From Mycolicibacter minnesotensis (lineage in GTDB: Bacteria; Actinomycetota; Actinomycetes; Mycobacteriales; Mycobacteriaceae): a stretch of DNA of 64,000 bases. The stretch lies in the NCBI RefSeq assembly GCF_010731755.1, contig NZ_AP022589.1, positions 2,170,001-2,234,000 on the forward strand, read 5' to 3'. The notes under the pieces were generated by a model. The model searched no databases. It was not told the DNA's origin and worked only from the letters and a program-made list of their open reading frames with translations. The translations under genes and the position numbers were made by a program. Shown in pieces: positions 1 to 64,000 of the stretch (within the stretch, counting starts at the first letter, position 1; every line of letters begins with the position of its first letter).

Positions 1-1
1 C

Positions 2-1345
2 CTGGCCGTCGTCGACTCTTCAGACGGCTCGATCGCCGATGTGCAGCGGGTGGCGCTGCCCTCCGACGACGCCGCCGCCATGGGCGCGCTGACCCGGCTG
101 GCCGCTGCGGCCGGCCGACTGTCCCCGCGCCCCGATGGCCTCTTCGTCGTCGGCTCCGGTGTCAACGTCGGCATGGTCAAACCGGAGTTGGACGCAGCCA
201 GCGCCATCCCGGTCAGCGTCCCCGAAGAACCCGAGACCGCCCTGGCACGGGGCGCGGCGCTGGCCAGTGCCCACGCGCCGCTGTTCGATTCCTCGACCTC
301 GGCGCTGGCGTGGGCGCGCGACCCCGGCACCGGCGTGATCGACCCGGAGCTGGTTGCGCTTGGTTACGCCTGCCCGGCCGACTATGACGCGACCATGGGC
401 GAGTTCGCGCTGGCCTACAGCGCGGTGCCCGACGACGCCTACAGCGGCTACCTGGACTTCGCCGGAGACGATGCTGTCGAGGATGTCGTCGGCTCCGACG
501 ACGAGTTCTACCCGCCGAGTTCCGAACTGCGCCTCATCGAGGAGGACAGCGCACCGATTCGTAGGCGCCCCTTCCTGCTGGCTGGAAGCGGCTTGGCGGC
601 GTTCTTCGTCGTCGGTGTCTGCAGTCTGGTGGTCGCACTGGCGGTCAGTATTCGGCCCACCGCCGCAGACCACCCACCGCCCACCGGGCACCTCGTCGGA
701 CCCGCTCAACAGGCCCCGGCCCCGGCGCCCGCCCCCGAAGCCGCGCCGGTGCCGGCCCCCGCGCCACCACCGGCGGCCCCGCCGGCGGTCAAGGTCCCGG
801 TTGCTCGACCTGCCCCCGCCGCCCCGGCGCCTGCGCCTGCCCCCGCCGCCCCGGCACCGAAAGCGCCGGCACCCGCGCAGGTGGCTCCGGCCCCGATACC
901 GGTGCCCGTTCCGATCCAGGTGCCTGCACCGGTCGAGATTCCCGCCCCGGCGGCCCCGGTACCCGCCGCTCCGGCTCCGCCGCCGCTGATCCAGCAACCC
1001 GAGCTGCCGCCGTTCCTGCGTCCGCCGGCGCAGAAACCGCCGTCCAACAACGGCGGCAATCCCTCGTGGTTGCCGGGCAACAACAACGGCGGCGGGAACA
1101 AGGGGGGCAACCCCTCGTGGCTGCCCGACAACGATGGCGGCGGCAAAAAGGGCGGAAACCCCTCCCCGTGGCTGCCCGGCGTCGGCTCCAACGGTGGCGG
1201 GAACCCGTGGTTTCCGGGCCTCGGTGGCAACTCCGGCGGACGCGGCGGCACCGGCGGAGGCTCCTGGTTCCCCGGCCTCGGCGGCGGTGGCGGCGGCAAA
1301 GGCGGGGGAGGCGGCGGAGGCGGCGGAGGCGGCTGGCCCTTCTGA
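2..1345 (+). CDS. DUF7159-like (Hsp70/actin-fold) envelope membrane protein, 5' end cut by window edge
   Basis: The reading frame is open to the first bases of the window, so the start codon lies upstream. The visible N-terminal part (GLFVVGSGVNVG, then a PEEPETALARGAALA stretch) resembles the end of the Hsp70/actin-like ATPase fold in large mycobacterial Pro-rich proteins such as Rv0312 (DUF7159). One hydrophobic helix follows (about 572-650, FLLAGSGLAAFFVVG). After it comes a long Pro/Ala-rich segment, then a Gly/Asn-rich tail with repeated GGNPSWLPG-type units. The topology suggests a cytoplasmic ATPase-like domain and an extracytoplasmic low-complexity stalk. The function is unknown. The family assignment is from memory and moderately certain; the membrane segment and low-complexity tail are seen directly. 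Confidence 0.75.
   Translation: MAVVDSSDGSIADVQRVALPSDDAAAMGALTRLAAAAGRLSPRPDGLFVVGSGVNVGMVKPELDAASAIPVSVPEEPETALARGAALASAHAPLFDSSTSALAWARDPGTGVIDPELVALGYACPADYDATMGEFALAYSAVPDDAYSGYLDFAGDDAVEDVVGSDDEFYPPSSELRLIEEDSAPIRRRPFLLAGSGLAAFFVVGVCSLVVALAVSIRPTAADHPPPTGHLVGPAQQAPAPAPAPEAAPVPAPAPPPAAPPAVKVPVARPAPAAPAPAPAPAAPAPKAPAPAQVAPAPIPVPVPIQVPAPVEIPAPAAPVPAAPAPPPLIQQPELPPFLRPPAQKPPSNNGGNPSWLPGNNNGGGNKGGNPSWLPDNDGGGKKGGNPSPWLPGVGSNGGGNPWFPGLGGNSGGRGGTGGGSWFPGLGGGGGGKGGGGGGGGGGGWPF
1042..1335 (+). repeat. Degenerate tandem repeat encoding GGNPSWLPG-type units
   Basis: The end of the truncated first gene encodes at least four spaced copies of a Gly-Gly-Asn-Pro-(Ser)-Trp-(Leu/Phe)-Pro-Gly motif, separated by Gly/Asn/Lys linkers. 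It finishes in an almost pure Gly run before Trp-Pro-Phe and the stop. The repeat is coding and sits in the predicted extracytoplasmic tail. Confidence 0.7.
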
Positions 1346-1362
1346 GCCACCGGTCTATCCAC

Positions 1363-1368
1363 TAGCCT
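1363..1368 (+). promoter_or_regulatory. -10 element TAGCCT for a leaderless mRNA
   Basis: TAGCCT fits the mycobacterial TANNNT -10 consensus and ends 6 nt before the GTG at 1375. No Shine-Dalgarno sequence precedes that GTG. Together these predict a transcript starting at or next to the start codon. Inferred from spacing only. Confidence 0.5.
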
Positions 1369-1374
1369 GGCGGC

Positions 1375-2136
1375 GTGGATTACGCCGCAGCATTGCTTGC
1401 TCAGACGCGTGCGTTCGGGGAGTTGTTCCGAGTAGGCGATCCCGAGCTGGCTATCCCGACCTGCCCGGAATGGAATCTGAACCAACTGTTCCGGCACTTT
1501 GGGCGGGGAAACCGTTGGTCAGCACAGATTGTCGCTGATCAGATGGACGGCCCACTGGATCCGCGCGAGGTCGCCGGCGGCAAGCCGCCCGCCGAGACCA
1601 CCGCGGCGATCGACTGGCTGAACGACGGTGCACAGGTGGTGCTCGACGCTGTCGCCAAGACCGGGCCGGACACACCGGTCTGGACCTTCCTGGGCCCGCG
1701 CCCGGCGTCATGGTGGGTGCGTCGGCGGCTGCACGAAGCCACGGTGCATCGCGCCGACGCCGCCCTGGCCCTCGGGGGCGAGTTCACGCTGGCTCTGGAG
1801 TTGGCCGCCGACGGGATCGGTGAGTTGCTGGATTTGTTGCCCGCCGTCGTGGCACGCAACGCCGATGCCCTGCCACTGGCCGACGGCCAGAGTGTGCATC
1901 TGCACGCCACTGATGACGGGCTCGGATCGGCCGGTGAGTGGACCATCGGCCGGCCCACCGGCACCGACACCGTGCGCTGGGCGCATGAGCACGGCAAAGC
2001 GACGGTGGCGTTGCGCGGTTGCGCGCGTGACCTGTTTCTGGTGGCAACGCGCCGGGTCCCGGTGGCCGATACCGACATCACGGTGTTCGGTGACGCCGCG
2101 GTGTGGCAGAAGTGGGTCGAGCACACCGCCTTCTGA
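1375..2136 (+). CDS. Maleylpyruvate isomerase-type mycothiol-dependent protein (DinB fold), Rv0332-like
   Basis: This 253-residue protein has the two-domain build of the TIGR03083 family: an N-terminal DinB-like helical bundle (PEWNLNQLFRHFGRG, then LHEATVHRADAA, with His/Glu/His residues placed like the metal ligands) and a C-terminal sterol-carrier-like MDMPI_C domain. Family members use mycothiol as a thiol cofactor or are mycothiol transferases; the substrate here is unknown. It starts with GTG right behind a -10 element. It precedes an Rv0333-like gene and rmlA, the same order as Rv0332-Rv0333-Rv0334 in H37Rv. The family call is strong; the enzymatic role is inferred. Confidence 0.85.
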   Translation: MDYAAALLAQTRAFGELFRVGDPELAIPTCPEWNLNQLFRHFGRGNRWSAQIVADQMDGPLDPREVAGGKPPAETTAAIDWLNDGAQVVLDAVAKTGPDTPVWTFLGPRPASWWVRRRLHEATVHRADAALALGGEFTLALELAADGIGELLDLLPAVVARNADALPLADGQSVHLHATDDGLGSAGEWTIGRPTGTDTVRWAHEHGKATVALRGCARDLFLVATRRVPVADTDITVFGDAAVWQKWVEHTAF

Positions 2137-2158
2137 AATCGCGGTAGTTTTGGCGACC

Positions 2159-2506
2159 ATGAGCACATCGGAGATCGCAACGGTCCTCGCCTGGCATGAC
2201 GCCCTGGCCGCCGGTGACCTGGACACCCTGGAGCAACTGTCCAGCGACGACATCGAGGTGGCTGACGCCGACGGGGCCGGGCAAGGCCACCAGGCCTTGC
2301 GCCGGTGGGCCGAGACGGCCGCGGTCAACGCCGGTATCGGCCGAATGTATGTGCACGACGGCGTGGTGGTGGCCGAGCTGACCCCCGCGGGCCACGGGGT
2401 TGCATTCCGGGTGGTGAACGACCACGTCACCGCGGTGTTCCGCCACGCCGACCTGGACGGCGCCTTGGCCGCCACCGACCTCACCGAGGCCGATCGGGTC
2501 GACTAA
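2159..2506 (+). CDS. NTF2/SnoaL-like small protein, Rv0333-like
   Basis: This 115-residue protein begins MSTSEIATVLAWHDALAAGD, typical of the first helix of an NTF2-like cone fold, followed by alternating strands (MYVHDGVVVAEL, GVAFRVVNDHV). The fold hosts isomerases, cyclases and simple ligand binders; no catalytic residue set is clear. TAGTTT at 2145-2150 ends 8 nt before the ATG, suggesting a leaderless start. The gene lies 22 nt after the DinB-like gene and 18 nt before rmlA, as in H37Rv. Function unknown. Confidence 0.8.
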   Translation: MSTSEIATVLAWHDALAAGDLDTLEQLSSDDIEVADADGAGQGHQALRRWAETAAVNAGIGRMYVHDGVVVAELTPAGHGVAFRVVNDHVTAVFRHADLDGALAATDLTEADRVD

Positions 2507-2511
2507 CCCGT

Positions 2512-2517
2512 TAGGCT
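2512..2517 (+). promoter_or_regulatory. -10 element TAGGCT of rmlA
   Basis: TAGGCT ends 7 nt before the rmlA ATG at 2525. There is no room for a Shine-Dalgarno site, so a leaderless transcript is predicted. It lies in the 18-nt gap after the upstream stop codon, so rmlA may also be read through from upstream. Confidence 0.5.
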
Positions 2518-2524
2518 GAGCGGC

Positions 2525-3391
2525 ATGCGCGGGATCATCCTGGCCGGTGGCTCCGGCACCCGCCTGCATCCGATCACCATGGGCGTCAGCAAGCAGCTGC
2601 TGCCGGTGTACGACAAACCGCTGGTGTACTACCCGCTGTGCACGCTGATGCTGGCGGGCATTCGGGATATTCAGGTGATCACCACCGGTCACGATGCGCC
2701 GGCCTTTCAGCGGCTGCTGGGCGATGGCAGCGCATTCGGCGTCGACCTCAGCTACGCCATCCAGGACCAGCCCGACGGACTGGCGCGGGCTTTCGTGATC
2801 GGTGCCGACCACATCGGTACTGACTCTGTCGCATTGGTGCTGGGGGACAACATTTTTTACGGCGCCGGCTTGGGAACCAGCCTGAGGCGCCACGAATCCC
2901 CATCCGGTGCAGTAATTTTCGCGTATTGGATGGCGGATCCTTCGGCGTACGGGGTGATCGAGTTCGACGCCGACGGCTCGGCAGTTTCGGTGGTGGAGAA
3001 GCCAACCCGGCCCAACTCCCACTACGCGATACCCGGTCTGTACTTCTATGACAACGACGTCGTTGAGATCGCCCGGGGTTTAGAACCTTCGGCGCGTGGC
3101 GAGTACGAGATCACCGATATCAACCGGACGTACCTCGAACAGGGCCGGCTCACGGTCGAGACCCTGGCTCGCGGTACGGCATGGTTGGACACCGGGACCT
3201 TCGACTCATTGCTGGACGCCGGCGACTATGTCCGCACCGTGGAGCGTCGCCAGGGCCTCAAGATCGGCGTTCCCGAGGAGGTGGCCTGGCGGATGGGTTT
3301 CATCGACGACGACGCCCTGGCGGTTCGTGCGGCCGCGCTGCACAAGTCCGGCTATGGCGACTATCTGATGGGCTTGTTGGATCGGCGGTGA
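2525..3391 (+). CDS. rmlA: Glucose-1-phosphate thymidylyltransferase RmlA
   Basis: RmlA joins dTTP and glucose-1-phosphate to give dTDP-glucose, the first step to dTDP-rhamnose, which supplies the linker between peptidoglycan and arabinogalactan. The 288-residue length is standard. The nucleotide-binding signature LAGGSGTRL is at residues 6-14, [10 protein letters not shown] follows, and the metal/sugar site sequence LGDNIFYG is present. No other rml gene is adjacent, as with Rv0334. Its last 31 bases overlap the end of the convergent TetR gene. Assignment is secure. Confidence 0.96.
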
Positions 3392-4059
3392 CTTCCCGCT
3401 TGCGCGGGGTCCGCGCCGGCGAGCCTCTGCTTGATCAGCTCGGTTGAGCGCCGCAGCGACCGCTCCGCGGCGGGGCGGCTGTCGCCCATCCCGACGAACA
3501 TGTCGACGGTCATCGGCCCCAGGATTCGGCTCAGCGCGCGGCCGTCTTGCTCGAAAGTGCCGACGAGCTCCAAGAGCACCACGCCGTGGATCATGCTCCA
3601 GATTCGCCCGGCCAGCTCCACGGTGTCGTCCCCGCGGATTCGCCCGGTGGCAACGATTCGCTCCACGGCCGCGACGAGCTGGTCGAATGCCGCGGTGGCT
3701 ACCGGCATCTCGGGTACGTGCAGCTTCTGCGGTGCGGCGAGCCCGAACATCAGCCGATAGCGCTGCGGGCTGGCCAACGCGAATTCCCGGTAGGCATAGC
3801 CCATGGAGAAGAAGTCGGTCATCGGATCGTCGGTCTTGGGAGCTGAGGCCAGCGCGGCCCCGAAGCGCTGGAATGCCGCCGACACGATGGCCTCGAGGAG
3901 CCCGTTCATCCCACCGAAGTGGGTGTAGACGGCCATGGTGGAAGCCCCGATCTCGGCGGCAACCTTGCGGGCCTGCAAAGCCTCGGGCCCTTCACTGTCC
4001 AGCAGGCGAGTGCCGGCCTCGATCAGGCGCTCACGCGGACTCGGATGCACCCTTGCCAT
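3361..4059 (-). CDS. TetR-family regulator with WHG-type ligand domain
   Basis: This 232-residue repressor has an N-terminal TetR helix-turn-helix (about residues 25-58, [19 protein letters not shown]). Its C-terminal region resembles the WHG-type TetR domain ([23 protein letters not shown]). It is divergent from the carotenoid oxygenase gene, and a perfect inverted repeat begins 4 nt upstream of its ATG, so it very probably represses both itself and the oxygenase. The inducer is unknown; an apocarotenoid or similar hydrophobic ligand is a guess. Its 3' end overlaps rmlA by 31 nt. Confidence 0.9.
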
Positions 4060-4063
4060 CCTG

Positions 4064-4102
4064 CCATAACGGTGTTATACATGGAGGATAACACCGTTAT
4101 GG
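4064..4102. promoter_or_regulatory. Perfect 15-bp inverted-repeat operator between tetR and the carotenoid oxygenase
   Basis: CCATAACGGTGTTAT (4064-4078) and ATAACACCGTTATGG (4088-4102) are exact reverse complements separated by 9 nt. The element fills the region between the two divergent start codons and stops just before the GGAGG ribosome site of the oxygenase. This is the classic arrangement for a locally acting TetR repressor. Binding itself is inferred. Confidence 0.88.
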
Positions 4103-4116
4103 ACCGGAGGTGTCCG

Positions 4117-5562
4117 ATGACCAACCCGTACCTACAAGGCGGATTCGCGCCGATAGCGCAAGAGCACACCCTCACCGAGCTGGAAGTGACCGGGGCCGTC
4201 CCGGACTACCTGGACGGCCGCTACCTGCGCAACGGTCCCAATCCGGTCGGCGAGATCGATCCCGCCTTCTATCACTGGTTCATCGGCGACGGCATGGTGC
4301 ACGGAGTGCGGCTGCGCGACGGCAAGGCGCAGTGGTACCGCAACCGCTACGTGCGCGGCCCCCAGACCGCTGCTGCCCTGGGGGAGAAGCCGCGTCCCGG
4401 CCGGCATGGCGGCCCGTCGGGAATCGGAGCCAACACCAACGTGATCGGGCACGCCGGGCGGACCTTGGCGCTGATCGAAGGCGGCATCTCCTGCTACGAG
4501 CTGACCGAGGAGCTGGACACCATCGGGACCTGCGACTTCGACGGCACGCTGTCGGGTGGATACACCGCGCACCCCAAACGCGACCCCGCGACCGGTGAAC
4601 TGCACGCTGTCTCTTACGCATTCAACCGCGGAAACACTGTCCAGTACTCGGTGATCGGTACGGACGGGCGCGCGCGGCGCACCGTCGACGTCGAGGTCAC
4701 CGGTTCGCCGATGATGCACGATTTCTCCCTGACCGAGAAATATGTGGTCTTCTATGACCTGCCGGTCACCTTCGACACTCGCCGGGTTGCCGCGGGTGCG
4801 GCGCCACGTGGCCTGCGGCTGCCGGTGCGGCTGATCATGTCGGCCGTTATCGGGCGGGTGCGCATCCCGGACCCGATCACTGCCCGCATGCCGATGCCCA
4901 AGAGCAGTGTGCGCACCATGCCGTATCGGTGGAACCCGAAATATCCTGCGCGGGTGGGTGTTATGCCCCGCGAGGGAGGCAATGCCGACGTGCGGTGGTT
5001 TGAGGTGGAGCCCTGCTATGTGTTCCACCCAATGAATGCCTACGACGAGGGCGACACCGTGGTGCTCGACGTGGTCCGCCATCCGAAGATGTTCGACACC
5101 GAGATGCGTGGCCCAGCTGAGGGGCTGCCCACGCTGGAGCGCTGGACCGTCGACCTGGCCGACGGCAAGGTCCGTGAATCACGAGTCGATGACCGGGGGC
5201 AGGAGTTTCCGCGGGTGGACGAGCGGTTGGTCGGCAAGCGTCACCGTTTCGGCTACGCCGTCAGCATCGGCAACGGTGTGGTGCCCGATGCGACGCTGCT
5301 CAAGCACGACCTGATTGGCGGGTCGACGGCCACACGGTCATTCGGCGAGGGAAAGCAGTTGGGCGAATTCGTCTTCCAGCCCGCCACGGCGGATGCCACC
5401 GAGGATGACGGGGTGTTGATGGGCTTCGTCTATGACAGCGTGACCGATACGAGCGAACTGGCGATCTTGGATGCCGCCACACTGGACGACGTCGCGGCCA
5501 TCCACTTACCGCACCGTGTGCCTGCCGGATTCCACGGCAACTGGGTGCCCACCGGCCAGTAG
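4117..5562 (+). CDS. Carotenoid cleavage oxygenase (RPE65/apocarotenoid dioxygenase family)
   Basis: A 481-residue member of the non-heme iron carotenoid oxygenase family, which splits carotenoid or apocarotenoid double bonds with O2. The four iron-binding histidines can be placed at about residues 152 (HPKRDP), 201 (MMHDFS), 304 (FHPMNA) and 473 (FHGNW), with the family motif RNGPNP near residue 34. The nearest H37Rv relatives by memory are Rv0654 and Rv0913c. GGAGG at 4106-4110 sets the ATG at 4117 as start; an in-frame ATG at 4099 lies inside the operator. It is divergent from a TetR gene and followed 9 nt later by a DUF1707 gene, so the two are probably cotranscribed. Confidence 0.92.
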   Translation: MTNPYLQGGFAPIAQEHTLTELEVTGAVPDYLDGRYLRNGPNPVGEIDPAFYHWFIGDGMVHGVRLRDGKAQWYRNRYVRGPQTAAALGEKPRPGRHGGPSGIGANTNVIGHAGRTLALIEGGISCYELTEELDTIGTCDFDGTLSGGYTAHPKRDPATGELHAVSYAFNRGNTVQYSVIGTDGRARRTVDVEVTGSPMMHDFSLTEKYVVFYDLPVTFDTRRVAAGAAPRGLRLPVRLIMSAVIGRVRIPDPITARMPMPKSSVRTMPYRWNPKYPARVGVMPREGGNADVRWFEVEPCYVFHPMNAYDEGDTVVLDVVRHPKMFDTEMRGPAEGLPTLERWTVDLADGKVRESRVDDRGQEFPRVDERLVGKRHRFGYAVSIGNGVVPDATLLKHDLIGGSTATRSFGEGKQLGEFVFQPATADATEDDGVLMGFVYDSVTDTSELAILDAATLDDVAAIHLPHRVPAGFHGNWVPTGQ

Positions 5563-5571
5563 GAGCGCGCG

Positions 5572-6021
5572 ATGTCCCGGAGGATCGTTAGGTCATCCGA
5601 TCCTGCTGTGCGCGTGGGCGACTCGGAGCGGGCGCGAGCGGCCGACCAGATCGGCGCCGCATTCACCCAGGGATACCTCGCGATGGAGGAATACGAGACG
5701 CGACTGACCCAGGCGTTCGAGGCCCAGACCGCCGGGGCGCTCGCTGAGCTGGTGGCTGATCTGCCTGCTAAACAGATCAGAGGGCGAGTCTCGCGCCGTC
5801 GGGCTCAACGCGGTGCGGCCGCCCTAGGGGTGCGGATTCACCTGGGCGCCTACGTGGCGGTGTCGGTGCTGATGATCGGCATCTGGTTGGCGACCGCGGT
5901 ATTCGCTGGGGCGTGGTACTTCTGGCCGGTCTGGCCGATCCTTGGGTGGGGCATCGGTGTCATCGCGCACGCGACTTCGGTCACGGCTTCCGCTCGCCGC
6001 AGTCGCCGAGCCTGTAGTTAG
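5572..6021 (+). CDS. DUF1707 / 2TM-domain membrane protein
   Basis: A 149-residue protein with an N-terminal DUF1707 domain (RVGDSERARAADQIGAAFTQ, about residues 14-60), common at the start of actinobacterial membrane and SHOCT-like proteins. A two-helix membrane segment follows (about residues 83-133: YVAVSVLMIGIWLATAV and a Trp/Pro-rich second helix). It starts 9 nt after the oxygenase with an AGGAG ribosome site, so it is likely in that TetR-controlled operon. The molecular role is unknown. Confidence 0.85.
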   Translation: MSRRIVRSSDPAVRVGDSERARAADQIGAAFTQGYLAMEEYETRLTQAFEAQTAGALAELVADLPAKQIRGRVSRRRAQRGAAALGVRIHLGAYVAVSVLMIGIWLATAVFAGAWYFWPVWPILGWGIGVIAHATSVTASARRSRRACS

Positions 6022-6079
6022 CGTGCTCGGTACTCGAACCTTCCCGCGATAACGACAGGTTCGACGCACGCGCCGCAGA

Positions 6080-7384
6080 TCAGGGCCGGTAGCTGACCAG
6101 GAAGTTGCCCAACCGCTCGATCGCGTTGGACAGGTCGCGAGCCCAGGGCAGTGTCACGATGCGCAGATGATCCGGTGCCGGCCAGTTGAACCCGGTGCCT
6201 TGGGTGACCAGGATCTTCTCCTGCAGCAACAGGTCCAGTACCAGCTGCTCGTCGTTGTCGATCGGGTAGACCTCGGGGTCCAGTCGCGGGAACGCGTAGA
6301 GCGCACCGCGGGGCTTGACGCAGGACACGCCCGGAATCTCGTTGAGCTTGGTCCAGGCGACGTCGCGCTGCTCAAGCAGGCGCCCACCCGGCAGTACCAG
6401 ATCGTCGATGCTCTGGTGACCACCCAACGCCACCTGGATGGCGTGCTGTGCAGGAACATTCGGGCACAGCCGCATGCTTGCCAGCAGGTTGATGCCCTCC
6501 AGAAAGCTGGTTGCGTGCTCCTTGGGGCCGGTGATCGCCAGCCAGCCGGAGCGATACCCGGCGACCCGGTAGGCCTTCGACAGGCCGTTGAAGGTCAAGC
6601 ACAGCAGATCCGGCGCCAGGGTGGCCAAGCTGGTGTGCTGGGCGTCGTCGTAGAGGATCTTGTCGTAGATTTCGTCGGCCAGCAGCAGCAGCTGGTGCTT
6701 GCGCGCCAATTCGACGATCTGGTTGAGAATCTCGCGGCTGTAGACCGCACCGGTCGGATTGTTCGGGTTGATCACGACCAGAGCCTTGGTGCGCTCGGTG
6801 ATCTTGGATTCCATGTCGGCGATGTCGGGCTGCCAGCCCTGGGTCTCATCGCACAGGTAGTGCACCGGCGTACCGCCCGCCAGGGACGTCGAGGCAGTCC
6901 ACAGCGGATAGTCCGGCGCCGGGATCAGCACTTGATCGCCGTTGTCCAGCAGCGCCTGCAGCACCATCGAGATCAGCTCGGAGACCCCATTGCCCAGATA
7001 GACATCGTCGACGTCAAAGCGGGGGAAGCCCTCGATGAGTTCGTAGCGGGTGACGACCGCGCGCCGCGCCGGCAGAATGCCCTGGGAGTCCGAGTAGCCC
7101 TGCGCGTAGGGCAGCGCCTGGATCATGTCGCGCATGATCACGTCGGGGGCATCGAAGCCGAACGGTGCCGGGTTGCCGATGTTGAGCTTGAGGATCCGAT
7201 GCCCCTCGGCCTCCATTCGGGCGGCCTGGGCGTGGATCGGACCACGGATCTCGTAGAGGACATCCTGCAGTTTGGTGGACTGCGCGAACGTACGCTGCCG
7301 TGGCTGACTGCCGGCGGCAGGCCAGGGCATCTGGTGCGGCAACGGATGAGCGGTCACGTCGACAATGGTCCCATAGCTGTCCAA
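6080..7384 (-). CDS. aspC: Alanine/aspartate-type aminotransferase AspC (Rv0337c ortholog)
   Basis: A fold-type I PLP aminotransferase of 434 residues, close to the length of Rv0337c (429). The conserved NIGNPAPFGF and NPNNPTGAVYS are present. The PLP lysine falls at about residue 270 in GLSKAYRVAGYR. The family includes AlaA/AlaT-type glutamate-pyruvate aminotransferases, so the annotated aspartate specificity is uncertain. It lies just downstream of the Rv0338c homolog on the same strand but is separated from it by a strong intrinsic terminator, so it probably has its own promoter. Confidence 0.93.
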   Translation of the reverse strand: MDSYGTIVDVTAHPLPHQMPWPAAGSQPRQRTFAQSTKLQDVLYEIRGPIHAQAARMEAEGHRILKLNIGNPAPFGFDAPDVIMRDMIQALPYAQGYSDSQGILPARRAVVTRYELIEGFPRFDVDDVYLGNGVSELISMVLQALLDNGDQVLIPAPDYPLWTASTSLAGGTPVHYLCDETQGWQPDIADMESKITERTKALVVINPNNPTGAVYSREILNQIVELARKHQLLLLADEIYDKILYDDAQHTSLATLAPDLLCLTFNGLSKAYRVAGYRSGWLAITGPKEHATSFLEGINLLASMRLCPNVPAQHAIQVALGGHQSIDDLVLPGGRLLEQRDVAWTKLNEIPGVSCVKPRGALYAFPRLDPEVYPIDNDEQLVLDLLLQEKILVTQGTGFNWPAPDHLRIVTLPWARDLSNAIERLGNFLVSYRP

Positions 7385-7398
7385 TCAAAATTTGCCCG

Positions 7399-7440
7399 AA
7401 AAAAAAGTTGGGGCCGTATGTGCACCCACACGGCCCCAAC
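7399..7440 (-). terminator. Intrinsic terminator with an eight-U tract after the Fe-S oxidoreductase gene
   Basis: Read on the minus strand, an 11-bp perfect stem (GTTGGGGCCGT with ACGGCCCCAAC; plus-strand arms 7407-7417 and 7430-7440, 12-nt loop) is followed directly by eight T residues (7406-7399). It begins 9 nt past the stop of the oxidoreductase gene. Textbook stem-plus-U-tract terminators are uncommon in mycobacteria, which makes this one easy to call. Confidence 0.9.
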
Positions 7441-7448
7441 CTGTTATC

Positions 7449-10436
7449 TCAGCGTTTGCCCGGCGGCCTCGCGCCGCGCTGGATACCCAGACCCTTCACC
7501 GGCGGCTGTTCCTTGGGCGCCTCCGCTGCCGGAGCAGGCTCGGGAGCGGCCTGCTCAGCCTCGGGCTCGGCGACCACCGGCGCGGAAACCGGTTCAGAAA
7601 CCGGTTCAGAGGCGGCTTGCGCCGGCTCGGCAGCCGGGGCGGCCGCGGCCGCCTTCTTGGCGCCGGGCTTGCGGGCGCCGGCGGCCATTCCCAGGCCCTT
7701 GACCGGCACAGCCGCTGCCGCGGGTGCCGTGGGCTCGGCCGGTGCGGCAGGTTCAGCCGGTGCGGCAGCGCTTGCCTCGGCGGCTGGGGCGGCGGCCGGG
7801 GCGGCTTTCTTGGCGCCGGGTCGCTTGGCGCCACTGGCCATGCCGAGCCCCTTCACGGGTGCAGCAGGTGCGGCGGGTGCGGCTGTGCTGGCCTCGGGAG
7901 CGGGGGCAGCCTCGGCGGCGGCCGGGGCCGCTTTCTTGGCGCCGGGTCGCTTGGCGCCACCGGCCATGCCGAGCCCCTTCACGGGTGCAGCGGGTGCGGC
8001 AGCGCTGGCCTCGGCTGCGGGAGCGGCAGGTGCTGCGGCCGCCTTCTTGGCGCCCGGGCGCTTGGCGCCACCGGCCATCCCCAGACCCGTGACCGGAGCA
8101 GCGGCCTTGACCTCGGCGGCCGGCTTGTCGGCCGTCGAGGTGGCCACGGCAGCCGCTGCCGGTGCCTTCTCTTCGACCTGCTTCGGGCCCGCCTTGGCGG
8201 CGGCCTCGGCAGCGGTGCCCTTGGCCGGCAGCGTCACCGCGGCCATGTCGAGGGACTCCAGCAGCAGCTGGGCGATGTCTCGCACGTCCACGCCCTCGCG
8301 ACCCGAGGCCTCGATGCGGTCGTCGATGCCGTCGCTGACCATCACCCGGCAGAACGGGCAGCCGGTGGCGATGGTGGTGGCGCCGGTGGCCAGCGCCTCG
8401 TCGACGCGGTCGTGGTTCACCCGCTTGCCGATGTGCTCTTCCATCCACATCCGGGCTCCGCCGGCGCCGCAGCAGAACGAGCGGTCGGCGTTACGCGGCA
8501 TCTCGACGAGGTTGGCGCCGGATGCCTCGACCAGCTCGCGCGGCGGCTCGTAGACCTTGTTGTGGCGGCCCAGGAAGCACGGGTCGTGGTAGGTGACTTC
8601 CCGCGACACCGGAGCGACCGGAATCAGCCTCTTGTCGCGGACCAGCCGGTTGAGCACCTGGGTGTGGTGCAGCACCGTGTATTCGCTGCCCAGCTGCGGG
8701 TATTCGCGAGAGATCGTGTTGAAGCAGTGCGGGCAGCTGGCGATGATCTTGCGGTCGGGCTTGTCCAGGCCGTCGAACACCTCGTTGAGCATCTCGACGT
8801 TCTGCGAGGCCAACTGCTGGAACAGGAACTCGTTGCCGGCACGCCGGGCCGGATCGCCGGTGCAGGTCTCGCCGGTGCCCAGCACCAGGAACTTCACGCC
8901 CGCAGCGGCCAGCAGTTCGGCGGTCGCCTTGGTGGTCTTCTTGGCGCGGTCCTCATAGGCGCCCGCGCAGCCCACCCAGAACAGGTACTCGAAGCCGTCG
9001 AAGCTGTCGACGTCTTGGCCGTAGACCGGGATGTCGAAGTTGAGCTCGTCGATCCAGGCGGTGCGCTCCTTGGAGTTCTGCCCCCAGGGGTTGCCCTTGT
9101 TCTCCAGGTTCTTGAACAGCACACTCAGCTCGGAGGGGAACTCCGACTCCACCAGCACCTGGTAGCGGCGCATGTCCACGATGTGGTCGATGTGCTCGAT
9201 GTCCACCGGGCACTGTTCCACGCAGGCGCCACAGTTGGTGCACGACCACAGCACGTCGGGGTCGATCACGCCGCCTTGCTCGGCGGTGCCCACCAGCGGC
9301 CGGACCGCCTGCGCCGGGCCGGAGCCGCCGATGCGCTCGAAGCCTTTCTCCGGGACGTGGTGTCCGGGGGCCGGGGCGGCATCGGCCAGGTCGACCTCGC
9401 CGGTCGGCATCGGCTTGTCGCCGAGCAGGTACGGGGCCTTGGCCATCCAGTGGTCACGCAGGTCCATGATGACCAACTTGGGGCTCAGTGGCTTGCCGGT
9501 GTTCCAGGCGGGGCACTGCGACTGGCAGCGGCCACACTCGGTACAGGTGGCGAAGTCGAGCATGCCCTTCCAGGTGAAGTCGTCGATCTTGCCGCGGCCG
9601 AACACCGCGTCCTCCGGCGGGTTGTCGAAGTCCAGCGGCTCGCCCTGGTATTCGATCGGCAACAACGGACCCAGCGCGTTCGGCAGCCGCTTGAACGTGA
9701 CGTTGATCGGGGCCAAGAAGATGTGCAGGTGCTTGGAGTTCAGCACGATCAACAGGAAGCCCAGCGCCACCGCAACATGCAGCAGCAGTGCGGAAGTCTC
9801 GATGATCTCGTTGACCTCCAAGCCCAGCGGCGCCATGAGCTTGCCCATCAGGTGAGACAGGTAGGCAGCCTTGCCGTAGGGCAGGGTGCCGGTGTTGACC
9901 GCGGCCCCGCGCAGCAGCAGGAAGGTCCAGACCACGTTGAGGATCATCACGAGGATCAGCCACGCGCCGCCGTTGTGCGAGCCGTAGAACCGCGACGACC
10001 GGCCATGTTCGGTCGGATTGCGCAGAACGCGGATGATCATGAACACGAAGATCGACAGGGTGACCGTGGTGATGAAGAAGTCCTGCAGGAAGCCCAGGGC
10101 GCTCCAGCGGCCGACGATCGGGATGGTGAAGTGGGAGTTGAACATCTGGCCGTAGGCCTCGATGTAGACCGTGATGAGGACGAAGAACGCCCACATGGTG
10201 AAGAAGTGGGCGATCCCGGGGATGTTCCACTTCAGCAGTTTGGCCTGGCCGGCGACCTCGCGGATCTGCGTTTCGATCCGCGACTTGATGTCGTTGGTCC
10301 GCTCAGCGCCGACCTTCTGGCCGGACGTGACCAGCCGGAAGAGCCAGAACACTCGGCGGGCGGCCAGCAGTACGACAAGCCCTGTCAGGGACATGCCGAG
10401 CACCAGCCGGATCAGCATGTGGACATTTTCGGTCAC
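7449..10436 (-). CDS. Membrane-bound Fe-S oxidoreductase with CCG domains (Rv0338c ortholog)
   Basis: A 995-residue membrane protein. The N-terminal part (to about 250) has several hydrophobic helices like the nitrate reductase gamma/DsrM type. Two [4Fe-4S] ferredoxin motifs follow: CTECGRCQSQCP at about 298-309 and CTNCGACVEQCP near 400. The C-terminal half has the cysteine-rich CCG domains of heterodisulfide reductase subunit HdrB-like proteins (CPHCFNT, HDPCFLGRHN, CCGAGGARMW, CPFCRVMVSDG). It probably moves electrons between a cytoplasmic donor and the membrane quinone pool; the donor is not known. From about residue 740 a long Ala/Pro-rich tail carries five repeats. H37Rv Rv0338c is about 882 residues, so the tail is expanded. 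Start is a GTG with GAGAGG upstream. Confidence 0.92.
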   Translation of the reverse strand: MTENVHMLIRLVLGMSLTGLVVLLAARRVFWLFRLVTSGQKVGAERTNDIKSRIETQIREVAGQAKLLKWNIPGIAHFFTMWAFFVLITVYIEAYGQMFNSHFTIPIVGRWSALGFLQDFFITTVTLSIFVFMIIRVLRNPTEHGRSSRFYGSHNGGAWLILVMILNVVWTFLLLRGAAVNTGTLPYGKAAYLSHLMGKLMAPLGLEVNEIIETSALLLHVAVALGFLLIVLNSKHLHIFLAPINVTFKRLPNALGPLLPIEYQGEPLDFDNPPEDAVFGRGKIDDFTWKGMLDFATCTECGRCQSQCPAWNTGKPLSPKLVIMDLRDHWMAKAPYLLGDKPMPTGEVDLADAAPAPGHHVPEKGFERIGGSGPAQAVRPLVGTAEQGGVIDPDVLWSCTNCGACVEQCPVDIEHIDHIVDMRRYQVLVESEFPSELSVLFKNLENKGNPWGQNSKERTAWIDELNFDIPVYGQDVDSFDGFEYLFWVGCAGAYEDRAKKTTKATAELLAAAGVKFLVLGTGETCTGDPARRAGNEFLFQQLASQNVEMLNEVFDGLDKPDRKIIASCPHCFNTISREYPQLGSEYTVLHHTQVLNRLVRDKRLIPVAPVSREVTYHDPCFLGRHNKVYEPPRELVEASGANLVEMPRNADRSFCCGAGGARMWMEEHIGKRVNHDRVDEALATGATTIATGCPFCRVMVSDGIDDRIEASGREGVDVRDIAQLLLESLDMAAVTLPAKGTAAEAAAKAGPKQVEEKAPAAAAVATSTADKPAAEVKAAAPVTGLGMAGGAKRPGAKKAAAAPAAPAAEASAAAPAAPVKGLGMAGGAKRPGAKKAAPAAAEAAPAPEASTAAPAAPAAPVKGLGMASGAKRPGAKKAAPAAAPAAEASAAAPAEPAAPAEPTAPAAAAVPVKGLGMAAGARKPGAKKAAAAAPAAEPAQAASEPVSEPVSAPVVAEPEAEQAAPEPAPAAEAPKEQPPVKGLGIQRGARPPGKR
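7452..8104 (-). repeat. Five-copy VKGLGM..GAKRPGAKKAA repeat in the Fe-S oxidoreductase tail
   Basis: The C-terminal tail encodes five spaced copies of a Pro-Val-(Lys/Thr)-Gly-Leu-Gly-(Met/Ile)-x-x-Gly-Ala-(Lys/Arg)-(Arg/Lys/Pro)-Pro-Gly motif. The first four are followed by Ala-Lys-Lys-Ala; the fifth ends the protein. Linkers are Ala/Pro/Glu-rich and of varying length. The basic, evenly spaced units look like a binding tail rather than part of the enzyme core. Confidence 0.75.
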
Positions 10437-10455
10437 GGAGAACCTCTCCCATCAC

Positions 10456-10475
10456 AAGTTACCGGCCAGTAACTT
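10456..10475. promoter_or_regulatory. Palindromic operator 1 upstream of the Fe-S oxidoreductase
   Basis: AAGTTAC and GTAACTT flank a 6-nt centre (10463-10468), giving a perfect 7-bp inverted repeat 20 nt upstream of the GTG start. A second copy with the same GTTAC/GTAAC core and 6-nt centre lies 25 bp further upstream. This geometry suits a dimeric regulator of the TetR type; the regulator is not encoded next door. Confidence 0.7.
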
Positions 10476-10551
10476 AACCCTGGTTACTGGCGGGTAACTT
10501 ATCGCCAATCGTGCGCAGCACCTGTTCAAGCCCTGCAAGGTGCTCGCTCAT
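10474..10551 (-). CDS. Possible 25-residue upstream ORF before the Fe-S oxidoreductase
   Basis: An ATG at 10551 with GGGGTGG just upstream opens a 25-codon frame ending in TAA at 10474. The peptide begins MSEHLAGLEQVLRTIGDKLP. It lies between the upstream region and the 995-codon gene and runs through both palindromes. Codon use is acceptable but the ORF is too short to be judged by itself; it may be a leader peptide or chance. Confidence 0.25.
   Translation of the reverse strand: MSEHLAGLEQVLRTIGDKLPASNQG
10483..10498. promoter_or_regulatory. Palindromic operator 2 upstream of the Fe-S oxidoreductase
   Basis: GTTAC (10483-10487) and GTAAC (10494-10498) with a 6-nt centre repeat the core of operator 1. 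The two sites are 25 bp apart from core to core. Confidence 0.65.
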
Positions 10552-10652
10552 AGTGCCACCCCGAGGCGGTTCAGCGCGACGAAGGTAGGCCTAACTGAAT
10601 CGGCCGGCAACCGCGTGGACCGTCGCGCTCCGGCCAGCGGGCTGGGTCTGAT

Positions 10653-11231
10653 TCAGAAGCCGGGCAGCGGGATGACGATCTCGGGCGGCCGCCGCGTCGT
10701 CGTCGGGGTGCTGGGTTCAGTGGGGGCGCTCGGCGTTGTTGAGGTACTCGACGGCGCCGTCGTGGTGGGCGTTTCTGGGGTGCTCGACGTGGTGGGCGGT
10801 GCAGTGGTTGTCGTGGGGGTTGGTTCGGCCGTGGTGGACGGCGGCGGTTCGGTCTCGGTCGACGGCGCCGGGTTCTCGCCAACAGCGGTGCTGGGAGTCG
10901 CCGGTTCCGGCGCCACGGGTTCCGCGGCAGGTGCGGTCGTGGAAGTCGTCGACGTTGTCGTCGGTGCGGTCGTGGCCGGTTCCTTGTGGACCAGCCCGAC
11001 CATTCCCCACACCAGCAGGGCCAGCAGGATCGCCGTCAGCACTCCCAGGCCGATCAGAGCGACTGGTCGCAGATACCAGGGAGTCGGGGGTGTCGGCTCC
11101 GACCACAGTGGCTGGTGTTCGGTGGGCTCGCGCTGCTCGCTGTAGTAGCCCGGCTCGCCGTAGTGGCCGCCGTAGCCGAGATCGGCCCGCTGGGTGGGCT
11201 CGCTGTTCTGGTCCTGCGGCGGTCGGTTCAC
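10653..11231 (-). CDS. Thr/Pro-rich single-pass membrane protein
   Basis: About 192 residues: a hydrophilic N-terminus, a single helix (PVALIGLGVLTAILLALLVW), then an extracytoplasmic tail dominated by Thr, Pro and Ser and ending IVIPLPGF. The GTG at 11231 is chosen because TATCCT (11245-11240 on the minus strand) ends 8 nt before it; a GTG at 11237 would be too close to that -10 element. The same architecture and a similar helix (PWY/F..R..L) recur in the gene at 11689-12342, so the two are paralogs. The tail may span the cell wall or be O-mannosylated, both inferred. Function unknown. Confidence 0.75.
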   Translation of the reverse strand: MNRPPQDQNSEPTQRADLGYGGHYGEPGYYSEQREPTEHQPLWSEPTPPTPWYLRPVALIGLGVLTAILLALLVWGMVGLVHKEPATTAPTTTSTTSTTAPAAEPVAPEPATPSTAVGENPAPSTETEPPPSTTAEPTPTTTTAPPTTSSTPETPTTTAPSSTSTTPSAPTEPSTPTTTRRPPEIVIPLPGF

Positions 11232-11239
11232 GCACACCG

Positions 11240-11245
11240 AGGATA
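11240..11245 (-). promoter_or_regulatory. -10 element TATCCT of the Thr/Pro-rich membrane protein gene
   Basis: On the minus strand TATCCT precedes the GTG at 11231 by 8 nt without a ribosome site, suggesting a leaderless transcript and helping to choose the start. Confidence 0.45.
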
Positions 11246-11291
11246 GGGGCCGCGCCTGACGAAACCCCGCGACGAAACTGGCCGAAATCCG

Positions 11292-11663
11292 TCAGTTGAC
11301 CGAGTGTCGGCGGGCGACAAGGGCGAACACTGCCCGCCAGCCGAGCAGAAACACGGCGGTCACTGTGGCCGCGACCAGGACGAAACTGCGTGCCACGCCG
11401 GCCGAGGTCGCTTCCCGCAGGAGCATGCCGACCAGCACCGTCGATATCCAGACTGTCACCCCGGTCGGCAGCACGGCAGTGGGAGCACGCCAGCCGCGAG
11501 ACAGTAGCCAGCCCACCGCCGTGCCGCTCAGAAACGGCCATGCGGTGGTTGCCAGGCCGCTGATCGTCAGGCCTTCATCGTGGCTACGACGGCCGAGGGC
11601 GCAGAAGATCAGGACGGCCACCACGTCGATACCAAGCCAGGCGGGTTGCCGCGGTGATTGCAT
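11292..11663 (-). CDS. DUF3054 integral membrane protein
   Basis: A 123-residue protein with about four hydrophobic helices, matching the small DUF3054 family of actinobacterial membrane proteins (GIDVVAVLIFCALGRRSHDEG at the start is characteristic). It sits between two paralogous Thr/Ser-rich membrane protein genes on the same strand. A TACTGT -10 element ends 6 nt before its ATG, so it may be leaderless. No biochemical role is known for the family. Confidence 0.82.
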   Translation of the reverse strand: MQSPRQPAWLGIDVVAVLIFCALGRRSHDEGLTISGLATTAWPFLSGTAVGWLLSRGWRAPTAVLPTGVTVWISTVLVGMLLREATSAGVARSFVLVAATVTAVFLLGWRAVFALVARRHSVN

Positions 11664-11688
11664 GCGGCGACAGTACCGGGCCGCGTGC

Positions 11689-12342
11689 CTACCGATACGG
11701 GGGAATCGTGATGACCGTCGGCAACTGGGGGACCTTAGGCACGGGCGGGATGGTGACCACCGAGGGCAACGAGGGCAGGTGCGGTCGGTGGCGGTGGGGT
11801 GGCTCGCTGGGCGCCGGGGCCTGCTGGACCGGCGGTTGCTGGGGTGGGGCCTGTCGTGGCGGCGCGGCAGATGGCGCCGTGGTGCTGGGTGCGCTGGACG
11901 AGGCGCTGGTCGAACTGCTGCTGGTACTGGTCGTGGTGCTGGTGGCGCTGGACGAGCTGGTCCCCGGGGCGGTGCTCCCGCCGCCGGGTCCGCGGCTGGT
12001 CAGTTGGATGATTCCCCAGACCACCAGCGCAAGCATGACCGCGATGAGCCCGAACCAGGCGACCAGCACCGATCGTCGGCGGAACCAGGGAATGGCGGGC
12101 GTCGCCGCGAAGTCCGAAGCCGCCGGGGTGGGCGGCTCCTCGAAGGGGTTGTAGGCGGCGTATTGGGTGGGGGCGTCGCCGGGGCCCTGGCCGGGACCGC
12201 CGGGATTGTGCCCCGGGTTGGGGGGACCGAACGGTGCCGGATGGGGGCCGGGCGGCAGTGGGCCGCGCTGGCCGTAGGGCGTGAACCGAGTCTGGTCCTC
12301 GCTGGGTTTGTCGGAGCCACCTGAAGATCCGAAGCGCGCCAT
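11689..12342 (-). CDS. Ser/Thr/Pro-rich single-pass membrane protein, paralog of 10653-11231
   Basis: A 217-residue protein starting MARFGSSGGSDKPSEDQTRF. A Pro/Gly-rich cytoplasmic part is followed by a basic turn (PWFRRRSV), one helix (VAWFGLIAVMLALVVWG), a Ser/Thr run and a Pro-rich end (TVITIPPYR). It shares architecture and helix sequence pattern with the gene at 10653-11231. TACGAT ends 7 nt before the ATG, suggesting a leaderless message. Function unknown; a cell-envelope role is inferred from topology. Confidence 0.78.
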   Translation of the reverse strand: MARFGSSGGSDKPSEDQTRFTPYGQRGPLPPGPHPAPFGPPNPGHNPGGPGQGPGDAPTQYAAYNPFEEPPTPAASDFAATPAIPWFRRRSVLVAWFGLIAVMLALVVWGIIQLTSRGPGGGSTAPGTSSSSATSTTTSTSSSSTSASSSAPSTTAPSAAPPRQAPPQQPPVQQAPAPSEPPHRHRPHLPSLPSVVTIPPVPKVPQLPTVITIPPYR

Positions 12343-12388
12343 TTCATCGATCGTAACGGAAAGCGCTGACTGCGACGGGCGCTGAAAA

Positions 12389-12973
12389 TCAGAAGGTGTC
12401 GACCTTGTCGATGCTGACGACCATCCCGTGGCCGGTGCGGTCGTTGGTGAACCGAGTGCCGTCGATATCGGCTTTGATGGTCCAACCCGCGGCCTCATAC
12501 ATCAGGTAATCGATCGTGACCACCGGGATGTCGCCCAGATTGCCCAACACCCACTGCACCGTCCCGTCGGCGCTGACACTGACGCCGTTGGTGTGATGTC
12601 CGTCTTTGAGCGGGCTGTTGGTGAACTCCGCCTCGCAGTCGACCTGTGGTGAGGAGATCTGGCAGCGGGTGCGGCCCGATTTCGTCTCGATGAACACGTA
12701 GCCGTTGTCGTCGGGAGGCAGCGGAATGACCTCGGCCGGCCGGTTCGGGGTGACCGGGGTAGTCGGGGCCGGAGGGTTCGGCGGCGCGGTGCTGGTCCGG
12801 GGCGGGCGAAAAGACGGCTCCGCCGGCCCTTCTCCGCCCGGCACGGCCGTCGGGTGACCGTCGACGGTGCTACTGCATCCGGCCAGTAGCAGCGCGGCCG
12901 CCAGCGTCAGCTTGACGAACGTCCTGGGCCTCGTCTGGTCTGGTTTCCGCACGCATTCCCCCGCCGACGTCAC
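12389..12973 (-). CDS. Putative lipoprotein
   Basis: A 194-residue precursor with a signal peptide ending in the lipobox LLAGC (Cys at about residue 33), so a lipid-anchored, surface-exposed protein is expected. A Pro/Thr-rich linker leads to a compact domain of about 100 residues (YVFIETKSGRTRCQ, VDCEAEF, GTVQWVLGNLGD) with two cysteines that may form a disulfide. This domain recurs in mycobacterial secreted proteins of unknown role. A TACGCT -10 element ends 8 nt before the GTG used here. It lies 46 nt upstream of the Ser/Thr-rich gene on the same strand. Confidence 0.82.
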   Translation of the reverse strand: MTSAGECVRKPDQTRPRTFVKLTLAAALLLAGCSSTVDGHPTAVPGGEGPAEPSFRPPRTSTAPPNPPAPTTPVTPNRPAEVIPLPPDDNGYVFIETKSGRTRCQISSPQVDCEAEFTNSPLKDGHHTNGVSVSADGTVQWVLGNLGDIPVVTIDYLMYEAAGWTIKADIDGTRFTNDRTGHGMVVSIDKVDTF

Positions 12974-13046
12974 TTGCGGCCAGCGTACGCATCCCGTGAC
13001 TTTCGTGGCTGTAGTGACGCGCGGTACTGCCGGTGCGACGCCTGGG

Positions 13047-13229
13047 TCAGGAGAAGTCGCGGAACGCCAGGGCCATGCCGAGCACCGCCGTCACCGCGGC
13101 GAGCCCGTAGCCCACCAGCGACCACCAGCCGGCATGCAGGTATGCGGTGACGGCCACGATCGCGATGGCGCAGAAGAACAGCACCATTCCATACAGCGGG
13201 GGTCTGGCTGCGTATCGGTTGCGGGCCAT
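13047..13229 (-). CDS. Small two-helix membrane protein
   Basis: Only 60 residues, with two hydrophobic helices (LYGMVLFFCAIAIVAVTAYL and a second from about 36 to 55) ending AFRDFS. It starts 15 nt after the permease stop and has AGAAGG upstream, so it should be cotranscribed with the permease. It may be a small accessory subunit; no family is recognised. Confidence 0.7.
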   Translation of the reverse strand: MARNRYAARPPLYGMVLFFCAIAIVAVTAYLHAGWWSLVGYGLAAVTAVLGMALAFRDFS

Positions 13230-13244
13230 GGGCGCTCGAGCCTT

Positions 13245-14720
13245 CTACTCGTCCGGGTCCGGCTGTGCGGCCACAGTCGGCGACTTCTCGGGGGGGTGTT
13301 GCACGGTCGCGGCGTGCACCCGATCACGCACCAGGTACCAGCCGCCGACCAGAGCCGGTGTGCCGATGAGCAGAACGCCCCAGATGAACGGGCCGCTGCG
13401 GTGATCGAACAGCATCAGCACCAGGACGCAGCCCAGGAAGGCCAACGTCGCGTATCCGCTGTAGGGAGCCATCGGCATCCGGAACGAGGGCCGTTGCAGC
13501 ACCCCGGCCTTGGCCAGGCGCAGCATGCGCAGCTGGCAGACCACGATCGTCGCCCACGACGTCATCACCCCGACCGAAGCGATGTTGAGCACGATCTCGA
13601 ACGCCTGGCCGGGACGAAGCGCGTTGAGCAGCACACCCAGCAGGCCCACGCTGCTCGTGAGCAGAATGCCGCCGTAGGGCACGCCGTTCTTCGATATCTT
13701 GCCGGTGAACGCGGGGCCGCTGCCGTTGACGGACATCGATCGCAGGATCCGTCCGGTGGAGTACAGCCCGGCATTGAGGCTGGAGAACGCCGCCGTCAGC
13801 ACCACCACGTTCATGATGCTGCCGGCCCCGGTGAAGCCGACCTTGGAGAAGAACGTGACGAACGGGCTCTGGTGCTCTTTGAAGGCGGTGTAGGGCAGCA
13901 GCAGCGCCAGCAGCACCACCGACCCCACGTAGAAGATCGCGATCCGGGCCACCACCGAGTTGATCGCTCGCGGCATGACCTTCTCGGGATCGGGAGTCTC
14001 GCCGGCGGCGGTTCCCACCAGCTCGACCCCGGCGTAGGAGAACACCACTCCCGAAGTCACCAACACCAGGGGGATCAGGCCGGTCGGCAGGAAGCCGCCG
14101 TTGTGGGCGATCAGTTGCAGGCCGGTCTCCTGGCCGTCGACCTGGTATCGGCCGCCCAAGAAGATGGTGCCGACGATCAGGAACGTCAGCAGCGCGATCA
14201 CTTTGACCAACGCGGCCCAGAACTCCAGCTCGCCGAAGAGCTTCACCGAGATCAGGTTCATCGACAGGACCGCCAGCAGCGCGATCAAGGCCAGCGCCCA
14301 CTGCGGGATCACCGCGAACAGGTGCCAATAGTGGAAGTAGGCGGCTATCGCGGTGGTGTCCACGATGCCCGTCATCGACCAGTTCAGGACGTAGAGCCAC
14401 CCGGCGACGAATGCGGTTTTCTCCCCGAAGAATTCGCGCGCGTAGGAGACGAACGATCCGGTCGTCGGCCGGTGCAGCACCAGCTCGCCGAGCGCACGCA
14501 GGATGAGAAAGACAAAGGCGCCGCAGACCGCGTAAGCGATGAACAGGCCCGGCCCGGCCGAGGCAAGCCGACCGCCGGCACCCAGGAACAACCCGGTGCC
14601 GATAGCGCCGCCCAGGGCGATCATCTGCAGCTGCCGGGGCGCCAGGTCTTTGCGGTAGCCCTCGTCCTCGCGGGCCAGCGTCGCCTGGGAAGCCAGGTGA
14701 GAGTTGGGGGCTTGTGCCAT
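13245..14720 (-). CDS. ansP2: APC-family amino acid permease, AnsP2-type (Rv0346c ortholog)
   Basis: A 491-residue amino acid-polyamine-organocation permease with about 12 helices. The family signature [16 protein letters not shown] lies after a short cytoplasmic start, and [14 protein letters not shown] marks helix 6. In H37Rv the near neighbour Rv0346c (487 residues) is annotated as an L-asparagine permease. Proton-coupled uptake of asparagine, and possibly aspartate, is the likely role, but specificity cannot be read from sequence. It is followed by a 60-residue membrane protein in the same transcript. Confidence 0.88.
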
Positions 14721-14949
14721 CGCGCTATTTACCGTGCCTGTCGTCGTGAGGTTCGTGCCATGGTGTCAGAGGCGCCCCGAGTAGGCCAGCCCTGATAGCC
14801 GAGGTGCCTCCGGCGTGGCGGCCGCCGTGGATTACCACGAACGACTGCTATCTTGCGGTGCTCCCAAGCCGGTTTACGCCGGGCCGCCGAGTCAGCCGAA
14901 GCTGAGCGCCGCGCTGGCCGCGACCCGAGGACGGTACGTAAGGGCTGGT

Positions 14950-14955
14950 TAGGGT
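14950..14955 (+). promoter_or_regulatory. -10 element TAGGGT of the MmcQ/YjbR gene
   Basis: TAGGGT ends 7 nt before the ATG at 14963 and no separate ribosome site is present, predicting a leaderless message for the MmcQ/YjbR-monooxygenase pair. Confidence 0.45.
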
Positions 14956-14962
14956 TGAGGTC

Positions 14963-15391
14963 ATGGCCGATCGACCCGCGCGAGTCGCAGACGTGCACGA
15001 AGTCGCCGCGGCTATGCCCCACGTAACCAGAATCGAAGGGCCGAAAGGCAATCCGATCTACCAGGTGGGCGGTAAATCGTTTGTGTTCTTTCGTACCGCA
15101 CGGCCCGATGCCACGGACCCGGTAACCGGCGAGGCCTACCCCGATGTCATCGTGATCTGGGTGGAGTCGGACGCCGACAAACAGGCCCTCATCCAAGACC
15201 CCACCACACCGTTTTTCACCACTGACCATTTCAACGGTCACCTGTCCGTTCTGGTTCGGGAGGCAGACTTGCACACGATCAGCGCGAGTGAACTGACCGA
15301 AGTGCTCCAGGACGCCTGGCTCTCTCGCGCTTCGAACAGGCGAAGAGCCGCCTGGCTGGCTACCTGCGGCAACGACGGTTCGGGCCGATGA
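14963..15391 (+). CDS. MmcQ/YjbR family protein
   Basis: A 142-residue protein of the MmcQ/YjbR fold, a double-wing DNA-binding-like fold of unsettled function. The segment GNPIYQVGGKSFVFFR and the C-terminal LQDAWLSRA are typical. The stop overlaps the ATG of the next gene (ATGA), so it is translationally coupled to the FAD monooxygenase. The 242 bases upstream, to the permease start, hold only the -10 element and no other recognisable feature. Confidence 0.8.
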   Translation: MADRPARVADVHEVAAAMPHVTRIEGPKGNPIYQVGGKSFVFFRTARPDATDPVTGEAYPDVIVIWVESDADKQALIQDPTTPFFTTDHFNGHLSVLVREADLHTISASELTEVLQDAWLSRASNRRRAAWLATCGNDGSGR

Positions 15392-16548
15392 ACTGGCGGA
15401 TCGGCGTGGTCGGGGCCGGCATCGCCGGGCTGGCGACCGCGATCGGGCTGCAGCGTCGTGGCCACGATGTCACCGTCATCGAACAGCGGACCGACACGTC
15501 ATCGGGCGCGGGGATCAGCATCTGGCCCAATGCCCTGGCCGCCTTGGACCACCTCGGTCTCGGTGACGCGGTCCGCGCGGCGGGCGGCGGCATCACTGCA
15601 GGCGCGGCCCGCTGGCACGACGGGTCGTGGCTGCGCCGCCCCGAGACGGAACGAATCGTCAGGGCGCTCGGCGAACCGCTCGTCGTCGTGCAACGCTCCG
15701 CACTGCGTGACGTACTCACCCACGCGTTGCCGGTGGGCGCCGTCGAGTACGGCCTTGCCGCCACTGCGGTGACGACCGCCGGTGACGTTGCGCAACTTCA
15801 CTTTTCTGACGGCTCAACCCGCACTTTCGACGCCGTAGTCGGCGCCGACGGCACTAACTCGGCGGTGGCTCGCCATCTCAACGGCCCACTGAGCCAGCGC
15901 TATGTCGGGTATACGGCCTGGCGTGGAGTCGCCGCTTATGCCCTCGATCCAGACCTGGCCGGGAAAACCCTGGGGCCCGGGGTGGAGACCGGTCATATCC
16001 CCATGGGCCCGGACCTTACTTACTGGTTTGCCACCGAGCGGGCGCCCGAGCCGCGACGGGCGCCGGAGGACGAGCTGGCCTACCTGCGGGCGAAGTTCGC
16101 CCGGTGGGCCGACCCGCTGCCAGGCATTCTCGCCGCGACCGATCCGTCGGACGTGCTGCGCGACGACCTCTACGACCGCAGTCCAGCCCGGTGCTGGGCG
16201 CGAGGTCCGATCCTGTTGGTCGGCGACGCCGCCCACCCGATGCGGCCGCACCTCGGGCAGGGCGGATGTCAGGGTTTGGAGGACGCCGCGATCTTGGCCG
16301 AATTCGTCGGGCAGGAGCCCGACCTGCCGACCGCATTCACGCGGTTCGCCTCCTTTCGTCGTCGACGGGTGGCATCGGTGGTGCGGGAGTCGGCGTGGCT
16401 GGGGCGGGCCGTCAACGTGCGGTCGGATCTGCTCAGCGCCGTCATCAGCCGCTCCAGTGCGATGGTCCCGGAGTTCGCGCTGATGAGGCATATGGCCTCG
16501 ATCGCCGCGCGAACCGCGTTCGTGCTGCCTCCGGGTCCCAGCCGCTGA
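15388..16548 (+). CDS. FAD-dependent monooxygenase (aromatic hydroxylase family)
   Basis: A 386-residue group A flavoprotein monooxygenase. The dinucleotide fold GAGIAG is at residues 9-14, the DG motif reads VGADGTNS, and the GD motif reads LLVGDAAHPMRPHLGQGG, where ribose and FAD bind. Relatives include salicylate 3-hydroxylase-type and zeaxanthin epoxidase-like enzymes, which use NAD(P)H and O2 on aromatic or polyene substrates. The substrate is unknown. It overlaps the MmcQ/YjbR gene by 4 nt. Confidence 0.88.
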   Translation: MNWRIGVVGAGIAGLATAIGLQRRGHDVTVIEQRTDTSSGAGISIWPNALAALDHLGLGDAVRAAGGGITAGAARWHDGSWLRRPETERIVRALGEPLVVVQRSALRDVLTHALPVGAVEYGLAATAVTTAGDVAQLHFSDGSTRTFDAVVGADGTNSAVARHLNGPLSQRYVGYTAWRGVAAYALDPDLAGKTLGPGVETGHIPMGPDLTYWFATERAPEPRRAPEDELAYLRAKFARWADPLPGILAATDPSDVLRDDLYDRSPARCWARGPILLVGDAAHPMRPHLGQGGCQGLEDAAILAEFVGQEPDLPTAFTRFASFRRRRVASVVRESAWLGRAVNVRSDLLSAVISRSSAMVPEFALMRHMASIAARTAFVLPPGPSR

Positions 16549-16651
16549 TCAGCGGAACCGCTCCGATCTCGACAGCCGTGGCGCCCGCGGGCCGACAGCT
16601 GTGAGCTGGCGGGAACAAACCCGGGACCCAGCCCGTTGACCACATCGACAA

Positions 16652-16672
16652 GTTGAGTCATAAGCACTCAAG
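16652..16672. promoter_or_regulatory. HAIR element 1 (HspR operator) upstream of dnaK
   Basis: TTGAGT (16653-16658), seven bases, and ACTCAA (16666-16671) match the HspR inverted-repeat consensus CTTGAGT-N7-ACTCAAG with one outer mismatch. It lies 6 nt upstream of the predicted -35 element. Confidence 0.92.
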
Positions 16673-16678
16673 TCTAGG

Positions 16679-16708
16679 TTGACAGGAAGGCCGCTCGAGG
16701 AGCATTCT
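16679..16708 (+). promoter_or_regulatory. Predicted dnaK promoter (TTGACA, 18 nt, CATTCT)
   Basis: TTGACA at 16679-16684 is a consensus -35 hexamer. CATTCT at 16703-16708 is a plausible -10 at 18-nt spacing. HAIR element 2 begins on its last bases, so bound HspR would cover the promoter. Confidence 0.5.
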
Positions 16709-16727
16709 TGAGCGCAGTCCGCTCAGA
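16707..16727. promoter_or_regulatory. HAIR element 2 upstream of dnaK
   Basis: CTTGAGC, seven bases and GCTCAGA form a second HspR-type inverted repeat 55 bp downstream of the first, with a near-perfect left half and a weaker right half. It overlaps the predicted -10 and start-site region. Confidence 0.8.
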
Positions 16728-16759
16728 CTAGGGATATCGTCTATCAGGGAGGAATCACA

Positions 16760-18609
<1,850 letters not shown>

Positions 18610-18613
<4 letters not shown>

Positions 18614-19230
18614 GCTCGGAGGGTTCAGCGAACTCGACCGATCTACCTCCGGAGAGCGTCACCGTCACCGACAAGCGGCGTATCGATCCCGAAACCGGTG
18701 AAGTGCGTGAAGGTTCCTCCGGTCCGGCCCCCAGTGGGCCGGCACCGGAGGAGTCGGGGGTCGATGATTCACAGGTCGACCCGCTGGCCGAGCTCACCGC
18801 GGACCTGCAGCGCGTACAGGCGGACTTCGCCAACTACCGCAAGCGTGCGCTGCGTGATCAGCAGAATGTCGCGGACCGCGCCAAGGCCGCCGTGGTGACC
18901 GAGCTGCTCGGGATCCTCGACGATCTGGATCGGGCCCGCAGTCACGGTGATCTGGAGTCGGGTCCGCTGAAAGCGGTGGCGGACAAGCTGTCCGGTGTTC
19001 TCACCGGGATGGGACTGTCCGCGTTCGGTGCCGAGGGCGACGAGTTCGACCCGTCCCTGCATGAGGCGGTCCAGCATGAGGGCGAGGGCAGCCACTCGGT
19101 GATCGGTGCCGTGCTGCGGCAGGGCTACAAGCTGGGTGAGCAAGTGCTGCGGCACGCGATGGTCGGCGTGGTCGACACGGTGCCCGGCGCGGGCTCGGTC
19201 GTCGACGGCGACACCACTGAAGACAAATGA
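18610..19230 (+). CDS. grpE: Nucleotide exchange factor GrpE
   Basis: A 206-residue GrpE that releases ADP from DnaK. A variable acidic/Pro-rich start of about 60 residues precedes the long dimerising helix ([20 protein letters not shown]) and the beta-wing with [10 protein letters not shown] and [19 protein letters not shown]. The GTG start overlaps the dnaK stop, giving translational coupling within the heat-shock operon. Confidence 0.97.
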
Positions 19231-19251
19231 CAGGTAAGGAGGTGACGCGTC

Positions 19252-20436
19252 ATGGCTCAGCGTGAATGGGTCGAAAAGGACTTCTACAAGGAGTTGGGCG
19301 TCTCCTCCGACGCCAGCGAGAAAGAGATCAAGAGCGCCTACCGCAAGTTGGCCTCCGAACTGCATCCGGACCGGAACCCGAACAACCCGGCTGCCGCGGA
19401 TCGCTTCAAGGCGGTCTCCGAGGCCTACAGCGTGTTGTCCGACGAGGCCAAGCGCAAGGAGTACGACGAGACCCGGCGGCTGTTCGCCGGCGGTGGCTTC
19501 GGGCGGCGCTTCAGTGGCGGCGGCGAGAACTTCGATCGGTTCTCCACCGGTGGTGACGGCAACGAGTTCAACCTCAACGACCTGTTCGGTGCGGCCGGCC
19601 AGACCGGCGGGGCCAACATCGGTGATCTCTTCGGCGGCCTGTTCGGGCGGGGCGCGCAGCAGCGGCCCAGCCGGCCACGTCGCGGCAACGACCTGGAGAC
19701 CGACTCGGAGCTGAGCTTCCTGGAGGCCACCAAGGGCGTGGAGATGCCGCTGCGGCTGACCAGCGCCGCGCCGTGCACCAACTGCCACGGCAGTGGAGCG
19801 CGGCCCGGCACCAGTCCGCGAGTGTGCGTTTCTTGCAACGGATCCGGGGTGATCAGCAGCAACCAGGGTGCCTTCGGGTTCTCTGAGCCGTGTACTGACT
19901 GCCGCGGCAGTGGGTCGATCATCGAGCACCCGTGCACGGAGTGCAAGGGTACCGGTCGGGCCGCTCGGACTCGGACCATCAATGTGCGGATTCCGCCGGG
20001 AGTCGAAGACGGCCAACGGATTCGGCTGGCCGGTCAGGGTGAGGCCGGCCTGCGCGGCGCACCCTCGGGCGACTTGTACGTGACGGTGCGGGTGCGTCCG
20101 GACAAGGTCTTCGGCCGCGATGGGGATGACCTGACGGTCACCATCCCGGTGAGCTTCTCCGAACTCGCTTTGGGTACCACCCTTTCGGTGCCCACATTGG
20201 ATGGCAAGGTCGGTGTTCGCGTACCCAAGGGCACCGCCGATGGCCGGATCCTGCGCGTGCGGGGCCGCGGTGTGCCCAAGCGCGGCGGCGGCAACGGCGA
20301 CCTGCTGGTCACGGTCAAGGTCGCGGTGCCCCCGAACCTGGAGGGCTCGGCGCAGCAGGCGCTGGAGGCCTATGCGGAAGCGGAGCGTTCCAGCGGATTC
20401 GACCCGCGGGCCGGCTGGGCGGGTAACCGATCATGA
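19252..20436 (+). CDS. dnaJ: Chaperone DnaJ (DnaJ1)
   Basis: A 394-residue type I DnaJ. The J domain (residues about 10-75) holds the HPD tripeptide in [11 protein letters not shown] Gly/Phe-rich segment follows, then the zinc region with four CxxCxGxG repeats ([32 protein letters not shown]) and the C-terminal substrate domains. It stimulates DnaK ATP hydrolysis. AGGAGGTG (about 19236-19243) is a near-perfect ribosome site. Its stop overlaps the hspR start (ATGA). The operon position matches dnaJ1 of H37Rv. Confidence 0.98.
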
Positions 20437-20804
20437 GCGCGGGAGAGAACTCCCGTACGTTCCTGATATCGGTGGCCGCCGAGCTGGCCGGGATGCACGC
20501 CCAGACGCTGCGCACCTACGACCGGATCGGGCTGGTCAGCCCGCGCCGCAGCTCCGGCGGCGGACGGCGCTACTCCGAACGCGACGTCGACATGCTGCGA
20601 GAGGTGCAGCGGCTGTCGCATGACGAGGGCGTCAACCTGGCCGGAATCAAGCGAATCATCGAGCTCACCAACCAGGTCGAGGCCCTGCAGTCGCGGGTCA
20701 AGGAGATGGCTGCCGAGCTGGAGAGGTTGCGTGCCAACCAGAGTCGCGAGATCGCGGTGGTGCCCAAGAGTACCGCTGTGGTGGTCTGGCAACCGCGTCG
20801 CTGA
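20433..20804 (+). CDS. hspR: Heat-shock repressor HspR (MerR family)
   Basis: A 123-residue MerR-type regulator with a winged helix ([25 protein letters not shown]) and a C-terminal coiled coil ([20 protein letters not shown]). HspR binds HAIR inverted repeats; three such boxes occur here, two before dnaK and one before clpB, so it is expected to control both loci. It overlaps dnaJ by 4 nt as the last gene of the operon. Confidence 0.97.
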
Positions 20805-20817
20805 TTTTCTCGCGGGG

Positions 20818-21720
20818 TTAGCTGACCCGGATCGAGAACTGGGCCACGCCTGGTTGCCCTGGTCGGGCGAGCGCATAGCCCCCGCTGCGCAGCGCGTCGG
20901 TGGGCGCGGCCATGGGCTCGAAGCAGACCACATCTTCGGTGGCCGGCGCGTAGATCTGTGCCGCCGGATATCCGTGGTCGAAGCGGACCTCGATGCGTCG
21001 GTCGCCGCCGGAGACCGCGAACACCGACCCATCCGCCACCTCGTCGAAACCGTGGTCGAAAGCCTTGTCGCCCAACACCTCTGTGCTGGCCGGGTGAGGC
21101 GCGAGCTCGCCGGTGGGTAGGCCGTGCGCATCGACGACCCGGGACCGCATCAGCGGGGTGTCGATGCGCCACTGGGGCCGCGGTGCGTCGGGCAGCTGGA
21201 AATAGGGGTGGAAGCCGAAGCACAGCGGCACCGCCGCCTCGCCGGTGGCAGTGACCTTGGTGCGCATCGTCAAGGTGCGGTCGGCGAGCGTGATCGCCAG
21301 CTCCAGAAGGTGCGGGAACGGGAATGTCGCCAACAGGTCTGGTCTGGAGCCGAAGTCCAGCTCAGCGGTCAGCGTAGATACTGACCGCGCAGTCACCCGC
21401 CAGCCGGTGTCTCCTGCGAGGGTGCCGTGGATCGGTGCGCCGAAGGCGTCGGCGTGCACCCCACCCAATCCCGGGGTGAGCTTCACCGAAGTTGCACCGA
21501 CCCGATAGTCGTTGCCGCTGAGTCGATTCGCCCACGGATACAACAGGGGAATGCCCATGGTCTTGTGTGCGTCGAGGTAGGCGGCCACTCCGTGGCGCTG
21601 GCCGAGCAGTTCTGCTCCGTCATCGCACAGCGACGTCCCGATCATGCCGGCTTGTGGCACGAACGTCGCGGTGAGCCGCGACGAAGAATCCGACAAGACG
21701 CAAGGCTCGAGATCGCTCAC
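20818..21720 (-). CDS. Aldose 1-epimerase family protein
   Basis: A 300-residue galactose mutarotase-like protein. HPYFQLPD matches the conserved substrate-binding His region, PWANRL is a typical early motif, and CFEPMAAPTDAL near the end holds the candidate catalytic Glu. Such enzymes interconvert sugar anomers; the sugar is unknown. The GTG start lies 3 nt after the flavohemoglobin stop, so the two form an operon. It converges on hspR with 13 nt between the genes. Confidence 0.85.
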   Translation of the reverse strand: MSDLEPCVLSDSSSRLTATFVPQAGMIGTSLCDDGAELLGQRHGVAAYLDAHKTMGIPLLYPWANRLSGNDYRVGATSVKLTPGLGGVHADAFGAPIHGTLAGDTGWRVTARSVSTLTAELDFGSRPDLLATFPFPHLLELAITLADRTLTMRTKVTATGEAAVPLCFGFHPYFQLPDAPRPQWRIDTPLMRSRVVDAHGLPTGELAPHPASTEVLGDKAFDHGFDEVADGSVFAVSGGDRRIEVRFDHGYPAAQIYAPATEDVVCFEPMAAPTDALRSGGYALARPGQPGVAQFSIRVS

Positions 21721-21723
21721 TTC

Positions 21724-22890
21724 TCACTCCGATAGCGGGTCGTGTTGAATGCGTTGTGGGGGAGCTCCTTTGGCGATCAGCGCGGCCACCGTCGCGCGCG
21801 TCATCTTTGGTCCTCCGCAGACCAGGATCTGCCGGTCGCCCCAGCCGCCGTAGCGGGTGACCACCTCTGCCAACTGCCCGGTCTGTCGCACGTGCAGCCC
21901 TCGTGGCGGTGTCACATCGGGGTAGTCGCCGGCCCATCCCGGATCTCGCGCGTACTCCGAGACCGGAGTCACCGACAGCCACGGGTTGTGTGCCGCGATC
22001 TGCCACAGGATGGGCAGGTCGTAGAGCTCACAGGGATACCTGCCGCCGAAGAACAGGTGCACGCGGGGGTTCACCGCCCACCGGGTGAGGTCCATGATGA
22101 TCGACCGCAGCGGCGCCAACCCCGTGCTGCCGGCCACCATCAGGATGTCGCCGGCGTCCCGGTCAACGTGCAGTCCGCCGTGCGGGCTCGACAGTCGCCA
22201 CCGGTCACCGGGCCTGGTCTCATGCACGACCGCGGTGCTGACCAGACCTCCGGGCACTACGCGGACGTGGAACTCGATGGCCCCGGTCACGTCCGGCGGC
22301 ATGCTTGGGCTCAAGTAGCGCCATGACCGCGGGCACTGGGGCACCTCGACTTTGACGTACTGGCCACTGTGATAGGGCAGCGGCTGATCCAACTGCAGCC
22401 GCACCACGGCCAGGTCGCGCGAGACCCGGAGGAACTCGACGACGGTGCCGTCCCACCATGCCGGACCCTCTTCGGCATCGGCGGCACCGCCCATCACCCC
22501 GACGATCAGGTTCAGTGCTTCACGGGCGGCGTCGTCGACGGCCGTGGTCCACCGGTCGGCCAAGGCGTCACGCAGGGCTGCGAAGAGCACCTGACGAACC
22601 ACTACGTAATGACGTTGCGTCACACCGTACTTACGGTGATCGCGTCCCAGCTGGGCCAGGAACGACACGGGAGTCTGAGCTCGCTGAGCGATGAATTCGC
22701 CGAATACCCAACTCATGGCGTGGGCAAAGGCAGACCGCGAGGTGGTCAGGTCAGCGGGAAACAGGTCACGCACCGAGGGGTCAGTGCCAAACCATCGGGT
22801 GAAGAACTGGGCGACCACTCCGGAACCGTCGGGTGGCTCGGCAAATGCCTCGTGCAGGACGCGCAATGCGTCACGGTCGTCCAGGCCCAC
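21724..22890 (-). CDS. Flavohemoglobin-like globin-reductase (Rv0385-like, type II)
   Basis: A 388-residue fusion of an N-terminal globin (about 1-135) and a ferredoxin reductase-type FAD/NAD domain. RDHRKYGV holds the likely proximal heme His. In the reductase part SWRYLSPS takes the place of the FAD-binding RxYS motif, VAGSTGLAPLRS is the pyridine-nucleotide site and LVCGGPKMT ends the fold. The relative Rv0385 belongs to the divergent type II flavohemoglobins, linked to lactate or quinone redox chemistry rather than classical NO dioxygenation. TAAGAT ends 7 nt before the GTG start. It is cotranscribed with the epimerase gene. Confidence 0.88.
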   Translation of the reverse strand: MGLDDRDALRVLHEAFAEPPDGSGVVAQFFTRWFGTDPSVRDLFPADLTTSRSAFAHAMSWVFGEFIAQRAQTPVSFLAQLGRDHRKYGVTQRHYVVVRQVLFAALRDALADRWTTAVDDAAREALNLIVGVMGGAADAEEGPAWWDGTVVEFLRVSRDLAVVRLQLDQPLPYHSGQYVKVEVPQCPRSWRYLSPSMPPDVTGAIEFHVRVVPGGLVSTAVVHETRPGDRWRLSSPHGGLHVDRDAGDILMVAGSTGLAPLRSIIMDLTRWAVNPRVHLFFGGRYPCELYDLPILWQIAAHNPWLSVTPVSEYARDPGWAGDYPDVTPPRGLHVRQTGQLAEVVTRYGGWGDRQILVCGGPKMTRATVAALIAKGAPPQRIQHDPLSE

Positions 22891-22897
22891 GGCCGCG

Positions 22898-22903
22898 ATC
22901 TTA
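22898..22903 (-). promoter_or_regulatory. -10 element TAAGAT of the flavohemoglobin gene
   Basis: On the minus strand TAAGAT is followed by 7 nt and the GTG at 22890, the pattern of a leaderless mycobacterial message. Confidence 0.5.
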
Positions 22904-22916
22904 ATGCGGGCGCCGG

Positions 22917-23588
22917 CTAGAGCGCGTGAATCCCGTTGTAGACCACCATCGCACCGATGAGCACTAAGACGACGGCGACCAGCGCGGCGTGCTGCTGCTC
23001 CATCCAGTCCTTGAGTCTGATCAGAGTCGGATCAAGCCGGTGACTGGCCGCCAGGTAGCCCAGAACCGGAATCGCCACCGAGGACGCGGCGAGCGCGACG
23101 AAGAAGACGGCCGACGGCCAGCTGTCGGTGAGGCGCATTCCGGCACTGCCGATGGCCAGGCCCGCGGCCGCGCACATGAACAACACCTCCGGTCGAACCA
23201 CGGCCAGCACCGCGGCCGTCACTCCGGCGCGCAGGGGTGTCATGGAGGTGAAGGAACGCATCCAGCGCGGCATCTCGCTGGGTCCGTGCCGGTTCGCCCA
23301 GCGGTAGACCCCGAACGCCATCAGCGCCCCACCGACCACGATCCGCAGCCACGACGCCCAGGTCGGTGGCGACTTGTGCAGCCCGCCCAGCAGGCCGGAT
23401 ATCGCGATGAAGGCGACGGTCAGGGCGGCCAGGGCTGCCAGCCAGCCGATCAGAAAGGCCAGCCCGCTCTGGCGGGGACGTGCGGAGCTCAACACCAGCA
23501 CCGCCGGGATGACGGTGAGCGGGGAGAGTGCCACCACCAGGGCGAGCGGGATCAACGCGGTCCACACCGAAGCCAGGCTGGTCGTCAT
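22917..23588 (-). CDS. GAP/LysE-superfamily membrane protein
   Basis: A 223-residue protein with six predicted helices, beginning MTTSLASVWTALIPLALVVA and containing ALSPLTVIPAVLVL and a late Asp/Leu loop. This is the pattern of the mycobacterial GAP family (relatives of the lipid-export accessory Gap and sulfolipid-addressing Sap). Transport or export of an envelope lipid is a possibility only. The ATG at 23588 is preferred because an upstream extension would be polar and run into the intergenic operator. It is divergent from the Cys-rich membrane protein gene and shares its 108-bp promoter region. Confidence 0.8.
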   Translation of the reverse strand: MTTSLASVWTALIPLALVVALSPLTVIPAVLVLSSARPRQSGLAFLIGWLAALAALTVAFIAISGLLGGLHKSPPTWASWLRIVVGGALMAFGVYRWANRHGPSEMPRWMRSFTSMTPLRAGVTAAVLAVVRPEVLFMCAAAGLAIGSAGMRLTDSWPSAVFFVALAASSVAIPVLGYLAASHRLDPTLIRLKDWMEQQHAALVAVVLVLIGAMVVYNGIHAL

Positions 23589-23648
23589 AGCAGCACCGTA
23601 ACGGACATGTCCCGATTGACCTGGTAGCGACGAAGCCACTCTTGCCTG

Positions 23649-23665
23649 ATACCCATACGGGGTAT
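23649..23665. promoter_or_regulatory. CsoR/RicR-type copper operator
   Basis: TACCC-ATACG-GGGTA (23650-23664), extended by one more complementary base on each side, is an exact match to the TACCC-N5-GGGTA palindrome bound by the mycobacterial copper sensors RicR and CsoR. It lies 31 nt upstream of the ATG at 23697, in the promoter region of the Cys-rich membrane protein, and could also affect the divergent GAP-family gene. Confidence 0.82.
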
Positions 23666-23696
23666 AGGTTTCATGGAACAGCTACGAGAGGCGGAC

Positions 23697-24173
23697 ATGT
23701 CTTCCACGTCAGAATGCCGCGACCGGCCACGCCCGGCGGGCCCCGCCGGGCGCCGCTTCGGGGCGGCGGGAGTGCTTGCCGCGCTGACCTGCACGCTGGC
23801 GTGTTGCCTGCCGGCTGTCCTGGTGGCGCTCGGGGTCGGAACGTCAGCCGTCGCCGGGGCGGGGCATGCCGGACACGGGGCCGGCCAATCCCCGGGGTGG
23901 TTGGCCGTGCTCCTCGAAGCGCTACATCGGATCAGCCCGGTCCTCTTGATCGTGTCCATCGTGCTCGTCGCCACTGCGTTGGGGCTGCGCCGCCGCGCGG
24001 CCGTGTTGCCCGCACTGATCGCCGGTGCGGTGCTCTACCTCAGCGTGCACGGGCAAGCCGATCCAGTGGTCATGTACGTCGGGATGGCACTGGGCTACGG
24101 CGTTTGGGTAGCCCTGTATCTCTGGACGCGTCCGCGACCAGGCGTGGACGCCTGCGGGGCATCAACCCTGTGA
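23697..24173 (+). CDS. Cys/His-containing four-helix membrane protein, probably copper-responsive
   Basis: A 158-residue membrane protein from the ATG at 23697; an in-frame ATG at 23673 is also possible. The first helix contains CTLACCLP, and the following loop AGHAGHGAG supplies two histidines, both plausible metal ligands. Three more hydrophobic helices follow. The overall look recalls MerT-like small transporters, but no family is certain. The CsoR/RicR-type operator upstream suggests copper induction and a role in copper trafficking or resistance. Its end overlaps the convergent TetR gene by 12 nt. Confidence 0.78.
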   Translation: MSSTSECRDRPRPAGPAGRRFGAAGVLAALTCTLACCLPAVLVALGVGTSAVAGAGHAGHGAGQSPGWLAVLLEALHRISPVLLIVSIVLVATALGLRRRAAVLPALIAGAVLYLSVHGQADPVVMYVGMALGYGVWVALYLWTRPRPGVDACGASTL

Positions 24174-24779
24174 CGGAGTGGTCCCGCTGAGCTCGGCTCG
24201 CACCAGGCTGGTTGCGAACTTCACCAGCTCGTCGCGGCTGACGTGGAGCCGGCCGTCGGCCCAGTCGAGCACTAAGGCGGTGAGTCCGCCGGACAGTGCG
24301 CTGGCGCTCATGGCTTGAATCGCGGTGACCGACGATGAGCCACCATTGCCGGCCGGGCCGGCCAACGAGCTCAGCAGGCCGGGCAGGACGTCGGCTCGGT
24401 GGTCGGCGAGCAGGCTGCTGGACTGCGGCTCGCGCAGCAGGATCCGTAGGCGCCGGGGATCCTCCTCAAAAAAGGCCACCGCGCTGTTCAGTGCCACGCC
24501 GATCGGAGGCACTTTGCCGTCGGCGCCGACCATGAGCGTGAGCAGTTCGGCGTTGCAGTGGTCATACACGGCCAGAACCAGTTCGTCGGTGTCGCTGAAG
24601 CTTTCGTAGAAGTATCGAAGGCTGAGGCCCGCCAGGCGGCAGGCCGCGCGCATGGTGACGCCTGCCGTGCCCCCGGTGCCCATCAGCTCGATCCCGGCCT
24701 GGACCAACTGGGCCCGGCGAACCTGGGCGCGGTCATCATGGGTCTGACCGCGCCATACCCGCGGCGCTCTGGTCTCCAT
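24162..24779 (-). CDS. TetR-family regulator of the divergent NTF2-like gene
   Basis: A 205-residue TetR repressor with the helix-turn-helix near residues 38-62 (VTMRAACRLAGLSLRYFYESF) and a helical ligand domain. It is divergent from the NTF2-like gene, and the 103 bp between them hold two related palindromes, so it is the obvious candidate to bind them. The inducer is unknown. Its 3' end overlaps the Cys-rich membrane gene by 12 nt. Confidence 0.88.
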   Translation of the reverse strand: METRAPRVWRGQTHDDRAQVRRAQLVQAGIELMGTGGTAGVTMRAACRLAGLSLRYFYESFSDTDELVLAVYDHCNAELLTLMVGADGKVPPIGVALNSAVAFFEEDPRRLRILLREPQSSSLLADHRADVLPGLLSSLAGPAGNGGSSSVTAIQAMSASALSGGLTALVLDWADGRLHVSRDELVKFATSLVRAELSGTTPSQG

Positions 24780-24803
24780 CGCCCACCCTCATCTCAAGTT
24801 ATA

Positions 24804-24819
24804 GGAATCAATTGATTCT
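24804..24819. promoter_or_regulatory. TetR operator 1 (GGAATCAATTGATTCT)
   Basis: The inner 14 bases GAATCAATTGATTC (24805-24818) are a perfect palindrome. It lies 24 nt upstream of the tetR start on the minus strand. Confidence 0.8.
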
Positions 24820-24843
24820 ACTTGTACCGCCTGACAGCATAGG

Positions 24844-24859
24844 GGAACCAAACGATTCC
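24844..24859. promoter_or_regulatory. TetR operator 2 (GGAACCAAACGATTCC)
   Basis: This 16-mer is a degenerate copy of operator 1, with the outer GGAA and TTCC kept. It starts exactly 40 bp downstream of operator 1 and 23 nt before the NTF2-like ATG. Four helical turns of spacing would allow two repressor dimers on one face of the DNA. Confidence 0.7.
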
Positions 24860-24882
24860 CATCATGTCGAAAGGCGGGCGCA

Positions 24883-25629
24883 ATGTTCGATGAGGCACTT
24901 TTCCGCGAAGCGATCGCCAAACCGCGGCTGCGGCAGCCGCTACCGCAATACCTTGCCGGAAACCGGGCCGGCGGCAAAGTTCCGGTGCTCACCGAGCCTG
25001 AGCTCAACGCCATGACCGAGCAGTGGTTCGTCGACCTGGATCGCAAGGTCGCCTATTACGCCGATCGTGGGATCGACGTGGCGTTCACCGTCGAATGGGC
25101 CAAGAAGTATTGGTGGAGTTGGCTGATGCGGGACATGTCGCTCAACCACGAGCTCTATACCCCGGACCTGCGCTACAAGGACCCCACCACTTTTGGGCGA
25201 ACCATCGTGGGGTTGGAGGAGTTCGAGCGCTATAACTTCGCTTTCCTCGACGCCATCCCGGACTGGCGCTATGACCCGCTGCCCGGCCAGATCTACTTCG
25301 ACATCACCCCAGAGGGTGAGGCCCGGATCGTCGTCCGCTATATCGGTAGCGGTCATTTCAGTGGAACGTTGAAGTTCTATCCCTACGACGATTCCGCCCC
25401 GGCGATCCATGGGGTGGGCACCTTCGTGCAGTGCACCGCGGTCGACCGGTACCACTTCAACTCCGACGGACTGATGTACGAAGGGGAGACGCTGTTCGAT
25501 CTGCTCGACGCCACCCAGTCGGCGGGAGTGCTGCCGTCGGACGACAGTTGGTTGTTCCGGGCGTTGATGGGTGCTTCCCGACTGCCCCGAATGGTGCAGA
25601 ACGCGCGCCGGACTCTGCGGCTGGCCTGA
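24883..25629 (+). CDS. NTF2/SnoaL-like protein controlled by a TetR gene
   Basis: A 248-residue protein with a predicted NTF2-like core ([16 protein letters not shown], then [14 protein letters not shown], ending in the strand region GTLKFYPYD) and an N-terminal helical extension of about 70 residues rich in Trp/Tyr ([12 protein letters not shown]). Mycobacteria carry several of these beside lipid or steroid genes; some members act on steroid-like ligands. No catalytic set is obvious. AAAGGCGGG lies before the ATG. Function unknown. Confidence 0.78.
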
Positions 25630-25658
25630 GCCGGCGCGACCTTTGGCAGAAATATAGA

Positions 25659-25679
25659 CCTGAGCGGAACAGACTCAAC
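25659..25679. promoter_or_regulatory. HAIR element (HspR operator) upstream of clpB
   Basis: CCTGAGC, seven bases and ACTCAAC match the HAIR consensus CTTGAGT-N7-ACTCAAG in the inner TGAG/CTCA positions and spacing. It lies about 80 nt upstream of clpB, placing clpB under HspR with the dnaK operon. Confidence 0.82.
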
Positions 25680-25757
25680 CTTGACGGCGTTGGACAACAC
25701 GACAAGCATTTTCGGCGGGCCGTATGTGGGCCCGCTCTGACCCCGAATGGAGGTGTC

Positions 25758-28304
<2,547 letters not shown>

Positions 28305-28320
28305 GAGTTCCCTCACGCGC

Positions 28321-28350
28321 AGGCCCCCCGGAAGCAGTTCCGGGGGGCCT
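28321..28350 (+). terminator. Hairpin terminator after clpB
   Basis: A perfect 13-bp stem, AGGCCCCCCGGAA with TTCCGGGGGGCCT, closes over a 4-nt loop (GCAG) 17 nt past the clpB stop. There is no U tract, the I-shaped form often proposed for mycobacteria. Confidence 0.85.
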
Positions 28351-28464
28351 TAGCGCTGTCTGAAGCTCCTTTGCGGATGCGGTGTTCAACCTGATCGGTT
28401 AGCCTGGCCCTTACTGAGAGATTCCGGTGTTTTCCTGCACCGTTGTTCATCTGGAGGGGTAACC

Positions 28465-29700
28465 ATGTCAGCTCGTCGCCATCGTCTGGTGGGCGCCGTC
28501 GGTGCCGTGGGAGCCGTCCTGGCACTGGGTGCCCCCGCCCCTTCGGCTCAAGCCGACTGGGACGACCTGTTCCAGCCCTTCATCGACGCGATCAGCTGGG
28601 TCGACCCGGGCATCGCCGCTGACACCGATCCGGGTGCCGCGCTGGCCTCGTTGGACTCCCTGTTCAACGGCTGGTACCAGGACCTCATCTACACCCCCCT
28701 CAACAGCATTGCTCCGTGGCTGTTCGGATCGACGTTGGACCTGCCGGGCAGTGCCGCGGCCTACGGACCGGACACCCCGCTGGCCGACCTGCCGGACAGC
28801 TTCACCGTTCCGATGGACGTCAACCTCACCACCCAGCCGGTGATCAGCGTCTCGGTCGGTGGCGGCGCAGACGTCGATGTCCTGGTCGACACCGGTGCGG
28901 CAGGTCTGGTCGTGCCGATCTGGAACATCAACCCCTTCGGTATCACCGGCCTGCCCACCGGCTTCAACATGGGTCAGTTCGGTGGCGCACTGAACTACTT
29001 CTACGTGGAGCTGCCCACCACGGTCACCTTCACCGGCGAGGGCGGGGACACGCTGACCGCCGATACCACGGTGGACGCCGTGCTGTTCGCGTTCCCGTCG
29101 GATTTGAATCCCTTCGGCTCCTGGTCCATCGAGAGCTACCTGGCCGGCTCCTCCACCGGAATCCTGGGGATCGGACCGAACGCGCTCGGACCGACCCCCG
29201 ACCACATTCCGACCGCCGATCTGCCCGGCACCCTAGGCAACGGTGTGCTGATCGACCAGGCCAACAACCAGCTGATCTTCGGGAACAACCCGTATGAGGG
29301 CGGCACCGTGATCAACGGCGCGCCCTGGTCGCCCCTCTACGTAAGCATCAACGGCGCGCTACCCACCCAGGTCAACGGCGTCATCGACTCCGGTGGGGTC
29401 TTCGGCACCATGCCGTCATCGGCGCTGACCAACTCGGGTGTGACGCCGGTCAACGGCTACCTGCCGAACGGGACCCAGATCCAGGTCTACACCCCGTCCG
29501 GGCAGCTGCTGTACCAGTACACCGTCGGCAACACGCCCTACTCGGACAACCCGGCCGACGGAGCCGTGCGCAGCCCGTACGTCACCAACGGGACCAGCAT
29601 GAACACCGGAAACTGGCTGTTCGCCCAGGAACCGGTCTACATCAACTACCAGGTGCCCGGCGGGCAGACCATCGTCGGCGGCACCCTCATCGAACCCTGA
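28465..29700 (+). CDS. Secreted PecA-like aspartic protease without PE domain (copy 1)
   Basis: A 411-residue precursor with a signal peptide cleaved after about Ala30 (SAQA before Asp-Trp-Asp-Asp-Leu). The rest matches the retropepsin-like aspartic protease domain found at the C-terminus of PE_PGRS35/PecA, PE_PGRS16 and PE26. The two catalytic motifs are VDTGAAG and IDSGGVFG, and TGLPTGFNMGQFGG, ILGIGPNALGP and LPGTLGNGVLID are family landmarks. PecA trims PE/PPE-exported surface proteins; here the PE export domain is replaced by a signal peptide. GGAGGGG at 28453-28459 precedes the ATG. It is the first of a tandem pair. Confidence 0.88.
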   Translation: MSARRHRLVGAVGAVGAVLALGAPAPSAQADWDDLFQPFIDAISWVDPGIAADTDPGAALASLDSLFNGWYQDLIYTPLNSIAPWLFGSTLDLPGSAAAYGPDTPLADLPDSFTVPMDVNLTTQPVISVSVGGGADVDVLVDTGAAGLVVPIWNINPFGITGLPTGFNMGQFGGALNYFYVELPTTVTFTGEGGDTLTADTTVDAVLFAFPSDLNPFGSWSIESYLAGSSTGILGIGPNALGPTPDHIPTADLPGTLGNGVLIDQANNQLIFGNNPYEGGTVINGAPWSPLYVSINGALPTQVNGVIDSGGVFGTMPSSALTNSGVTPVNGYLPNGTQIQVYTPSGQLLYQYTVGNTPYSDNPADGAVRSPYVTNGTSMNTGNWLFAQEPVYINYQVPGGQTIVGGTLIEP

Positions 29701-29845
29701 TCCACCGACCCCGCTGAGCGGCCCCGCGAAATTTGGCGGTTTCTTGGGTGAATCCCCTGGTGTTCTGCGCCCTTGACTGGGTTAGCTGACGCCCTCGGTC
29801 GCGGCTCATCGGATGCCCGCGACCTCCTGCGGGGAGGTTCGGAAG

Positions 29846-31060
29846 ATGACGGCTCGTCGGTGCACGATCGGCGTCACGGCAGCGGCCGGGGTGCTGCTCA
29901 CCCTGGGGATCTCCGCTTCGCCGGCTCACGCCGACATCGATGATCTGTTCCAGCCCATGATCGACGTGCTCAGCGCGATGGACCCCGGGATAGCCGCAGA
30001 CACCGACCCCGGTACCGCGCTGGCTTCGCTGGACACGCTGTTCGACGGCTGGTATCAGAACCTCGTCTACACCCCGATCAACGACCTGGACCAGTGGATC
30101 TTCGGTGGAGCCGCCGACGCGGGCGTGGCAGGCAGTGCCGCTGCGTCGGGCTTGGCCGCCACGATCCCGGACACCTTCACCGTCCCCTTGCAGGTCAACG
30201 CGGCCACAGAGCCGGTGGTGGACATCTCGGTGGGTGGCGGGGCAGCGGTGCCCGTGCTGGTCGACACCGGCTCCTCGGGCCTGACCATACCGATCTCGGA
30301 CATCAACTGGGCCGGCATCACCGGCCTGCCCACCGGTTTCAACCTGGGCCAATACGGCGGCTCGCTGGACTACTTCTATGCCGAGCTCCCGACCACCGTC
30401 ACCTTCACCGACGCCGCCGGGGCCACCGTCACCGCCGATACCACCGTCGACGCGGTGCTGTTCGCCTTCCCTGCCGACTTCAACGTCTTCGGTCCCTGGT
30501 CCATCGGCGACTACCTAGGGCCGGCAAACGTGGACGGCGTACTGGGCATCGGGGCCAATGCTGTCGGTCCCAGCCCCGACAACATTCCCACCGCGGATCT
30601 TCCCGGGGATCTGGGCAACGGTGTACTGCTCGATCAAACCAACGGAGCGATGGTGTTCGGGGACAACCCACTGACCGGCGGGACCACGGTCGACGGGTCG
30701 CCCTACGCCACCCTCCTGGTGAGCATCGACGGCCAGCCACCCCAGTCCGTCAGCGCGGTGATCGATTCCGGCGGGGTCTACGGCACGATGCCGGCATCGG
30801 TGCTGGGCAACGTCACGCCGACCGCCGGCGGCCTCCTGCCGGACGGAACGACGGTTCAGGTCTACTCCGCAGACGGTTCGACGCTGCTCTACTCCTACAC
30901 GGTGAACTCGGCCGCCGCCGGCTCCCTGAGCCCGAGCGTGCTCGCCGGCAGTGGCGCCACGATGAACACCGGCAACATCCCGTTCGCTCAGCAGCCCGTC
31001 TATATCTCCTACGTCAACGGGTCCACCATCTTCGGCGGATCCAACGCGATCGAACTGTGA
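29846..31060 (+). CDS. Secreted PecA-like aspartic protease without PE domain (copy 2)
   Basis: A 404-residue paralog of the preceding gene, 145 bp downstream. The signal peptide ends at about Ala29 (PAHA before Asp-Ile-Asp-Asp-Leu-Phe). The protease motifs VDTGSSG and IDSGGVYG are complete, including the canonical DTGSS form. The segment between signal peptide and protease (DPGIAADTDPGTALASLD, then WYQNLVYTPIND) is strongly conserved with copy 1. GGGGAGG at 29831-29837 supports the ATG at 29846 rather than one at 29813. Target proteins are unknown; the PGRS-like proteins further on are candidates. Confidence 0.88.
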   Translation: MTARRCTIGVTAAAGVLLTLGISASPAHADIDDLFQPMIDVLSAMDPGIAADTDPGTALASLDTLFDGWYQNLVYTPINDLDQWIFGGAADAGVAGSAAASGLAATIPDTFTVPLQVNAATEPVVDISVGGGAAVPVLVDTGSSGLTIPISDINWAGITGLPTGFNLGQYGGSLDYFYAELPTTVTFTDAAGATVTADTTVDAVLFAFPADFNVFGPWSIGDYLGPANVDGVLGIGANAVGPSPDNIPTADLPGDLGNGVLLDQTNGAMVFGDNPLTGGTTVDGSPYATLLVSIDGQPPQSVSAVIDSGGVYGTMPASVLGNVTPTAGGLLPDGTTVQVYSADGSTLLYSYTVNSAAAGSLSPSVLAGSGATMNTGNIPFAQQPVYISYVNGSTIFGGSNAIEL

Positions 31061-31132
31061 CGTGACCTGCTGGAATACTGCTGATACAGGGTTGTGATCA
31101 GGAACCATTCTCAGTTCGGGGCCGAGAACAGA

Positions 31133-31138
31133 TACGCT
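31133..31138 (+). promoter_or_regulatory. -10 element TACGCT of ttfA
   Basis: TACGCT ends 7 nt before the ATG at 31146 with no ribosome site, predicting a leaderless transcript. Confidence 0.45.
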
Positions 31139-31145
31139 AGGCGCA

Positions 31146-32030
31146 ATGGTCCCGCTTTGGTTTACGCTGTCCGCGCTGTGTTTCGTCAGCGCGGCCGTAT
31201 TGCTGTACGTGGACATCGACCAGCGGCGCGGCCGCAGTCGGCGCCGCAAGTCCTGGGCTCGCTCCCACGGTTTCGACTTCGAGCCCGAATCCGCTGAGAT
31301 CCTGCACCGCTGGAAGCGCGGCGTGATGTCGACGGTGGGCGAAGCGCCGGTGCGCAATGTCGTACTCGGCCAGATCCGCGGCGAAGCCGTCTACATCTTC
31401 GATCTGGACGAAGTGGCGACGGTGATCGCGCTGCACCGCAAGGTCAGCACGAACGTGGTCGTCGACGTGCGGCTCAAGGGCCTGAAAGAACCGCGCGAGA
31501 ACGACATCTGGTTGCTCGGCGCGATCGGCCCGCGGATGGTGTACTCGACCAACCTCGACGCCGCCCGGCGGGCCTGCGACCGGCGAATGGTGACATTCGC
31601 CCACACCGCCCCGGACTGCGCGGAAATCATGTGGAACGAGGCGAACTGGACGCTGGTGAGTATGCCCGTCACCAGTACCCGCGCCCAATGGGACGAGGGC
31701 CTGCGCAGCGTCCGCCAATTCAACGACCTATTGCGGGTGCTGCCACCCAACCCACGCAGCCAGCCCGCCGACGCCGTTGGCGCCTCAGCGGGACGGCGCA
31801 ACGGGCAGCCCAGCCGGCCGCTGGGGTCAGCGGGCGCCACCGAGGCGTCCGAGGACAGTGCGGGTGAGCAGGTTCCGGCGGCGGCATCGCGGCCGGCCGC
31901 GTCGGCACCGGGCGGTCCCGCCCCGGCGGCCGAACCGCTGCCACGGCGCCGGCCGAGCCGGGAGTCTTCGGACGTGCTGCACGCCCCGGGTGGCCGCAAC
32001 GGTCGGCAGACCGCCCACCACCAGCGCTGA
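31146..32030 (+). CDS. ttfA: TMM transport factor A (TtfA, Rv0383c ortholog)
   Basis: A 294-residue protein with one N-terminal membrane helix (LWFTLSALCFVSAAVLLYV), a conserved cytoplasmic domain to about residue 200 (SWARSHGFDFEP, VYIFDLDEVATVIAL, NEANWTLVSMPV) and a low-complexity Ala/Pro/Arg tail. By memory it matches Rv0383c, which works with MmpL3 to export trehalose monomycolate to the outer membrane. It lies upstream of pyrE as in H37Rv, with an SDR gene between. The ortholog call rests on domain pattern and neighbourhood. Confidence 0.85.
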   Translation: MVPLWFTLSALCFVSAAVLLYVDIDQRRGRSRRRKSWARSHGFDFEPESAEILHRWKRGVMSTVGEAPVRNVVLGQIRGEAVYIFDLDEVATVIALHRKVSTNVVVDVRLKGLKEPRENDIWLLGAIGPRMVYSTNLDAARRACDRRMVTFAHTAPDCAEIMWNEANWTLVSMPVTSTRAQWDEGLRSVRQFNDLLRVLPPNPRSQPADAVGASAGRRNGQPSRPLGSAGATEASEDSAGEQVPAAASRPAASAPGGPAPAAEPLPRRRPSRESSDVLHAPGGRNGRQTAHHQR

Positions 32031-32062
32031 CGGCCGACGCCGGTCCACACTGGCGGCTTCGT

Positions 32063-32068
32063 TAGGCT
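32063..32068 (+). promoter_or_regulatory. -10 element TAGGCT of the SDR-pyrE unit
   Basis: TAGGCT ends 7 nt before the ATG at 32076 and there is no ribosome site, so the SDR message is predicted to be leaderless. Confidence 0.5.
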
Positions 32069-32075
32069 GTCCGTC

Positions 32076-32852
32076 ATGTCTCGCCCCGTTGCCGTGGTCA
32101 CCGGACCCACCTCCGGGCTGGGAGCGGGCTATGCCCGCCGCTACGCCGCTGACGGCTACGACGTGGTCCTGGTATCTCGCGATGTCGATCGCCTCGAAGC
32201 GCTGGCCGCCGAGCTTCGCGGCAGCTACGGCGGAGCCGTCGAGGTGCTGCCCGCCGACCTGACGGACGCCGACGGCCGTGGGCGAGTGGCCGAGCGCCTA
32301 CACGCCGGAGTGCGGGTGCTGGTCAACAATGCCGGCTTCGGCACGTCCGGGGAGTTCTGGACCGCCGACCCCGCTCTGTTGCAGTCGCAACTGGACGTCA
32401 ACGTCACCGCGGTCATGCAGCTGACCCGGGCCGCGCTGCCCGCGATGATCGAGGCGGGTGGCGGCAGCGTCATCAACATCGCCAGCGTCGCCGGGTTGCT
32501 GTCGGGACGCGGCTCGACGTACTCGGCGTCCAAGGCCTGGGTGGTGTCGTTCACCGAAGGCCTGGCCGGCGGCCTGCACGGCACCGGCGTCGGCATCCAC
32601 GTCGTCTGTCCCGGCTACGTCCACACCGAATTCCATGAGCGCGCCGGAATCGACATGGCCACCTTGCCGTCGTTTATGTGGATGGAGGTCGACGACGTCG
32701 TTACGGCGAGCCTGGCCGACATCGCCCGGGGCGAGGTGGTCAGTGTGCCCGGCCTGCAGTACAAGACATTGGTAGGCGTCAGCAGGTTGATTCCGCGCGG
32801 ACTGTCGCGCACGCTGACCAACACGTTCGGGAGGGGCCGTGGCCGCACTTAA
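32076..32852 (+). CDS. Short-chain dehydrogenase/reductase
   Basis: A 258-residue classical SDR. The cofactor motif TGPTSGLG is at residues 10-17, NNAG at about 87-90, and the catalytic Ser plus YSASK come later. Arg35 (LVSRD) suggests NADP preference. It is probably a lipid or ketone reductase; the substrate is unknown. Its 3' end overlaps pyrE by 14 nt, so the two are cotranscribed and translationally coupled. Confidence 0.9.
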   Translation: MSRPVAVVTGPTSGLGAGYARRYAADGYDVVLVSRDVDRLEALAAELRGSYGGAVEVLPADLTDADGRGRVAERLHAGVRVLVNNAGFGTSGEFWTADPALLQSQLDVNVTAVMQLTRAALPAMIEAGGGSVINIASVAGLLSGRGSTYSASKAWVVSFTEGLAGGLHGTGVGIHVVCPGYVHTEFHERAGIDMATLPSFMWMEVDDVVTASLADIARGEVVSVPGLQYKTLVGVSRLIPRGLSRTLTNTFGRGRGRT

Positions 32853-33387
32853 CAACGACGAACGCCAAGAGCTGGCCGCGCTGGTGCGTGAGCTCTCGGT
32901 GGTGCACGGCCGCGTGACGCTGTCCTCGGGGGCCGAAGCCGACTACTACGTGGACTTGCGCCGCTCCACCCTGCACCACCGTGCGGGCGCCCTGATCGGG
33001 CGGCTGGTGCGTGAACTCACCGACGATTGGAACTATGTCGCCGTGGGCGGCCTGACGCTGGGTGCGGACCCAGTGGCGACCGCGGTGATGCACGCTCCGG
33101 GACGTCCGATCGACGCATTCGTGGTGCGCAAGTCGGTGAAAGCCCATGGCATGCAACGTCTTATCGAAGGCTTCGACGTGGCCGGTCAACCGGTGCTGGT
33201 GGTCGAGGACACCAGCACCACTGGTGGTTCGGCGTTGACGGCGGTGCGTGCGGTGCGTGAGGCCGGTGGGCAGGTGGTCGGTGTGGTCACCGTGGTCGAC
33301 CGTGCCACCGGAGCGGCCGAGGCCATCGAGGCCGAGGGCGTGCCGTACCGCAGTGTGCTCGGGCTGGCCGAACTGGGCCTGGGCTGA
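32839..33387 (+). CDS. pyrE: Orotate phosphoribosyltransferase PyrE
   Basis: A 182-residue enzyme making orotidine monophosphate from orotate and PRPP in pyrimidine synthesis. The PRPP-binding loop VLVVEDTSTTGGSA is intact, the N-terminal LSSGAEADYYVDLRR binds substrate, and RKSVKAHG holds the flexible catalytic loop lysines. The GTG start at 32839 has GGGAGGGG upstream and lies inside the end of the SDR gene. An Rv0381c-like gene follows, the same partner as in H37Rv. Confidence 0.96.
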   Translation: MAALNNDERQELAALVRELSVVHGRVTLSSGAEADYYVDLRRSTLHHRAGALIGRLVRELTDDWNYVAVGGLTLGADPVATAVMHAPGRPIDAFVVRKSVKAHGMQRLIEGFDVAGQPVLVVEDTSTTGGSALTAVRAVREAGGQVVGVVTVVDRATGAAEAIEAEGVPYRSVLGLAELGLG

Positions 33388-33404
33388 ACGCCCCGAGGAC
33401 GGTT

Positions 33405-34307
33405 GTGCGCAGACTGATCGCGATGATGGCGGCGTTGGCCGTGACCTGCGCGGCCGCCTGCTCGGATTCCGCCGCAACCGGGCCCTACGGCGCCCAGGGA
33501 GCCCGGATCGATTCGGCCCTGACCGTGCTGGGCTGGGAGATGACCGTCTCCAACCTGCGCTGGGAAGTCGACTACGCACTGATCGACGTCACGGCTCAGG
33601 TCGTCGGCGCCCCGAATGCCCCAGCTCCACACGCCGCGGCCGGCGACCTGCGATTCGGGGTGTATGGCACCCCCGCGCATCCGATCGAGGCCACGGGCCT
33701 GGGCAGCTGCGCCTTGCTGGGGGAGTTGACGCCGACGCCGCTGTCGGCCAAGGACCCCGACCGGTTGAACGGAACCGTCTGCCTGGGGCCACTCAAGGAA
33801 CGCAGTGCCGTGCGTGGGGTCTATGTCTATTCGCCCGCAGACCGGATCAAAGACACCACGGTGGCCTATGCCGCGGCGTTCCCGGTGGGGCTGGCGCCGG
33901 TCAACCCGGGAGACACCGGTCTGCAGCTCACCACTCAAGGCGTGGCGGCCTACCGGGCCGACGGCATGCCGCTGGCGCCGACGGCCCTGGGTGATCCCAA
34001 GGCGTTCACCGGCCTCGGTTATATGGTGCTCAATCTGTCTGCTGACGCGGTGGCAGGCCATTACCTCGACGGGGCTAAGGCACGTGGCGGACCGCTGATG
34101 CTGGTCGCCGGACCGTCGACGCCCATGCCCGGCTTGGGCGCGGATTGTCGCGCGGCCGGCTCCTCGGTCCTGATCCTGCCGGAGGCGACGCTGAACTCGG
34201 TGCACGTACCGACATCGCTGTGCACGCACGGCGAGATCAACTCCGCCCTGCTGTACCCCTCGGTGTCGGTGGTAGGCACCCACGCCGCCGTGTGGACCAC
34301 TTCGTGA
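33405..34307 (+). CDS. Exported protein, possible lipoprotein (Rv0381c-like)
   Basis: A 300-residue protein with an N-terminal signal (MAALAVTCAAACSDS). Cys19 sits in a weak lipobox (AAAC), so lipid anchoring is possible but uncertain. The mature part is rich in beta-type sequence (MTVSNLRWEVDYALIDVTAQ) and includes four more Cys residues. No enzymatic motif is seen. Its position between pyrE and the SpoU methyltransferase matches Rv0381c. Its stop overlaps the next start (GTGA). Confidence 0.78.
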   Translation: MRRLIAMMAALAVTCAAACSDSAATGPYGAQGARIDSALTVLGWEMTVSNLRWEVDYALIDVTAQVVGAPNAPAPHAAAGDLRFGVYGTPAHPIEATGLGSCALLGELTPTPLSAKDPDRLNGTVCLGPLKERSAVRGVYVYSPADRIKDTTVAYAAAFPVGLAPVNPGDTGLQLTTQGVAAYRADGMPLAPTALGDPKAFTGLGYMVLNLSADAVAGHYLDGAKARGGPLMLVAGPSTPMPGLGADCRAAGSSVLILPEATLNSVHVPTSLCTHGEINSALLYPSVSVVGTHAAVWTTS

Positions 34308-34960
34308 GCGAACCCGGCGACTCTCCCGGTCCTACCGAGTGGTTCTCGCCGGCCAACGGGGTGGGACCGTGGCAGGGGCAATGGCCCAGCGATCCCCGCT
34401 TCGACCCGGAGTTGCTGCGCGAGGGAGATCGCCGCAACGTCGTCGACGCCTACCGCTACTGGACCCGCGAGGCTATCGTCGCCGACATCGACAGCCGGCG
34501 CCACCGGCTGCATATCGCGATCGAGAACTTCGGGCACGACGCCAACATCGGCTCGGTGGTGCGCACCGCCAATGCCTTCGCCGTGCACACCGTGCACATC
34601 GTGGGTCGCCGACGGTGGAACAGGCGGGGCGCCATGGTCACCGATCGCTATCAGCGGCTACTGCATCACGAAACCGCCGATGATCTCTTGGATTTCGCCA
34701 CCGCGCACAGCCTCGCCGTTGTCGCCGTGGACAACGTGGCCGGAGCGACGCGCCTGGAGCAGACTGCGTTACCCGCCGACTGCGTGCTGGTGTTCGGCAG
34801 CGAAGGACTCGGCATCAGCGATCAGGTTCGCGCCGGCGCGGACCTGGCGGTGTCGATCGCCCAATTCGGCTCGACCCGCAGCATCAACGTCGGCGTAGCC
34901 GCCGGAATCGTCATGCACGCCTGGATCAGCCGGCATGGACACCTCGACCAGGCCTGGTAG
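34304..34960 (+). CDS. SpoU/TrmH-family RNA 2'-O-methyltransferase (Rv0380c-like)
   Basis: A 218-residue SPOUT methyltransferase. The three family motifs are present: NIGSVVRTANAF (motif 1), LVFGSEGLGIS (motif 2) and SINVGVAAGIVM (motif 3), which form the knotted S-adenosylmethionine site. It should methylate a ribose in tRNA or rRNA; the target is unknown. The GTG at 34304 overlaps the preceding stop and is preferred over a GTG at 34292. Confidence 0.92.
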   Translation: MSEPGDSPGPTEWFSPANGVGPWQGQWPSDPRFDPELLREGDRRNVVDAYRYWTREAIVADIDSRRHRLHIAIENFGHDANIGSVVRTANAFAVHTVHIVGRRRWNRRGAMVTDRYQRLLHHETADDLLDFATAHSLAVVAVDNVAGATRLEQTALPADCVLVFGSEGLGISDQVRAGADLAVSIAQFGSTRSINVGVAAGIVMHAWISRHGHLDQAW

Positions 34961-34976
34961 GGCAGGATCTAGGGCC

Positions 34977-36092
34977 ATGGATCTGCTCTGGGCTAATCGG
35001 GCCGAAAGCGCCGAGGCCGCCGTCACCGCGAGACACCTCAAGTCGCTCTGGCACCTGCCGGGCACCCAGCTCGGGGTGGTGGCGTGGCCGCCGATCCGGC
35101 GCGCCCCCCATTGGCACTATTGGTGGCAGGCACACCTGCTGGACTGCCTGGTCGACGCCCAGCTGCGTGACCCGCAACCGGAACGGGCCAACCGGATCAA
35201 GCGGCAGATCCGCACCCACCGGCTGCGCAACGTGGGCCGCTGGACCAACGCCTACTACGACGACATGGCCTGGCTGGCGCTGGCGATCCAGCGCGCGGCC
35301 GGCGTGACCGGTGTCGACCGGCGCCGCGCGCTGGGCACCTTGACTCGTGAGCTGACCGACTCGTGGATGCCCGAAGCCGGCGGCGGCATTCCGTGGCGCA
35401 AGGACGAGCAGTTCACCGAGCCGTTCTTTAATGCCCCCGCCAACGGTCCGGCGGGGATCTTCTTGGCCCGCGAACCCGGCTGGCTCGACCGTGCGAGGGA
35501 GATGGGCGACTGGATCGACGCCACCCTGATCGACCCGGACACCGACTTGGTTTTCGACGGCATCAGGGGTGGTTCGCTGGTTCGGGCGCAGTACACCTAC
35601 TGCCAGGGGGTGGTGCTCGGGCTGGAGACCGAGCTGGCCGCGCGTACCGGTGCGCCGCGACATGCCGAGCGGGTCCACCGGCTGGTGGCCGCGATCAGCA
35701 AGCACATGGCCCCGGGTGGAGTGATCAAGGGCGCAGGCGGCGGTGACGGCGGGCTGTTCGCCGGGATCACCGCCCGCTACCTGGCCTTGGTTGCCACCGA
35801 CCTGCCGGGGGAGTCCGACGCCGACGCCCAGGCGCGTGACACAGCCGGCAAGCTGGTGCTGTCTTCGGCGAAGTCGGCCTGGGACTACCGGCAGTCCGTC
35901 GACGGGTTGCCGCTGTTCGGTGCGTTCTGGGACCGGATCGCTGGGGTGCCACGCGCAGATGGTGCGGTGGCCACCTCCATCGCCGGCGCAGTACGTGAGT
36001 CGGAGGTGCCCGAACGTGACCTGTCGGTGCAGGTGGGGGGCTGGATGCTGATGGAGGCCGCGCACGTCGTCGCGACCGTGCCCGCGCAATGA
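34977..36092 (+). CDS. Glycoside hydrolase family 76 protein (Rv0365c-like)
   Basis: A 371-residue GH76 protein, the family of endo-alpha-1,6-mannanases. Adjacent aspartates in NAYYDDMAWLALA are the expected catalytic pair; WHYWWQAHLLDCLVD and TYCQGVVLGLETEL fit the helical barrel. No signal peptide is visible, so it probably acts in the cytoplasm, possibly on mannose-containing glycolipids, though this is not shown. By memory it matches Rv0365c. The stop codon TGA forms part of a 14-bp palindromic 3' element. Confidence 0.85.
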   Translation: MDLLWANRAESAEAAVTARHLKSLWHLPGTQLGVVAWPPIRRAPHWHYWWQAHLLDCLVDAQLRDPQPERANRIKRQIRTHRLRNVGRWTNAYYDDMAWLALAIQRAAGVTGVDRRRALGTLTRELTDSWMPEAGGGIPWRKDEQFTEPFFNAPANGPAGIFLAREPGWLDRAREMGDWIDATLIDPDTDLVFDGIRGGSLVRAQYTYCQGVVLGLETELAARTGAPRHAERVHRLVAAISKHMAPGGVIKGAGGGDGGLFAGITARYLALVATDLPGESDADAQARDTAGKLVLSSAKSAWDYRQSVDGLPLFGAFWDRIAGVPRADGAVATSIAGAVRESEVPERDLSVQVGGWMLMEAAHVVATVPAQ

Positions 36093-36146
36093 CTCTGCGC
36101 TGAGGGTGCGGCCTACTCGGAGTTCTGCGCCGTCAGCGCAGAGTCA
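36090..36146. terminator. Inverted repeat between convergent GH76 and dedA genes (TGACTCTGCGC element, copy 1)
   Basis: TGACTCTGCGCTGA (36090-36103) and its exact complement TCAGCGCAGAGTCA (36133-36146) flank 29 nt. The left arm contains the GH76 stop codon and the right arm is inside the dedA 3' end. A smaller hairpin (TCTGCGC / GCGCAGA) nests on the right. It likely terminates transcription from both sides and shares its sequence with elements at 37925 and 57680. Confidence 0.7.
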
Positions 36147-36799
36147 GTGCCAACCGAGGGTGCGCGGCGGCTGCGGAAGGCCTTCGCTGTGGCGATGAAC
36201 GCCGGGATCATCGACACGAACAGGATCGCCAGGACGATCTTTTCCAGATTCTCGTGGACGAACGGAACGTTGCCCAGGAAGTAACCCAGCGTCGTCACCC
36301 CGCCGCCCCACAGCACGCCGCCGACAATGTCGAACGCCAGGTAAACGGGATAGCGCATGTACGACACACCCGCCACCACCGGCACGAATGTTCGGACGAA
36401 CGGTGCGAACCGCGCCAGGATGATCGCCCACGGCCCGTACTTCTCGAAGAAGGCGTGCGACTCGGTGACGTAGTGCTTCTTGAAGAAGCGGGAGTCTTCC
36501 TTCTTGAACAGCGCCGGCCCGATTCGCCGGCCGATGAAATAGCCGCACTGATCGCCCAGGATCGCCACGACGGCCACCGCGGGTGCCAGTATCCAGATGT
36601 CGGGGGCCAGTCCCTTGGCGGCCAGCAGGCCGCCGGTGAACAGCAGGGATTCCCCCGGCAACAGGGGGAACAGCAGACCGGTCTCGATGAAGACGACCAC
36701 CAGGATGGCCGGCAGTACGGCGCCGTGGAAGATGCCCCCGGCGCCCAGCCAGTACATCGGATCCAGGAAGCCGGGCATCGCGACCACGGTGGTGCTCAT
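36113..36799 (-). CDS. DedA-family membrane protein (Rv0364-like)
   Basis: A 228-residue DedA (SNARE-associated) protein with about five helices. Conserved ETGLLFPLLPGESLLF, the loop GDQCGYFIGRRIG and RFAPFVRTFVPVVAG with key Arg residues are present. DedA proteins are now viewed as lipid-carrier flippases or transporters in the inner membrane. It converges on GH76, with a gap of only 20 nt. Matches the place and length of Rv0364 (227 residues). Confidence 0.93.
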   Translation of the reverse strand: MSTTVVAMPGFLDPMYWLGAGGIFHGAVLPAILVVVFIETGLLFPLLPGESLLFTGGLLAAKGLAPDIWILAPAVAVVAILGDQCGYFIGRRIGPALFKKEDSRFFKKHYVTESHAFFEKYGPWAIILARFAPFVRTFVPVVAGVSYMRYPVYLAFDIVGGVLWGGGVTTLGYFLGNVPFVHENLEKIVLAILFVSMIPAFIATAKAFRSRRAPSVGTDSALTAQNSE

Positions 36800-36886
36800 G
36801 AGGCACCAACATACCGGGGGGCACCGGCGAAACCGCCCCTGCGATACTCGAAGGCAGTTTTGGTCAGCTCAGAGGAGAGATTCCCC

Positions 36887-37921
36887 ATGCCCATCGCCAC
36901 CCCCGAGATCTACGCCGAGATGCTGGGCCGCGCCAAGGAGAACGCCTACGCGTTCCCGGCGATCAACTGCACGTCGTCGGAGACCATCAACGCGGCGATC
37001 AAGGGCTTTGCTGACGCGGGCAGCGACGGCATCATCCAGTTCTCCACCGGCGGAGCCGAATTCGGCTCTGGACTGGGCGTCAAGGACATGGTGACCGGTT
37101 CGGTGGCACTGGCCGAGTTCACCCATGTGATCGCCGCCAAGTACCCGATCAACGTGGCCCTGCACACCGACCACTGCCCGAAGGACAAGCTGGACGGCTT
37201 CGTCCGGCCGCTGCTGGCCATCTCGGCCGAGCGCGTCAAGGCCGGCCAGAACCCGCTGTTCCAGTCGCACATGTGGGACGGCTCGGCGGTACCGATCGAT
37301 GAGAACCTGACCATCGCGCAGGAGCTGCTGGCCAAGGCGGTGGCCGCCAAGATCATCCTCGAGGTCGAGATCGGCGTGGTCGGCGGCGAAGAGGACGGCG
37401 TGGAAGCCGAGATCAACGAGAAGCTCTACACCTCGCCGGAAGACTTCGAGAAGACCGTCGCCGCGCTGGGCGCCGGCGAGCAGGGCCAGTACCTGCTGGC
37501 CGCCACCTTCGGCAACGTGCACGGTGTCTACAAGCCGGGCAACGTGGTGCTTCGCCCGGACATCCTGGCGCAGGGCCAGCAGGTGGCCTCGGCCAAGCTG
37601 GGCCTGGCGCAGGGCTCCAAGCCGTTCGACTTCGTGTTCCACGGCGGCTCGGGATCGCTGAAGTCCGAGATCGAGGAAGCGCTGCGCTATGGCGTGGTGA
37701 AGATGAACGTCGACACCGACACCCAGTACGCGTTCACCCGCCCGATCGCCGCGCACATGTTCAGCAACTACGACGGCGTGCTCAAGGTGGACGGCGAGGT
37801 CGGCAACAAGAAGACCTACGACCCGCGCAGCTACCTGAAGAAGGCAGAGGCCGCCATGACCGAGCGGGTCATCGAGGCCTGCAACGACCTGCACAGCGCC
37901 GGCAAGAGCCTCAGCAGCTAG
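36887..37921 (+). CDS. fba: Class II fructose-bisphosphate aldolase
   Basis: A 344-residue zinc-dependent aldolase, equal in length to H37Rv Fba. It cleaves fructose 1,6-bisphosphate in glycolysis and runs the reverse way in gluconeogenesis. LHTDHCPKDK holds zinc and active-site residues, EVEIGVVGGEEDG and FHGGSGS are further landmarks. AGAGGAGAG at 36871-36879 supports the ATG at 36887; the frame is open upstream across the divergent region but without a start site. A palindromic terminator follows. Confidence 0.97.
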   Translation: MPIATPEIYAEMLGRAKENAYAFPAINCTSSETINAAIKGFADAGSDGIIQFSTGGAEFGSGLGVKDMVTGSVALAEFTHVIAAKYPINVALHTDHCPKDKLDGFVRPLLAISAERVKAGQNPLFQSHMWDGSAVPIDENLTIAQELLAKAVAAKIILEVEIGVVGGEEDGVEAEINEKLYTSPEDFEKTVAALGAGEQGQYLLAATFGNVHGVYKPGNVVLRPDILAQGQQVASAKLGLAQGSKPFDFVFHGGSGSLKSEIEEALRYGVVKMNVDTDTQYAFTRPIAAHMFSNYDGVLKVDGEVGNKKTYDPRSYLKKAEAAMTERVIEACNDLHSAGKSLSS

Positions 37922-37924
37922 GCG

Positions 37925-37983
37925 TTGACTCTGCGTCCACGGCGGAGAAGTCCGAGTGACCCCCGCCGTGGGCGCAGAGTCAA
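37925..37983. terminator. Bidirectional hairpin between fba and the Rv0361-like gene (TTGACTCTGCG element, copy 2)
   Basis: Two 21-nt arms (37925-37945 and 37963-37983), beginning TTGACTCTGCG and ending CGCAGAGTCAA, pair throughout with one G-U wobble and a 17-nt loop. It starts 4 nt after the fba stop and ends 11 nt before the end of the convergent gene. Its core matches the elements at 36090 and 57680. Confidence 0.8.
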
Positions 37984-37993
37984 TGAGGCTGGG

Positions 37994-38809
37994 CTAGCTG
38001 CCGTGGGACTGGCAGATCTTCCACTGGTCGTCGCGGAACTGCAGGTCAAAGCTGCGGGTTGAGCGGACCCGCGGCTCGTAGGCCATGAATGCGGTGACGT
38101 TGGCCTCGGCTTGACCGTCATTGACCACGACCTCGTCGATGCTGGCCACCACCGGATACTGCTTGGCCGCCGCGATCCGCCGGTAGGTGTCGTCCCAGGT
38201 CTTCTGGTCGTAGTTGACGTAGCGGTCGCGGATGTCGCCGCAGGTGAGGCTGCGCAACGCGGCCAAGTCACCGTTCTGCATGGCGACGTCGAAGTTCGAA
38301 ATTGTGGTGCGGACGTGCTCTTCCTGCGACGCGGCCGCCCGAGTGTCGCGGGTCAGCCACAGCGTGCCCAGCACCGCGATGGCGGCGAGCGCCAAGATGA
38401 TCAGGATCACCGCCATCACCCAGCCCCAGCTGCGTGACACGGTGGCTGGCAGTTTGACGCCAAGCCGCGCCGGAATCTGTTGCGGTATCGCCTTCCCCGC
38501 ATCGTCGCCTTGCTGGGCGATCAGCTCGGTCTCGGCGTCACCCACCGACGGGATGACCTCGGTGTGCCCGGCATCGAAACCTGGGGCGGTGAAGCGGCGC
38601 TCCGGTGAACCGTCGGGCGCGGGTGCGGCGGGTGGGACCTCGGTGGTGATCACTTCGGTGACGGCCTCGGCTTCCGCCGCTGACTCGTGATCCGCTGAGG
38701 TGACAGGCTGAATCTCGGTGACCTGCTCGTCACCGTCGGGCTGATCTGTGGGAGTGGCCGTGGCGCCTTCGGTCGGCTCGGCGTTGTCCGGTTCCGGTGG
38801 GTTCGGCAT
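37994..38809 (-). CDS. Single-pass membrane protein with NTF2-like extracytoplasmic domain (Rv0361-like)
   Basis: A 271-residue protein. An acidic, Thr/Pro-rich cytoplasmic N-terminal part of about 150 residues precedes one helix (GWVMAVILIILALAAIAVLG). The extracytoplasmic domain (VRTTISNFDVAMQNGDLAAL, then KTWDDTYRRIAAAKQYPVV) resembles the NTF2-like fold of Rv0361. The ATG at 38809 has GGAGG upstream; the open frame continues beyond without a better start. Function unknown; in H37Rv it also neighbours fba. Confidence 0.85.
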   Translation of the reverse strand: MPNPPEPDNAEPTEGATATPTDQPDGDEQVTEIQPVTSADHESAAEAEAVTEVITTEVPPAAPAPDGSPERRFTAPGFDAGHTEVIPSVGDAETELIAQQGDDAGKAIPQQIPARLGVKLPATVSRSWGWVMAVILIILALAAIAVLGTLWLTRDTRAAASQEEHVRTTISNFDVAMQNGDLAALRSLTCGDIRDRYVNYDQKTWDDTYRRIAAAKQYPVVASIDEVVVNDGQAEANVTAFMAYEPRVRSTRSFDLQFRDDQWKICQSHGS

Positions 38810-38912
38810 GAGTGGCTGATCCTCCAATGTCCGCCGGCTGATTCGGATCGGCTGCCGCCAGTTTACTGAGCCAGCCGCCGGCTTGCGGGAGTGGCTGGCC
38901 GGGGACGGCACA

Positions 38913-39338
38913 ATGGATGGCGTGACTCTCTCCGGTGATCTCCTCAGGCCCGAACCGATCTTGCTGCCCGGCGACCCCGAAGCCGAGGCCGGCCTGCGGG
39001 CCAACCAGAACCCTGCGATTGTCGCGGCCGCGCATCCGGCGGCGTCGGTCGCATGGGCGGCGCTGGCCGAAGCGGCGTTGGCCGAAGACAACGCGGTCAC
39101 TGCCTACGCGTATGCACGCACCGGGTACCACCGGGGCCTGGACCAGCTGCGTCGCAACGGCTGGAAGGGATACGGTCCGGTGCCGTATTCGCACGAGCCC
39201 AACCGAGGTTTTCTGCGCTGCGTCGCCGCGCTGGCGCGTGCCGCCGACAACATCGGGGAGACAGACGAGCTGGCGCGCTGTCTGCAGCTGCTTGACGATT
39301 GCGACCCCGGCGCCCGCTCGCCGCTGGGGCTGAGCTGA
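38913..39338 (+). CDS. DUF3151 protein (Rv0360c-like)
   Basis: A 141-residue protein of the actinobacterial DUF3151 family: LLPGDPEAEAGLRAN, AYAYARTGYHRGLDQLRRNGWKG and HEPNRGFLRC are the conserved blocks. TPR-like helices are suggested by the regular Ala/Leu pattern. It is divergent from the Rv0361-like gene, as in H37Rv. GTG at 38922 is an alternative start. No function is known. Confidence 0.85.
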   Translation: MDGVTLSGDLLRPEPILLPGDPEAEAGLRANQNPAIVAAAHPAASVAWAALAEAALAEDNAVTAYAYARTGYHRGLDQLRRNGWKGYGPVPYSHEPNRGFLRCVAALARAADNIGETDELARCLQLLDDCDPGARSPLGLS

Positions 39339-39350
39339 CCGCCGGCGCCA

Positions 39351-40235
39351 TCAACTGATCGAGCAGCCCGCGCCCTGCCCGGGCGGTTCCACCTGCACGG
39401 TGGCGTGGGTCAGCCCGCGCGCCGCCAGGACTGCCCGCGCGTCGGCGAGCACCCGGCCGGCGTCGCTGGTGGCCCCCAGATGGGCGGTGGCCATGTCCCG
39501 GCCCGGGACCAGCGTCCAGACGTGCAGGTCGTGTACGTCGGTGACCCCGTCGAGGGCGGCGAGCGCCGCGCGGAGTTCCGCGACATCGATATGGCTCGGT
39601 GAGGCCTCCGACAGGATCCGCAGTGCAGCGCCGGCCAATGCGAACGCGCGCGGCAGCACCCACAGCGCGACGAAGACCGCGACCACCACGTCGGCGTAGG
39701 GCCATTCGGTGGTGAGGGTGACGATTCCAGCGATCAACACCCCCACACTGCCCACGGTGTCGGCGATCACCTCGAGATACGCGCCGCGCACCGCCAGGCT
39801 CTGTGCGGAGTCCGACCGCAGCAGCAGCGCCACGCCGATATTGACCACCAGCCCGGCCAGGGCGACCACGATCATCGGCATACCGGGCACGTCCGGCGCG
39901 GTGCCGATGCGGCGGATCGCCTCGGTGAGGATGAAGGTGGCCACCCCGATCAGCAACACCGCGTTGGCGACCGCGGTGAACACCTCTGCGCGGTGCCAAC
40001 CATAGGTGCGCGACGGTGACGCGCTGCCCCGCCGGGCCAGCATCACCGCTGCCACGCCCATGAACAGGGCGGCCAGGTCGGTGAGCAGATGGCCGGCGTC
40101 GGCCAGCAGCGCCATCGAGTTGATGGTGATCGCGGTGGTCAGTTCGATGGCGAAGAACGCGGTCAGGATCGCGGCGCCGAGGGCCATCCGGGACAGTCGG
40201 GTGTCGGTGTGACGGTGTTCATGGCCGGCGCCCAT
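39351..40235 (-). CDS. CDF-family cation (zinc-type) efflux transporter
   Basis: A 294-residue cation diffusion facilitator with six helices. The transport-site motifs LLADAGHLLTD (helix 2) and VIADTVGSVG (helix 5) are present, and the N-terminus GHEHRHTDT is His-rich. The C-terminal cytoplasmic domain (DVHDLHVWTL) dimerises and binds metal. It likely exports Zn2+ or a similar ion by proton exchange. TATATT 8 nt before the ATG suggests a leaderless start. No counterpart is recalled at this place in H37Rv, so it looks like an insertion relative to that genome. Confidence 0.92.
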   Translation of the reverse strand: MGAGHEHRHTDTRLSRMALGAAILTAFFAIELTTAITINSMALLADAGHLLTDLAALFMGVAAVMLARRGSASPSRTYGWHRAEVFTAVANAVLLIGVATFILTEAIRRIGTAPDVPGMPMIVVALAGLVVNIGVALLLRSDSAQSLAVRGAYLEVIADTVGSVGVLIAGIVTLTTEWPYADVVVAVFVALWVLPRAFALAGAALRILSEASPSHIDVAELRAALAALDGVTDVHDLHVWTLVPGRDMATAHLGATSDAGRVLADARAVLAARGLTHATVQVEPPGQGAGCSIS

Positions 40236-40313
40236 GGGAGGTGAATATAGGCCGACGGTCCCGTTTACGGGCGTGAAGTGGGGTTCACGTACGCCCGGGG
40301 TTGGCCCTCGATC

Positions 40314-41099
40314 TCACAACCAGGAGCTCCAGAACTGGGTCAGGCTCAAACCCCAGGACACCAGTGCGCGCGGGACGTCGAACAGGTCGAAGAACCACAA
40401 CACCAGCGAGAAGAACTTGTGGTTCACGGCGGGCGAGGCGAGCAGCAGCATCATCAGCACCAGCAGACCCCACTGCTGGAACGGTGCGACGGCGCGGCGC
40501 GTCGCGGGGCTCAGATGGGGCTTCAGCGCGCCGTAGCCGTCCAAACCCGGCACCGGCAACAGGTTCAGCACCATCGCCGTCAACTCCAGGAATCCCAGAA
40601 ACGCCACCCCAGACCAGAACACGGGGTGCGCCGGGTCGTAGAGCGTCCGAGCGGCGCTCAGCAGGAGTACCGCCAGGATCAGGTTTGCTGCCGGTCCCGC
40701 CAGGCTGACCAGTGTGCGTCGACGCGGTGTCATGAACGAGGTGTTCACAAAGACCGCTCCGCCCGGCAGCCCGATACCGCCCAACAGGATGACTACCATC
40801 GGCAACACCAGGGATAGTGCCGGATGGGTGTAGCGCAGCGGGTTGAGGGTCAGATAACCGCGCATCTGCACGTCGTGGTCACCGAAGCGCCACGCCGTGT
40901 AGGCGTGGCCGAATTCGTGCAGGCACAACGAGACCAGCCAACCGGCGATGACGAACACGAACACCCCGGCGTAGGCCAGCGGCCGGATCTCCTCACCCGC
41001 CTGCCACGCCAGCGTTCCGCCGAGGGCCGTCAGGGCCATCAGCGCCAGGAACACTGGACTGGGACGAACCGCCTGGCCGCGCAGGGGATGGACGTTCAC
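40314..41099 (-). CDS. Site-2 protease family membrane metalloprotease (M50, Rv0359-like)
   Basis: A 261-residue integral membrane protein with the zinc motif HEFGH (about residues 61-65) and the later NLLPVPGLDGYG, where the Asp is the third ligand. These are the hallmarks of the site-2 protease family that cuts substrates within the membrane. The substrate is unknown. The GTG start lies 36 nt downstream of the Rv0358-like gene on the same strand, so they are probably one operon. Confidence 0.9.
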   Translation of the reverse strand: MNVHPLRGQAVRPSPVFLALMALTALGGTLAWQAGEEIRPLAYAGVFVFVIAGWLVSLCLHEFGHAYTAWRFGDHDVQMRGYLTLNPLRYTHPALSLVLPMVVILLGGIGLPGGAVFVNTSFMTPRRRTLVSLAGPAANLILAVLLLSAARTLYDPAHPVFWSGVAFLGFLELTAMVLNLLPVPGLDGYGALKPHLSPATRRAVAPFQQWGLLVLMMLLLASPAVNHKFFSLVLWFFDLFDVPRALVSWGLSLTQFWSSWL

Positions 41100-41135
41100 G
41101 CCCGTGAACCTATCGGCTGCGTCGACGGTGCGCCG

Positions 41136-41792
41136 TCATCGGACCAGCAGCCAGTCCTCGATGTGACGGTAGAAGGTAGACCGCTTCACCGTTCTGCTGC
41201 TGAAGGTGCCGTCGCGGACCACCACCGCGCCGGTGGTGCCCAGCTGCGCTGCGCGTCCCGTCGCCCAGCGGGCCACCCGGCCGCGCCGTCGCGGAACCCC
41301 GGCGCGCAGGCCCGGTGCCACGCCGATCGGCTGAATCAGCACTTCGGCCACCTCGCCGTCGAACAGCGTGGTGTCGTCCACGACGCCCTCCCCGCGCAGC
41401 GCCTGCGCGCCGTCGACCGGGAGCCACCGGCCGACACCGACCAGGGCGGTGCCGGCGTCGTCGCGGATCAACGGTGCCGGTCGGCCCGCGCCGCGCCGTG
41501 CTAGCCGTGCCGCCCGCCACCCGGCCGGGAGCCGGTAGGCGGCAGTGGCAGGCGTACGCCGTCGTGGCGCGTAGCCGACTTCGATGTCGAGGCGGTCGGT
41601 GCGCAGCAGCCGGGTCAGAGTTCGCGCCAGATCCGCGTCGGTGCCCACCACCACCAGACGGCGGTAGCGATCAATTGCGGCATCCATCAGATTGACGTCA
41701 TTTTCGCCTCCGACCTGCACAGTTGGCAGTCCGCGGAGGGGTCGTGGCAGGGGTAGTCCGGCAAAGAGCAGCACGGTGGTTTCAGGCGGCAT
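41136..41792 (-). CDS. Conserved hypothetical protein (Rv0358-like)
   Basis: A 218-residue basic soluble protein with no motif I recognise. A Rossmann-like strand (YRRLVVVGTDADLARTLTRLL) lies near residue 45, and the end is RSTFYRHIEDWLLVR. Place and length match Rv0358 (215 residues), divergent from purA. Function unknown; its steady pairing with the site-2 protease gene hints at a linked role. Confidence 0.78.
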   Translation of the reverse strand: MPPETTVLLFAGLPLPRPLRGLPTVQVGGENDVNLMDAAIDRYRRLVVVGTDADLARTLTRLLRTDRLDIEVGYAPRRRTPATAAYRLPAGWRAARLARRGAGRPAPLIRDDAGTALVGVGRWLPVDGAQALRGEGVVDDTTLFDGEVAEVLIQPIGVAPGLRAGVPRRRGRVARWATGRAAQLGTTGAVVVRDGTFSSRTVKRSTFYRHIEDWLLVR

Positions 41793-41878
41793 CGAGGCTC
41801 TTAATGCCGTTAGTGGCGTTCAACACGCTCCTTGTGAATCGCTTCGGATAGGCTCATTCCCCGGCTGGACCACAGTAA

Positions 41879-43836
<1,958 letters not shown>

Positions 43837-43843
43837 CTGTCGG

Positions 43844-44203
43844 TCACGGCCAGCGGCGCGGCGCACGCAGGGTCATGGCCGCGAACAGGGCCAGAAACGA
43901 TGCCGCCGGGACGGTGTTGGCGACGCTGTCGCGGACGCGGACGTGGGCTCCGACCGCGAGAACGAAGTACAGCGTCAACGCCGCGGTGGTCAGTCTGGCC
44001 AGCCCCGGAAACCGGTGCACCGACAACAGACCGACAGCCGAAGCCGCTTTGACGATCGGCAGTACCGGCCGGATCTGTTGCGGGCACTCGACGGTGTCGA
44101 GCGCCGTGCTGATGAACGGGGCGGGGATGGCGCACAGCACCGCGTCGGCGGCTTGGAAAGCAGCCAGCCCGGTGTAGGTCTTCGGTGACGTCAGCACACT
44201 CAT
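43844..44203 (-). CDS. DoxX-like membrane protein
   Basis: A 119-residue protein with about four hydrophobic segments. The pattern YTGLAAFQAADAVLCAIPAP, then a loop, then LPIVKAASAVGLL and ALTLYFVLAVGAHVRVRD is typical of the DoxX-like family. DoxX relatives partner with oxidoreductases in membrane redox defence; no such partner is adjacent. It converges on the thioesterase gene with 7 nt between the stops. Confidence 0.82.
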   Translation of the reverse strand: MSVLTSPKTYTGLAAFQAADAVLCAIPAPFISTALDTVECPQQIRPVLPIVKAASAVGLLSVHRFPGLARLTTAALTLYFVLAVGAHVRVRDSVANTVPAASFLALFAAMTLRAPRRWP

Positions 44204-44238
44204 GCGACCAACTGTATTCGTGCGCGCCGGCGGCGGCG

Positions 44239-45840
44239 CTAGTCCACGTTCAGCGCCGCCTCTTCCAGATCCAGCCGGTACATGAGCGCGCGCAGGACCT
44301 GATCATCGATGCGCCCCTGGTCGCGTTCGGCGATCAGCGCCGCGCGCTCGGCGATCAGCATCTCCAGGCGCAGCCGGCGAAACGCCGCGGCGGCGGTCTC
44401 GTCACTGTCGGCGTCAGCGTCGGGGTCGAAGCGGCGCAACCGCTCCCGGGCCGCGTTACGCCGCCGCGTGTTCCAGCCACGCAACGCCTCAGCGGCTCGC
44501 TCGCTGGCCGGCGACGGCTCGGTCGACGCAAGTACCTCATCGAGCCGGTTGGCGGCTGCTCGGGCCGCCTTGTCTTGCGCGTTGGCCGAGGCGAGCGCGT
44601 CGGCGTGGGCCTGTTCGGCCTGCACGCCGAGTCGCCGGATCATCCACGGCAGGGTCAGCCCGTGCAGCAGCAAGGTTCCGATGACCACCACAAACGTGAG
44701 GAAGACCAGTTGAGGGCGGCCCGGGAACGGCTCTCCGGACAACGTCGTCAACGGAACACCGAACGCGGCCGCCAGGGAGACCACACCGCGCATCCCCGCC
44801 CACGACAGCACCAGCACCTGACCGTGCGTGGGGGCGGGCTCGTCCTGGCGGATCTTCGCCGACAGCGAGCGGGGCGCATAGGCGAAGACCACCATCCACA
44901 CCGCGCGGACCACCAGTACCGTGCCGAAGACCGCCAGCGAGGCGAAGGTCAGTGTCGAGAACCGCACCCCATGCATGTCCTGCACCACCGTGGGCAGCTG
45001 CAGACCGATCAGCAGGAACGCCAACGACTCCAGCAAAAATTGCATGGCGCGCCAGACGGCCTGGTCCTGCAGGCGGGTGGCGTGGTGGGCACGGGTGAAG
45101 CGCTGGCCCAGAATCAACGCGGCGACCACCACGGCCAGCACCCCGGAGCCGTGGATCTCTTCGGCCACCAGATAGATCACGAAGGGCGCCACCAGACCGA
45201 CCGCGCTCTCCACCAGCGGGTCGGACAGCCGGGCGCGGATGATCACGATCAGCGATCCGAACACCACCCCCGTCACCGCGCCGCCCACCGCGGCCATCGC
45301 GAAAGTCGCCAGGCCCATACCCCAGCCGGTCGCCGCGCCTATCGCCGCGGCCAGGGCCACCTTGTAGAGCGTCAGTGCGGTGGCGTCGTTGAGCAGACTC
45401 TCGCCGCTGAGCAGGGTCATGATCCGGCGGGGCAGCCCGAGCCGACGGCCGATCGCCGTCGCAGCGACGGCATCCGGCGGGGCCACGATGGCACCCAGCG
45501 TCAGAGCGGCGGCCGGGGTCAGTGCCGGCACCGTGAAGTAGGCGACCGCGCCGACGGCGACAGTGGTGGCCAACGGCAGGCCGACCGCTAGCAGCAGGAT
45601 GGGGCGCTTGTTGCGGCGCATGCTGATGAAGGAGCTCTCCAGCCCGGCCGACCACAGCAGCGGCGGCAGGATCACGAATAGCACCAGATCGGGCCGCAGG
45701 GTGAACTCGGGGACCGCGGGAATCAGCCCCACCAACAGGCCGGTGATCACCAGCACCAGCGGGGCCGACAACTGGTGGTGCCGGGCGATCGCGGCTACCA
45801 GTACCGCGGCCACCAGGGGGCCCAGCATCGCCGCGTTCAC
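44239..45840 (-). CDS. Na+/H+ antiporter, CPA1 family
   Basis: A 533-residue monovalent cation/proton antiporter. Twelve or so helices occupy the first 410 residues, with the ion-site motifs APPDAVAATAIG and LLNDATALTLYK and the late SWAGMRGVVSLAAAFG. A cytoplasmic helical C-terminus follows (about 420-533, rich in Ala, Arg and Glu). It should exchange Na+ or K+ for H+ in pH and salt balance. The GTG at 45840 has GGAGG upstream; ATG at 45828 is the alternative. It is divergent from purT, with about 80 bp between the coding regions. Confidence 0.92.
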   Translation of the reverse strand: MNAAMLGPLVAAVLVAAIARHHQLSAPLVLVITGLLVGLIPAVPEFTLRPDLVLFVILPPLLWSAGLESSFISMRRNKRPILLLAVGLPLATTVAVGAVAYFTVPALTPAAALTLGAIVAPPDAVAATAIGRRLGLPRRIMTLLSGESLLNDATALTLYKVALAAAIGAATGWGMGLATFAMAAVGGAVTGVVFGSLIVIIRARLSDPLVESAVGLVAPFVIYLVAEEIHGSGVLAVVVAALILGQRFTRAHHATRLQDQAVWRAMQFLLESLAFLLIGLQLPTVVQDMHGVRFSTLTFASLAVFGTVLVVRAVWMVVFAYAPRSLSAKIRQDEPAPTHGQVLVLSWAGMRGVVSLAAAFGVPLTTLSGEPFPGRPQLVFLTFVVVIGTLLLHGLTLPWMIRRLGVQAEQAHADALASANAQDKAARAAANRLDEVLASTEPSPASERAAEALRGWNTRRRNAARERLRRFDPDADADSDETAAAAFRRLRLEMLIAERAALIAERDQGRIDDQVLRALMYRLDLEEAALNVD

Positions 45841-45918
45841 TGGCCTTGCACCTCCGTCCGCTTTCACACCTATCCTGAAGGAGCATGCAACATTGCCGTG
45901 ACGCGGGAGGGTGGGGCG

Positions 45919-47166
45919 GTGAACGGGCAGGCGGGTGAGTTGACGACCGAGCGGTTGTCCACAGACGGCCCCAGCCGGACCAGGGTTGCGTTGCTCGGGT
46001 CCGGTGACCTCAGCCGCGAATTGGTGACGGCATTGCAGCGCCTGGGCGCCGAGGTGATCGCGATCGACCGCTACGCCGATGCCACCCTGCACGGGGTCGT
46101 CGATCGCTCGGTGGTGGTCGATATCAGCGACAACGACGAACTGACGGCGGCCATCAGATGGTTGCAGCCCAAGTTCGTCGTGGTGGCCTCCGAAGTCGTG
46201 GCCACCGACGCGCTGACGGTCGCCGCCGACACCGGAGTCACCCAGTTGGTCCCCGGCATTCGCGGGGCCCGGTTGGCCGCGGATCCGGAGGGGATGCGGC
46301 GGCTGGCCGCCGAGGAGCTGGGGCTGCCCACCGCGCCGTATTGGTTCGTCGGCTCGGTGGAAGAACTGCGCGAGGTGTCCGAGCGGGCCGGCTACCCCAT
46401 GTCGGTCAAACCGGTGGGCGGCTCGGTGGGCGAGGGCCGCTCGGTGATGGTGCGTGACAGCGACATCGAACCCGCGTGGCAGCGTGCGGTGGCGGCCGGT
46501 TCCGCGGAGACCCCGCCGCGGGTGCTGGCCGAGACCGTGGTGGAGTTCGACAGTGAGGTAACACTGCTGGCCGTGCATCGCGACAGCCCGGGCGGGCCGG
46601 CGCTGGACTTCTGCGCACCGATCGGCCACCGCAGCATCGAGGAGCCCGGCGGGCAACTGACGGTGGAGTCGTGGCAACCGCATCCGATGAGCGCGGTGGC
46701 GCTCGACGCGGCCAAATCGATCGCCGCGCGGGTCGCGCGGGCACTCGGGGGTCGCGGTCTGTTCGGAGTGGAGCTGTTGGTCTACGGCGATGAGGTGTAC
46801 TTCGCCGGAGTCACTATGCGCCCCTACGATGCCGCGCTGCTGACCCTGCGCACCCAGCGGCTCTCCGGTTTCGAGTTGCAGGCACGCGGGATCCTCGGAA
46901 TGGCGACCGACACCATCATGGTCTCGCCCGGTGCCGCTCGGCTGATCTACTCCCGCCGCGGCACCGTCAGCACGCCCACGCCGGACAGTGTCGCGGTGGT
47001 CGCCGATGCGCTCACCGTGAGCGAAAGTGACGTGGTGGTGTTCTCCCATCATGAGGGGCACCCCCGCCGGCGACTGGGGTTGGCGCTGGCCACCGGGCCG
47101 GACGTCGTGGTCGCGCGTGACCGAGCGGCGCAGGTCGCGACCGTTTTGGGCAAGCTCTGGCCGTGA
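45919..47166 (+). CDS. purT: Formate-dependent GAR transformylase PurT
   Basis: A 415-residue ATP-grasp enzyme that makes formylglycinamide ribonucleotide directly from formate, ATP and GAR, an alternative to the folate-dependent PurN step. VALLGSGDLSRELVTALQ starts the N-terminal fold; PMSVKPVGGSVGEGRSVM is the ATP-grasp loop; GRGLFGVELLVYGDEVYF is the metal-binding block. GTG at 45919 with GGGAGGG upstream is preferred; GTG at 45898 is possible. Order purT-rhodanese-metZ matches Rv0389-Rv0391. Confidence 0.93.
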   Translation: MNGQAGELTTERLSTDGPSRTRVALLGSGDLSRELVTALQRLGAEVIAIDRYADATLHGVVDRSVVVDISDNDELTAAIRWLQPKFVVVASEVVATDALTVAADTGVTQLVPGIRGARLAADPEGMRRLAAEELGLPTAPYWFVGSVEELREVSERAGYPMSVKPVGGSVGEGRSVMVRDSDIEPAWQRAVAAGSAETPPRVLAETVVEFDSEVTLLAVHRDSPGGPALDFCAPIGHRSIEEPGGQLTVESWQPHPMSAVALDAAKSIAARVARALGGRGLFGVELLVYGDEVYFAGVTMRPYDAALLTLRTQRLSGFELQARGILGMATDTIMVSPGAARLIYSRRGTVSTPTPDSVAVVADALTVSESDVVVFSHHEGHPRRRLGLALATGPDVVVARDRAAQVATVLGKLWP

Positions 47167-47209
47167 CCCCCCATGGCGCGAAACCGGCGCAGGTGCGAGA
47201 CTTCCGCAG

Positions 47210-47614
47210 GTGAGCTACGCAGGAGATATCACACCCGAGCAGGCCTGGGCGATACTGCGCGACGACCCGGCGGCGACGCTGATTGACGTGCGCACCGACG
47301 CCGAATGGCGCTTCGTCGGTCTGCCTGACGTCTCCGGACTGGACCGCGAAGTCATCTGCATCGAGTGGGTGCACTCCGACGGAAGCCCCAACCGCGACTT
47401 CACCCGCGAACTGGCGGCGCGGGTGGCCGGCGGGCCCGCGATCTTCCTGTGCCGTTCGGGCAACCGCTCGATCGGCGCCGCCGAGGCCGGCACCGCGCTG
47501 GGTCTGACCCCGTCCTACAACGTGCTCGACGGCTTCGAGGGCCAGCTGGACGAGCACGCCCACCGGGGTGGCACCGGCTGGCGAGCCGTCGGCCTGCCCT
47601 GGACCCAGTCATGA
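47210..47614 (+). CDS. Rhodanese-domain protein (Rv0390-like)
   Basis: A single rhodanese domain of 134 residues. The active-site loop FLCRSGNRSIG contains the persulfide-forming Cys, and TLIDVRTDAEWRFVG is the CH2A-type block. Rhodaneses carry sulfane sulfur; the gene overlaps metZ (ATGA), so it may feed sulfur to or from homocysteine synthesis. Starts with GTG. Same position as Rv0390. Confidence 0.92.
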   Translation: MSYAGDITPEQAWAILRDDPAATLIDVRTDAEWRFVGLPDVSGLDREVICIEWVHSDGSPNRDFTRELAARVAGGPAIFLCRSGNRSIGAAEAGTALGLTPSYNVLDGFEGQLDEHAHRGGTGWRAVGLPWTQS

Positions 47615-48840
47615 GTGAGCAGGACCCCACACCGTCGGTTCGCATCCCCCGACCGCTGCCCGACGGCGTCAATGCGGCCACCCTGGGCGTGCGTGGTGGC
47701 CTGCTCCGCTCACAGTTCGACGAGACCTCCGAGGCGCTGTTTCTCAATTCCGGCTATGTCTACGATTCGGCGGCCGCCGCGGAGCAGGCGTTCACCGGCG
47801 AGATCGATCGATTCGTCTACTCGCGATACGGAAACCCGACGGTCTCGATGTTCGAGGAACGGCTGCGACTGATCGAAGGCGCTCCGGCGGCTTTCGCCAC
47901 CGCCAGCGGTATGGCGGCAGTGTTCGTCGCACTCGGCGCACTGTTGAAGGCCGGCGACCGTCTGGTGGCCGCCCGCAGCCTGTTCGGGTCGTGCTTCGTG
48001 ATCTGCAACGAGATCCTGCCCCGCTGGGGTGTGGAAACCGTCTTCGTCGACGGCGAGGACCTCACGCAGTGGGAGCAGGCACTGTCGGTGCCCACCGACG
48101 CGGTGTTCTTCGAGACACCGTCGAACCCGATGCAATCGCTGGTCGATATCGCCGCGGTCGTCGAGCTGGCTCACGCCGCGGGCGCGAAAGTTGTGTTGGA
48201 CAACGTTTTTGCCACCCCGCTGCTGCAGCAGGGGCTGCCCCTGGGAGTGGACGTGGTGGTGTACTCGGGTACCAAGCACCTCGACGGGCAGGGGCGGGTC
48301 CTGGGTGGGGCGATCCTGGGAGACAAGGACTACATCGACGGCCCGGTGCAGACCCTGATGCGCCACACCGGGCCCGCCCTGAGCGCCTTCAACGCGTGGG
48401 TTCTGCTCAAAGGTCTGGAGACGCTGTCGATCCGGGTCGACTACGCGAACTCCGCGGCGCTGCGCATCGCGGAGTTCTTGGAGCAGCACCCGGCCGTGCG
48501 CTGGGTGCGCTATCCCTTCCTGGCGTCGCACCCGCAATATGACTTGGCGCGCAGACAGATGTCCGGAGGCGGCACCGTCGTGACCTTCGAGCTCGACGCT
48601 GCGCAGAATGCGGCTAAGCACAAGGCGTTCGAGTTGTTGGACAAGGTGAAGCTGATCGACATCTCCAACAATCTCGGGGACGCGAAGTCCCTGATCACTC
48701 ACCCGGCGACCACCACCCACCGGGCGATGGGTCCGGACGGGCGGGCCGCTATCGGACTCGGTGACGGGGTAGTGCGCATCTCTGTCGGCCTGGAAGGCAC
48801 CGACGATCTGATCGCCGACCTGGATCAGGCGCTGGGCTAG
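47611..48840 (+). CDS. metZ: O-succinylhomoserine sulfhydrylase MetZ
   Basis: A 409-residue Cys/Met-metabolism PLP enzyme that makes homocysteine from O-succinylhomoserine and sulfide. FVYSRYGNPTV near the start, ETPSNPMQSLVDI for PLP phosphate and substrate, and SGTKHLDGQGRVLGG with the PLP lysine are intact. Translation is coupled to the rhodanese gene. A long hairpin ends the operon. Confidence 0.95.
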   Translation: MSEQDPTPSVRIPRPLPDGVNAATLGVRGGLLRSQFDETSEALFLNSGYVYDSAAAAEQAFTGEIDRFVYSRYGNPTVSMFEERLRLIEGAPAAFATASGMAAVFVALGALLKAGDRLVAARSLFGSCFVICNEILPRWGVETVFVDGEDLTQWEQALSVPTDAVFFETPSNPMQSLVDIAAVVELAHAAGAKVVLDNVFATPLLQQGLPLGVDVVVYSGTKHLDGQGRVLGGAILGDKDYIDGPVQTLMRHTGPALSAFNAWVLLKGLETLSIRVDYANSAALRIAEFLEQHPAVRWVRYPFLASHPQYDLARRQMSGGGTVVTFELDAAQNAAKHKAFELLDKVKLIDISNNLGDAKSLITHPATTTHRAMGPDGRAAIGLGDGVVRISVGLEGTDDLIADLDQALG

Positions 48841-48864
48841 CTGTTACTGGCCCAGCGCCTGGTC
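48823..48864. terminator. Hairpin terminator between metZ and the convergent SDR gene
   Basis: CAGGCGCTGGGC (48826-48837) and GCCCAGCGCCTG (48850-48861) pair perfectly around 12 nt that include the metZ stop. G-C, A-T and a wobble pair extend the stem at its base. It lies 5 nt from the end of the opposing SDR gene and can serve both strands. Confidence 0.8.
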
Positions 48865-48868
48865 AGTC

Positions 48869-49723
48869 CTAGTTGTCTTCGACGACGCCGGTGGCGTGCT
48901 GCGCGCGATCCTCGTAGGCCTTGCGGGCCGCGGTGTCGAACTGTAGAAACACGGTGTCGTTCTGGGTCTTCTTGTTCAGCCAGCGACGGCCCCCGTCCGG
49001 CAGCAGGCTCGCCAAGATCGAGACGCGCCGCCCAAAGCTGGGCACAGAGACCAACGTCTTGGGCTTGTCGAGCACTTTGACGACGCCGGCGGCGATGTCT
49101 TCGGGCTCCACCGGCTTCTGGGCTGACGACGGTGTCGTGCCCGAGATCAGTTCGGTGTTGGTGAAGGTGGGCAGCACAGCGGAGACCTTGACGCCGTGCG
49201 GCGCGAACTCGTCGGACATCGCGGTACTCAGACCGACGACGGCGAACTTGGTCCCGGCGTAGAGCACCTGGCCCGGTACGGCCACGATGCCGGCCAGCGA
49301 GGCGATGTTGATGATGTGGCCGCTGCGCCGCTTGATCATCTCGGGAAGCACCAGCTGGCAGCCATTGAGCACACCGTAGAAGTTGACCTCGGTCGCCGAG
49401 CGAATGCTCTCCGGCGACTGGTCGAGAAACGGCCCGACCGGCATCACGCCGGCGTTGTTGATCAGCACGTCGATGTGCCCGTCGCCGTCGGCGCGTGCCT
49501 TGTCCAGGAACGTCGAGAACGACTCACGGTCGGTCACGTCGAGCGGGTGTCCGGAGACCTGACCGCGCGAGCTCAGTTGCTTGACCGCTTTGTCCAGGAC
49601 CGCGACGTCGCGGTCGCCGATGACGACACGGGCGCCCCTGGCCAGCAAGGCGGTGGCGGTGGCCAGCCCGATACCACGGGCCGCGCCGGTGATGGCAATG
49701 GTCTTGCCGCGAATGTTGTCCAC
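48869..49723 (-). CDS. Short-chain dehydrogenase/reductase
   Basis: A classical SDR of about 284 residues. The cofactor motif TGAARGIG lies near residue 11, NNAG and the catalytic Ser-Tyr-Lys set (INIASLAGIV, then YAGTKFAVVG) follow. An unusual basic C-terminus of about 50 residues (LPDGGRRWLNKKTQND) extends past the usual fold, as in several mycobacterial SDRs. GTG at 49723 is chosen; a TTG at 49747 would add eight residues. Substrate unknown. Confidence 0.88.
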   Translation of the reverse strand: MDNIRGKTIAITGAARGIGLATATALLARGARVVIGDRDVAVLDKAVKQLSSRGQVSGHPLDVTDRESFSTFLDKARADGDGHIDVLINNAGVMPVGPFLDQSPESIRSATEVNFYGVLNGCQLVLPEMIKRRSGHIINIASLAGIVAVPGQVLYAGTKFAVVGLSTAMSDEFAPHGVKVSAVLPTFTNTELISGTTPSSAQKPVEPEDIAAGVVKVLDKPKTLVSVPSFGRRVSILASLLPDGGRRWLNKKTQNDTVFLQFDTAARKAYEDRAQHATGVVEDN

Positions 49724-49777
49724 GACGACGAACTTAACAGGTGTCAAGTTCGGTGTCGACGGTGCGGGAGGGCTGGT

Positions 49778-50538
49778 TCAGGACCAGCGTGTCAGTACTT
49801 CTGCGGCATGTCGGCCCAGGGCGCTCTGCAGCAGCGGCCCGAAGCTGACCCGTGCAACGCCCAGTGCTGCGAAGGAGGCACGGTCGGCGGTGTCGGCCGC
49901 GGCGAGCGCATTGATCGGCTTCGGCAGCGCGGCGGCCAGGACGCGCAGGGTGTCGGCGTCGTGGAAACCGATCGGGTAGAGCACGTCCGCTCCCGCGTGC
50001 GCACATTCGGTCAGTCGCGCGATGGCCCGATCGATGCGGTCGGCGTCATCACCGTCGTTGCGAAGGAAGAGGTCCGTACGAGCATTGATGACCAGATGGG
50101 CCCTGCCGCGTCGGCGGCAGCCCGCAGCGCGGCCACGCACTCGGCGTGCTCAGACGAAGAACGCAGGCGCTTGCCCTCACGGTGTACCGAATCTTCGATG
50201 TTGCACCCGACCACGCCGACATCGAGCAGACCCTCGACCAGTCGAGTGGGCGATTCGGCGTAGCCAGACTCGATGTCGAGCGATACCGGCACGTCGACCA
50301 CGGCGGTGATCTGACGCGCTCGGTTTAGCACTTCGGTGAACGCCATACCTTCGCCGTCGGACTTGCCCAGAGATAGCGCGACCGGCTTGCTACCGATGGT
50401 CAGTGCGGGGAACCCGGCGTCGACGGCCAACGTCGCCGACCATGCGTCCCACACGGTCGGCAGGATCACCGGGTTGCCCGGCTGGTGCAGCGCGAGGAAC
50501 GCCGCTGCCTGTTGTCCCAGAACTTCGCGAGTCGTCAT
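49778..50538 (-). pseudogene. Isocitrate lyase/PEP mutase-family gene, frameshifted
   Basis: Two overlapping minus-strand frames encode consecutive parts of one protein. The first (50538 to about 50105) gives a good start, DIESGYAESPTRLVEGL and the family motif NIEDS. The second (from about 50105 to 49778) continues with VINARTDLFLR, IGFHDADTLR and PINALAA up to the natural end. A single missing base near 50100-50106, in a run of G and C, explains the break. Restored, the product would be about 253 residues, near the length of Rv1998c (258). It may be a true pseudogene or a base-calling error in the GC-rich run. If intact, it would be a 2-methylisocitrate lyase/PEP mutase-like enzyme. Confidence 0.82.
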
Positions 50539-50556
50539 GGTCGCAGCCCGCGCAGG

Positions 50557-51741
50557 TCAGCGGAAGGCGGCGAGGCCTGTGAAAGCCTGGCCCAGCACCA
50601 GCTGATGCATCTCGGGCGTGCCCTCGTAGGTCAGCACCGACTCCAGGTTGACCATGTGCCTGATCACCGGGTACTCCAGCGATATCCCGTTGCCGCCCAA
50701 GATGGTTCGGGCGGTCCGGCAGATATCCAACGCTGTCCGCGTGTTGTTGAGCTTGCCGAAGCTGACCTGTTCGGGGCGTAGCCCCGCACCGTCTTTGAGG
50801 CGGCCCAGGTGCAGCGAGAGCAACTGCCCCTTGTGCAGATCGAGGGCCATGTCGACCAGCTTTGCCTGGGTGAGCTGGAAGCCCGCGATCGGTTGGCCGA
50901 ATTGGGTGCGCGCCATTGCGTAGTCGCGGGCCGCCTGCCAGGCCGACCTCGCCGCGCCCATCGCACCCCAGATGATCCCGTAGCGAGCCTCGGACAGGCT
51001 GGCCAGCGCGCCCTTGACGCCGCGGGCGTGGGGCAGCAGGGCGTCGGCGGGAAGCCGGACATCGTCGAGCACCAGTTCACTGGTGATCGAGGCGCGCAGC
51101 GACAACTTGTGGTGGATGGTGTTGGCGGTGAACCCGGGGGTGTCGGTGGGCACGATGAACCCGCGGATGCCCTCGTCGGTGGCTGCCCACACCACCGCGA
51201 CGTCGGCGATCGAGCCATTGGTGATCCACATCTTGCGGCCGTTGAGAACCCAATCGGAACCATCGCGGCGGGCCCGAGTGGTCATGGCGGCCGGGTCCGA
51301 GCCGACGTCGGGTTCGGTGAGCCCGAAGCAGCCGATGAGCTCACCAGCGGCCATGCCCGGTAGCCACTGCTGCTTCTGCTCTTCCGAGCCGTTGTTGTAG
51401 ATCGAGTACATCGCCAGCGAGCCCTGCACCGACACCAGCGAACGCAGACCGGAGTCGGCGGCCTCCAGCTCCACACAGGCCAGGCCGTAGTGCACCGCTG
51501 ACGCCCCGCTGCAGCCGTATCCGTCCAGGTGCATGCCCAACAGCCCGAGTTTGCCGAACTCGCGCGCGAGTTCCCGGGCCGGCAGGTCGCCGATCTCGAA
51601 CCATTCGGCGATGTGCGGCGTGACGTGTTCGGCGCAGAACTTCGCGACGGTGTCACGCAGCGCGATCTCGTCGTCGGAGAGCAGGCTGTCCAGACTCAGC
51701 GGGTCGATCGGGTCGAAGGGCGCGGTGCCACCGGTTGCCAT
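50557..51741 (-). CDS. fadE7: Acyl-CoA dehydrogenase FadE7, glutaryl-CoA dehydrogenase-like
   Basis: A 394-residue flavoprotein. CFGLTEPDVGSDPAAM binds FAD, and the catalytic Glu lies in TYEGTPEMHQ near the C-terminus. LRSLVSVQGSLAM matches the glutaryl-CoA dehydrogenase signature, where the Arg contacts the substrate carboxylate, so a dicarboxylyl-CoA such as glutaryl-CoA is likely. By memory Rv0400c (fadE7, 395 residues) is the ortholog. It lies 18 nt upstream of the frameshifted gene on the same strand. Confidence 0.92.
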   Translation of the reverse strand: MATGGTAPFDPIDPLSLDSLLSDDEIALRDTVAKFCAEHVTPHIAEWFEIGDLPARELAREFGKLGLLGMHLDGYGCSGASAVHYGLACVELEAADSGLRSLVSVQGSLAMYSIYNNGSEEQKQQWLPGMAAGELIGCFGLTEPDVGSDPAAMTTRARRDGSDWVLNGRKMWITNGSIADVAVVWAATDEGIRGFIVPTDTPGFTANTIHHKLSLRASITSELVLDDVRLPADALLPHARGVKGALASLSEARYGIIWGAMGAARSAWQAARDYAMARTQFGQPIAGFQLTQAKLVDMALDLHKGQLLSLHLGRLKDGAGLRPEQVSFGKLNNTRTALDICRTARTILGGNGISLEYPVIRHMVNLESVLTYEGTPEMHQLVLGQAFTGLAAFR

Positions 51742-51779
51742 CCGTTCATCCTGCCACCTGGGTGGCGGCGTGGATCAGC

Positions 51780-54767
51780 TCAGCTTCCGCCGTCAGAACT
51801 CGCGCTGGGCACCCCGGGCGCTCCCGGGGTGCCATCGGCTCCGCCGTTGCCGCCGGCCCCACCGGCCGCTCCGGCCACGCCGTCGGGCTCGCCGTCGGCA
51901 CCGTTGCCGCCGGCCCCACCGCGACCGTTGCCGCCCGCGCCGATCTGACCACCGTTGCCGCCGTCGCCGCCCGCGCCACCGGCACTGCCAGGCCCGGTCT
52001 CGGTGGCGTTCGTGCCATTGCCGCCGTTGCCGCCGGTCCCGCCGTCGCCGCCCTTGACCGCCCCTACGCCGGTGCCGCCTGCGCCGCCCTTGCCGCCAGC
52101 TCCGCCTGCGCCGCCGGGGACGGTGGTGCGCTCGGTGGTCTCGTCAGCGGGCGTGGTGTAGTCACGGCCGCTGGTGCCGGCGTTGCCGCCGGTGCCCCCG
52201 TTACCGCCGGTGCCGCCGTCCAGCCCGGTGCCACCGTTGCCGCCGGCGCCACCCTGGACAGTGGTGCTGGTGCCGCCGGTGCCGCCGTTGCCCCCGGTAC
52301 TGCCGGTACCGATTCCGGCACCGCCATTTCCTCCGGTGCCGCCGGCGACGCCACCGGTCAGCGAAGCCGCGGAACCGCCCTGGGCGCCGGCCCCGCCGGT
52401 GCCTCCGGTGCCGCCGTTGACTCCGGTGCCACCGGTGCCACCGGTGCCGCCGACGGCTTCGGTTCCGCTGCCCCCGGCTCCGCCGTCGCCACCTGTGCCG
52501 GCATTTCCGGCGCCGCCACCGCCGCCGCCACCGCCGCCGCCCGAACCTGTCTCCGGCCGGGTGCCGCCGTTCAGGAGGGTCTCGAAAGCGTTGAAAAGGC
52601 CACCCAGGCCGACGGCTCCGGTACCGCCGGACCCGCCCTGCCCGGCGACTCCGCCGTTGCTGCTGCCCCCGGCTCCGCCGGCTCCGCCATTGCCGCCGCC
52701 GCTGCCGAAGAGAGAGCCCGTCCCGCCCGTTCCTCCGGCGCCGCCGTACCCGGCAGACGCACCGTCGGTGCCGTCGCCGCCCGTCCCACCGGTACCGCCA
52801 TTGCCTCCGGTTCCGGAGAAGAGGCCGCTAGAAGCCCCGTTTCCGCCTGTTCCGCCGTTGCCGGCCAGGGCGTCGGTGCCGCTGGCATCGCCGCCGTTAC
52901 CTCCCGCGCCGCCGCTGCCGGTGGCACCTGAGCCGCCCAGCAAGCCGCCGCCGCCGCTGCCGTCGCCGCCCGTGCCGCCGCTGCCGGCCAGGCCCTCGGG
53001 CCCGCTGACGTCTCCGCCCGCTCCGCCGGCGCCGCCGTCTGCGCCGCTACCGCCGAAAATCGAGGTGATCGAGCCGAAGAGGGGATTCTCCAACACTCCG
53101 GACGTAGCGGCGAGCCGGTCGATCTGGGCCTGGATTTCCTCGGGCGTTTTGCCGGAGAGGACCGAGAGCTGCCTGAGCGCTCCGCCGAACTGCTCGGGCG
53201 AGCTATAGACACCGCCGAAAGAACCGGCGTTACCGCCGTCACCGCCGCTGCCCGCCGTGGCACCGGTGCCGGTGCCGGCACCGCCCGTTCCGCCGACACC
53301 TCCGGCGCCGGCAGTACCGCCGCTGACGATGGCGCCCAGCCCGCCAGTGCCACCGTCACCGCCCGTACCGGCGACGCTGTCGGCACCGGTGGCAGCGCCG
53401 CCGGTGCCGCCGGTCCCGCCGTTTCCGCCCTGCCCGCCGAACAGGAACCCGCCGATACCGCCGAAGCCACCCTGGCCGCCCGCGCCGGCAGTGCTGCCGC
53501 CACCGACTGCGGCGCCGCCGGTGCCACCGCCACCGCCCGCACCGCCGTTGCCGCCGAAGATGGCGAAGGCAGTGCCGCCTTGACCGCCGACGCCGCCGGC
53601 TCCTGCGAGGGCGTCGTCGCCGTCAACGGCGCCGCCGGCCCCGCCCTGGCCGCCGGCGGCGCCGGTGCCGCCGAACAGTGAGAAGGTCCCGCCGCCCATT
53701 CCGCCGTTGCCGCCGGCGCCGCCCGCCTCGGTGGCGTCACCGCCGGTGCCACCGGCACCGGCCGCCCCACCGGTCACTCCGCCGAATCGCGCCCATGACA
53801 GGCCGCCGTCGCCGCCGGTGCCGCCGACTCCACCGGTCAGGCCGGCGCCCCCGGCCCCGCCGTTGCCGCCGGCGCCGCCGATCTTGAACAGTTCAGCTCC
53901 CAGCGATGGTCTCGAACCTTCGTCCGTCGGTCCGTTGGCGACGGGGACACCGCCGTTGCCGCCGTTGCCGCCGGCCCCGCCGATTCCGTCCAGTGCGTCG
54001 CCGCCGGCACCGCCGTTGCCGCCGAAACCGCCTACGGAGAACCACATTCCGGCCGCGCCGCCGCCGTCGCCGCCGTCGCCGCCGATTCCACCGACCAGGC
54101 CCTCGCCGCCGTCACCTCCGGCGCCGCCGAACCCGATCAGCGCACCGCTGATGCCGCCGTCGCCGCCATCGGCGCCGGCCCCGCCGATTCCGCCGGCCCC
54201 GCCATTGCCGAACCAGACCGCTGCGCCGCCGTCTCCGCCGGCCACCCCGGCGATGTCGGCGTCATAACCATTACCGCCATCGCCGAACAGCCAGCCACCC
54301 GTGCCGCCATTGGGGTCGATCTCGGTGCCGTCGACGCCATTGCAGATCAGCCCGCACACCGCGCCGGAGGCGAACAGGGGATTGATCAGATCGCCAACCT
54401 GCTGCCCGAAGGAGCTGGACATCCAGTCCTGCATGCCGGTGTGCAACTGCAGATAGAGGCCCTGGGTGAAGTCATCGAGGCTGAATGCCGAGTAGTCGGC
54501 CGCGCCCACGCCGTCGAACCAGGAGGACAGGTCGCCCAGGCCCAGGGCGGTGGGGTCGAACACCGCGGTGCCGATCTCGGTGAAAAATCCGGTGTCTGAC
54601 CAGTTGGCCGGGTCGAACCAAAAACTCGGGTCGAGCAGGTCCTCCAAGTCCGCGTTGGCGGTGGGCGCCAGCCCCAGCGGGCTCACCCCCAAGGCCAGAA
54701 CGGCCGCCGCGGCGCCCGTCACCAGGCCTCGACGACGACGGTGAGCGGTGCGGTGTTGACGCGACAT
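51780..54767 (-). CDS. PGRS-like Gly/Ala-repeat protein with signal peptide and no PE domain (protein 1)
   Basis: A 995-residue protein. A basic N-terminus (HRRRRGLVTG) and hydrophobic core form a signal peptide cleaved after about Ala39 (TANA before Asp-Leu-Glu-Asp-Leu). A unique domain of about 120 residues follows, ending GVDGTEIDPNGGTGGWLFGD; it contains CGLIC, possibly a disulfide. The rest is GGxGG-type PGRS repeat, broken near residues 516-569 by a helical insert (SPEQFGGALRQLSVLSGKTP and on). The last part includes DYTTPADETTERTT and ends DGGS. PGRS modules normally follow a PE domain exported by ESX-5; here a signal peptide takes its place. Surface location is inferred. Confidence 0.85.
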   Translation of the reverse strand: MSRQHRTAHRRRRGLVTGAAAAVLALGVSPLGLAPTANADLEDLLDPSFWFDPANWSDTGFFTEIGTAVFDPTALGLGDLSSWFDGVGAADYSAFSLDDFTQGLYLQLHTGMQDWMSSSFGQQVGDLINPLFASGAVCGLICNGVDGTEIDPNGGTGGWLFGDGGNGYDADIAGVAGGDGGAAVWFGNGGAGGIGGAGADGGDGGISGALIGFGGAGGDGGEGLVGGIGGDGGDGGGAAGMWFSVGGFGGNGGAGGDALDGIGGAGGNGGNGGVPVANGPTDEGSRPSLGAELFKIGGAGGNGGAGGAGLTGGVGGTGGDGGLSWARFGGVTGGAAGAGGTGGDATEAGGAGGNGGMGGGTFSLFGGTGAAGGQGGAGGAVDGDDALAGAGGVGGQGGTAFAIFGGNGGAGGGGGTGGAAVGGGSTAGAGGQGGFGGIGGFLFGGQGGNGGTGGTGGAATGADSVAGTGGDGGTGGLGAIVSGGTAGAGGVGGTGGAGTGTGATAGSGGDGGNAGSFGGVYSSPEQFGGALRQLSVLSGKTPEEIQAQIDRLAATSGVLENPLFGSITSIFGGSGADGGAGGAGGDVSGPEGLAGSGGTGGDGSGGGGLLGGSGATGSGGAGGNGGDASGTDALAGNGGTGGNGASSGLFSGTGGNGGTGGTGGDGTDGASAGYGGAGGTGGTGSLFGSGGGNGGAGGAGGSSNGGVAGQGGSGGTGAVGLGGLFNAFETLLNGGTRPETGSGGGGGGGGGGAGNAGTGGDGGAGGSGTEAVGGTGGTGGTGVNGGTGGTGGAGAQGGSAASLTGGVAGGTGGNGGAGIGTGSTGGNGGTGGTSTTVQGGAGGNGGTGLDGGTGGNGGTGGNAGTSGRDYTTPADETTERTTVPGGAGGAGGKGGAGGTGVGAVKGGDGGTGGNGGNGTNATETGPGSAGGAGGDGGNGGQIGAGGNGRGGAGGNGADGEPDGVAGAAGGAGGNGGADGTPGAPGVPSASSDGGS
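51795..54290 (-). repeat. PGRS-type GGxGG coding repeat, protein 1
   Basis: Dense GC-rich repeats encoding Gly-Gly-x-Gly-Gly-x, with x mainly Ala, Asn, Asp or Thr. Non-repeat breaks occur near 53060-53220, about 53880-53940, about 52560-52600 and about 52120-52170. Confidence 0.9.
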
Positions 54768-54902
54768 GGGGGCCTCTCAGCGGGCGGTCGCGGCGACAGC
54801 GCCGAACCGGATCAGGGGTCTGTGATCCGGAATTTACCGTAACTTAAGCATGTCTGCAGGGTGCTGACTGGCCGCTGCCGGTGACTTCGAAGGTGCAGGC
54901 GG

Positions 54903-56444
54903 TTATTGCGCGTCCTGCTGTGGTGAAAGCCTCTCGCGGAGCTGGTATTTCACCACTTTGCCGGACTGTGTCCGGGGTAGGGCGTCGATGAACTCCAGCC
55001 GGATGGGCAACTTGAACGCCGCGAGTTTGCCGCGAGCGTGGTCGCGCAACTCCTCGAGTTCCAACGACGCGCCCGGGCGTAGCGCCACCACCGCGGTCAC
55101 CGCCTCACCCCACTTCTCGTGCGGGGTGCCCAGCACCGCCACCTCGGCCACGGCAGGATGCCCGTACAGCACGTCTTCGACCTCGGCGGGATAGACGTTC
55201 TCGCCGCCTGAGATCACCATGTCCTTCACCCGGTCGAGCACCCAGATGTAGCCCTCGTCGTCGGCCTGCCCGATATCACCGGTGTGAAACCAGCCCTGCG
55301 CGTCGATCACCGCGGCGGTGGCCTCGGGGTTGCGCCAGTAGCCGGCCATCACCTGCGGCCCGCGTACGCAGATCTCCCCGCGTACGCCGGCCGGTACCGG
55401 CTGATTGTCGATATCGACGAGCCGCACATCCGACAGTGGCAGCACCTGATTGCCCGCGGCACCGATCTTCACGCCGACCTCATCGGTGCGCAGCACCAAG
55501 GCCAGCGGCGCGGTCTCGGTGAGCCCGTAGCCCTGGGCGAACGGAATGCCGCGATCGCCGTAGAGCCGGATCAACGGTTCGGGCACGGGGGCGCCACCGC
55601 AGACGAAGTTGCGCACGCTGGACAGGTCGGTGTCGGCGAACTCCGGCCGCTGGCTCATGAACAGAAACATCGCCGGGACCCCGAACATGGTGGTGATCCG
55701 GTGCTCGGCGATCAGCCGGAGCGCCTCGGCGGGGTCGAAGGTGGGCATCAGCACGATCTGCCCACCCTTTTGCAGGGTGACCAGCGTGGTGACGTTGAGG
55801 CCGCCGATGTGAAACAGCGGCGCGCAGACCAACGACACATCATTCTGGCTGGTGTCGAACGTCAGCAGCGCATTGACGTTGTTCCAGAACAGGTTTGCGT
55901 GGGTGAGCATGGCCCCCTTGGGGTGCCCGGTGGTGCCGGAGGTGTACATGATCACCGCGATGTCGTCGGGGTCGGCGAACACCGGCTCGGCCAATGGAGC
56001 GCGCTGCGCCAGGAGCTCATCGAGCACCTCCGTGCCCGTTACGGGGTCGAGGGCGATCAATCGTTGCAGCCCCGCCTCCGCGCGCACCGGATCGATCACC
56101 GCCGCGCGCTCGGCGTCGGCGATCAGGGTGTGCACCTGCGCATTGCCCAGGATGTAGCCGAGTTCGGCGGCGGTCAGTCGCCAGTTCAGCGGGACGAAAG
56201 ACGCCCCGATCCGGGCGGCGGCGAACAGTGTCACCAGGAAGTCGGGGTGGTTCAGCCCCGCGTAGCCGACTCGATCTCCGCGCTCGGTTCCCCCGGCGGT
56301 CAGCTCGGCCGCCAATCGGTCTATCCGATCGGCGAAATCGCGGTAGTTCCAGGTTGTCTCACCGAAGGTGATGGCCGGAAGCAGCGGCGTCGCCGCCGCC
56401 CGCCGGGCGATCCAGGAGCCGAGGTCGATCGGGGGTGTCTGCAC
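54903..56444 (-). CDS. Acyl-CoA synthetase (FadD-type AMP-binding ligase)
   Basis: A 513-residue adenylate-forming ligase. The P-loop-like motif IMYTSGTTGHPKG is intact, as are QGYGLTETAPLAL, GWFHTGDIG, the hinge region LDRVKDMVISGGENVYP, and the C-terminal catalytic Lys in PRTQSGKVVKYQ. It activates a carboxylic acid to acyl-AMP and then to acyl-CoA. A class I fatty acid or aromatic acid substrate is possible. The GTG at 56444 is chosen from a TAGCGT -10 element 7 nt upstream; the open frame extends far upstream without a start signal. Confidence 0.92.
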   Translation of the reverse strand: MQTPPIDLGSWIARRAAATPLLPAITFGETTWNYRDFADRIDRLAAELTAGGTERGDRVGYAGLNHPDFLVTLFAAARIGASFVPLNWRLTAAELGYILGNAQVHTLIADAERAAVIDPVRAEAGLQRLIALDPVTGTEVLDELLAQRAPLAEPVFADPDDIAVIMYTSGTTGHPKGAMLTHANLFWNNVNALLTFDTSQNDVSLVCAPLFHIGGLNVTTLVTLQKGGQIVLMPTFDPAEALRLIAEHRITTMFGVPAMFLFMSQRPEFADTDLSSVRNFVCGGAPVPEPLIRLYGDRGIPFAQGYGLTETAPLALVLRTDEVGVKIGAAGNQVLPLSDVRLVDIDNQPVPAGVRGEICVRGPQVMAGYWRNPEATAAVIDAQGWFHTGDIGQADDEGYIWVLDRVKDMVISGGENVYPAEVEDVLYGHPAVAEVAVLGTPHEKWGEAVTAVVALRPGASLELEELRDHARGKLAAFKLPIRLEFIDALPRTQSGKVVKYQLRERLSPQQDAQ

Positions 56445-56451
56445 TCGAAGA

Positions 56452-56457
56452 ACGCTA
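56452..56457 (-). promoter_or_regulatory. -10 element TAGCGT of the FadD-type gene
   Basis: On the minus strand TAGCGT is followed by 7 nt and GTG at 56444. The spacing fits a leaderless transcript and supports the chosen start. Confidence 0.5.
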
Positions 56458-56567
56458 ACCCCGGCGGTGTCGGGGCGTGTGCGGTTCGCGGTACGCGCAG
56501 CGGGATCCATCGAGGACCGATCAGACCTGCGCTGTAGCGCACAAACGGTCGATGGCAGGCTAAACCG

Positions 56568-57683
56568 GTGCCCGGTTCGATCTGCGACATTCTGCCCTCC
56601 ACGGCCGCACTGCTCGGGGCTCCGGACGCAACCGACACACTCGGCCTGCGTGAGAGTGTCGGGGACGTGCGGCGAGTGGTGTTGGTGCTGGTCGACGGGC
56701 TGGGCTATCACCTGTTGCCGCAACTGACCCGCGATGCGCCGCTGCTGGCCTCGGCGCTGGCCGGCACCACCGGGCACCTGAGCGAGCTGTCCTGCACCTT
56801 CCCCTCCACGACGCCCACCAACCTGGTTTCGCTGGGCACCGGCGTGCCGCCCGGTGAGCACGGTGTGCTGGGTTTCACCGTCAACATTCCCGGAACCGAG
56901 CAGGTGCTCACACACATCTTCTGGGGTGATCAGCCCTCGCCCACGGTGTGGCAGCCGGTGCCCACCTGGTTCGAGCGGCTGCGTGCCGCCGGAGTGGGCG
57001 CCCGCGCCGTGCTGCCAGAACTGTTCGTGGGCAGCGGCCTGACCGAGGCTGCCTATCGCGGCGCGGAGTTCTGCCCGGTGGGCAAGGGTGAGTCCTATGC
57101 GAGGCGCGTCGTGGCCGAACTGGCCTCGCCGGGCCTTGTCTACGCCTACACCGCCGCCCTCGACAATGCGGCACACGCGTCGGGCGTCGGCTCAGCGCAC
57201 TGGCACGCCGCTGCCGCCAGGGTCGATGCCCTGCTGGAGCATCTGCTGACAAACCTGCCCGACGACGCGGCGCTGGTGGTCACCGCGGACCATGGCGGGA
57301 TCAACGTGCCCGACCGGGCCCGCATCGATCTGGACGCCGATCCGGCGCTGAGCGCCGGCATTCGGGTGGTCGCCGGCGAGCCGCGGGTCCGCTACCTACA
57401 TACCGAACCCGGCGCCACCGCAGATGTTTTGGCGGTCTGGACCGAGCGTCTGGCCGGTCGGGCAGTGGTCCAAAGCCGCGAGCAGTTGGTTGACTCCGGG
57501 GTGTTCGGGTCGGTGCCCCAACGGCATCTGGCGCGTATCGGCGACGTCGTGGTGACCTGTACCGGCGACACCGCGATCCTGGCGAGCAAACACGAGCCCC
57601 CGCAAGCGTCGGCGCTGGTGGGCTTCCACGGTGCGCTGACCCCAGCCGAGACAGCGATCCCGCTCATCGTCTTCTCTCGTTGA
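56568..57683 (+). CDS. Alkaline phosphatase-superfamily phosphodiesterase/nucleotide pyrophosphatase
   Basis: A 371-residue protein of the type I phosphodiesterase/nucleotide pyrophosphatase family. Metal-site residues occur in VLVLVDGLGYHLL, the nucleophile region is CTFPSTTPTNLVSLGTG, and VTADHGGIN plus a late FHGALTPAE carry further metal ligands. No signal peptide is seen, so it is probably cytoplasmic. The phosphoester substrate is unknown. The stop codon begins a third copy of the TGACTCTGCGC element. Confidence 0.87.
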   Translation: MPGSICDILPSTAALLGAPDATDTLGLRESVGDVRRVVLVLVDGLGYHLLPQLTRDAPLLASALAGTTGHLSELSCTFPSTTPTNLVSLGTGVPPGEHGVLGFTVNIPGTEQVLTHIFWGDQPSPTVWQPVPTWFERLRAAGVGARAVLPELFVGSGLTEAAYRGAEFCPVGKGESYARRVVAELASPGLVYAYTAALDNAAHASGVGSAHWHAAAARVDALLEHLLTNLPDDAALVVTADHGGINVPDRARIDLDADPALSAGIRVVAGEPRVRYLHTEPGATADVLAVWTERLAGRAVVQSREQLVDSGVFGSVPQRHLARIGDVVVTCTGDTAILASKHEPPQASALVGFHGALTPAETAIPLIVFSR

Positions 57684-57699
57684 CTCTGCGCTGACGGCG
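57680..57699 (+). repeat. TTGACTCTGCGCTGACGGCG element, copy 3
   Basis: This 20-mer contains the phosphodiesterase stop codon, as in copy 1. It matches the left arms of the palindromes at 36090 and 37925. No good complementary arm was found downstream, so this copy looks like half of the element. Confidence 0.6.
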
Positions 57700-57836
57700 T
57701 CGAGTTCGCGCACTTTGGCGCTGTGGCGACCAAGAGATCTTTTCCGCCGGTGAGGATTCGTTAACGTGCGCGTAACCTGAACTTCTGATAAGACTTCGTT
57801 ATCCACAGGTTGAACTTAGAAGCAGGGGTAGCTGTG

Positions 57837-60800
57837 ATGGCCGGTCGTAAGTCGAAGAAGCGTGGTGGCGTCACCGCAGGTACCGCAGCATCCATCGGTG
57901 CTTTTTTGGCGTTCGGGGTCGCCCCGATCAGCGCAGCGCCGACGGTGCACGCGGATGTGCCGGCCCTTGACTGGCTAGTCGATGTGGTTGACCCGGTGAC
58001 GATGGCCGGGGCGGCCGATGCCTCGACGGCGATCGACGTGGGCTCCTGGCTTTCCCCTCTGGATCTGAACTGGATGGCTCCGTCATTCTGGGATCACCTG
58101 CTGACGAGCAGCAGCGAGTCTTGGTGGGCTTTGCCGGGCGCCGGCGACGCTTTGCCGGCGACGGACTGGGTCGAGGTTCTTAACCAGTGGATCTATCAAC
58201 CTTGGTATTCGTCCATGCAGGATTGGTTCCGTAGCGATCTAGGTCAGGCTGTCAGCGGATTCGTGAACCAAGCCAGCGGCCGATACCTGATCGGTGACGG
58301 GGCTGATGGCACCGTGGACAATCCCGACGGCGGTAGCGGCGGATTGTGGTTCGGCGACGGCGGCGACGGTTTTGGTGCCAGCGGTAACGGAGGGAACGCG
58401 GGCTGGTTCTTCGGCAACGGAGGTGACGCCGGTAGCGGTACCGACACGGCTGTGGCGGGCGACGGAGCCGGGGAGCAGATGTTCGCCGCAGCTCGGGTTG
58501 CTCCGATTGACGGGGCGCCGGGACGTGGCGGCGATGGAGCCTTCCTGTTCGGCAATGGTGGCAACGGCACCAATGGTGGCGATGGTCAATTCGGCGGTAA
58601 CGGCGGTGCCGGTGGTGCCGGTGGTGCTGGTGGCTGGATCTGGGGTGCGGGCGGAGATGGAGGCCGGGGCGGAAGCGGATCAGCGGCCGGGGACGGTTGG
58701 GGCGCTGGCCAGGGTGGCTCCGGGGGCACCGGCGGAGCGGGCGGCTTCCTGTTCAGCAACGGCGGCCGCGGTGGCGCCGGAGGCTTGGGCGGCAACGGCA
58801 TGGCGGGCTCGGCCGGCACCGCGGGCAGCGCGGGAGGGTCGGGGTCGGATGCCGGTACTGGTGGTGTCGGGGGTACTGGTGGCCGCGGTGGACTCTTGTT
58901 CGGTTCCGGCGGTTCCGGCGGCTCCGGCGGCGCGGGTGGCGTTGGCGGCGCTGGCGGCGTCGGCTACACCGCAGCTGCAACCGCATACGGCATCAATGGA
59001 GGCAACGGCGGCGATGGTGGCCATGGCGGTACCGGTGGTGTCGGCGGAGGCGCCGGGCAAGCCGGGCTGTTCGGGGGAGCCGGTAGCAGCGGTGTCGGCG
59101 GGCAGGGTGGGGCCGGCGGCAACGCCGGCGTAGCTGGTGACGGCACAGCAGGTCGTGCTGGCGATGTAAGCAACCGCGATGGCGGCGACGGTGGCCGCGG
59201 CGGCAACGCTGGACTAGCCGGTCAGGGCGGGCTTGGCGCAGGCGGTAGCGCCAACGGAACTACCGGATTAGCGGCCACCGGTGGGGGCAATGGCGGAGCT
59301 GGCGGCGCTGGTGCCGCCGCAACCACGGCCGGGCAAACCGGCGGTGCCGGCGGCCGCGGAGGGGACGCCGGTGCGACTGGCATTGGTGGGCGCGGCGGTG
59401 ACGGCGGCGCTGGATTCGCCGGCAAAGCGGGCAGCGCTGGCGCACCCACCGGGTCTTCGGGCAGCAATGGCGGGGCTGGCGGGGCCGGTGGCGCGGGCGG
59501 CTCGGTGTCGGGCAATGGCGGTGCCGGCGGCAATGGTGGCGCCGGCGGTGCCGGCGGTAGTGGGGTCAACGGCGTCAACGGTGCGGTGGGCAGTTTCGCC
59601 GGTGGTGGCACTGGTGCCGGTGGTGACGGCACCGCCGGCGGTAGCGGTGGCAATGGCGGCAATGGTGGTGCCGGTGGCGTGGGTGGTACCGCTACCGCTG
59701 GCACCGCTGGAGCCAATGGCGCTGGTGGTGTCGGTGGTGCGGGCGGAAACGCAGGGGTGGCGGGTAACGGCGGAAACGGCGCCGATGGCACCGCCGCGCA
59801 TGTCCACGGTGGTGCCGGTGGGCGTGGTGGTGACAGTGCGGGAGTGGGGTCTGGTGGGCAAGGCGGCTTGGGTGGTGATGGTTCCACCCGGGCTGCCGGG
59901 GGCAATGCCGGAACGATAAGCGGCGGTAACGGCGGTAGCGGCGGCAAGGGGTACACCGCCACGATTGCCGGTGCCACGGGCGGTAACGGCGGTAACGGCG
60001 GTGGGGCTGGCAGCCACGGCACGGGCGGCGCGGGCGGCGCGGGCGGCAATGGCGGCGCCGGGACGGCCGGGACTGCCGGCACCTCCACCCAGATCAACGG
60101 CGGAACCGGCACCGATGGTGGACGCGGTGGCAACGGCGGTAGCGGCGGCAAAGGTGGTGCGCTGAGCGGAAGCGGCGGTGTCGGTGGTGCCGGTGGGTCC
60201 GGCGGAACTGGCGGGACCGGCGGAACCGGCTACAACAACAACGGCGGTAGCGGTGGAGTCGGCGGCACCGGCGGTAAAGGCGGCGACGCCGGAAGCGGAG
60301 GAACCGGTGGTGCTGCGGTAGCAGCCACGGCCACGGGCGGGGTCGGCGGAGCAGCCGGTAACGGTGGGGTCGGCGGTACCGGCGGCACGGGTGGTCAGAA
60401 CCCAGTGGGTGATTCGGGCGGCAACTCGGTCAACGGGGTCCTCGAGCGCGCCTTCGGAAACGTCGGTGGTACTGGCGGGACCGGCGGCGCGGCCGGCCAC
60501 ATCGGCGCCGGCGGCCTCAACGGGGCCGGCGGCCATGCGGCCAGCGGAGCACGCGGTGTCGGCGGTGATGGCGGTGTGGGCGGTGCTGGTGCCGCGGGCC
60601 TGAACGGCGCCGGAGGTATCGGCGGCACCGGTGGAACAGGTGGCATGGGTACCGATGGCGGGAATGCCGGCGCGGGCGGCCGCGGCGGTAACGGCGGCAC
60701 GGGTTCTGCCTTCGGCATGAATGTGACCGGAGGCAGCGGCGGTGCCGGTGGCGCAGGCGGTGCTGGTGGCCAGAACGGGCCGGGCTACGGCGGCGGAGGC

Positions 60801-61913
60801 GGCGGAGGCGGCGGTGCCGCGGAATCCGACTGGGGCAAGGCGACCGGAGGCGCCGGGGGTAGTGGCGGCGCCGGGTCGGGGACTGCCGCTGGCGGCCATG
60901 GCGGGGTGGGCGGCCGCGCATCCGTAGCCGCGGCCGACGGCACTGCCACTGGCGGTGCCGGGGGCCGCGGGGGCGATGGGACAGCGTCGGGGACCGGCGG
61001 CGCGGGTGGCTCGGGAGCCGAGGCGAGAAGCAGCGGATCCGGGCGCGGAACCGTGATCGGTGGCGCCGGGGGCAATGCCATCGGGACCGGCAACGGCGGA
61101 GTAGGGGGTACTGCCTATCAAACCAACACCACCACCAGCAACGTTGGAACGATCGTCACCGGTGGCCGTGGCGGCGACGGAATCGACGGTGGAATTGGCG
61201 GTGCCGGCGGTTATGTGTACATGACGTACACCAACAGCACCAACAGCACGTTCACCGGCGGCGACGGCGGCAGCGGTTCTGGCGGCAGCGTCGGCGGTGA
61301 GGGCGGCGATGTCTACTACAACGGCTCGAGCAGCAGATATGGCGAGGTCACCAACAGCACTTTCCTCGGTGGTGCGGGCGGTGATGGTGGTCGAATCGGT
61401 GCCAATGGCGGAATTGGTGGTAACGGTGGACACGGCGGAAGCGTCAACCCGTTCACCGCTCCAGGTGGAACAAGTGTCGTCGTTGATCGCGCGAGCGCGA
61501 CCGGTGGCGCGGGCGGCGATGGTGGTGCTGGCGGCAACGGAGCCAGAGGCGGCTGGGGCGGTGCTGGTGGCGGGGCCCCGGTCCTGCGAGGTTCAACGGG
61601 TGCGGTCGGGGTCGGCGGTGCGGGCGGTGCCGGTGGTGCTGGGGGCAACGGCGCGGTCGGCGGCAACGGCGGCGACGGTGGGTACGGTGTCGCCGCTGTT
61701 CGACAGGCAGGGATCGGTGGTGCCGGCGGCGCTGGTGGCGCCGGCGGTGCGAGTGGACCCGCCGGCGATGGTCGCGGTGGCAACGGTGGTGGCGGCGGCG
61801 ATGGCGGGATGACCAATGTCGGTGGGACCGGTGGAAACGGCAGCAATGGCAACGCCGGTAAATCCGACGGCACACGTGGAACTGATGGGTTCCGTGGCCC
61901 CAGCCGGCCATAG
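57837..61913 (+). CDS. PGRS-like Gly-repeat protein with signal peptide and GRYLI motif, no PE domain (protein 2)
   Basis: A 1358-residue protein. Basic start MAGRKSKKRGG and a hydrophobic core form a signal peptide cleaved after about Ala39 (TVHA before Asp). A unique Trp-rich domain of about 110 residues follows (PSFWDHLLTSSSESWWAL; YSSMQDWFRSDLGQAV), ending GRYLIGDGADGT at about 148-159. This matches the GRPLI linker (TGRPLIGNGANG) that joins PE and PGRS regions in PE_PGRS proteins. About 1180 residues of GGxGG repeat come next, with a Tyr/Thr/Asn-rich interruption near residues 1095-1180. Cell-wall location is inferred. AGCAGGGG lies upstream of the ATG. Confidence 0.85.
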   Translation: MAGRKSKKRGGVTAGTAASIGAFLAFGVAPISAAPTVHADVPALDWLVDVVDPVTMAGAADASTAIDVGSWLSPLDLNWMAPSFWDHLLTSSSESWWALPGAGDALPATDWVEVLNQWIYQPWYSSMQDWFRSDLGQAVSGFVNQASGRYLIGDGADGTVDNPDGGSGGLWFGDGGDGFGASGNGGNAGWFFGNGGDAGSGTDTAVAGDGAGEQMFAAARVAPIDGAPGRGGDGAFLFGNGGNGTNGGDGQFGGNGGAGGAGGAGGWIWGAGGDGGRGGSGSAAGDGWGAGQGGSGGTGGAGGFLFSNGGRGGAGGLGGNGMAGSAGTAGSAGGSGSDAGTGGVGGTGGRGGLLFGSGGSGGSGGAGGVGGAGGVGYTAAATAYGINGGNGGDGGHGGTGGVGGGAGQAGLFGGAGSSGVGGQGGAGGNAGVAGDGTAGRAGDVSNRDGGDGGRGGNAGLAGQGGLGAGGSANGTTGLAATGGGNGGAGGAGAAATTAGQTGGAGGRGGDAGATGIGGRGGDGGAGFAGKAGSAGAPTGSSGSNGGAGGAGGAGGSVSGNGGAGGNGGAGGAGGSGVNGVNGAVGSFAGGGTGAGGDGTAGGSGGNGGNGGAGGVGGTATAGTAGANGAGGVGGAGGNAGVAGNGGNGADGTAAHVHGGAGGRGGDSAGVGSGGQGGLGGDGSTRAAGGNAGTISGGNGGSGGKGYTATIAGATGGNGGNGGGAGSHGTGGAGGAGGNGGAGTAGTAGTSTQINGGTGTDGGRGGNGGSGGKGGALSGSGGVGGAGGSGGTGGTGGTGYNNNGGSGGVGGTGGKGGDAGSGGTGGAAVAATATGGVGGAAGNGGVGGTGGTGGQNPVGDSGGNSVNGVLERAFGNVGGTGGTGGAAGHIGAGGLNGAGGHAASGARGVGGDGGVGGAGAAGLNGAGGIGGTGGTGGMGTDGGNAGAGGRGGNGGTGSAFGMNVTGGSGGAGGAGGAGGQNGPGYGGGGGGGGGAAESDWGKATGGAGGSGGAGSGTAAGGHGGVGGRASVAAADGTATGGAGGRGGDGTASGTGGAGGSGAEARSSGSGRGTVIGGAGGNAIGTGNGGVGGTAYQTNTTTSNVGTIVTGGRGGDGIDGGIGGAGGYVYMTYTNSTNSTFTGGDGGSGSGGSVGGEGGDVYYNGSSSRYGEVTNSTFLGGAGGDGGRIGANGGIGGNGGHGGSVNPFTAPGGTSVVVDRASATGGAGGDGGAGGNGARGGWGGAGGGAPVLRGSTGAVGVGGAGGAGGAGGNGAVGGNGGDGGYGVAAVRQAGIGGAGGAGGAGGASGPAGDGRGGNGGGGGDGGMTNVGGTGGNGSNGNAGKSDGTRGTDGFRGPSRP
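58320..61890 (+). repeat. PGRS-type GGxGG coding repeat, protein 2
   Basis: A 3.6-kb GC-rich repeat encoding Gly-Gly-x units, richer in Asn and Asp than an average PGRS. Breaks are minor except for the YQTNTTTSNVG and YVYMTYTNSTNST segments near 61110-61250 and the VVDRASATGGAGG region near 61470. Confidence 0.9.
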
Positions 61914-61989
61914 CTGACCCAGCTGGCGCGTCTGCCGCCTCACTTCCGCGACGGTGTTGTGCATTGGCGCGCGCACGGTCGACGCCGGG

Positions 61990-63486
61990 TTATTCCTTGA
62001 TGCCGTATTCGTCGAACCAGTGGGCCAACTTGCCGCGCCGGCTGACCGCCCGCAGCCGGCGTTCAGCCGACAGTCGAGTCTCGCTTGTGGTGACGATGAG
62101 CAGTTCGTCGCCCACGGTGATGCGCGTGTCGGGCTGCGGGACGAAGGTGTCGCCCTTGCGGATGATCAAGGTGATGACGCTCGGGTCGGGCAGCCGCAGC
62201 TCCAGTACCGAGACATTGTGCAGTTTTGACCCCGGCTGCACCGTCATGGTCAGCAGCTCGGCCTCCAAGACGTCGAGCGGTGCCGCCTCCACCTGGATCT
62301 CGCGGGTGGTGTCCCGCGGGATGAGCCCCAGCCAGTGCGCGAACAGGCCCAGGCTGGGCCCCTGCACCACGGTGTAGACCACCACCAGGATGAACACGAT
62401 GTTGAGCAGGCGATAGCTGTCCGGTACACCGTCGACGATCGGGAACGTCGCGAGCACGATGGGGACCGCGCCGCGCAAGCCGGCCCAGGACAGGAAGATC
62501 TGTTCACGCCACGGCACCTTGAACCAGATCAACGACGCCACCACCGACAAGGGCCGGCTCAGCAGCAGCAGCACCGCGCCGATGATCAGCGCGGGCACCA
62601 ACTCCCCCGACAACTGGCTGGGGCTCACCAAGAGCCCGAGCAACACGAACAGCCCGATCTGGGCCAACCAGCCCAGCCCCTCGGCGAACGAGCGGATGGC
62701 CGCGCGGTGCGGCAGGCCGGAGTTCGCCAGCACGACGCCGGACAGATAGGCGGCGATGAAACCGCTGGAGTGCGCCGACGCGGCCGCGGCGAACGCCACC
62801 ATGCCCAGACCGAAGGTCGCCAGCGGATACAGGCCGGATGCCGGCAGCGCGGCACGACGCAGCATCATCGCCCCGAGCAGTCCGGCGATCAATCCGATCG
62901 CCGATCCAGCCACCAGCTCGTAGACCACCGCGCCGATGGCGTGGGCCGGGTCGATCACCAGCGGTGTCGTGCTCAACATCAGCACCACGATTGCCGCCGG
63001 TGCATCGTTGAAGCCGGATTCGGCTTCCAGCAGGCCGGCCACCCGCCGTGGCAGCGGCAGCACCCGCAGGATCGAGAACACCGCTGCGGCGTCGGTGGGT
63101 GATACGACGGCGCCGAGCAGGAAGGCCAGCTGCCAACTGATACCCAACAGCAGGTGCGCGGCCACCGCGATCACCGCCATGCTGACCCCGACACCGACGG
63201 TGGCCAGTACGGCCGCCGGCGCCAGCACCGGGCGGATGTTGGCGAAGCGCGTCGTCAGACCACCTTCGACCAGGATCACCGCCAACGCGGTGGTGCCCAA
63301 ATCGCTGGCCAACTGGACATCAGAGAAGTCCAGGCCCAGGCCGTCATTGCCGATCACCACCCCGACCAGGAGGAACAGCAGCAGGCTGGGCAGCCCGACC
63401 CGATCGGCCGCACGGGTGGCGATGATGCTGGCCAGCAGTACCAAGCCGCCGATGAGCAGAGCCAGGTAGAGCTGTTCCAGGCTCAT
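61990..63486 (-). CDS. K+/H+ antiporter with TrkA-C domain (CvrA/NhaP2-like)
   Basis: A 498-residue antiporter. About 12 helices fill residues 5-390 with the ion-site motif GAVVSPTDAAAVFS and ESGFNDAPAAIVVL and the late SWAGLRGAVPIVLA. A cytoplasmic TrkA-C (RCK_C) domain lies near 395-475 (KLHNVSVLELRLPDPSVITLIIRKG; ITVGDELLIVTT). It likely exports K+ in exchange for H+ with nucleotide or ligand control. It is divergent from the CeoC-like gene, so potassium export and uptake control share a 156-bp promoter region. Confidence 0.92.
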   Translation of the reverse strand: MSLEQLYLALLIGGLVLLASIIATRAADRVGLPSLLLFLLVGVVIGNDGLGLDFSDVQLASDLGTTALAVILVEGGLTTRFANIRPVLAPAAVLATVGVGVSMAVIAVAAHLLLGISWQLAFLLGAVVSPTDAAAVFSILRVLPLPRRVAGLLEAESGFNDAPAAIVVLMLSTTPLVIDPAHAIGAVVYELVAGSAIGLIAGLLGAMMLRRAALPASGLYPLATFGLGMVAFAAAASAHSSGFIAAYLSGVVLANSGLPHRAAIRSFAEGLGWLAQIGLFVLLGLLVSPSQLSGELVPALIIGAVLLLLSRPLSVVASLIWFKVPWREQIFLSWAGLRGAVPIVLATFPIVDGVPDSYRLLNIVFILVVVYTVVQGPSLGLFAHWLGLIPRDTTREIQVEAAPLDVLEAELLTMTVQPGSKLHNVSVLELRLPDPSVITLIIRKGDTFVPQPDTRITVGDELLIVTTSETRLSAERRLRAVSRRGKLAHWFDEYGIKE

Positions 63487-63642
63487 CTGACCCCCGTTCG
63501 GGCTGTTGGTAGCGGTGGTACCCGCGCATGTGATTCGCTCAGAGTCGGCGGGTTCGTGTTATCTGTCAGTAAATCAGTAGTGCTGTCACGACCGTGTTAC
63601 GCCCGCAACGGCCGGGCCAGCCCGGGGACTAGGGGAGCAATC

Positions 63643-64000
63643 ATGCGCATCGGGATCGCTGGCGCCGGCGCGGTGGGGCGATCGGTCGCACGAGAACTGA
63701 TCGGCGACGGCCACCGAGTGCTGCTGATCGAACGCAACCCGGCGCATTACCAACCCCGCACCGTCCCGGACGCCGAGTGGCTGCTCGCCGACTCCTGCGA
63801 GTTGAGCGCGTTGCGCGAATGCGGCATCGAGATCTGTGACGTCGTGATCGCCGCAACCGGCGACGACAAGGCCAACCTGGCCACCGCGCTGCTGGCCAAG
63901 GCGGAGTTCGGGGTGGCCCGGGTGGTCGCCCGGGTCAACAACGCCCGCAATGAGCCACTGTTCACCGAGGAGTGGGGTATCGACGTGGCGGTCTCCACCC
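63643..64000 (+). CDS. ceoC: TrkA/CeoC-type potassium uptake NAD-binding protein, 3' end cut by window edge
   Basis: The first 119 residues of a KTN/RCK protein; the frame runs out of the window. The NAD-binding motif IAGAGAVGRSVARELI starts the protein, followed by VIAATGDDKANLATALLAK and RVVARVNNARNE. The sequence fits CeoC (Rv2692) better than CeoB (Rv2691), which has GCGRVG at this point. CeoB and CeoC regulate Trk-type potassium uptake. GGGGAG precedes the ATG. No ceoB gene lies upstream, so either ceoB follows outside the window or the pair is split here. Confidence 0.85.
   Translation, partial: MRIGIAGAGAVGRSVARELIGDGHRVLLIERNPAHYQPRTVPDAEWLLADSCELSALRECGIEICDVVIAATGDDKANLATALLAKAEFGVARVVARVNNARNEPLFTEEWGIDVAVST

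Follow-up and report, generated by a model that had tools for sequence, protein, structure and literature searches.

A probable genome-wide, PE-independent PGRS/PecA surface system with signal-peptide-like leaders in Mycolicibacter minnesotensis

Work on PE_PGRS proteins has treated them as hallmarks of pathogenic slow-growing mycobacteria, whose display at the surface is attributed to the PE domain together with ESX-5. The closest described relatives of the proteases reported here are PecA (M. marinum MMAR_2933; M. tuberculosis PE_PGRS35) and PE_PGRS16 (PDB 4EHC), which share with them the NF038019/PF20729 domain, the catalytic DTG and DSG motifs and a small-residue stretch directly before the catalytic domain. 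PecA of M. marinum has been shown to cleave PE and PE_PGRS proteins at the cell surface, as described in PMC6819658. A precedent for one body carrying different leaders across species is LipY, which is led by PE, PPE or a signal peptide according to the account in PMC7550000; LipY is one lipase, whereas the present case involves a PGRS repertoire and a protease family. PGRS domains have also been reported from M. smegmatis and Mycolicibacterium, outside the usual PE_PGRS carriers, with N-termini called "questionable" in the relevant part of a review (PMC11939664). For the proteins of the present genome, we describe the leader, the linker and the spread.

The stretch of DNA analysed (64,000 nucleotides of M. 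minnesotensis, hereafter the window) encodes two PecA-type aspartic proteases and two PGRS proteins, at the places given in the original prediction, although for two of the four open reading frames a later start (29846 and 57837) is likelier. Protease 1 (28465..29700, + strand, 411 aa) is the upstream member of a tandem pair; its signal-peptide-like leader, read from the translation, spans 28465..28554 and ends AQA|D, and its PecA catalytic domain lies at 28804..29667 (PF20729 residues 114–401). Protease 2 (29846..31060, + strand) has a reading frame open from 29813, but a GGGAGG upstream of 29846 and the starts of close homologues favour the later position. Its leader (29846..29932) ends AHA|D, likewise from the translation, and the catalytic domain lies at 30179..31018 (PF20729 residues 123–402). 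Both proteases scored well above the NF038019 cut-off of 150 bits (342.8 and 336.7 bits, respectively), with PF20729 scores of 277.6 and 296.9 bits, and protease 2 matched PDB 4EHC with an E-value of 8.6e-48. DTG and DSG are present in both, a D(T/S)G motif occurs twice in 125 of 126 PecA domains (the sole exception being truncated), and stricter catalytic patterns are kept in 112 of 120 homologues. Unlike PecA and PE_PGRS16, these proteases have a signal-peptide-like leader and a YxPL...W linker, and no PE domain was matched in either at E<=1. They also differ in standing as a tandem pair, an arrangement found at all eight named Mycolicibacter loci (retrieved with protease 2 as the query) and in 17 of 28 PGRS-rich genomes, in one of which (G332) the second copy is split into two pieces; the other 11 have a single protease with leader and linker among the matches listed. 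A plasmid origin was considered and rejected, as tblastn of protease 2 against plasmids returned one match of 34.9%, in a Mycobacterium riyadhense record.

The first PGRS protein (51780..54767, - strand, 995 aa) reached 51.7 bits with PF21526 (cut-off 27). Its signal-peptide-like leader, from the translation, occupies 54651..54767 and ends ANA|D, and the start of its PGRS domain was placed at 54138..54347 (PF21526 residues 141–210, with the junction LICNGVDGT...GGWLFGDGG), identically in the genome search. The second (57837..61913, + strand) has a reading frame open from TTG 57810, with ATG 57837 likelier. Its leader (57837..57953, from the translation) ends VHA|D, and its PGRS domain begins at 58290..58469 (PF21526 residues 161–220; YLIGDGADGT...GGLWFGDGG junction) with a score of 19.0 bits, which is under the cut-off, although the repeats are plain by eye. 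Both proteins were recovered by a leader/linker profile in the genome (E 1.4e-27 and 1.0e-37), each being itself a row of that profile. PF00934 (PE) gave no match at E<=1 in either.

According to the original prediction, all four leaders end Ala-x-Ala followed by Asp. The Asp is present in all four and Ala-x-Ala in three, whereas the 57837 protein has Val-His-Ala; the translations also agree with the predicted Asp-x-(Asp/Glu)-Asp-Leu in three proteins (DWDDL and DIDDL in proteases 1 and 2, DLEDL in the 51780–54767 protein) and Asp-Val-Pro-Ala-Leu in the fourth (DVPAL). The search for further genes with a similar N-terminal pattern showed a family trait. In an alignment of 28 PGRS rows (27 of the genome's 28 PGRS places, one near-copy being dropped, plus the 57837 protein), A-D-x-(D/E)-D occurred in 15 rows and the subsequent Leu in five, while 17 of 18 protease N-termini (the two of the window and 16 named relatives) carried A-D-x-(D/E)-D-L; both counts concern family rows only. 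With starts picked by eye, A-x-(A/G)-(D/E) was found at residues 31–50 in all 28 PGRS places. All four window proteins have an n-h-c leader in which positions -3 and -1 are occupied by small residues, Val being at -3 in one. The leaders were assigned by sequence pattern and a home-made profile, and hence as a pattern only. As for signals of other routes, a lipobox-like pattern occurred in 1 of 166 N-termini (28 PGRS, 18 protease, 120 homologues), and the type VII motifs YxxxD/E and WxG occurred in 5 and 11 of the 28 PGRS N-termini (both in 3) and in none of the 18 protease N-termini. A PGxA motif was enriched in the PGRS proteins (10 of 28 against 1.3) and in the proteases (18 of 18 against 1.2, the protease rows being closely related). 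Small-residue pairs were discarded as a cut-site predictor because shuffled sequences contained them in 27.1 of 28 N-termini on average, compared with 28 of 28 in the real ones.

The likeness between proteases and PGRS proteins extends beyond the leader to a short YxPL...W motif. Leader-plus-linker profiles of the two types aligned with an hhalign E-value of 1e-18 (one comparison), and with the leader removed a common motif of 20 columns remained (E 2.9e-6, against 0.026 for the best of 20 column shuffles). That the linker is a hidden PE-like domain was considered and rejected, profile comparisons with PE giving E-values of 0.84 and 0.26. In the PGRS proteins the linker leads into the GRxLIG(N/D)GxDGT sequence with which PGRS domains usually begin, and the IN..P...GR segment ahead of that domain matched between Sec-led linkers and the PE_PGRS proteins of a PE_PGRS-rich control genome, G105 (hhalign E 2.2e-5, 24 columns), with the strict GRPLI of the PE_PGRS linker mostly varied in the Sec-led forms. 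Cargo of two further kinds, DUF2599 and GH5 (endoglycosylceramidase-like), follows the same front end. When the PGRS front end was modelled, the predicted structure was of low confidence (mean pLDDT 46.7).

These PGRS proteins appear to resemble PE_PGRS proteins in their repeats, in an IN..P...GRxLIG(N/D)G-like entry and in variable C-terminal cargo, but differ in the signal-peptide-like leader, in the GH5 cargo and in the absence of PE. Specifically, a PE domain was found within 2 kb upstream of none of the 28 PGRS places detected here by one profile, compared with 61 of 61 in the control; the same search found PE at none of the 8, 3 and 4 PGRS places of genomes G387, G339 and G282, respectively. 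Chance loss of PE from single genes was rejected because PE is lacking at all 28 places. Loss of ESX-5 as the cause was likewise rejected because the genome encodes an ESX-5 EccB (785 bits to solved EccB5), a counterpart of which occurs in 28 of 28 PGRS-rich genomes at 73–100% identity. As predicted, one genome contains both PGRS proteins and PecA-type proteases that lack PE, and it appears from their sequences that both kinds carry signal-peptide-like leaders in place of PE.

The original prediction went further and read the four genes of the 33-kb region as a possible set of their own for Sec-routed export and processing. That four genes of fitting kinds lie so close together, and that the 26.8–57.3 kb stretch is colinear in a relative (G022), would be in line with such a set. 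Nevertheless, we consider it highly improbable. PGRS places number 28 across the genome, where the leader/linker profile matched 42 times, and a third PecA domain is found outside the window, on a PGRS protein; if genes were placed at random, two or more of 29 PGRS genes would lie no farther than 33.4 kb from the protease pair with P = 0.075, and the colinearity in G022 is part of a general one. In three other relatives (G292, G351 and G016), ~78, ~112 and ~83 kb separate the proteases from the nearest of the listed leader/linker matches, a list that extends down to E 8.9e-17. The four-gene island was accordingly abandoned, and the window more probably contains four members of a genome-wide, PE-independent PGRS/PecA surface system that would use exchangeable, Sec-type leaders.

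Whether the proteases act on the PGRS proteins is a separate matter, on which the co-occurrence of the two types bears in both directions. We searched 396 genomes (thresholds E 1e-3, 1e-6 and 1e-5), scoring up to 6, 10 and 14 candidates per genome, so that the results express presence with possible misses and not counts. PecA and PGRS were positively associated (the statistic ignores kinship), and PecA matched in all 28 genomes rich in Sec-led PGRS; only 15 of 153 PecA-positive genomes lacked a PGRS match among the candidates scored. On the other hand, of 245 genomes positive for PGRS, 107 gave no match to PecA among those candidates. A Sec-routed parallel of the PE_PGRS/PecA pathway is supported in part: leaders, common linker motif and association agree with it, but those 107 genomes and the lack of a PE to remove speak against a strict pathway. 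Since a cleavable leader would leave no PE domain to take off, PecA's known task would be absent. It has nearly an even chance of being right, in our estimate, that the PE-free PecA proteins work at the surface on different substrates or solely on themselves, that the PGRS proteins stay unprocessed after signal peptidase and that co-occurrence reflects shared ancestry and mixing of surface modules. Besides the PGRS-positive genomes without PecA and the missing PE, this would suit the non-significant 33-kb placement and the occurrence of PecA domains behind PE, PPE, Ig-like repeats and several leaders; the presence of PecA throughout the rich genomes, the small number of PecA-positive genomes without PGRS and the leader and linker motif common to both types speak against it.

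With regard to the history of the leaders, a PecA tree rejected the PE-led forms as one clade (AU p 0.0165, for a clade named after the tree was seen); the tree is unrooted and of a quick kind, with labels partly set by eye. This would be consistent with PE and Sec-type leaders having been swapped several times on the same bodies. We lean towards the Sec-led form being older than the PE-led one. It is possible, but somewhat unlikely, that the PE-led form was ancestral and that the Mycolicibacter lineage exchanged PE for Sec leaders after having PE_PGRS proteins: canonical PecA and PE_PGRS proteins carry PE, and PE-led and Sec-led PGRS–PecA fusions group together (support 88, under the star level), whereas PGRS without PE also occurs in three tested lineages whose ESX-5 EccB is roughly as distant from the present one as that of the control (73–74% identity against 70%), and the PGRS domain is reported in M. 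smegmatis in the review described above (PMC11939664).

Under the reading of a genome-wide PE-independent system, Sec would carry the proteins through the inner membrane (Tat being a less probable route), signal peptidase I would take off the leader, and the PGRS domain would seat the protein in the outer mycomembrane. By analogy with PecA cutting PE proteins, it is possible, though less likely than not, that the proteases then cut small-residue sites in their own linkers and in those of the PGRS proteins. Routing via Tat instead of Sec is improbable: early folding of PGRS domains is conceivable, and RRx(hydrophobic)2 occurs near the N-terminus of 3 of 28 PGRS proteins, 5 of 18 proteases and 28 of 120 homologues, but the motif is absent from most of these leaders. 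A broader scenario, which we regard as rather doubtful, would make PE_PGRS/PecA a plug-in form of an older Sec-based display. The core would be a linker and PGRS body with bare PGRS, PecA, GH5 or DUF2599 cargo, on several of which PE would have replaced the Sec leader separately; in Mycolicibacter, the PE-free proteases would remove the common linker both from their own chains and from about forty PGRS proteins, and enzyme and substrates would share this linker as their tag in place of PE.

Our results suggest that the PE tag is exchangeable with ordinary-looking secretion signals. They also suggest that a hidden repertoire escapes when PGRS proteins are counted by their PE domain; for two species of the same genus, Mycolicibacter terrae and M. 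engbaekii, a table published in 2025 gives the number of pe_pgrs as 0 (PMC12209268). Because this genome combines many PGRS proteins, of which the 28 tested lack PE, with a retained ESX-5 EccB, the contribution of PE could be tested directly in such a species, as could the PGRS domain's own role and the targets of PecA-type proteases where PE is missing.

The four open reading frames of the original prediction are present in the translations as two proteases, at 28465-29700 (+) and 29846-31060 (+), and two PGRS proteins, at 51780-54767 (-) and 57837-61913 (+), with 29846 and 57837 as the likelier starts of the second member of each type. Both proteases carry DTG and DSG, and they scored 342.8 and 336.7 bits against the PecA model NF038019 (cut-off 150) and 277.6 and 296.9 bits against PF20729. 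Protease 2 also matched 4EHC, the solved PE_PGRS protease domain (E 8.6e-48). For the PGRS model PF21526 (cut-off 27), the 51780-54767 protein reached 51.7 bits and the 57837-61913 protein 19.0 bits, under the cut-off, its PGRS repeats being plain on reading. No PE domain was matched in any of the four at E<=1. Their leaders end in AQA, AHA, ANA, and VHA, with Asp next in each; the predicted Ala-x-Ala ending thus holds for three and the Asp for all four, the exception being VHA in the 57837 protein.

The window proteins are part of a genome-wide repertoire larger than had been supposed. Searches of the 4.22 Mb Mycolicibacter minnesotensis genome located 28 PGRS places (PF21526) and 13 PE places (PF00934, which also gives a match in the E. 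coli control). None of the 28 has a PE on the same strand <=2 kb upstream, and with both strands counted the closest PE lies at a distance of 32.5 kb. In three other genomes (G387, G339, and G282), 0/8, 0/3, and 0/4 PGRS places have a PE <=2 kb upstream. In the PE_PGRS-rich control genome (G105), a PE lies <=2 kb upstream in 61/61, 53 of them within 300 bases. Read by eye, all 28 N-termini are of the leader type VGAxxAVGAFLAFGxAPLxxAPxAxAD, and A-x-(A/G)-(D/E) falls at residues 31-50 in 28/28, with starts chosen by eye. The proposed search for further genes with this N-terminal pattern was run with a leader and linker profile, built from 27 places (a near-copy being left out) and the 57837 protein, PGRS part excluded. 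At E<=1e-6 it returned 42 matches in M. minnesotensis and 56, 42, 32, and 42 in four relatives, counts that may include proteases (one match in G022 is that genome's protease). Given this number of places and matches, a special four-gene set was not borne out. One PGRS ORF of this genome (L264, C1:1600253-1614409) runs to about 4,333 residues, and a 5,634-aa open frame in G016 partially matches the same front end.

The EccB at 3814211 scored 785 bits to solved EccB5 vs 279 to EccB3, with full-length matches in all 28 "rich" genomes (at least 5 leader/linker matches, E<1e-20; 73-100% identity) and in G105 (70%). Judged from EccB alone, ESX-5 is present in M. minnesotensis, and the Sec-type leaders therefore do not seem to compensate for its absence. 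The other EccB proteins are two ESX-3-like ones (L040 and L041, C1:2138077-2139531 and 84585-86024; scores against solved EccB3, 625 and 631 bits), which suggests a doubled ESX-3 locus, and one of another type (L044 and L045, C1:1002537-1003589), a short 372-aa frame with about 100 profile positions absent; such short frames occur in several relatives.

The N-terminal profiles of the PGRS proteins and proteases aligned at E 1e-18 with the leader included (hhalign) and at E 2.9e-6 without it, over 20 columns around WyQxLvYtPlhxxxxW (controls: 0.38 for a reversed profile, 0.026 for the best of 20 column shuffles, and 0.84 for PE). Linkers of GH5 fusions and PGRS proteins aligned at E 1.6e-16; all of these E-values are single comparisons. 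Just upstream of the PGRS domain, IN..P...GR aligned with 14 PE_PGRS loci of G105 (E 2.2e-5, 24 columns), among them two second motifs that lie within a PGRS domain, and two identical loci. The body therefore looks common from about IN..P...GR onward, with PE domain and leader plus linker exchanged before that point. In L117 and L118 (G239 and G300), a YxPVH...W linker and PGRS junction follow a different, longer N-terminal part. Where the linker of the proteases meets the catalytic domain there is a GSA stretch, invariant in 18/18 aligned N-termini, which is a possible self-cut site.

PF20729 was matched in 153/396 genomes of the genus, and also in the control Deinobacterium chartae, so PecA-like domains occur outside mycobacteria. 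From loci that favour both the best matches and the rich genomes we took 128 distinct PecA-domain ORFs, 126 of which (>=225 residues) were labelled, by PE and leader profiles where these applied and by eye otherwise. Their front ends comprised 47 leader plus linker, 29 PE, 3 PE with long PGRS, 16 leader plus PGRS, 7 other leaders, 3 Ig-like repeats, 2 direct leaders, and 1 PPE, with 13 cut PGRS fronts and 5 truncated ORFs. By eye, the protease domain follows an apparent PPE domain in L083 (G378) and long cadherin/Ig-type-looking repeats in L072, L074, and L207 (G373, G255, and G234; genomes of 6.4-6.7 Mb). The PecA tree implied at least 7 PE/Sec changes over 121 rows (5 truncated omitted) and 6 over 120 (one long-branch row dropped, Ig-repeat rows taken as Sec), changes that stay undirected because the tree is quick and without outgroup. 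On the 120-row set, a single clade of all 32 PE-led rows was rejected (p-AU 0.0165, the group being chosen after the tree was seen). Leader plus PGRS proteases group with PE plus PGRS proteases (support 88, below star level), apart from leader plus linker proteases. LipY is alike, the same body standing behind PE, PPE, or signal peptide, an exchange already known (PMC7550000).

Protease 2 has its closest named relatives in Mycolicibacter, at 89% identity for M. arupensis and 64-73% for seven further loci. The tandem pair is present in 8/8 of these loci, a sample biased by being found via protease 2. Among the matches listed, 17/28 rich genomes have two adjoining leader plus linker proteases and 11/28 have one. 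The second tandem protease of G332 (C36:539-1382; L125 and L186) is split into two overlapping parts that lie in different frames, and so is broken or misassembled. In Mycolicibacter, NCBI names such proteins 'PecA family PE domain-processing aspartic protease', the PE part of which misfits PE-free proteases. In the table of a 2025 review (PMC12209268), M. terrae is credited with 42 ppe and 12 pe and M. engbaekii with 26 and 11, pe_pgrs being 0 in both.

A non-PGRS tail of >=90 residues was found in at least 7/32 M. minnesotensis loci inspected, a count that is too low because L238, L241, and L263 showed just a cut neighbour ORF. Five of the seven tails are GH5 enzymes (PF00150 and PF18564), one is DUF2599 (PF10783, ending the Sec-led PGRS protein L254, C1:2996454-2999042), and one is the genome's third PecA domain. 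PF00150 was present in 21/22 public relatives of the 51780-54767 front end, 18 of these 21 also having PF18564 and PF21526, or PF21526 alone. No paper on PGRS together with endoglycosylceramidase was found in the open-licence literature.

Over 396 genomes, with incomplete genomes included and few candidates per genome scored, 138 had both PecA and PGRS, 15 PecA only, 107 PGRS only, and 136 neither. The anticipated co-occurrence holds as an association (odds ratio 11.7, kinship ignored; PecA in 28/28 rich genomes) but not in the 107 genomes with PGRS only, and no PecA match was found in 24/88 genomes with merely weak leader/linker matches. PecA is therefore rarely found without PGRS, whereas in many genomes PecA seems dispensable to the PGRS proteins. 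Physical linkage means little, because PGRS clustering near the window pair gave P 0.075 and, among the matches listed, proteases lie about 78, 112, and 83 kb from the nearest leader/linker match in G292, G351, and G016. The window is colinear with G022 over 26.8-57.3 kb.

PecA is described as surface-associated and self-cleaving, PE_PGRS processing as consistent with loss of a PE-sized part, and LipY cut sites, as mapped, as lying between small residues (PMC6819658). A proposal in PMC9436101 is that the PGRS domain embeds in the outer mycomembrane leaflet and ships cargo. The PE-free PGRS proteins and proteases would be exported by Sec, the leader would then be removed by signal peptidase I, and the PGRS domain would seat the protein at the cell surface. 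That the PE-free proteases cut PGRS linkers is conceivable, and we lean against it.

PMC11939664 describes PGRS-domain proteins, their N-terminus termed 'questionable', in M. smegmatis and species related to it; the main text of that paper uses 'signal peptide' and 'PecA' 0 times. Among the titles and abstracts listed from the open-licence literature, none describing Sec-led PGRS proteins was found. The original prediction stands in part: PE-free PGRS and PecA-type proteins with signal-peptide-like leaders are borne out, its four-gene set gives way to a genome-wide repertoire, and processing of the PGRS proteins by the proteases is a hypothesis. As judged from their sequences, Sec-led PGRS proteins and PE-free PecA are a variant form of the known PGRS/PecA system.
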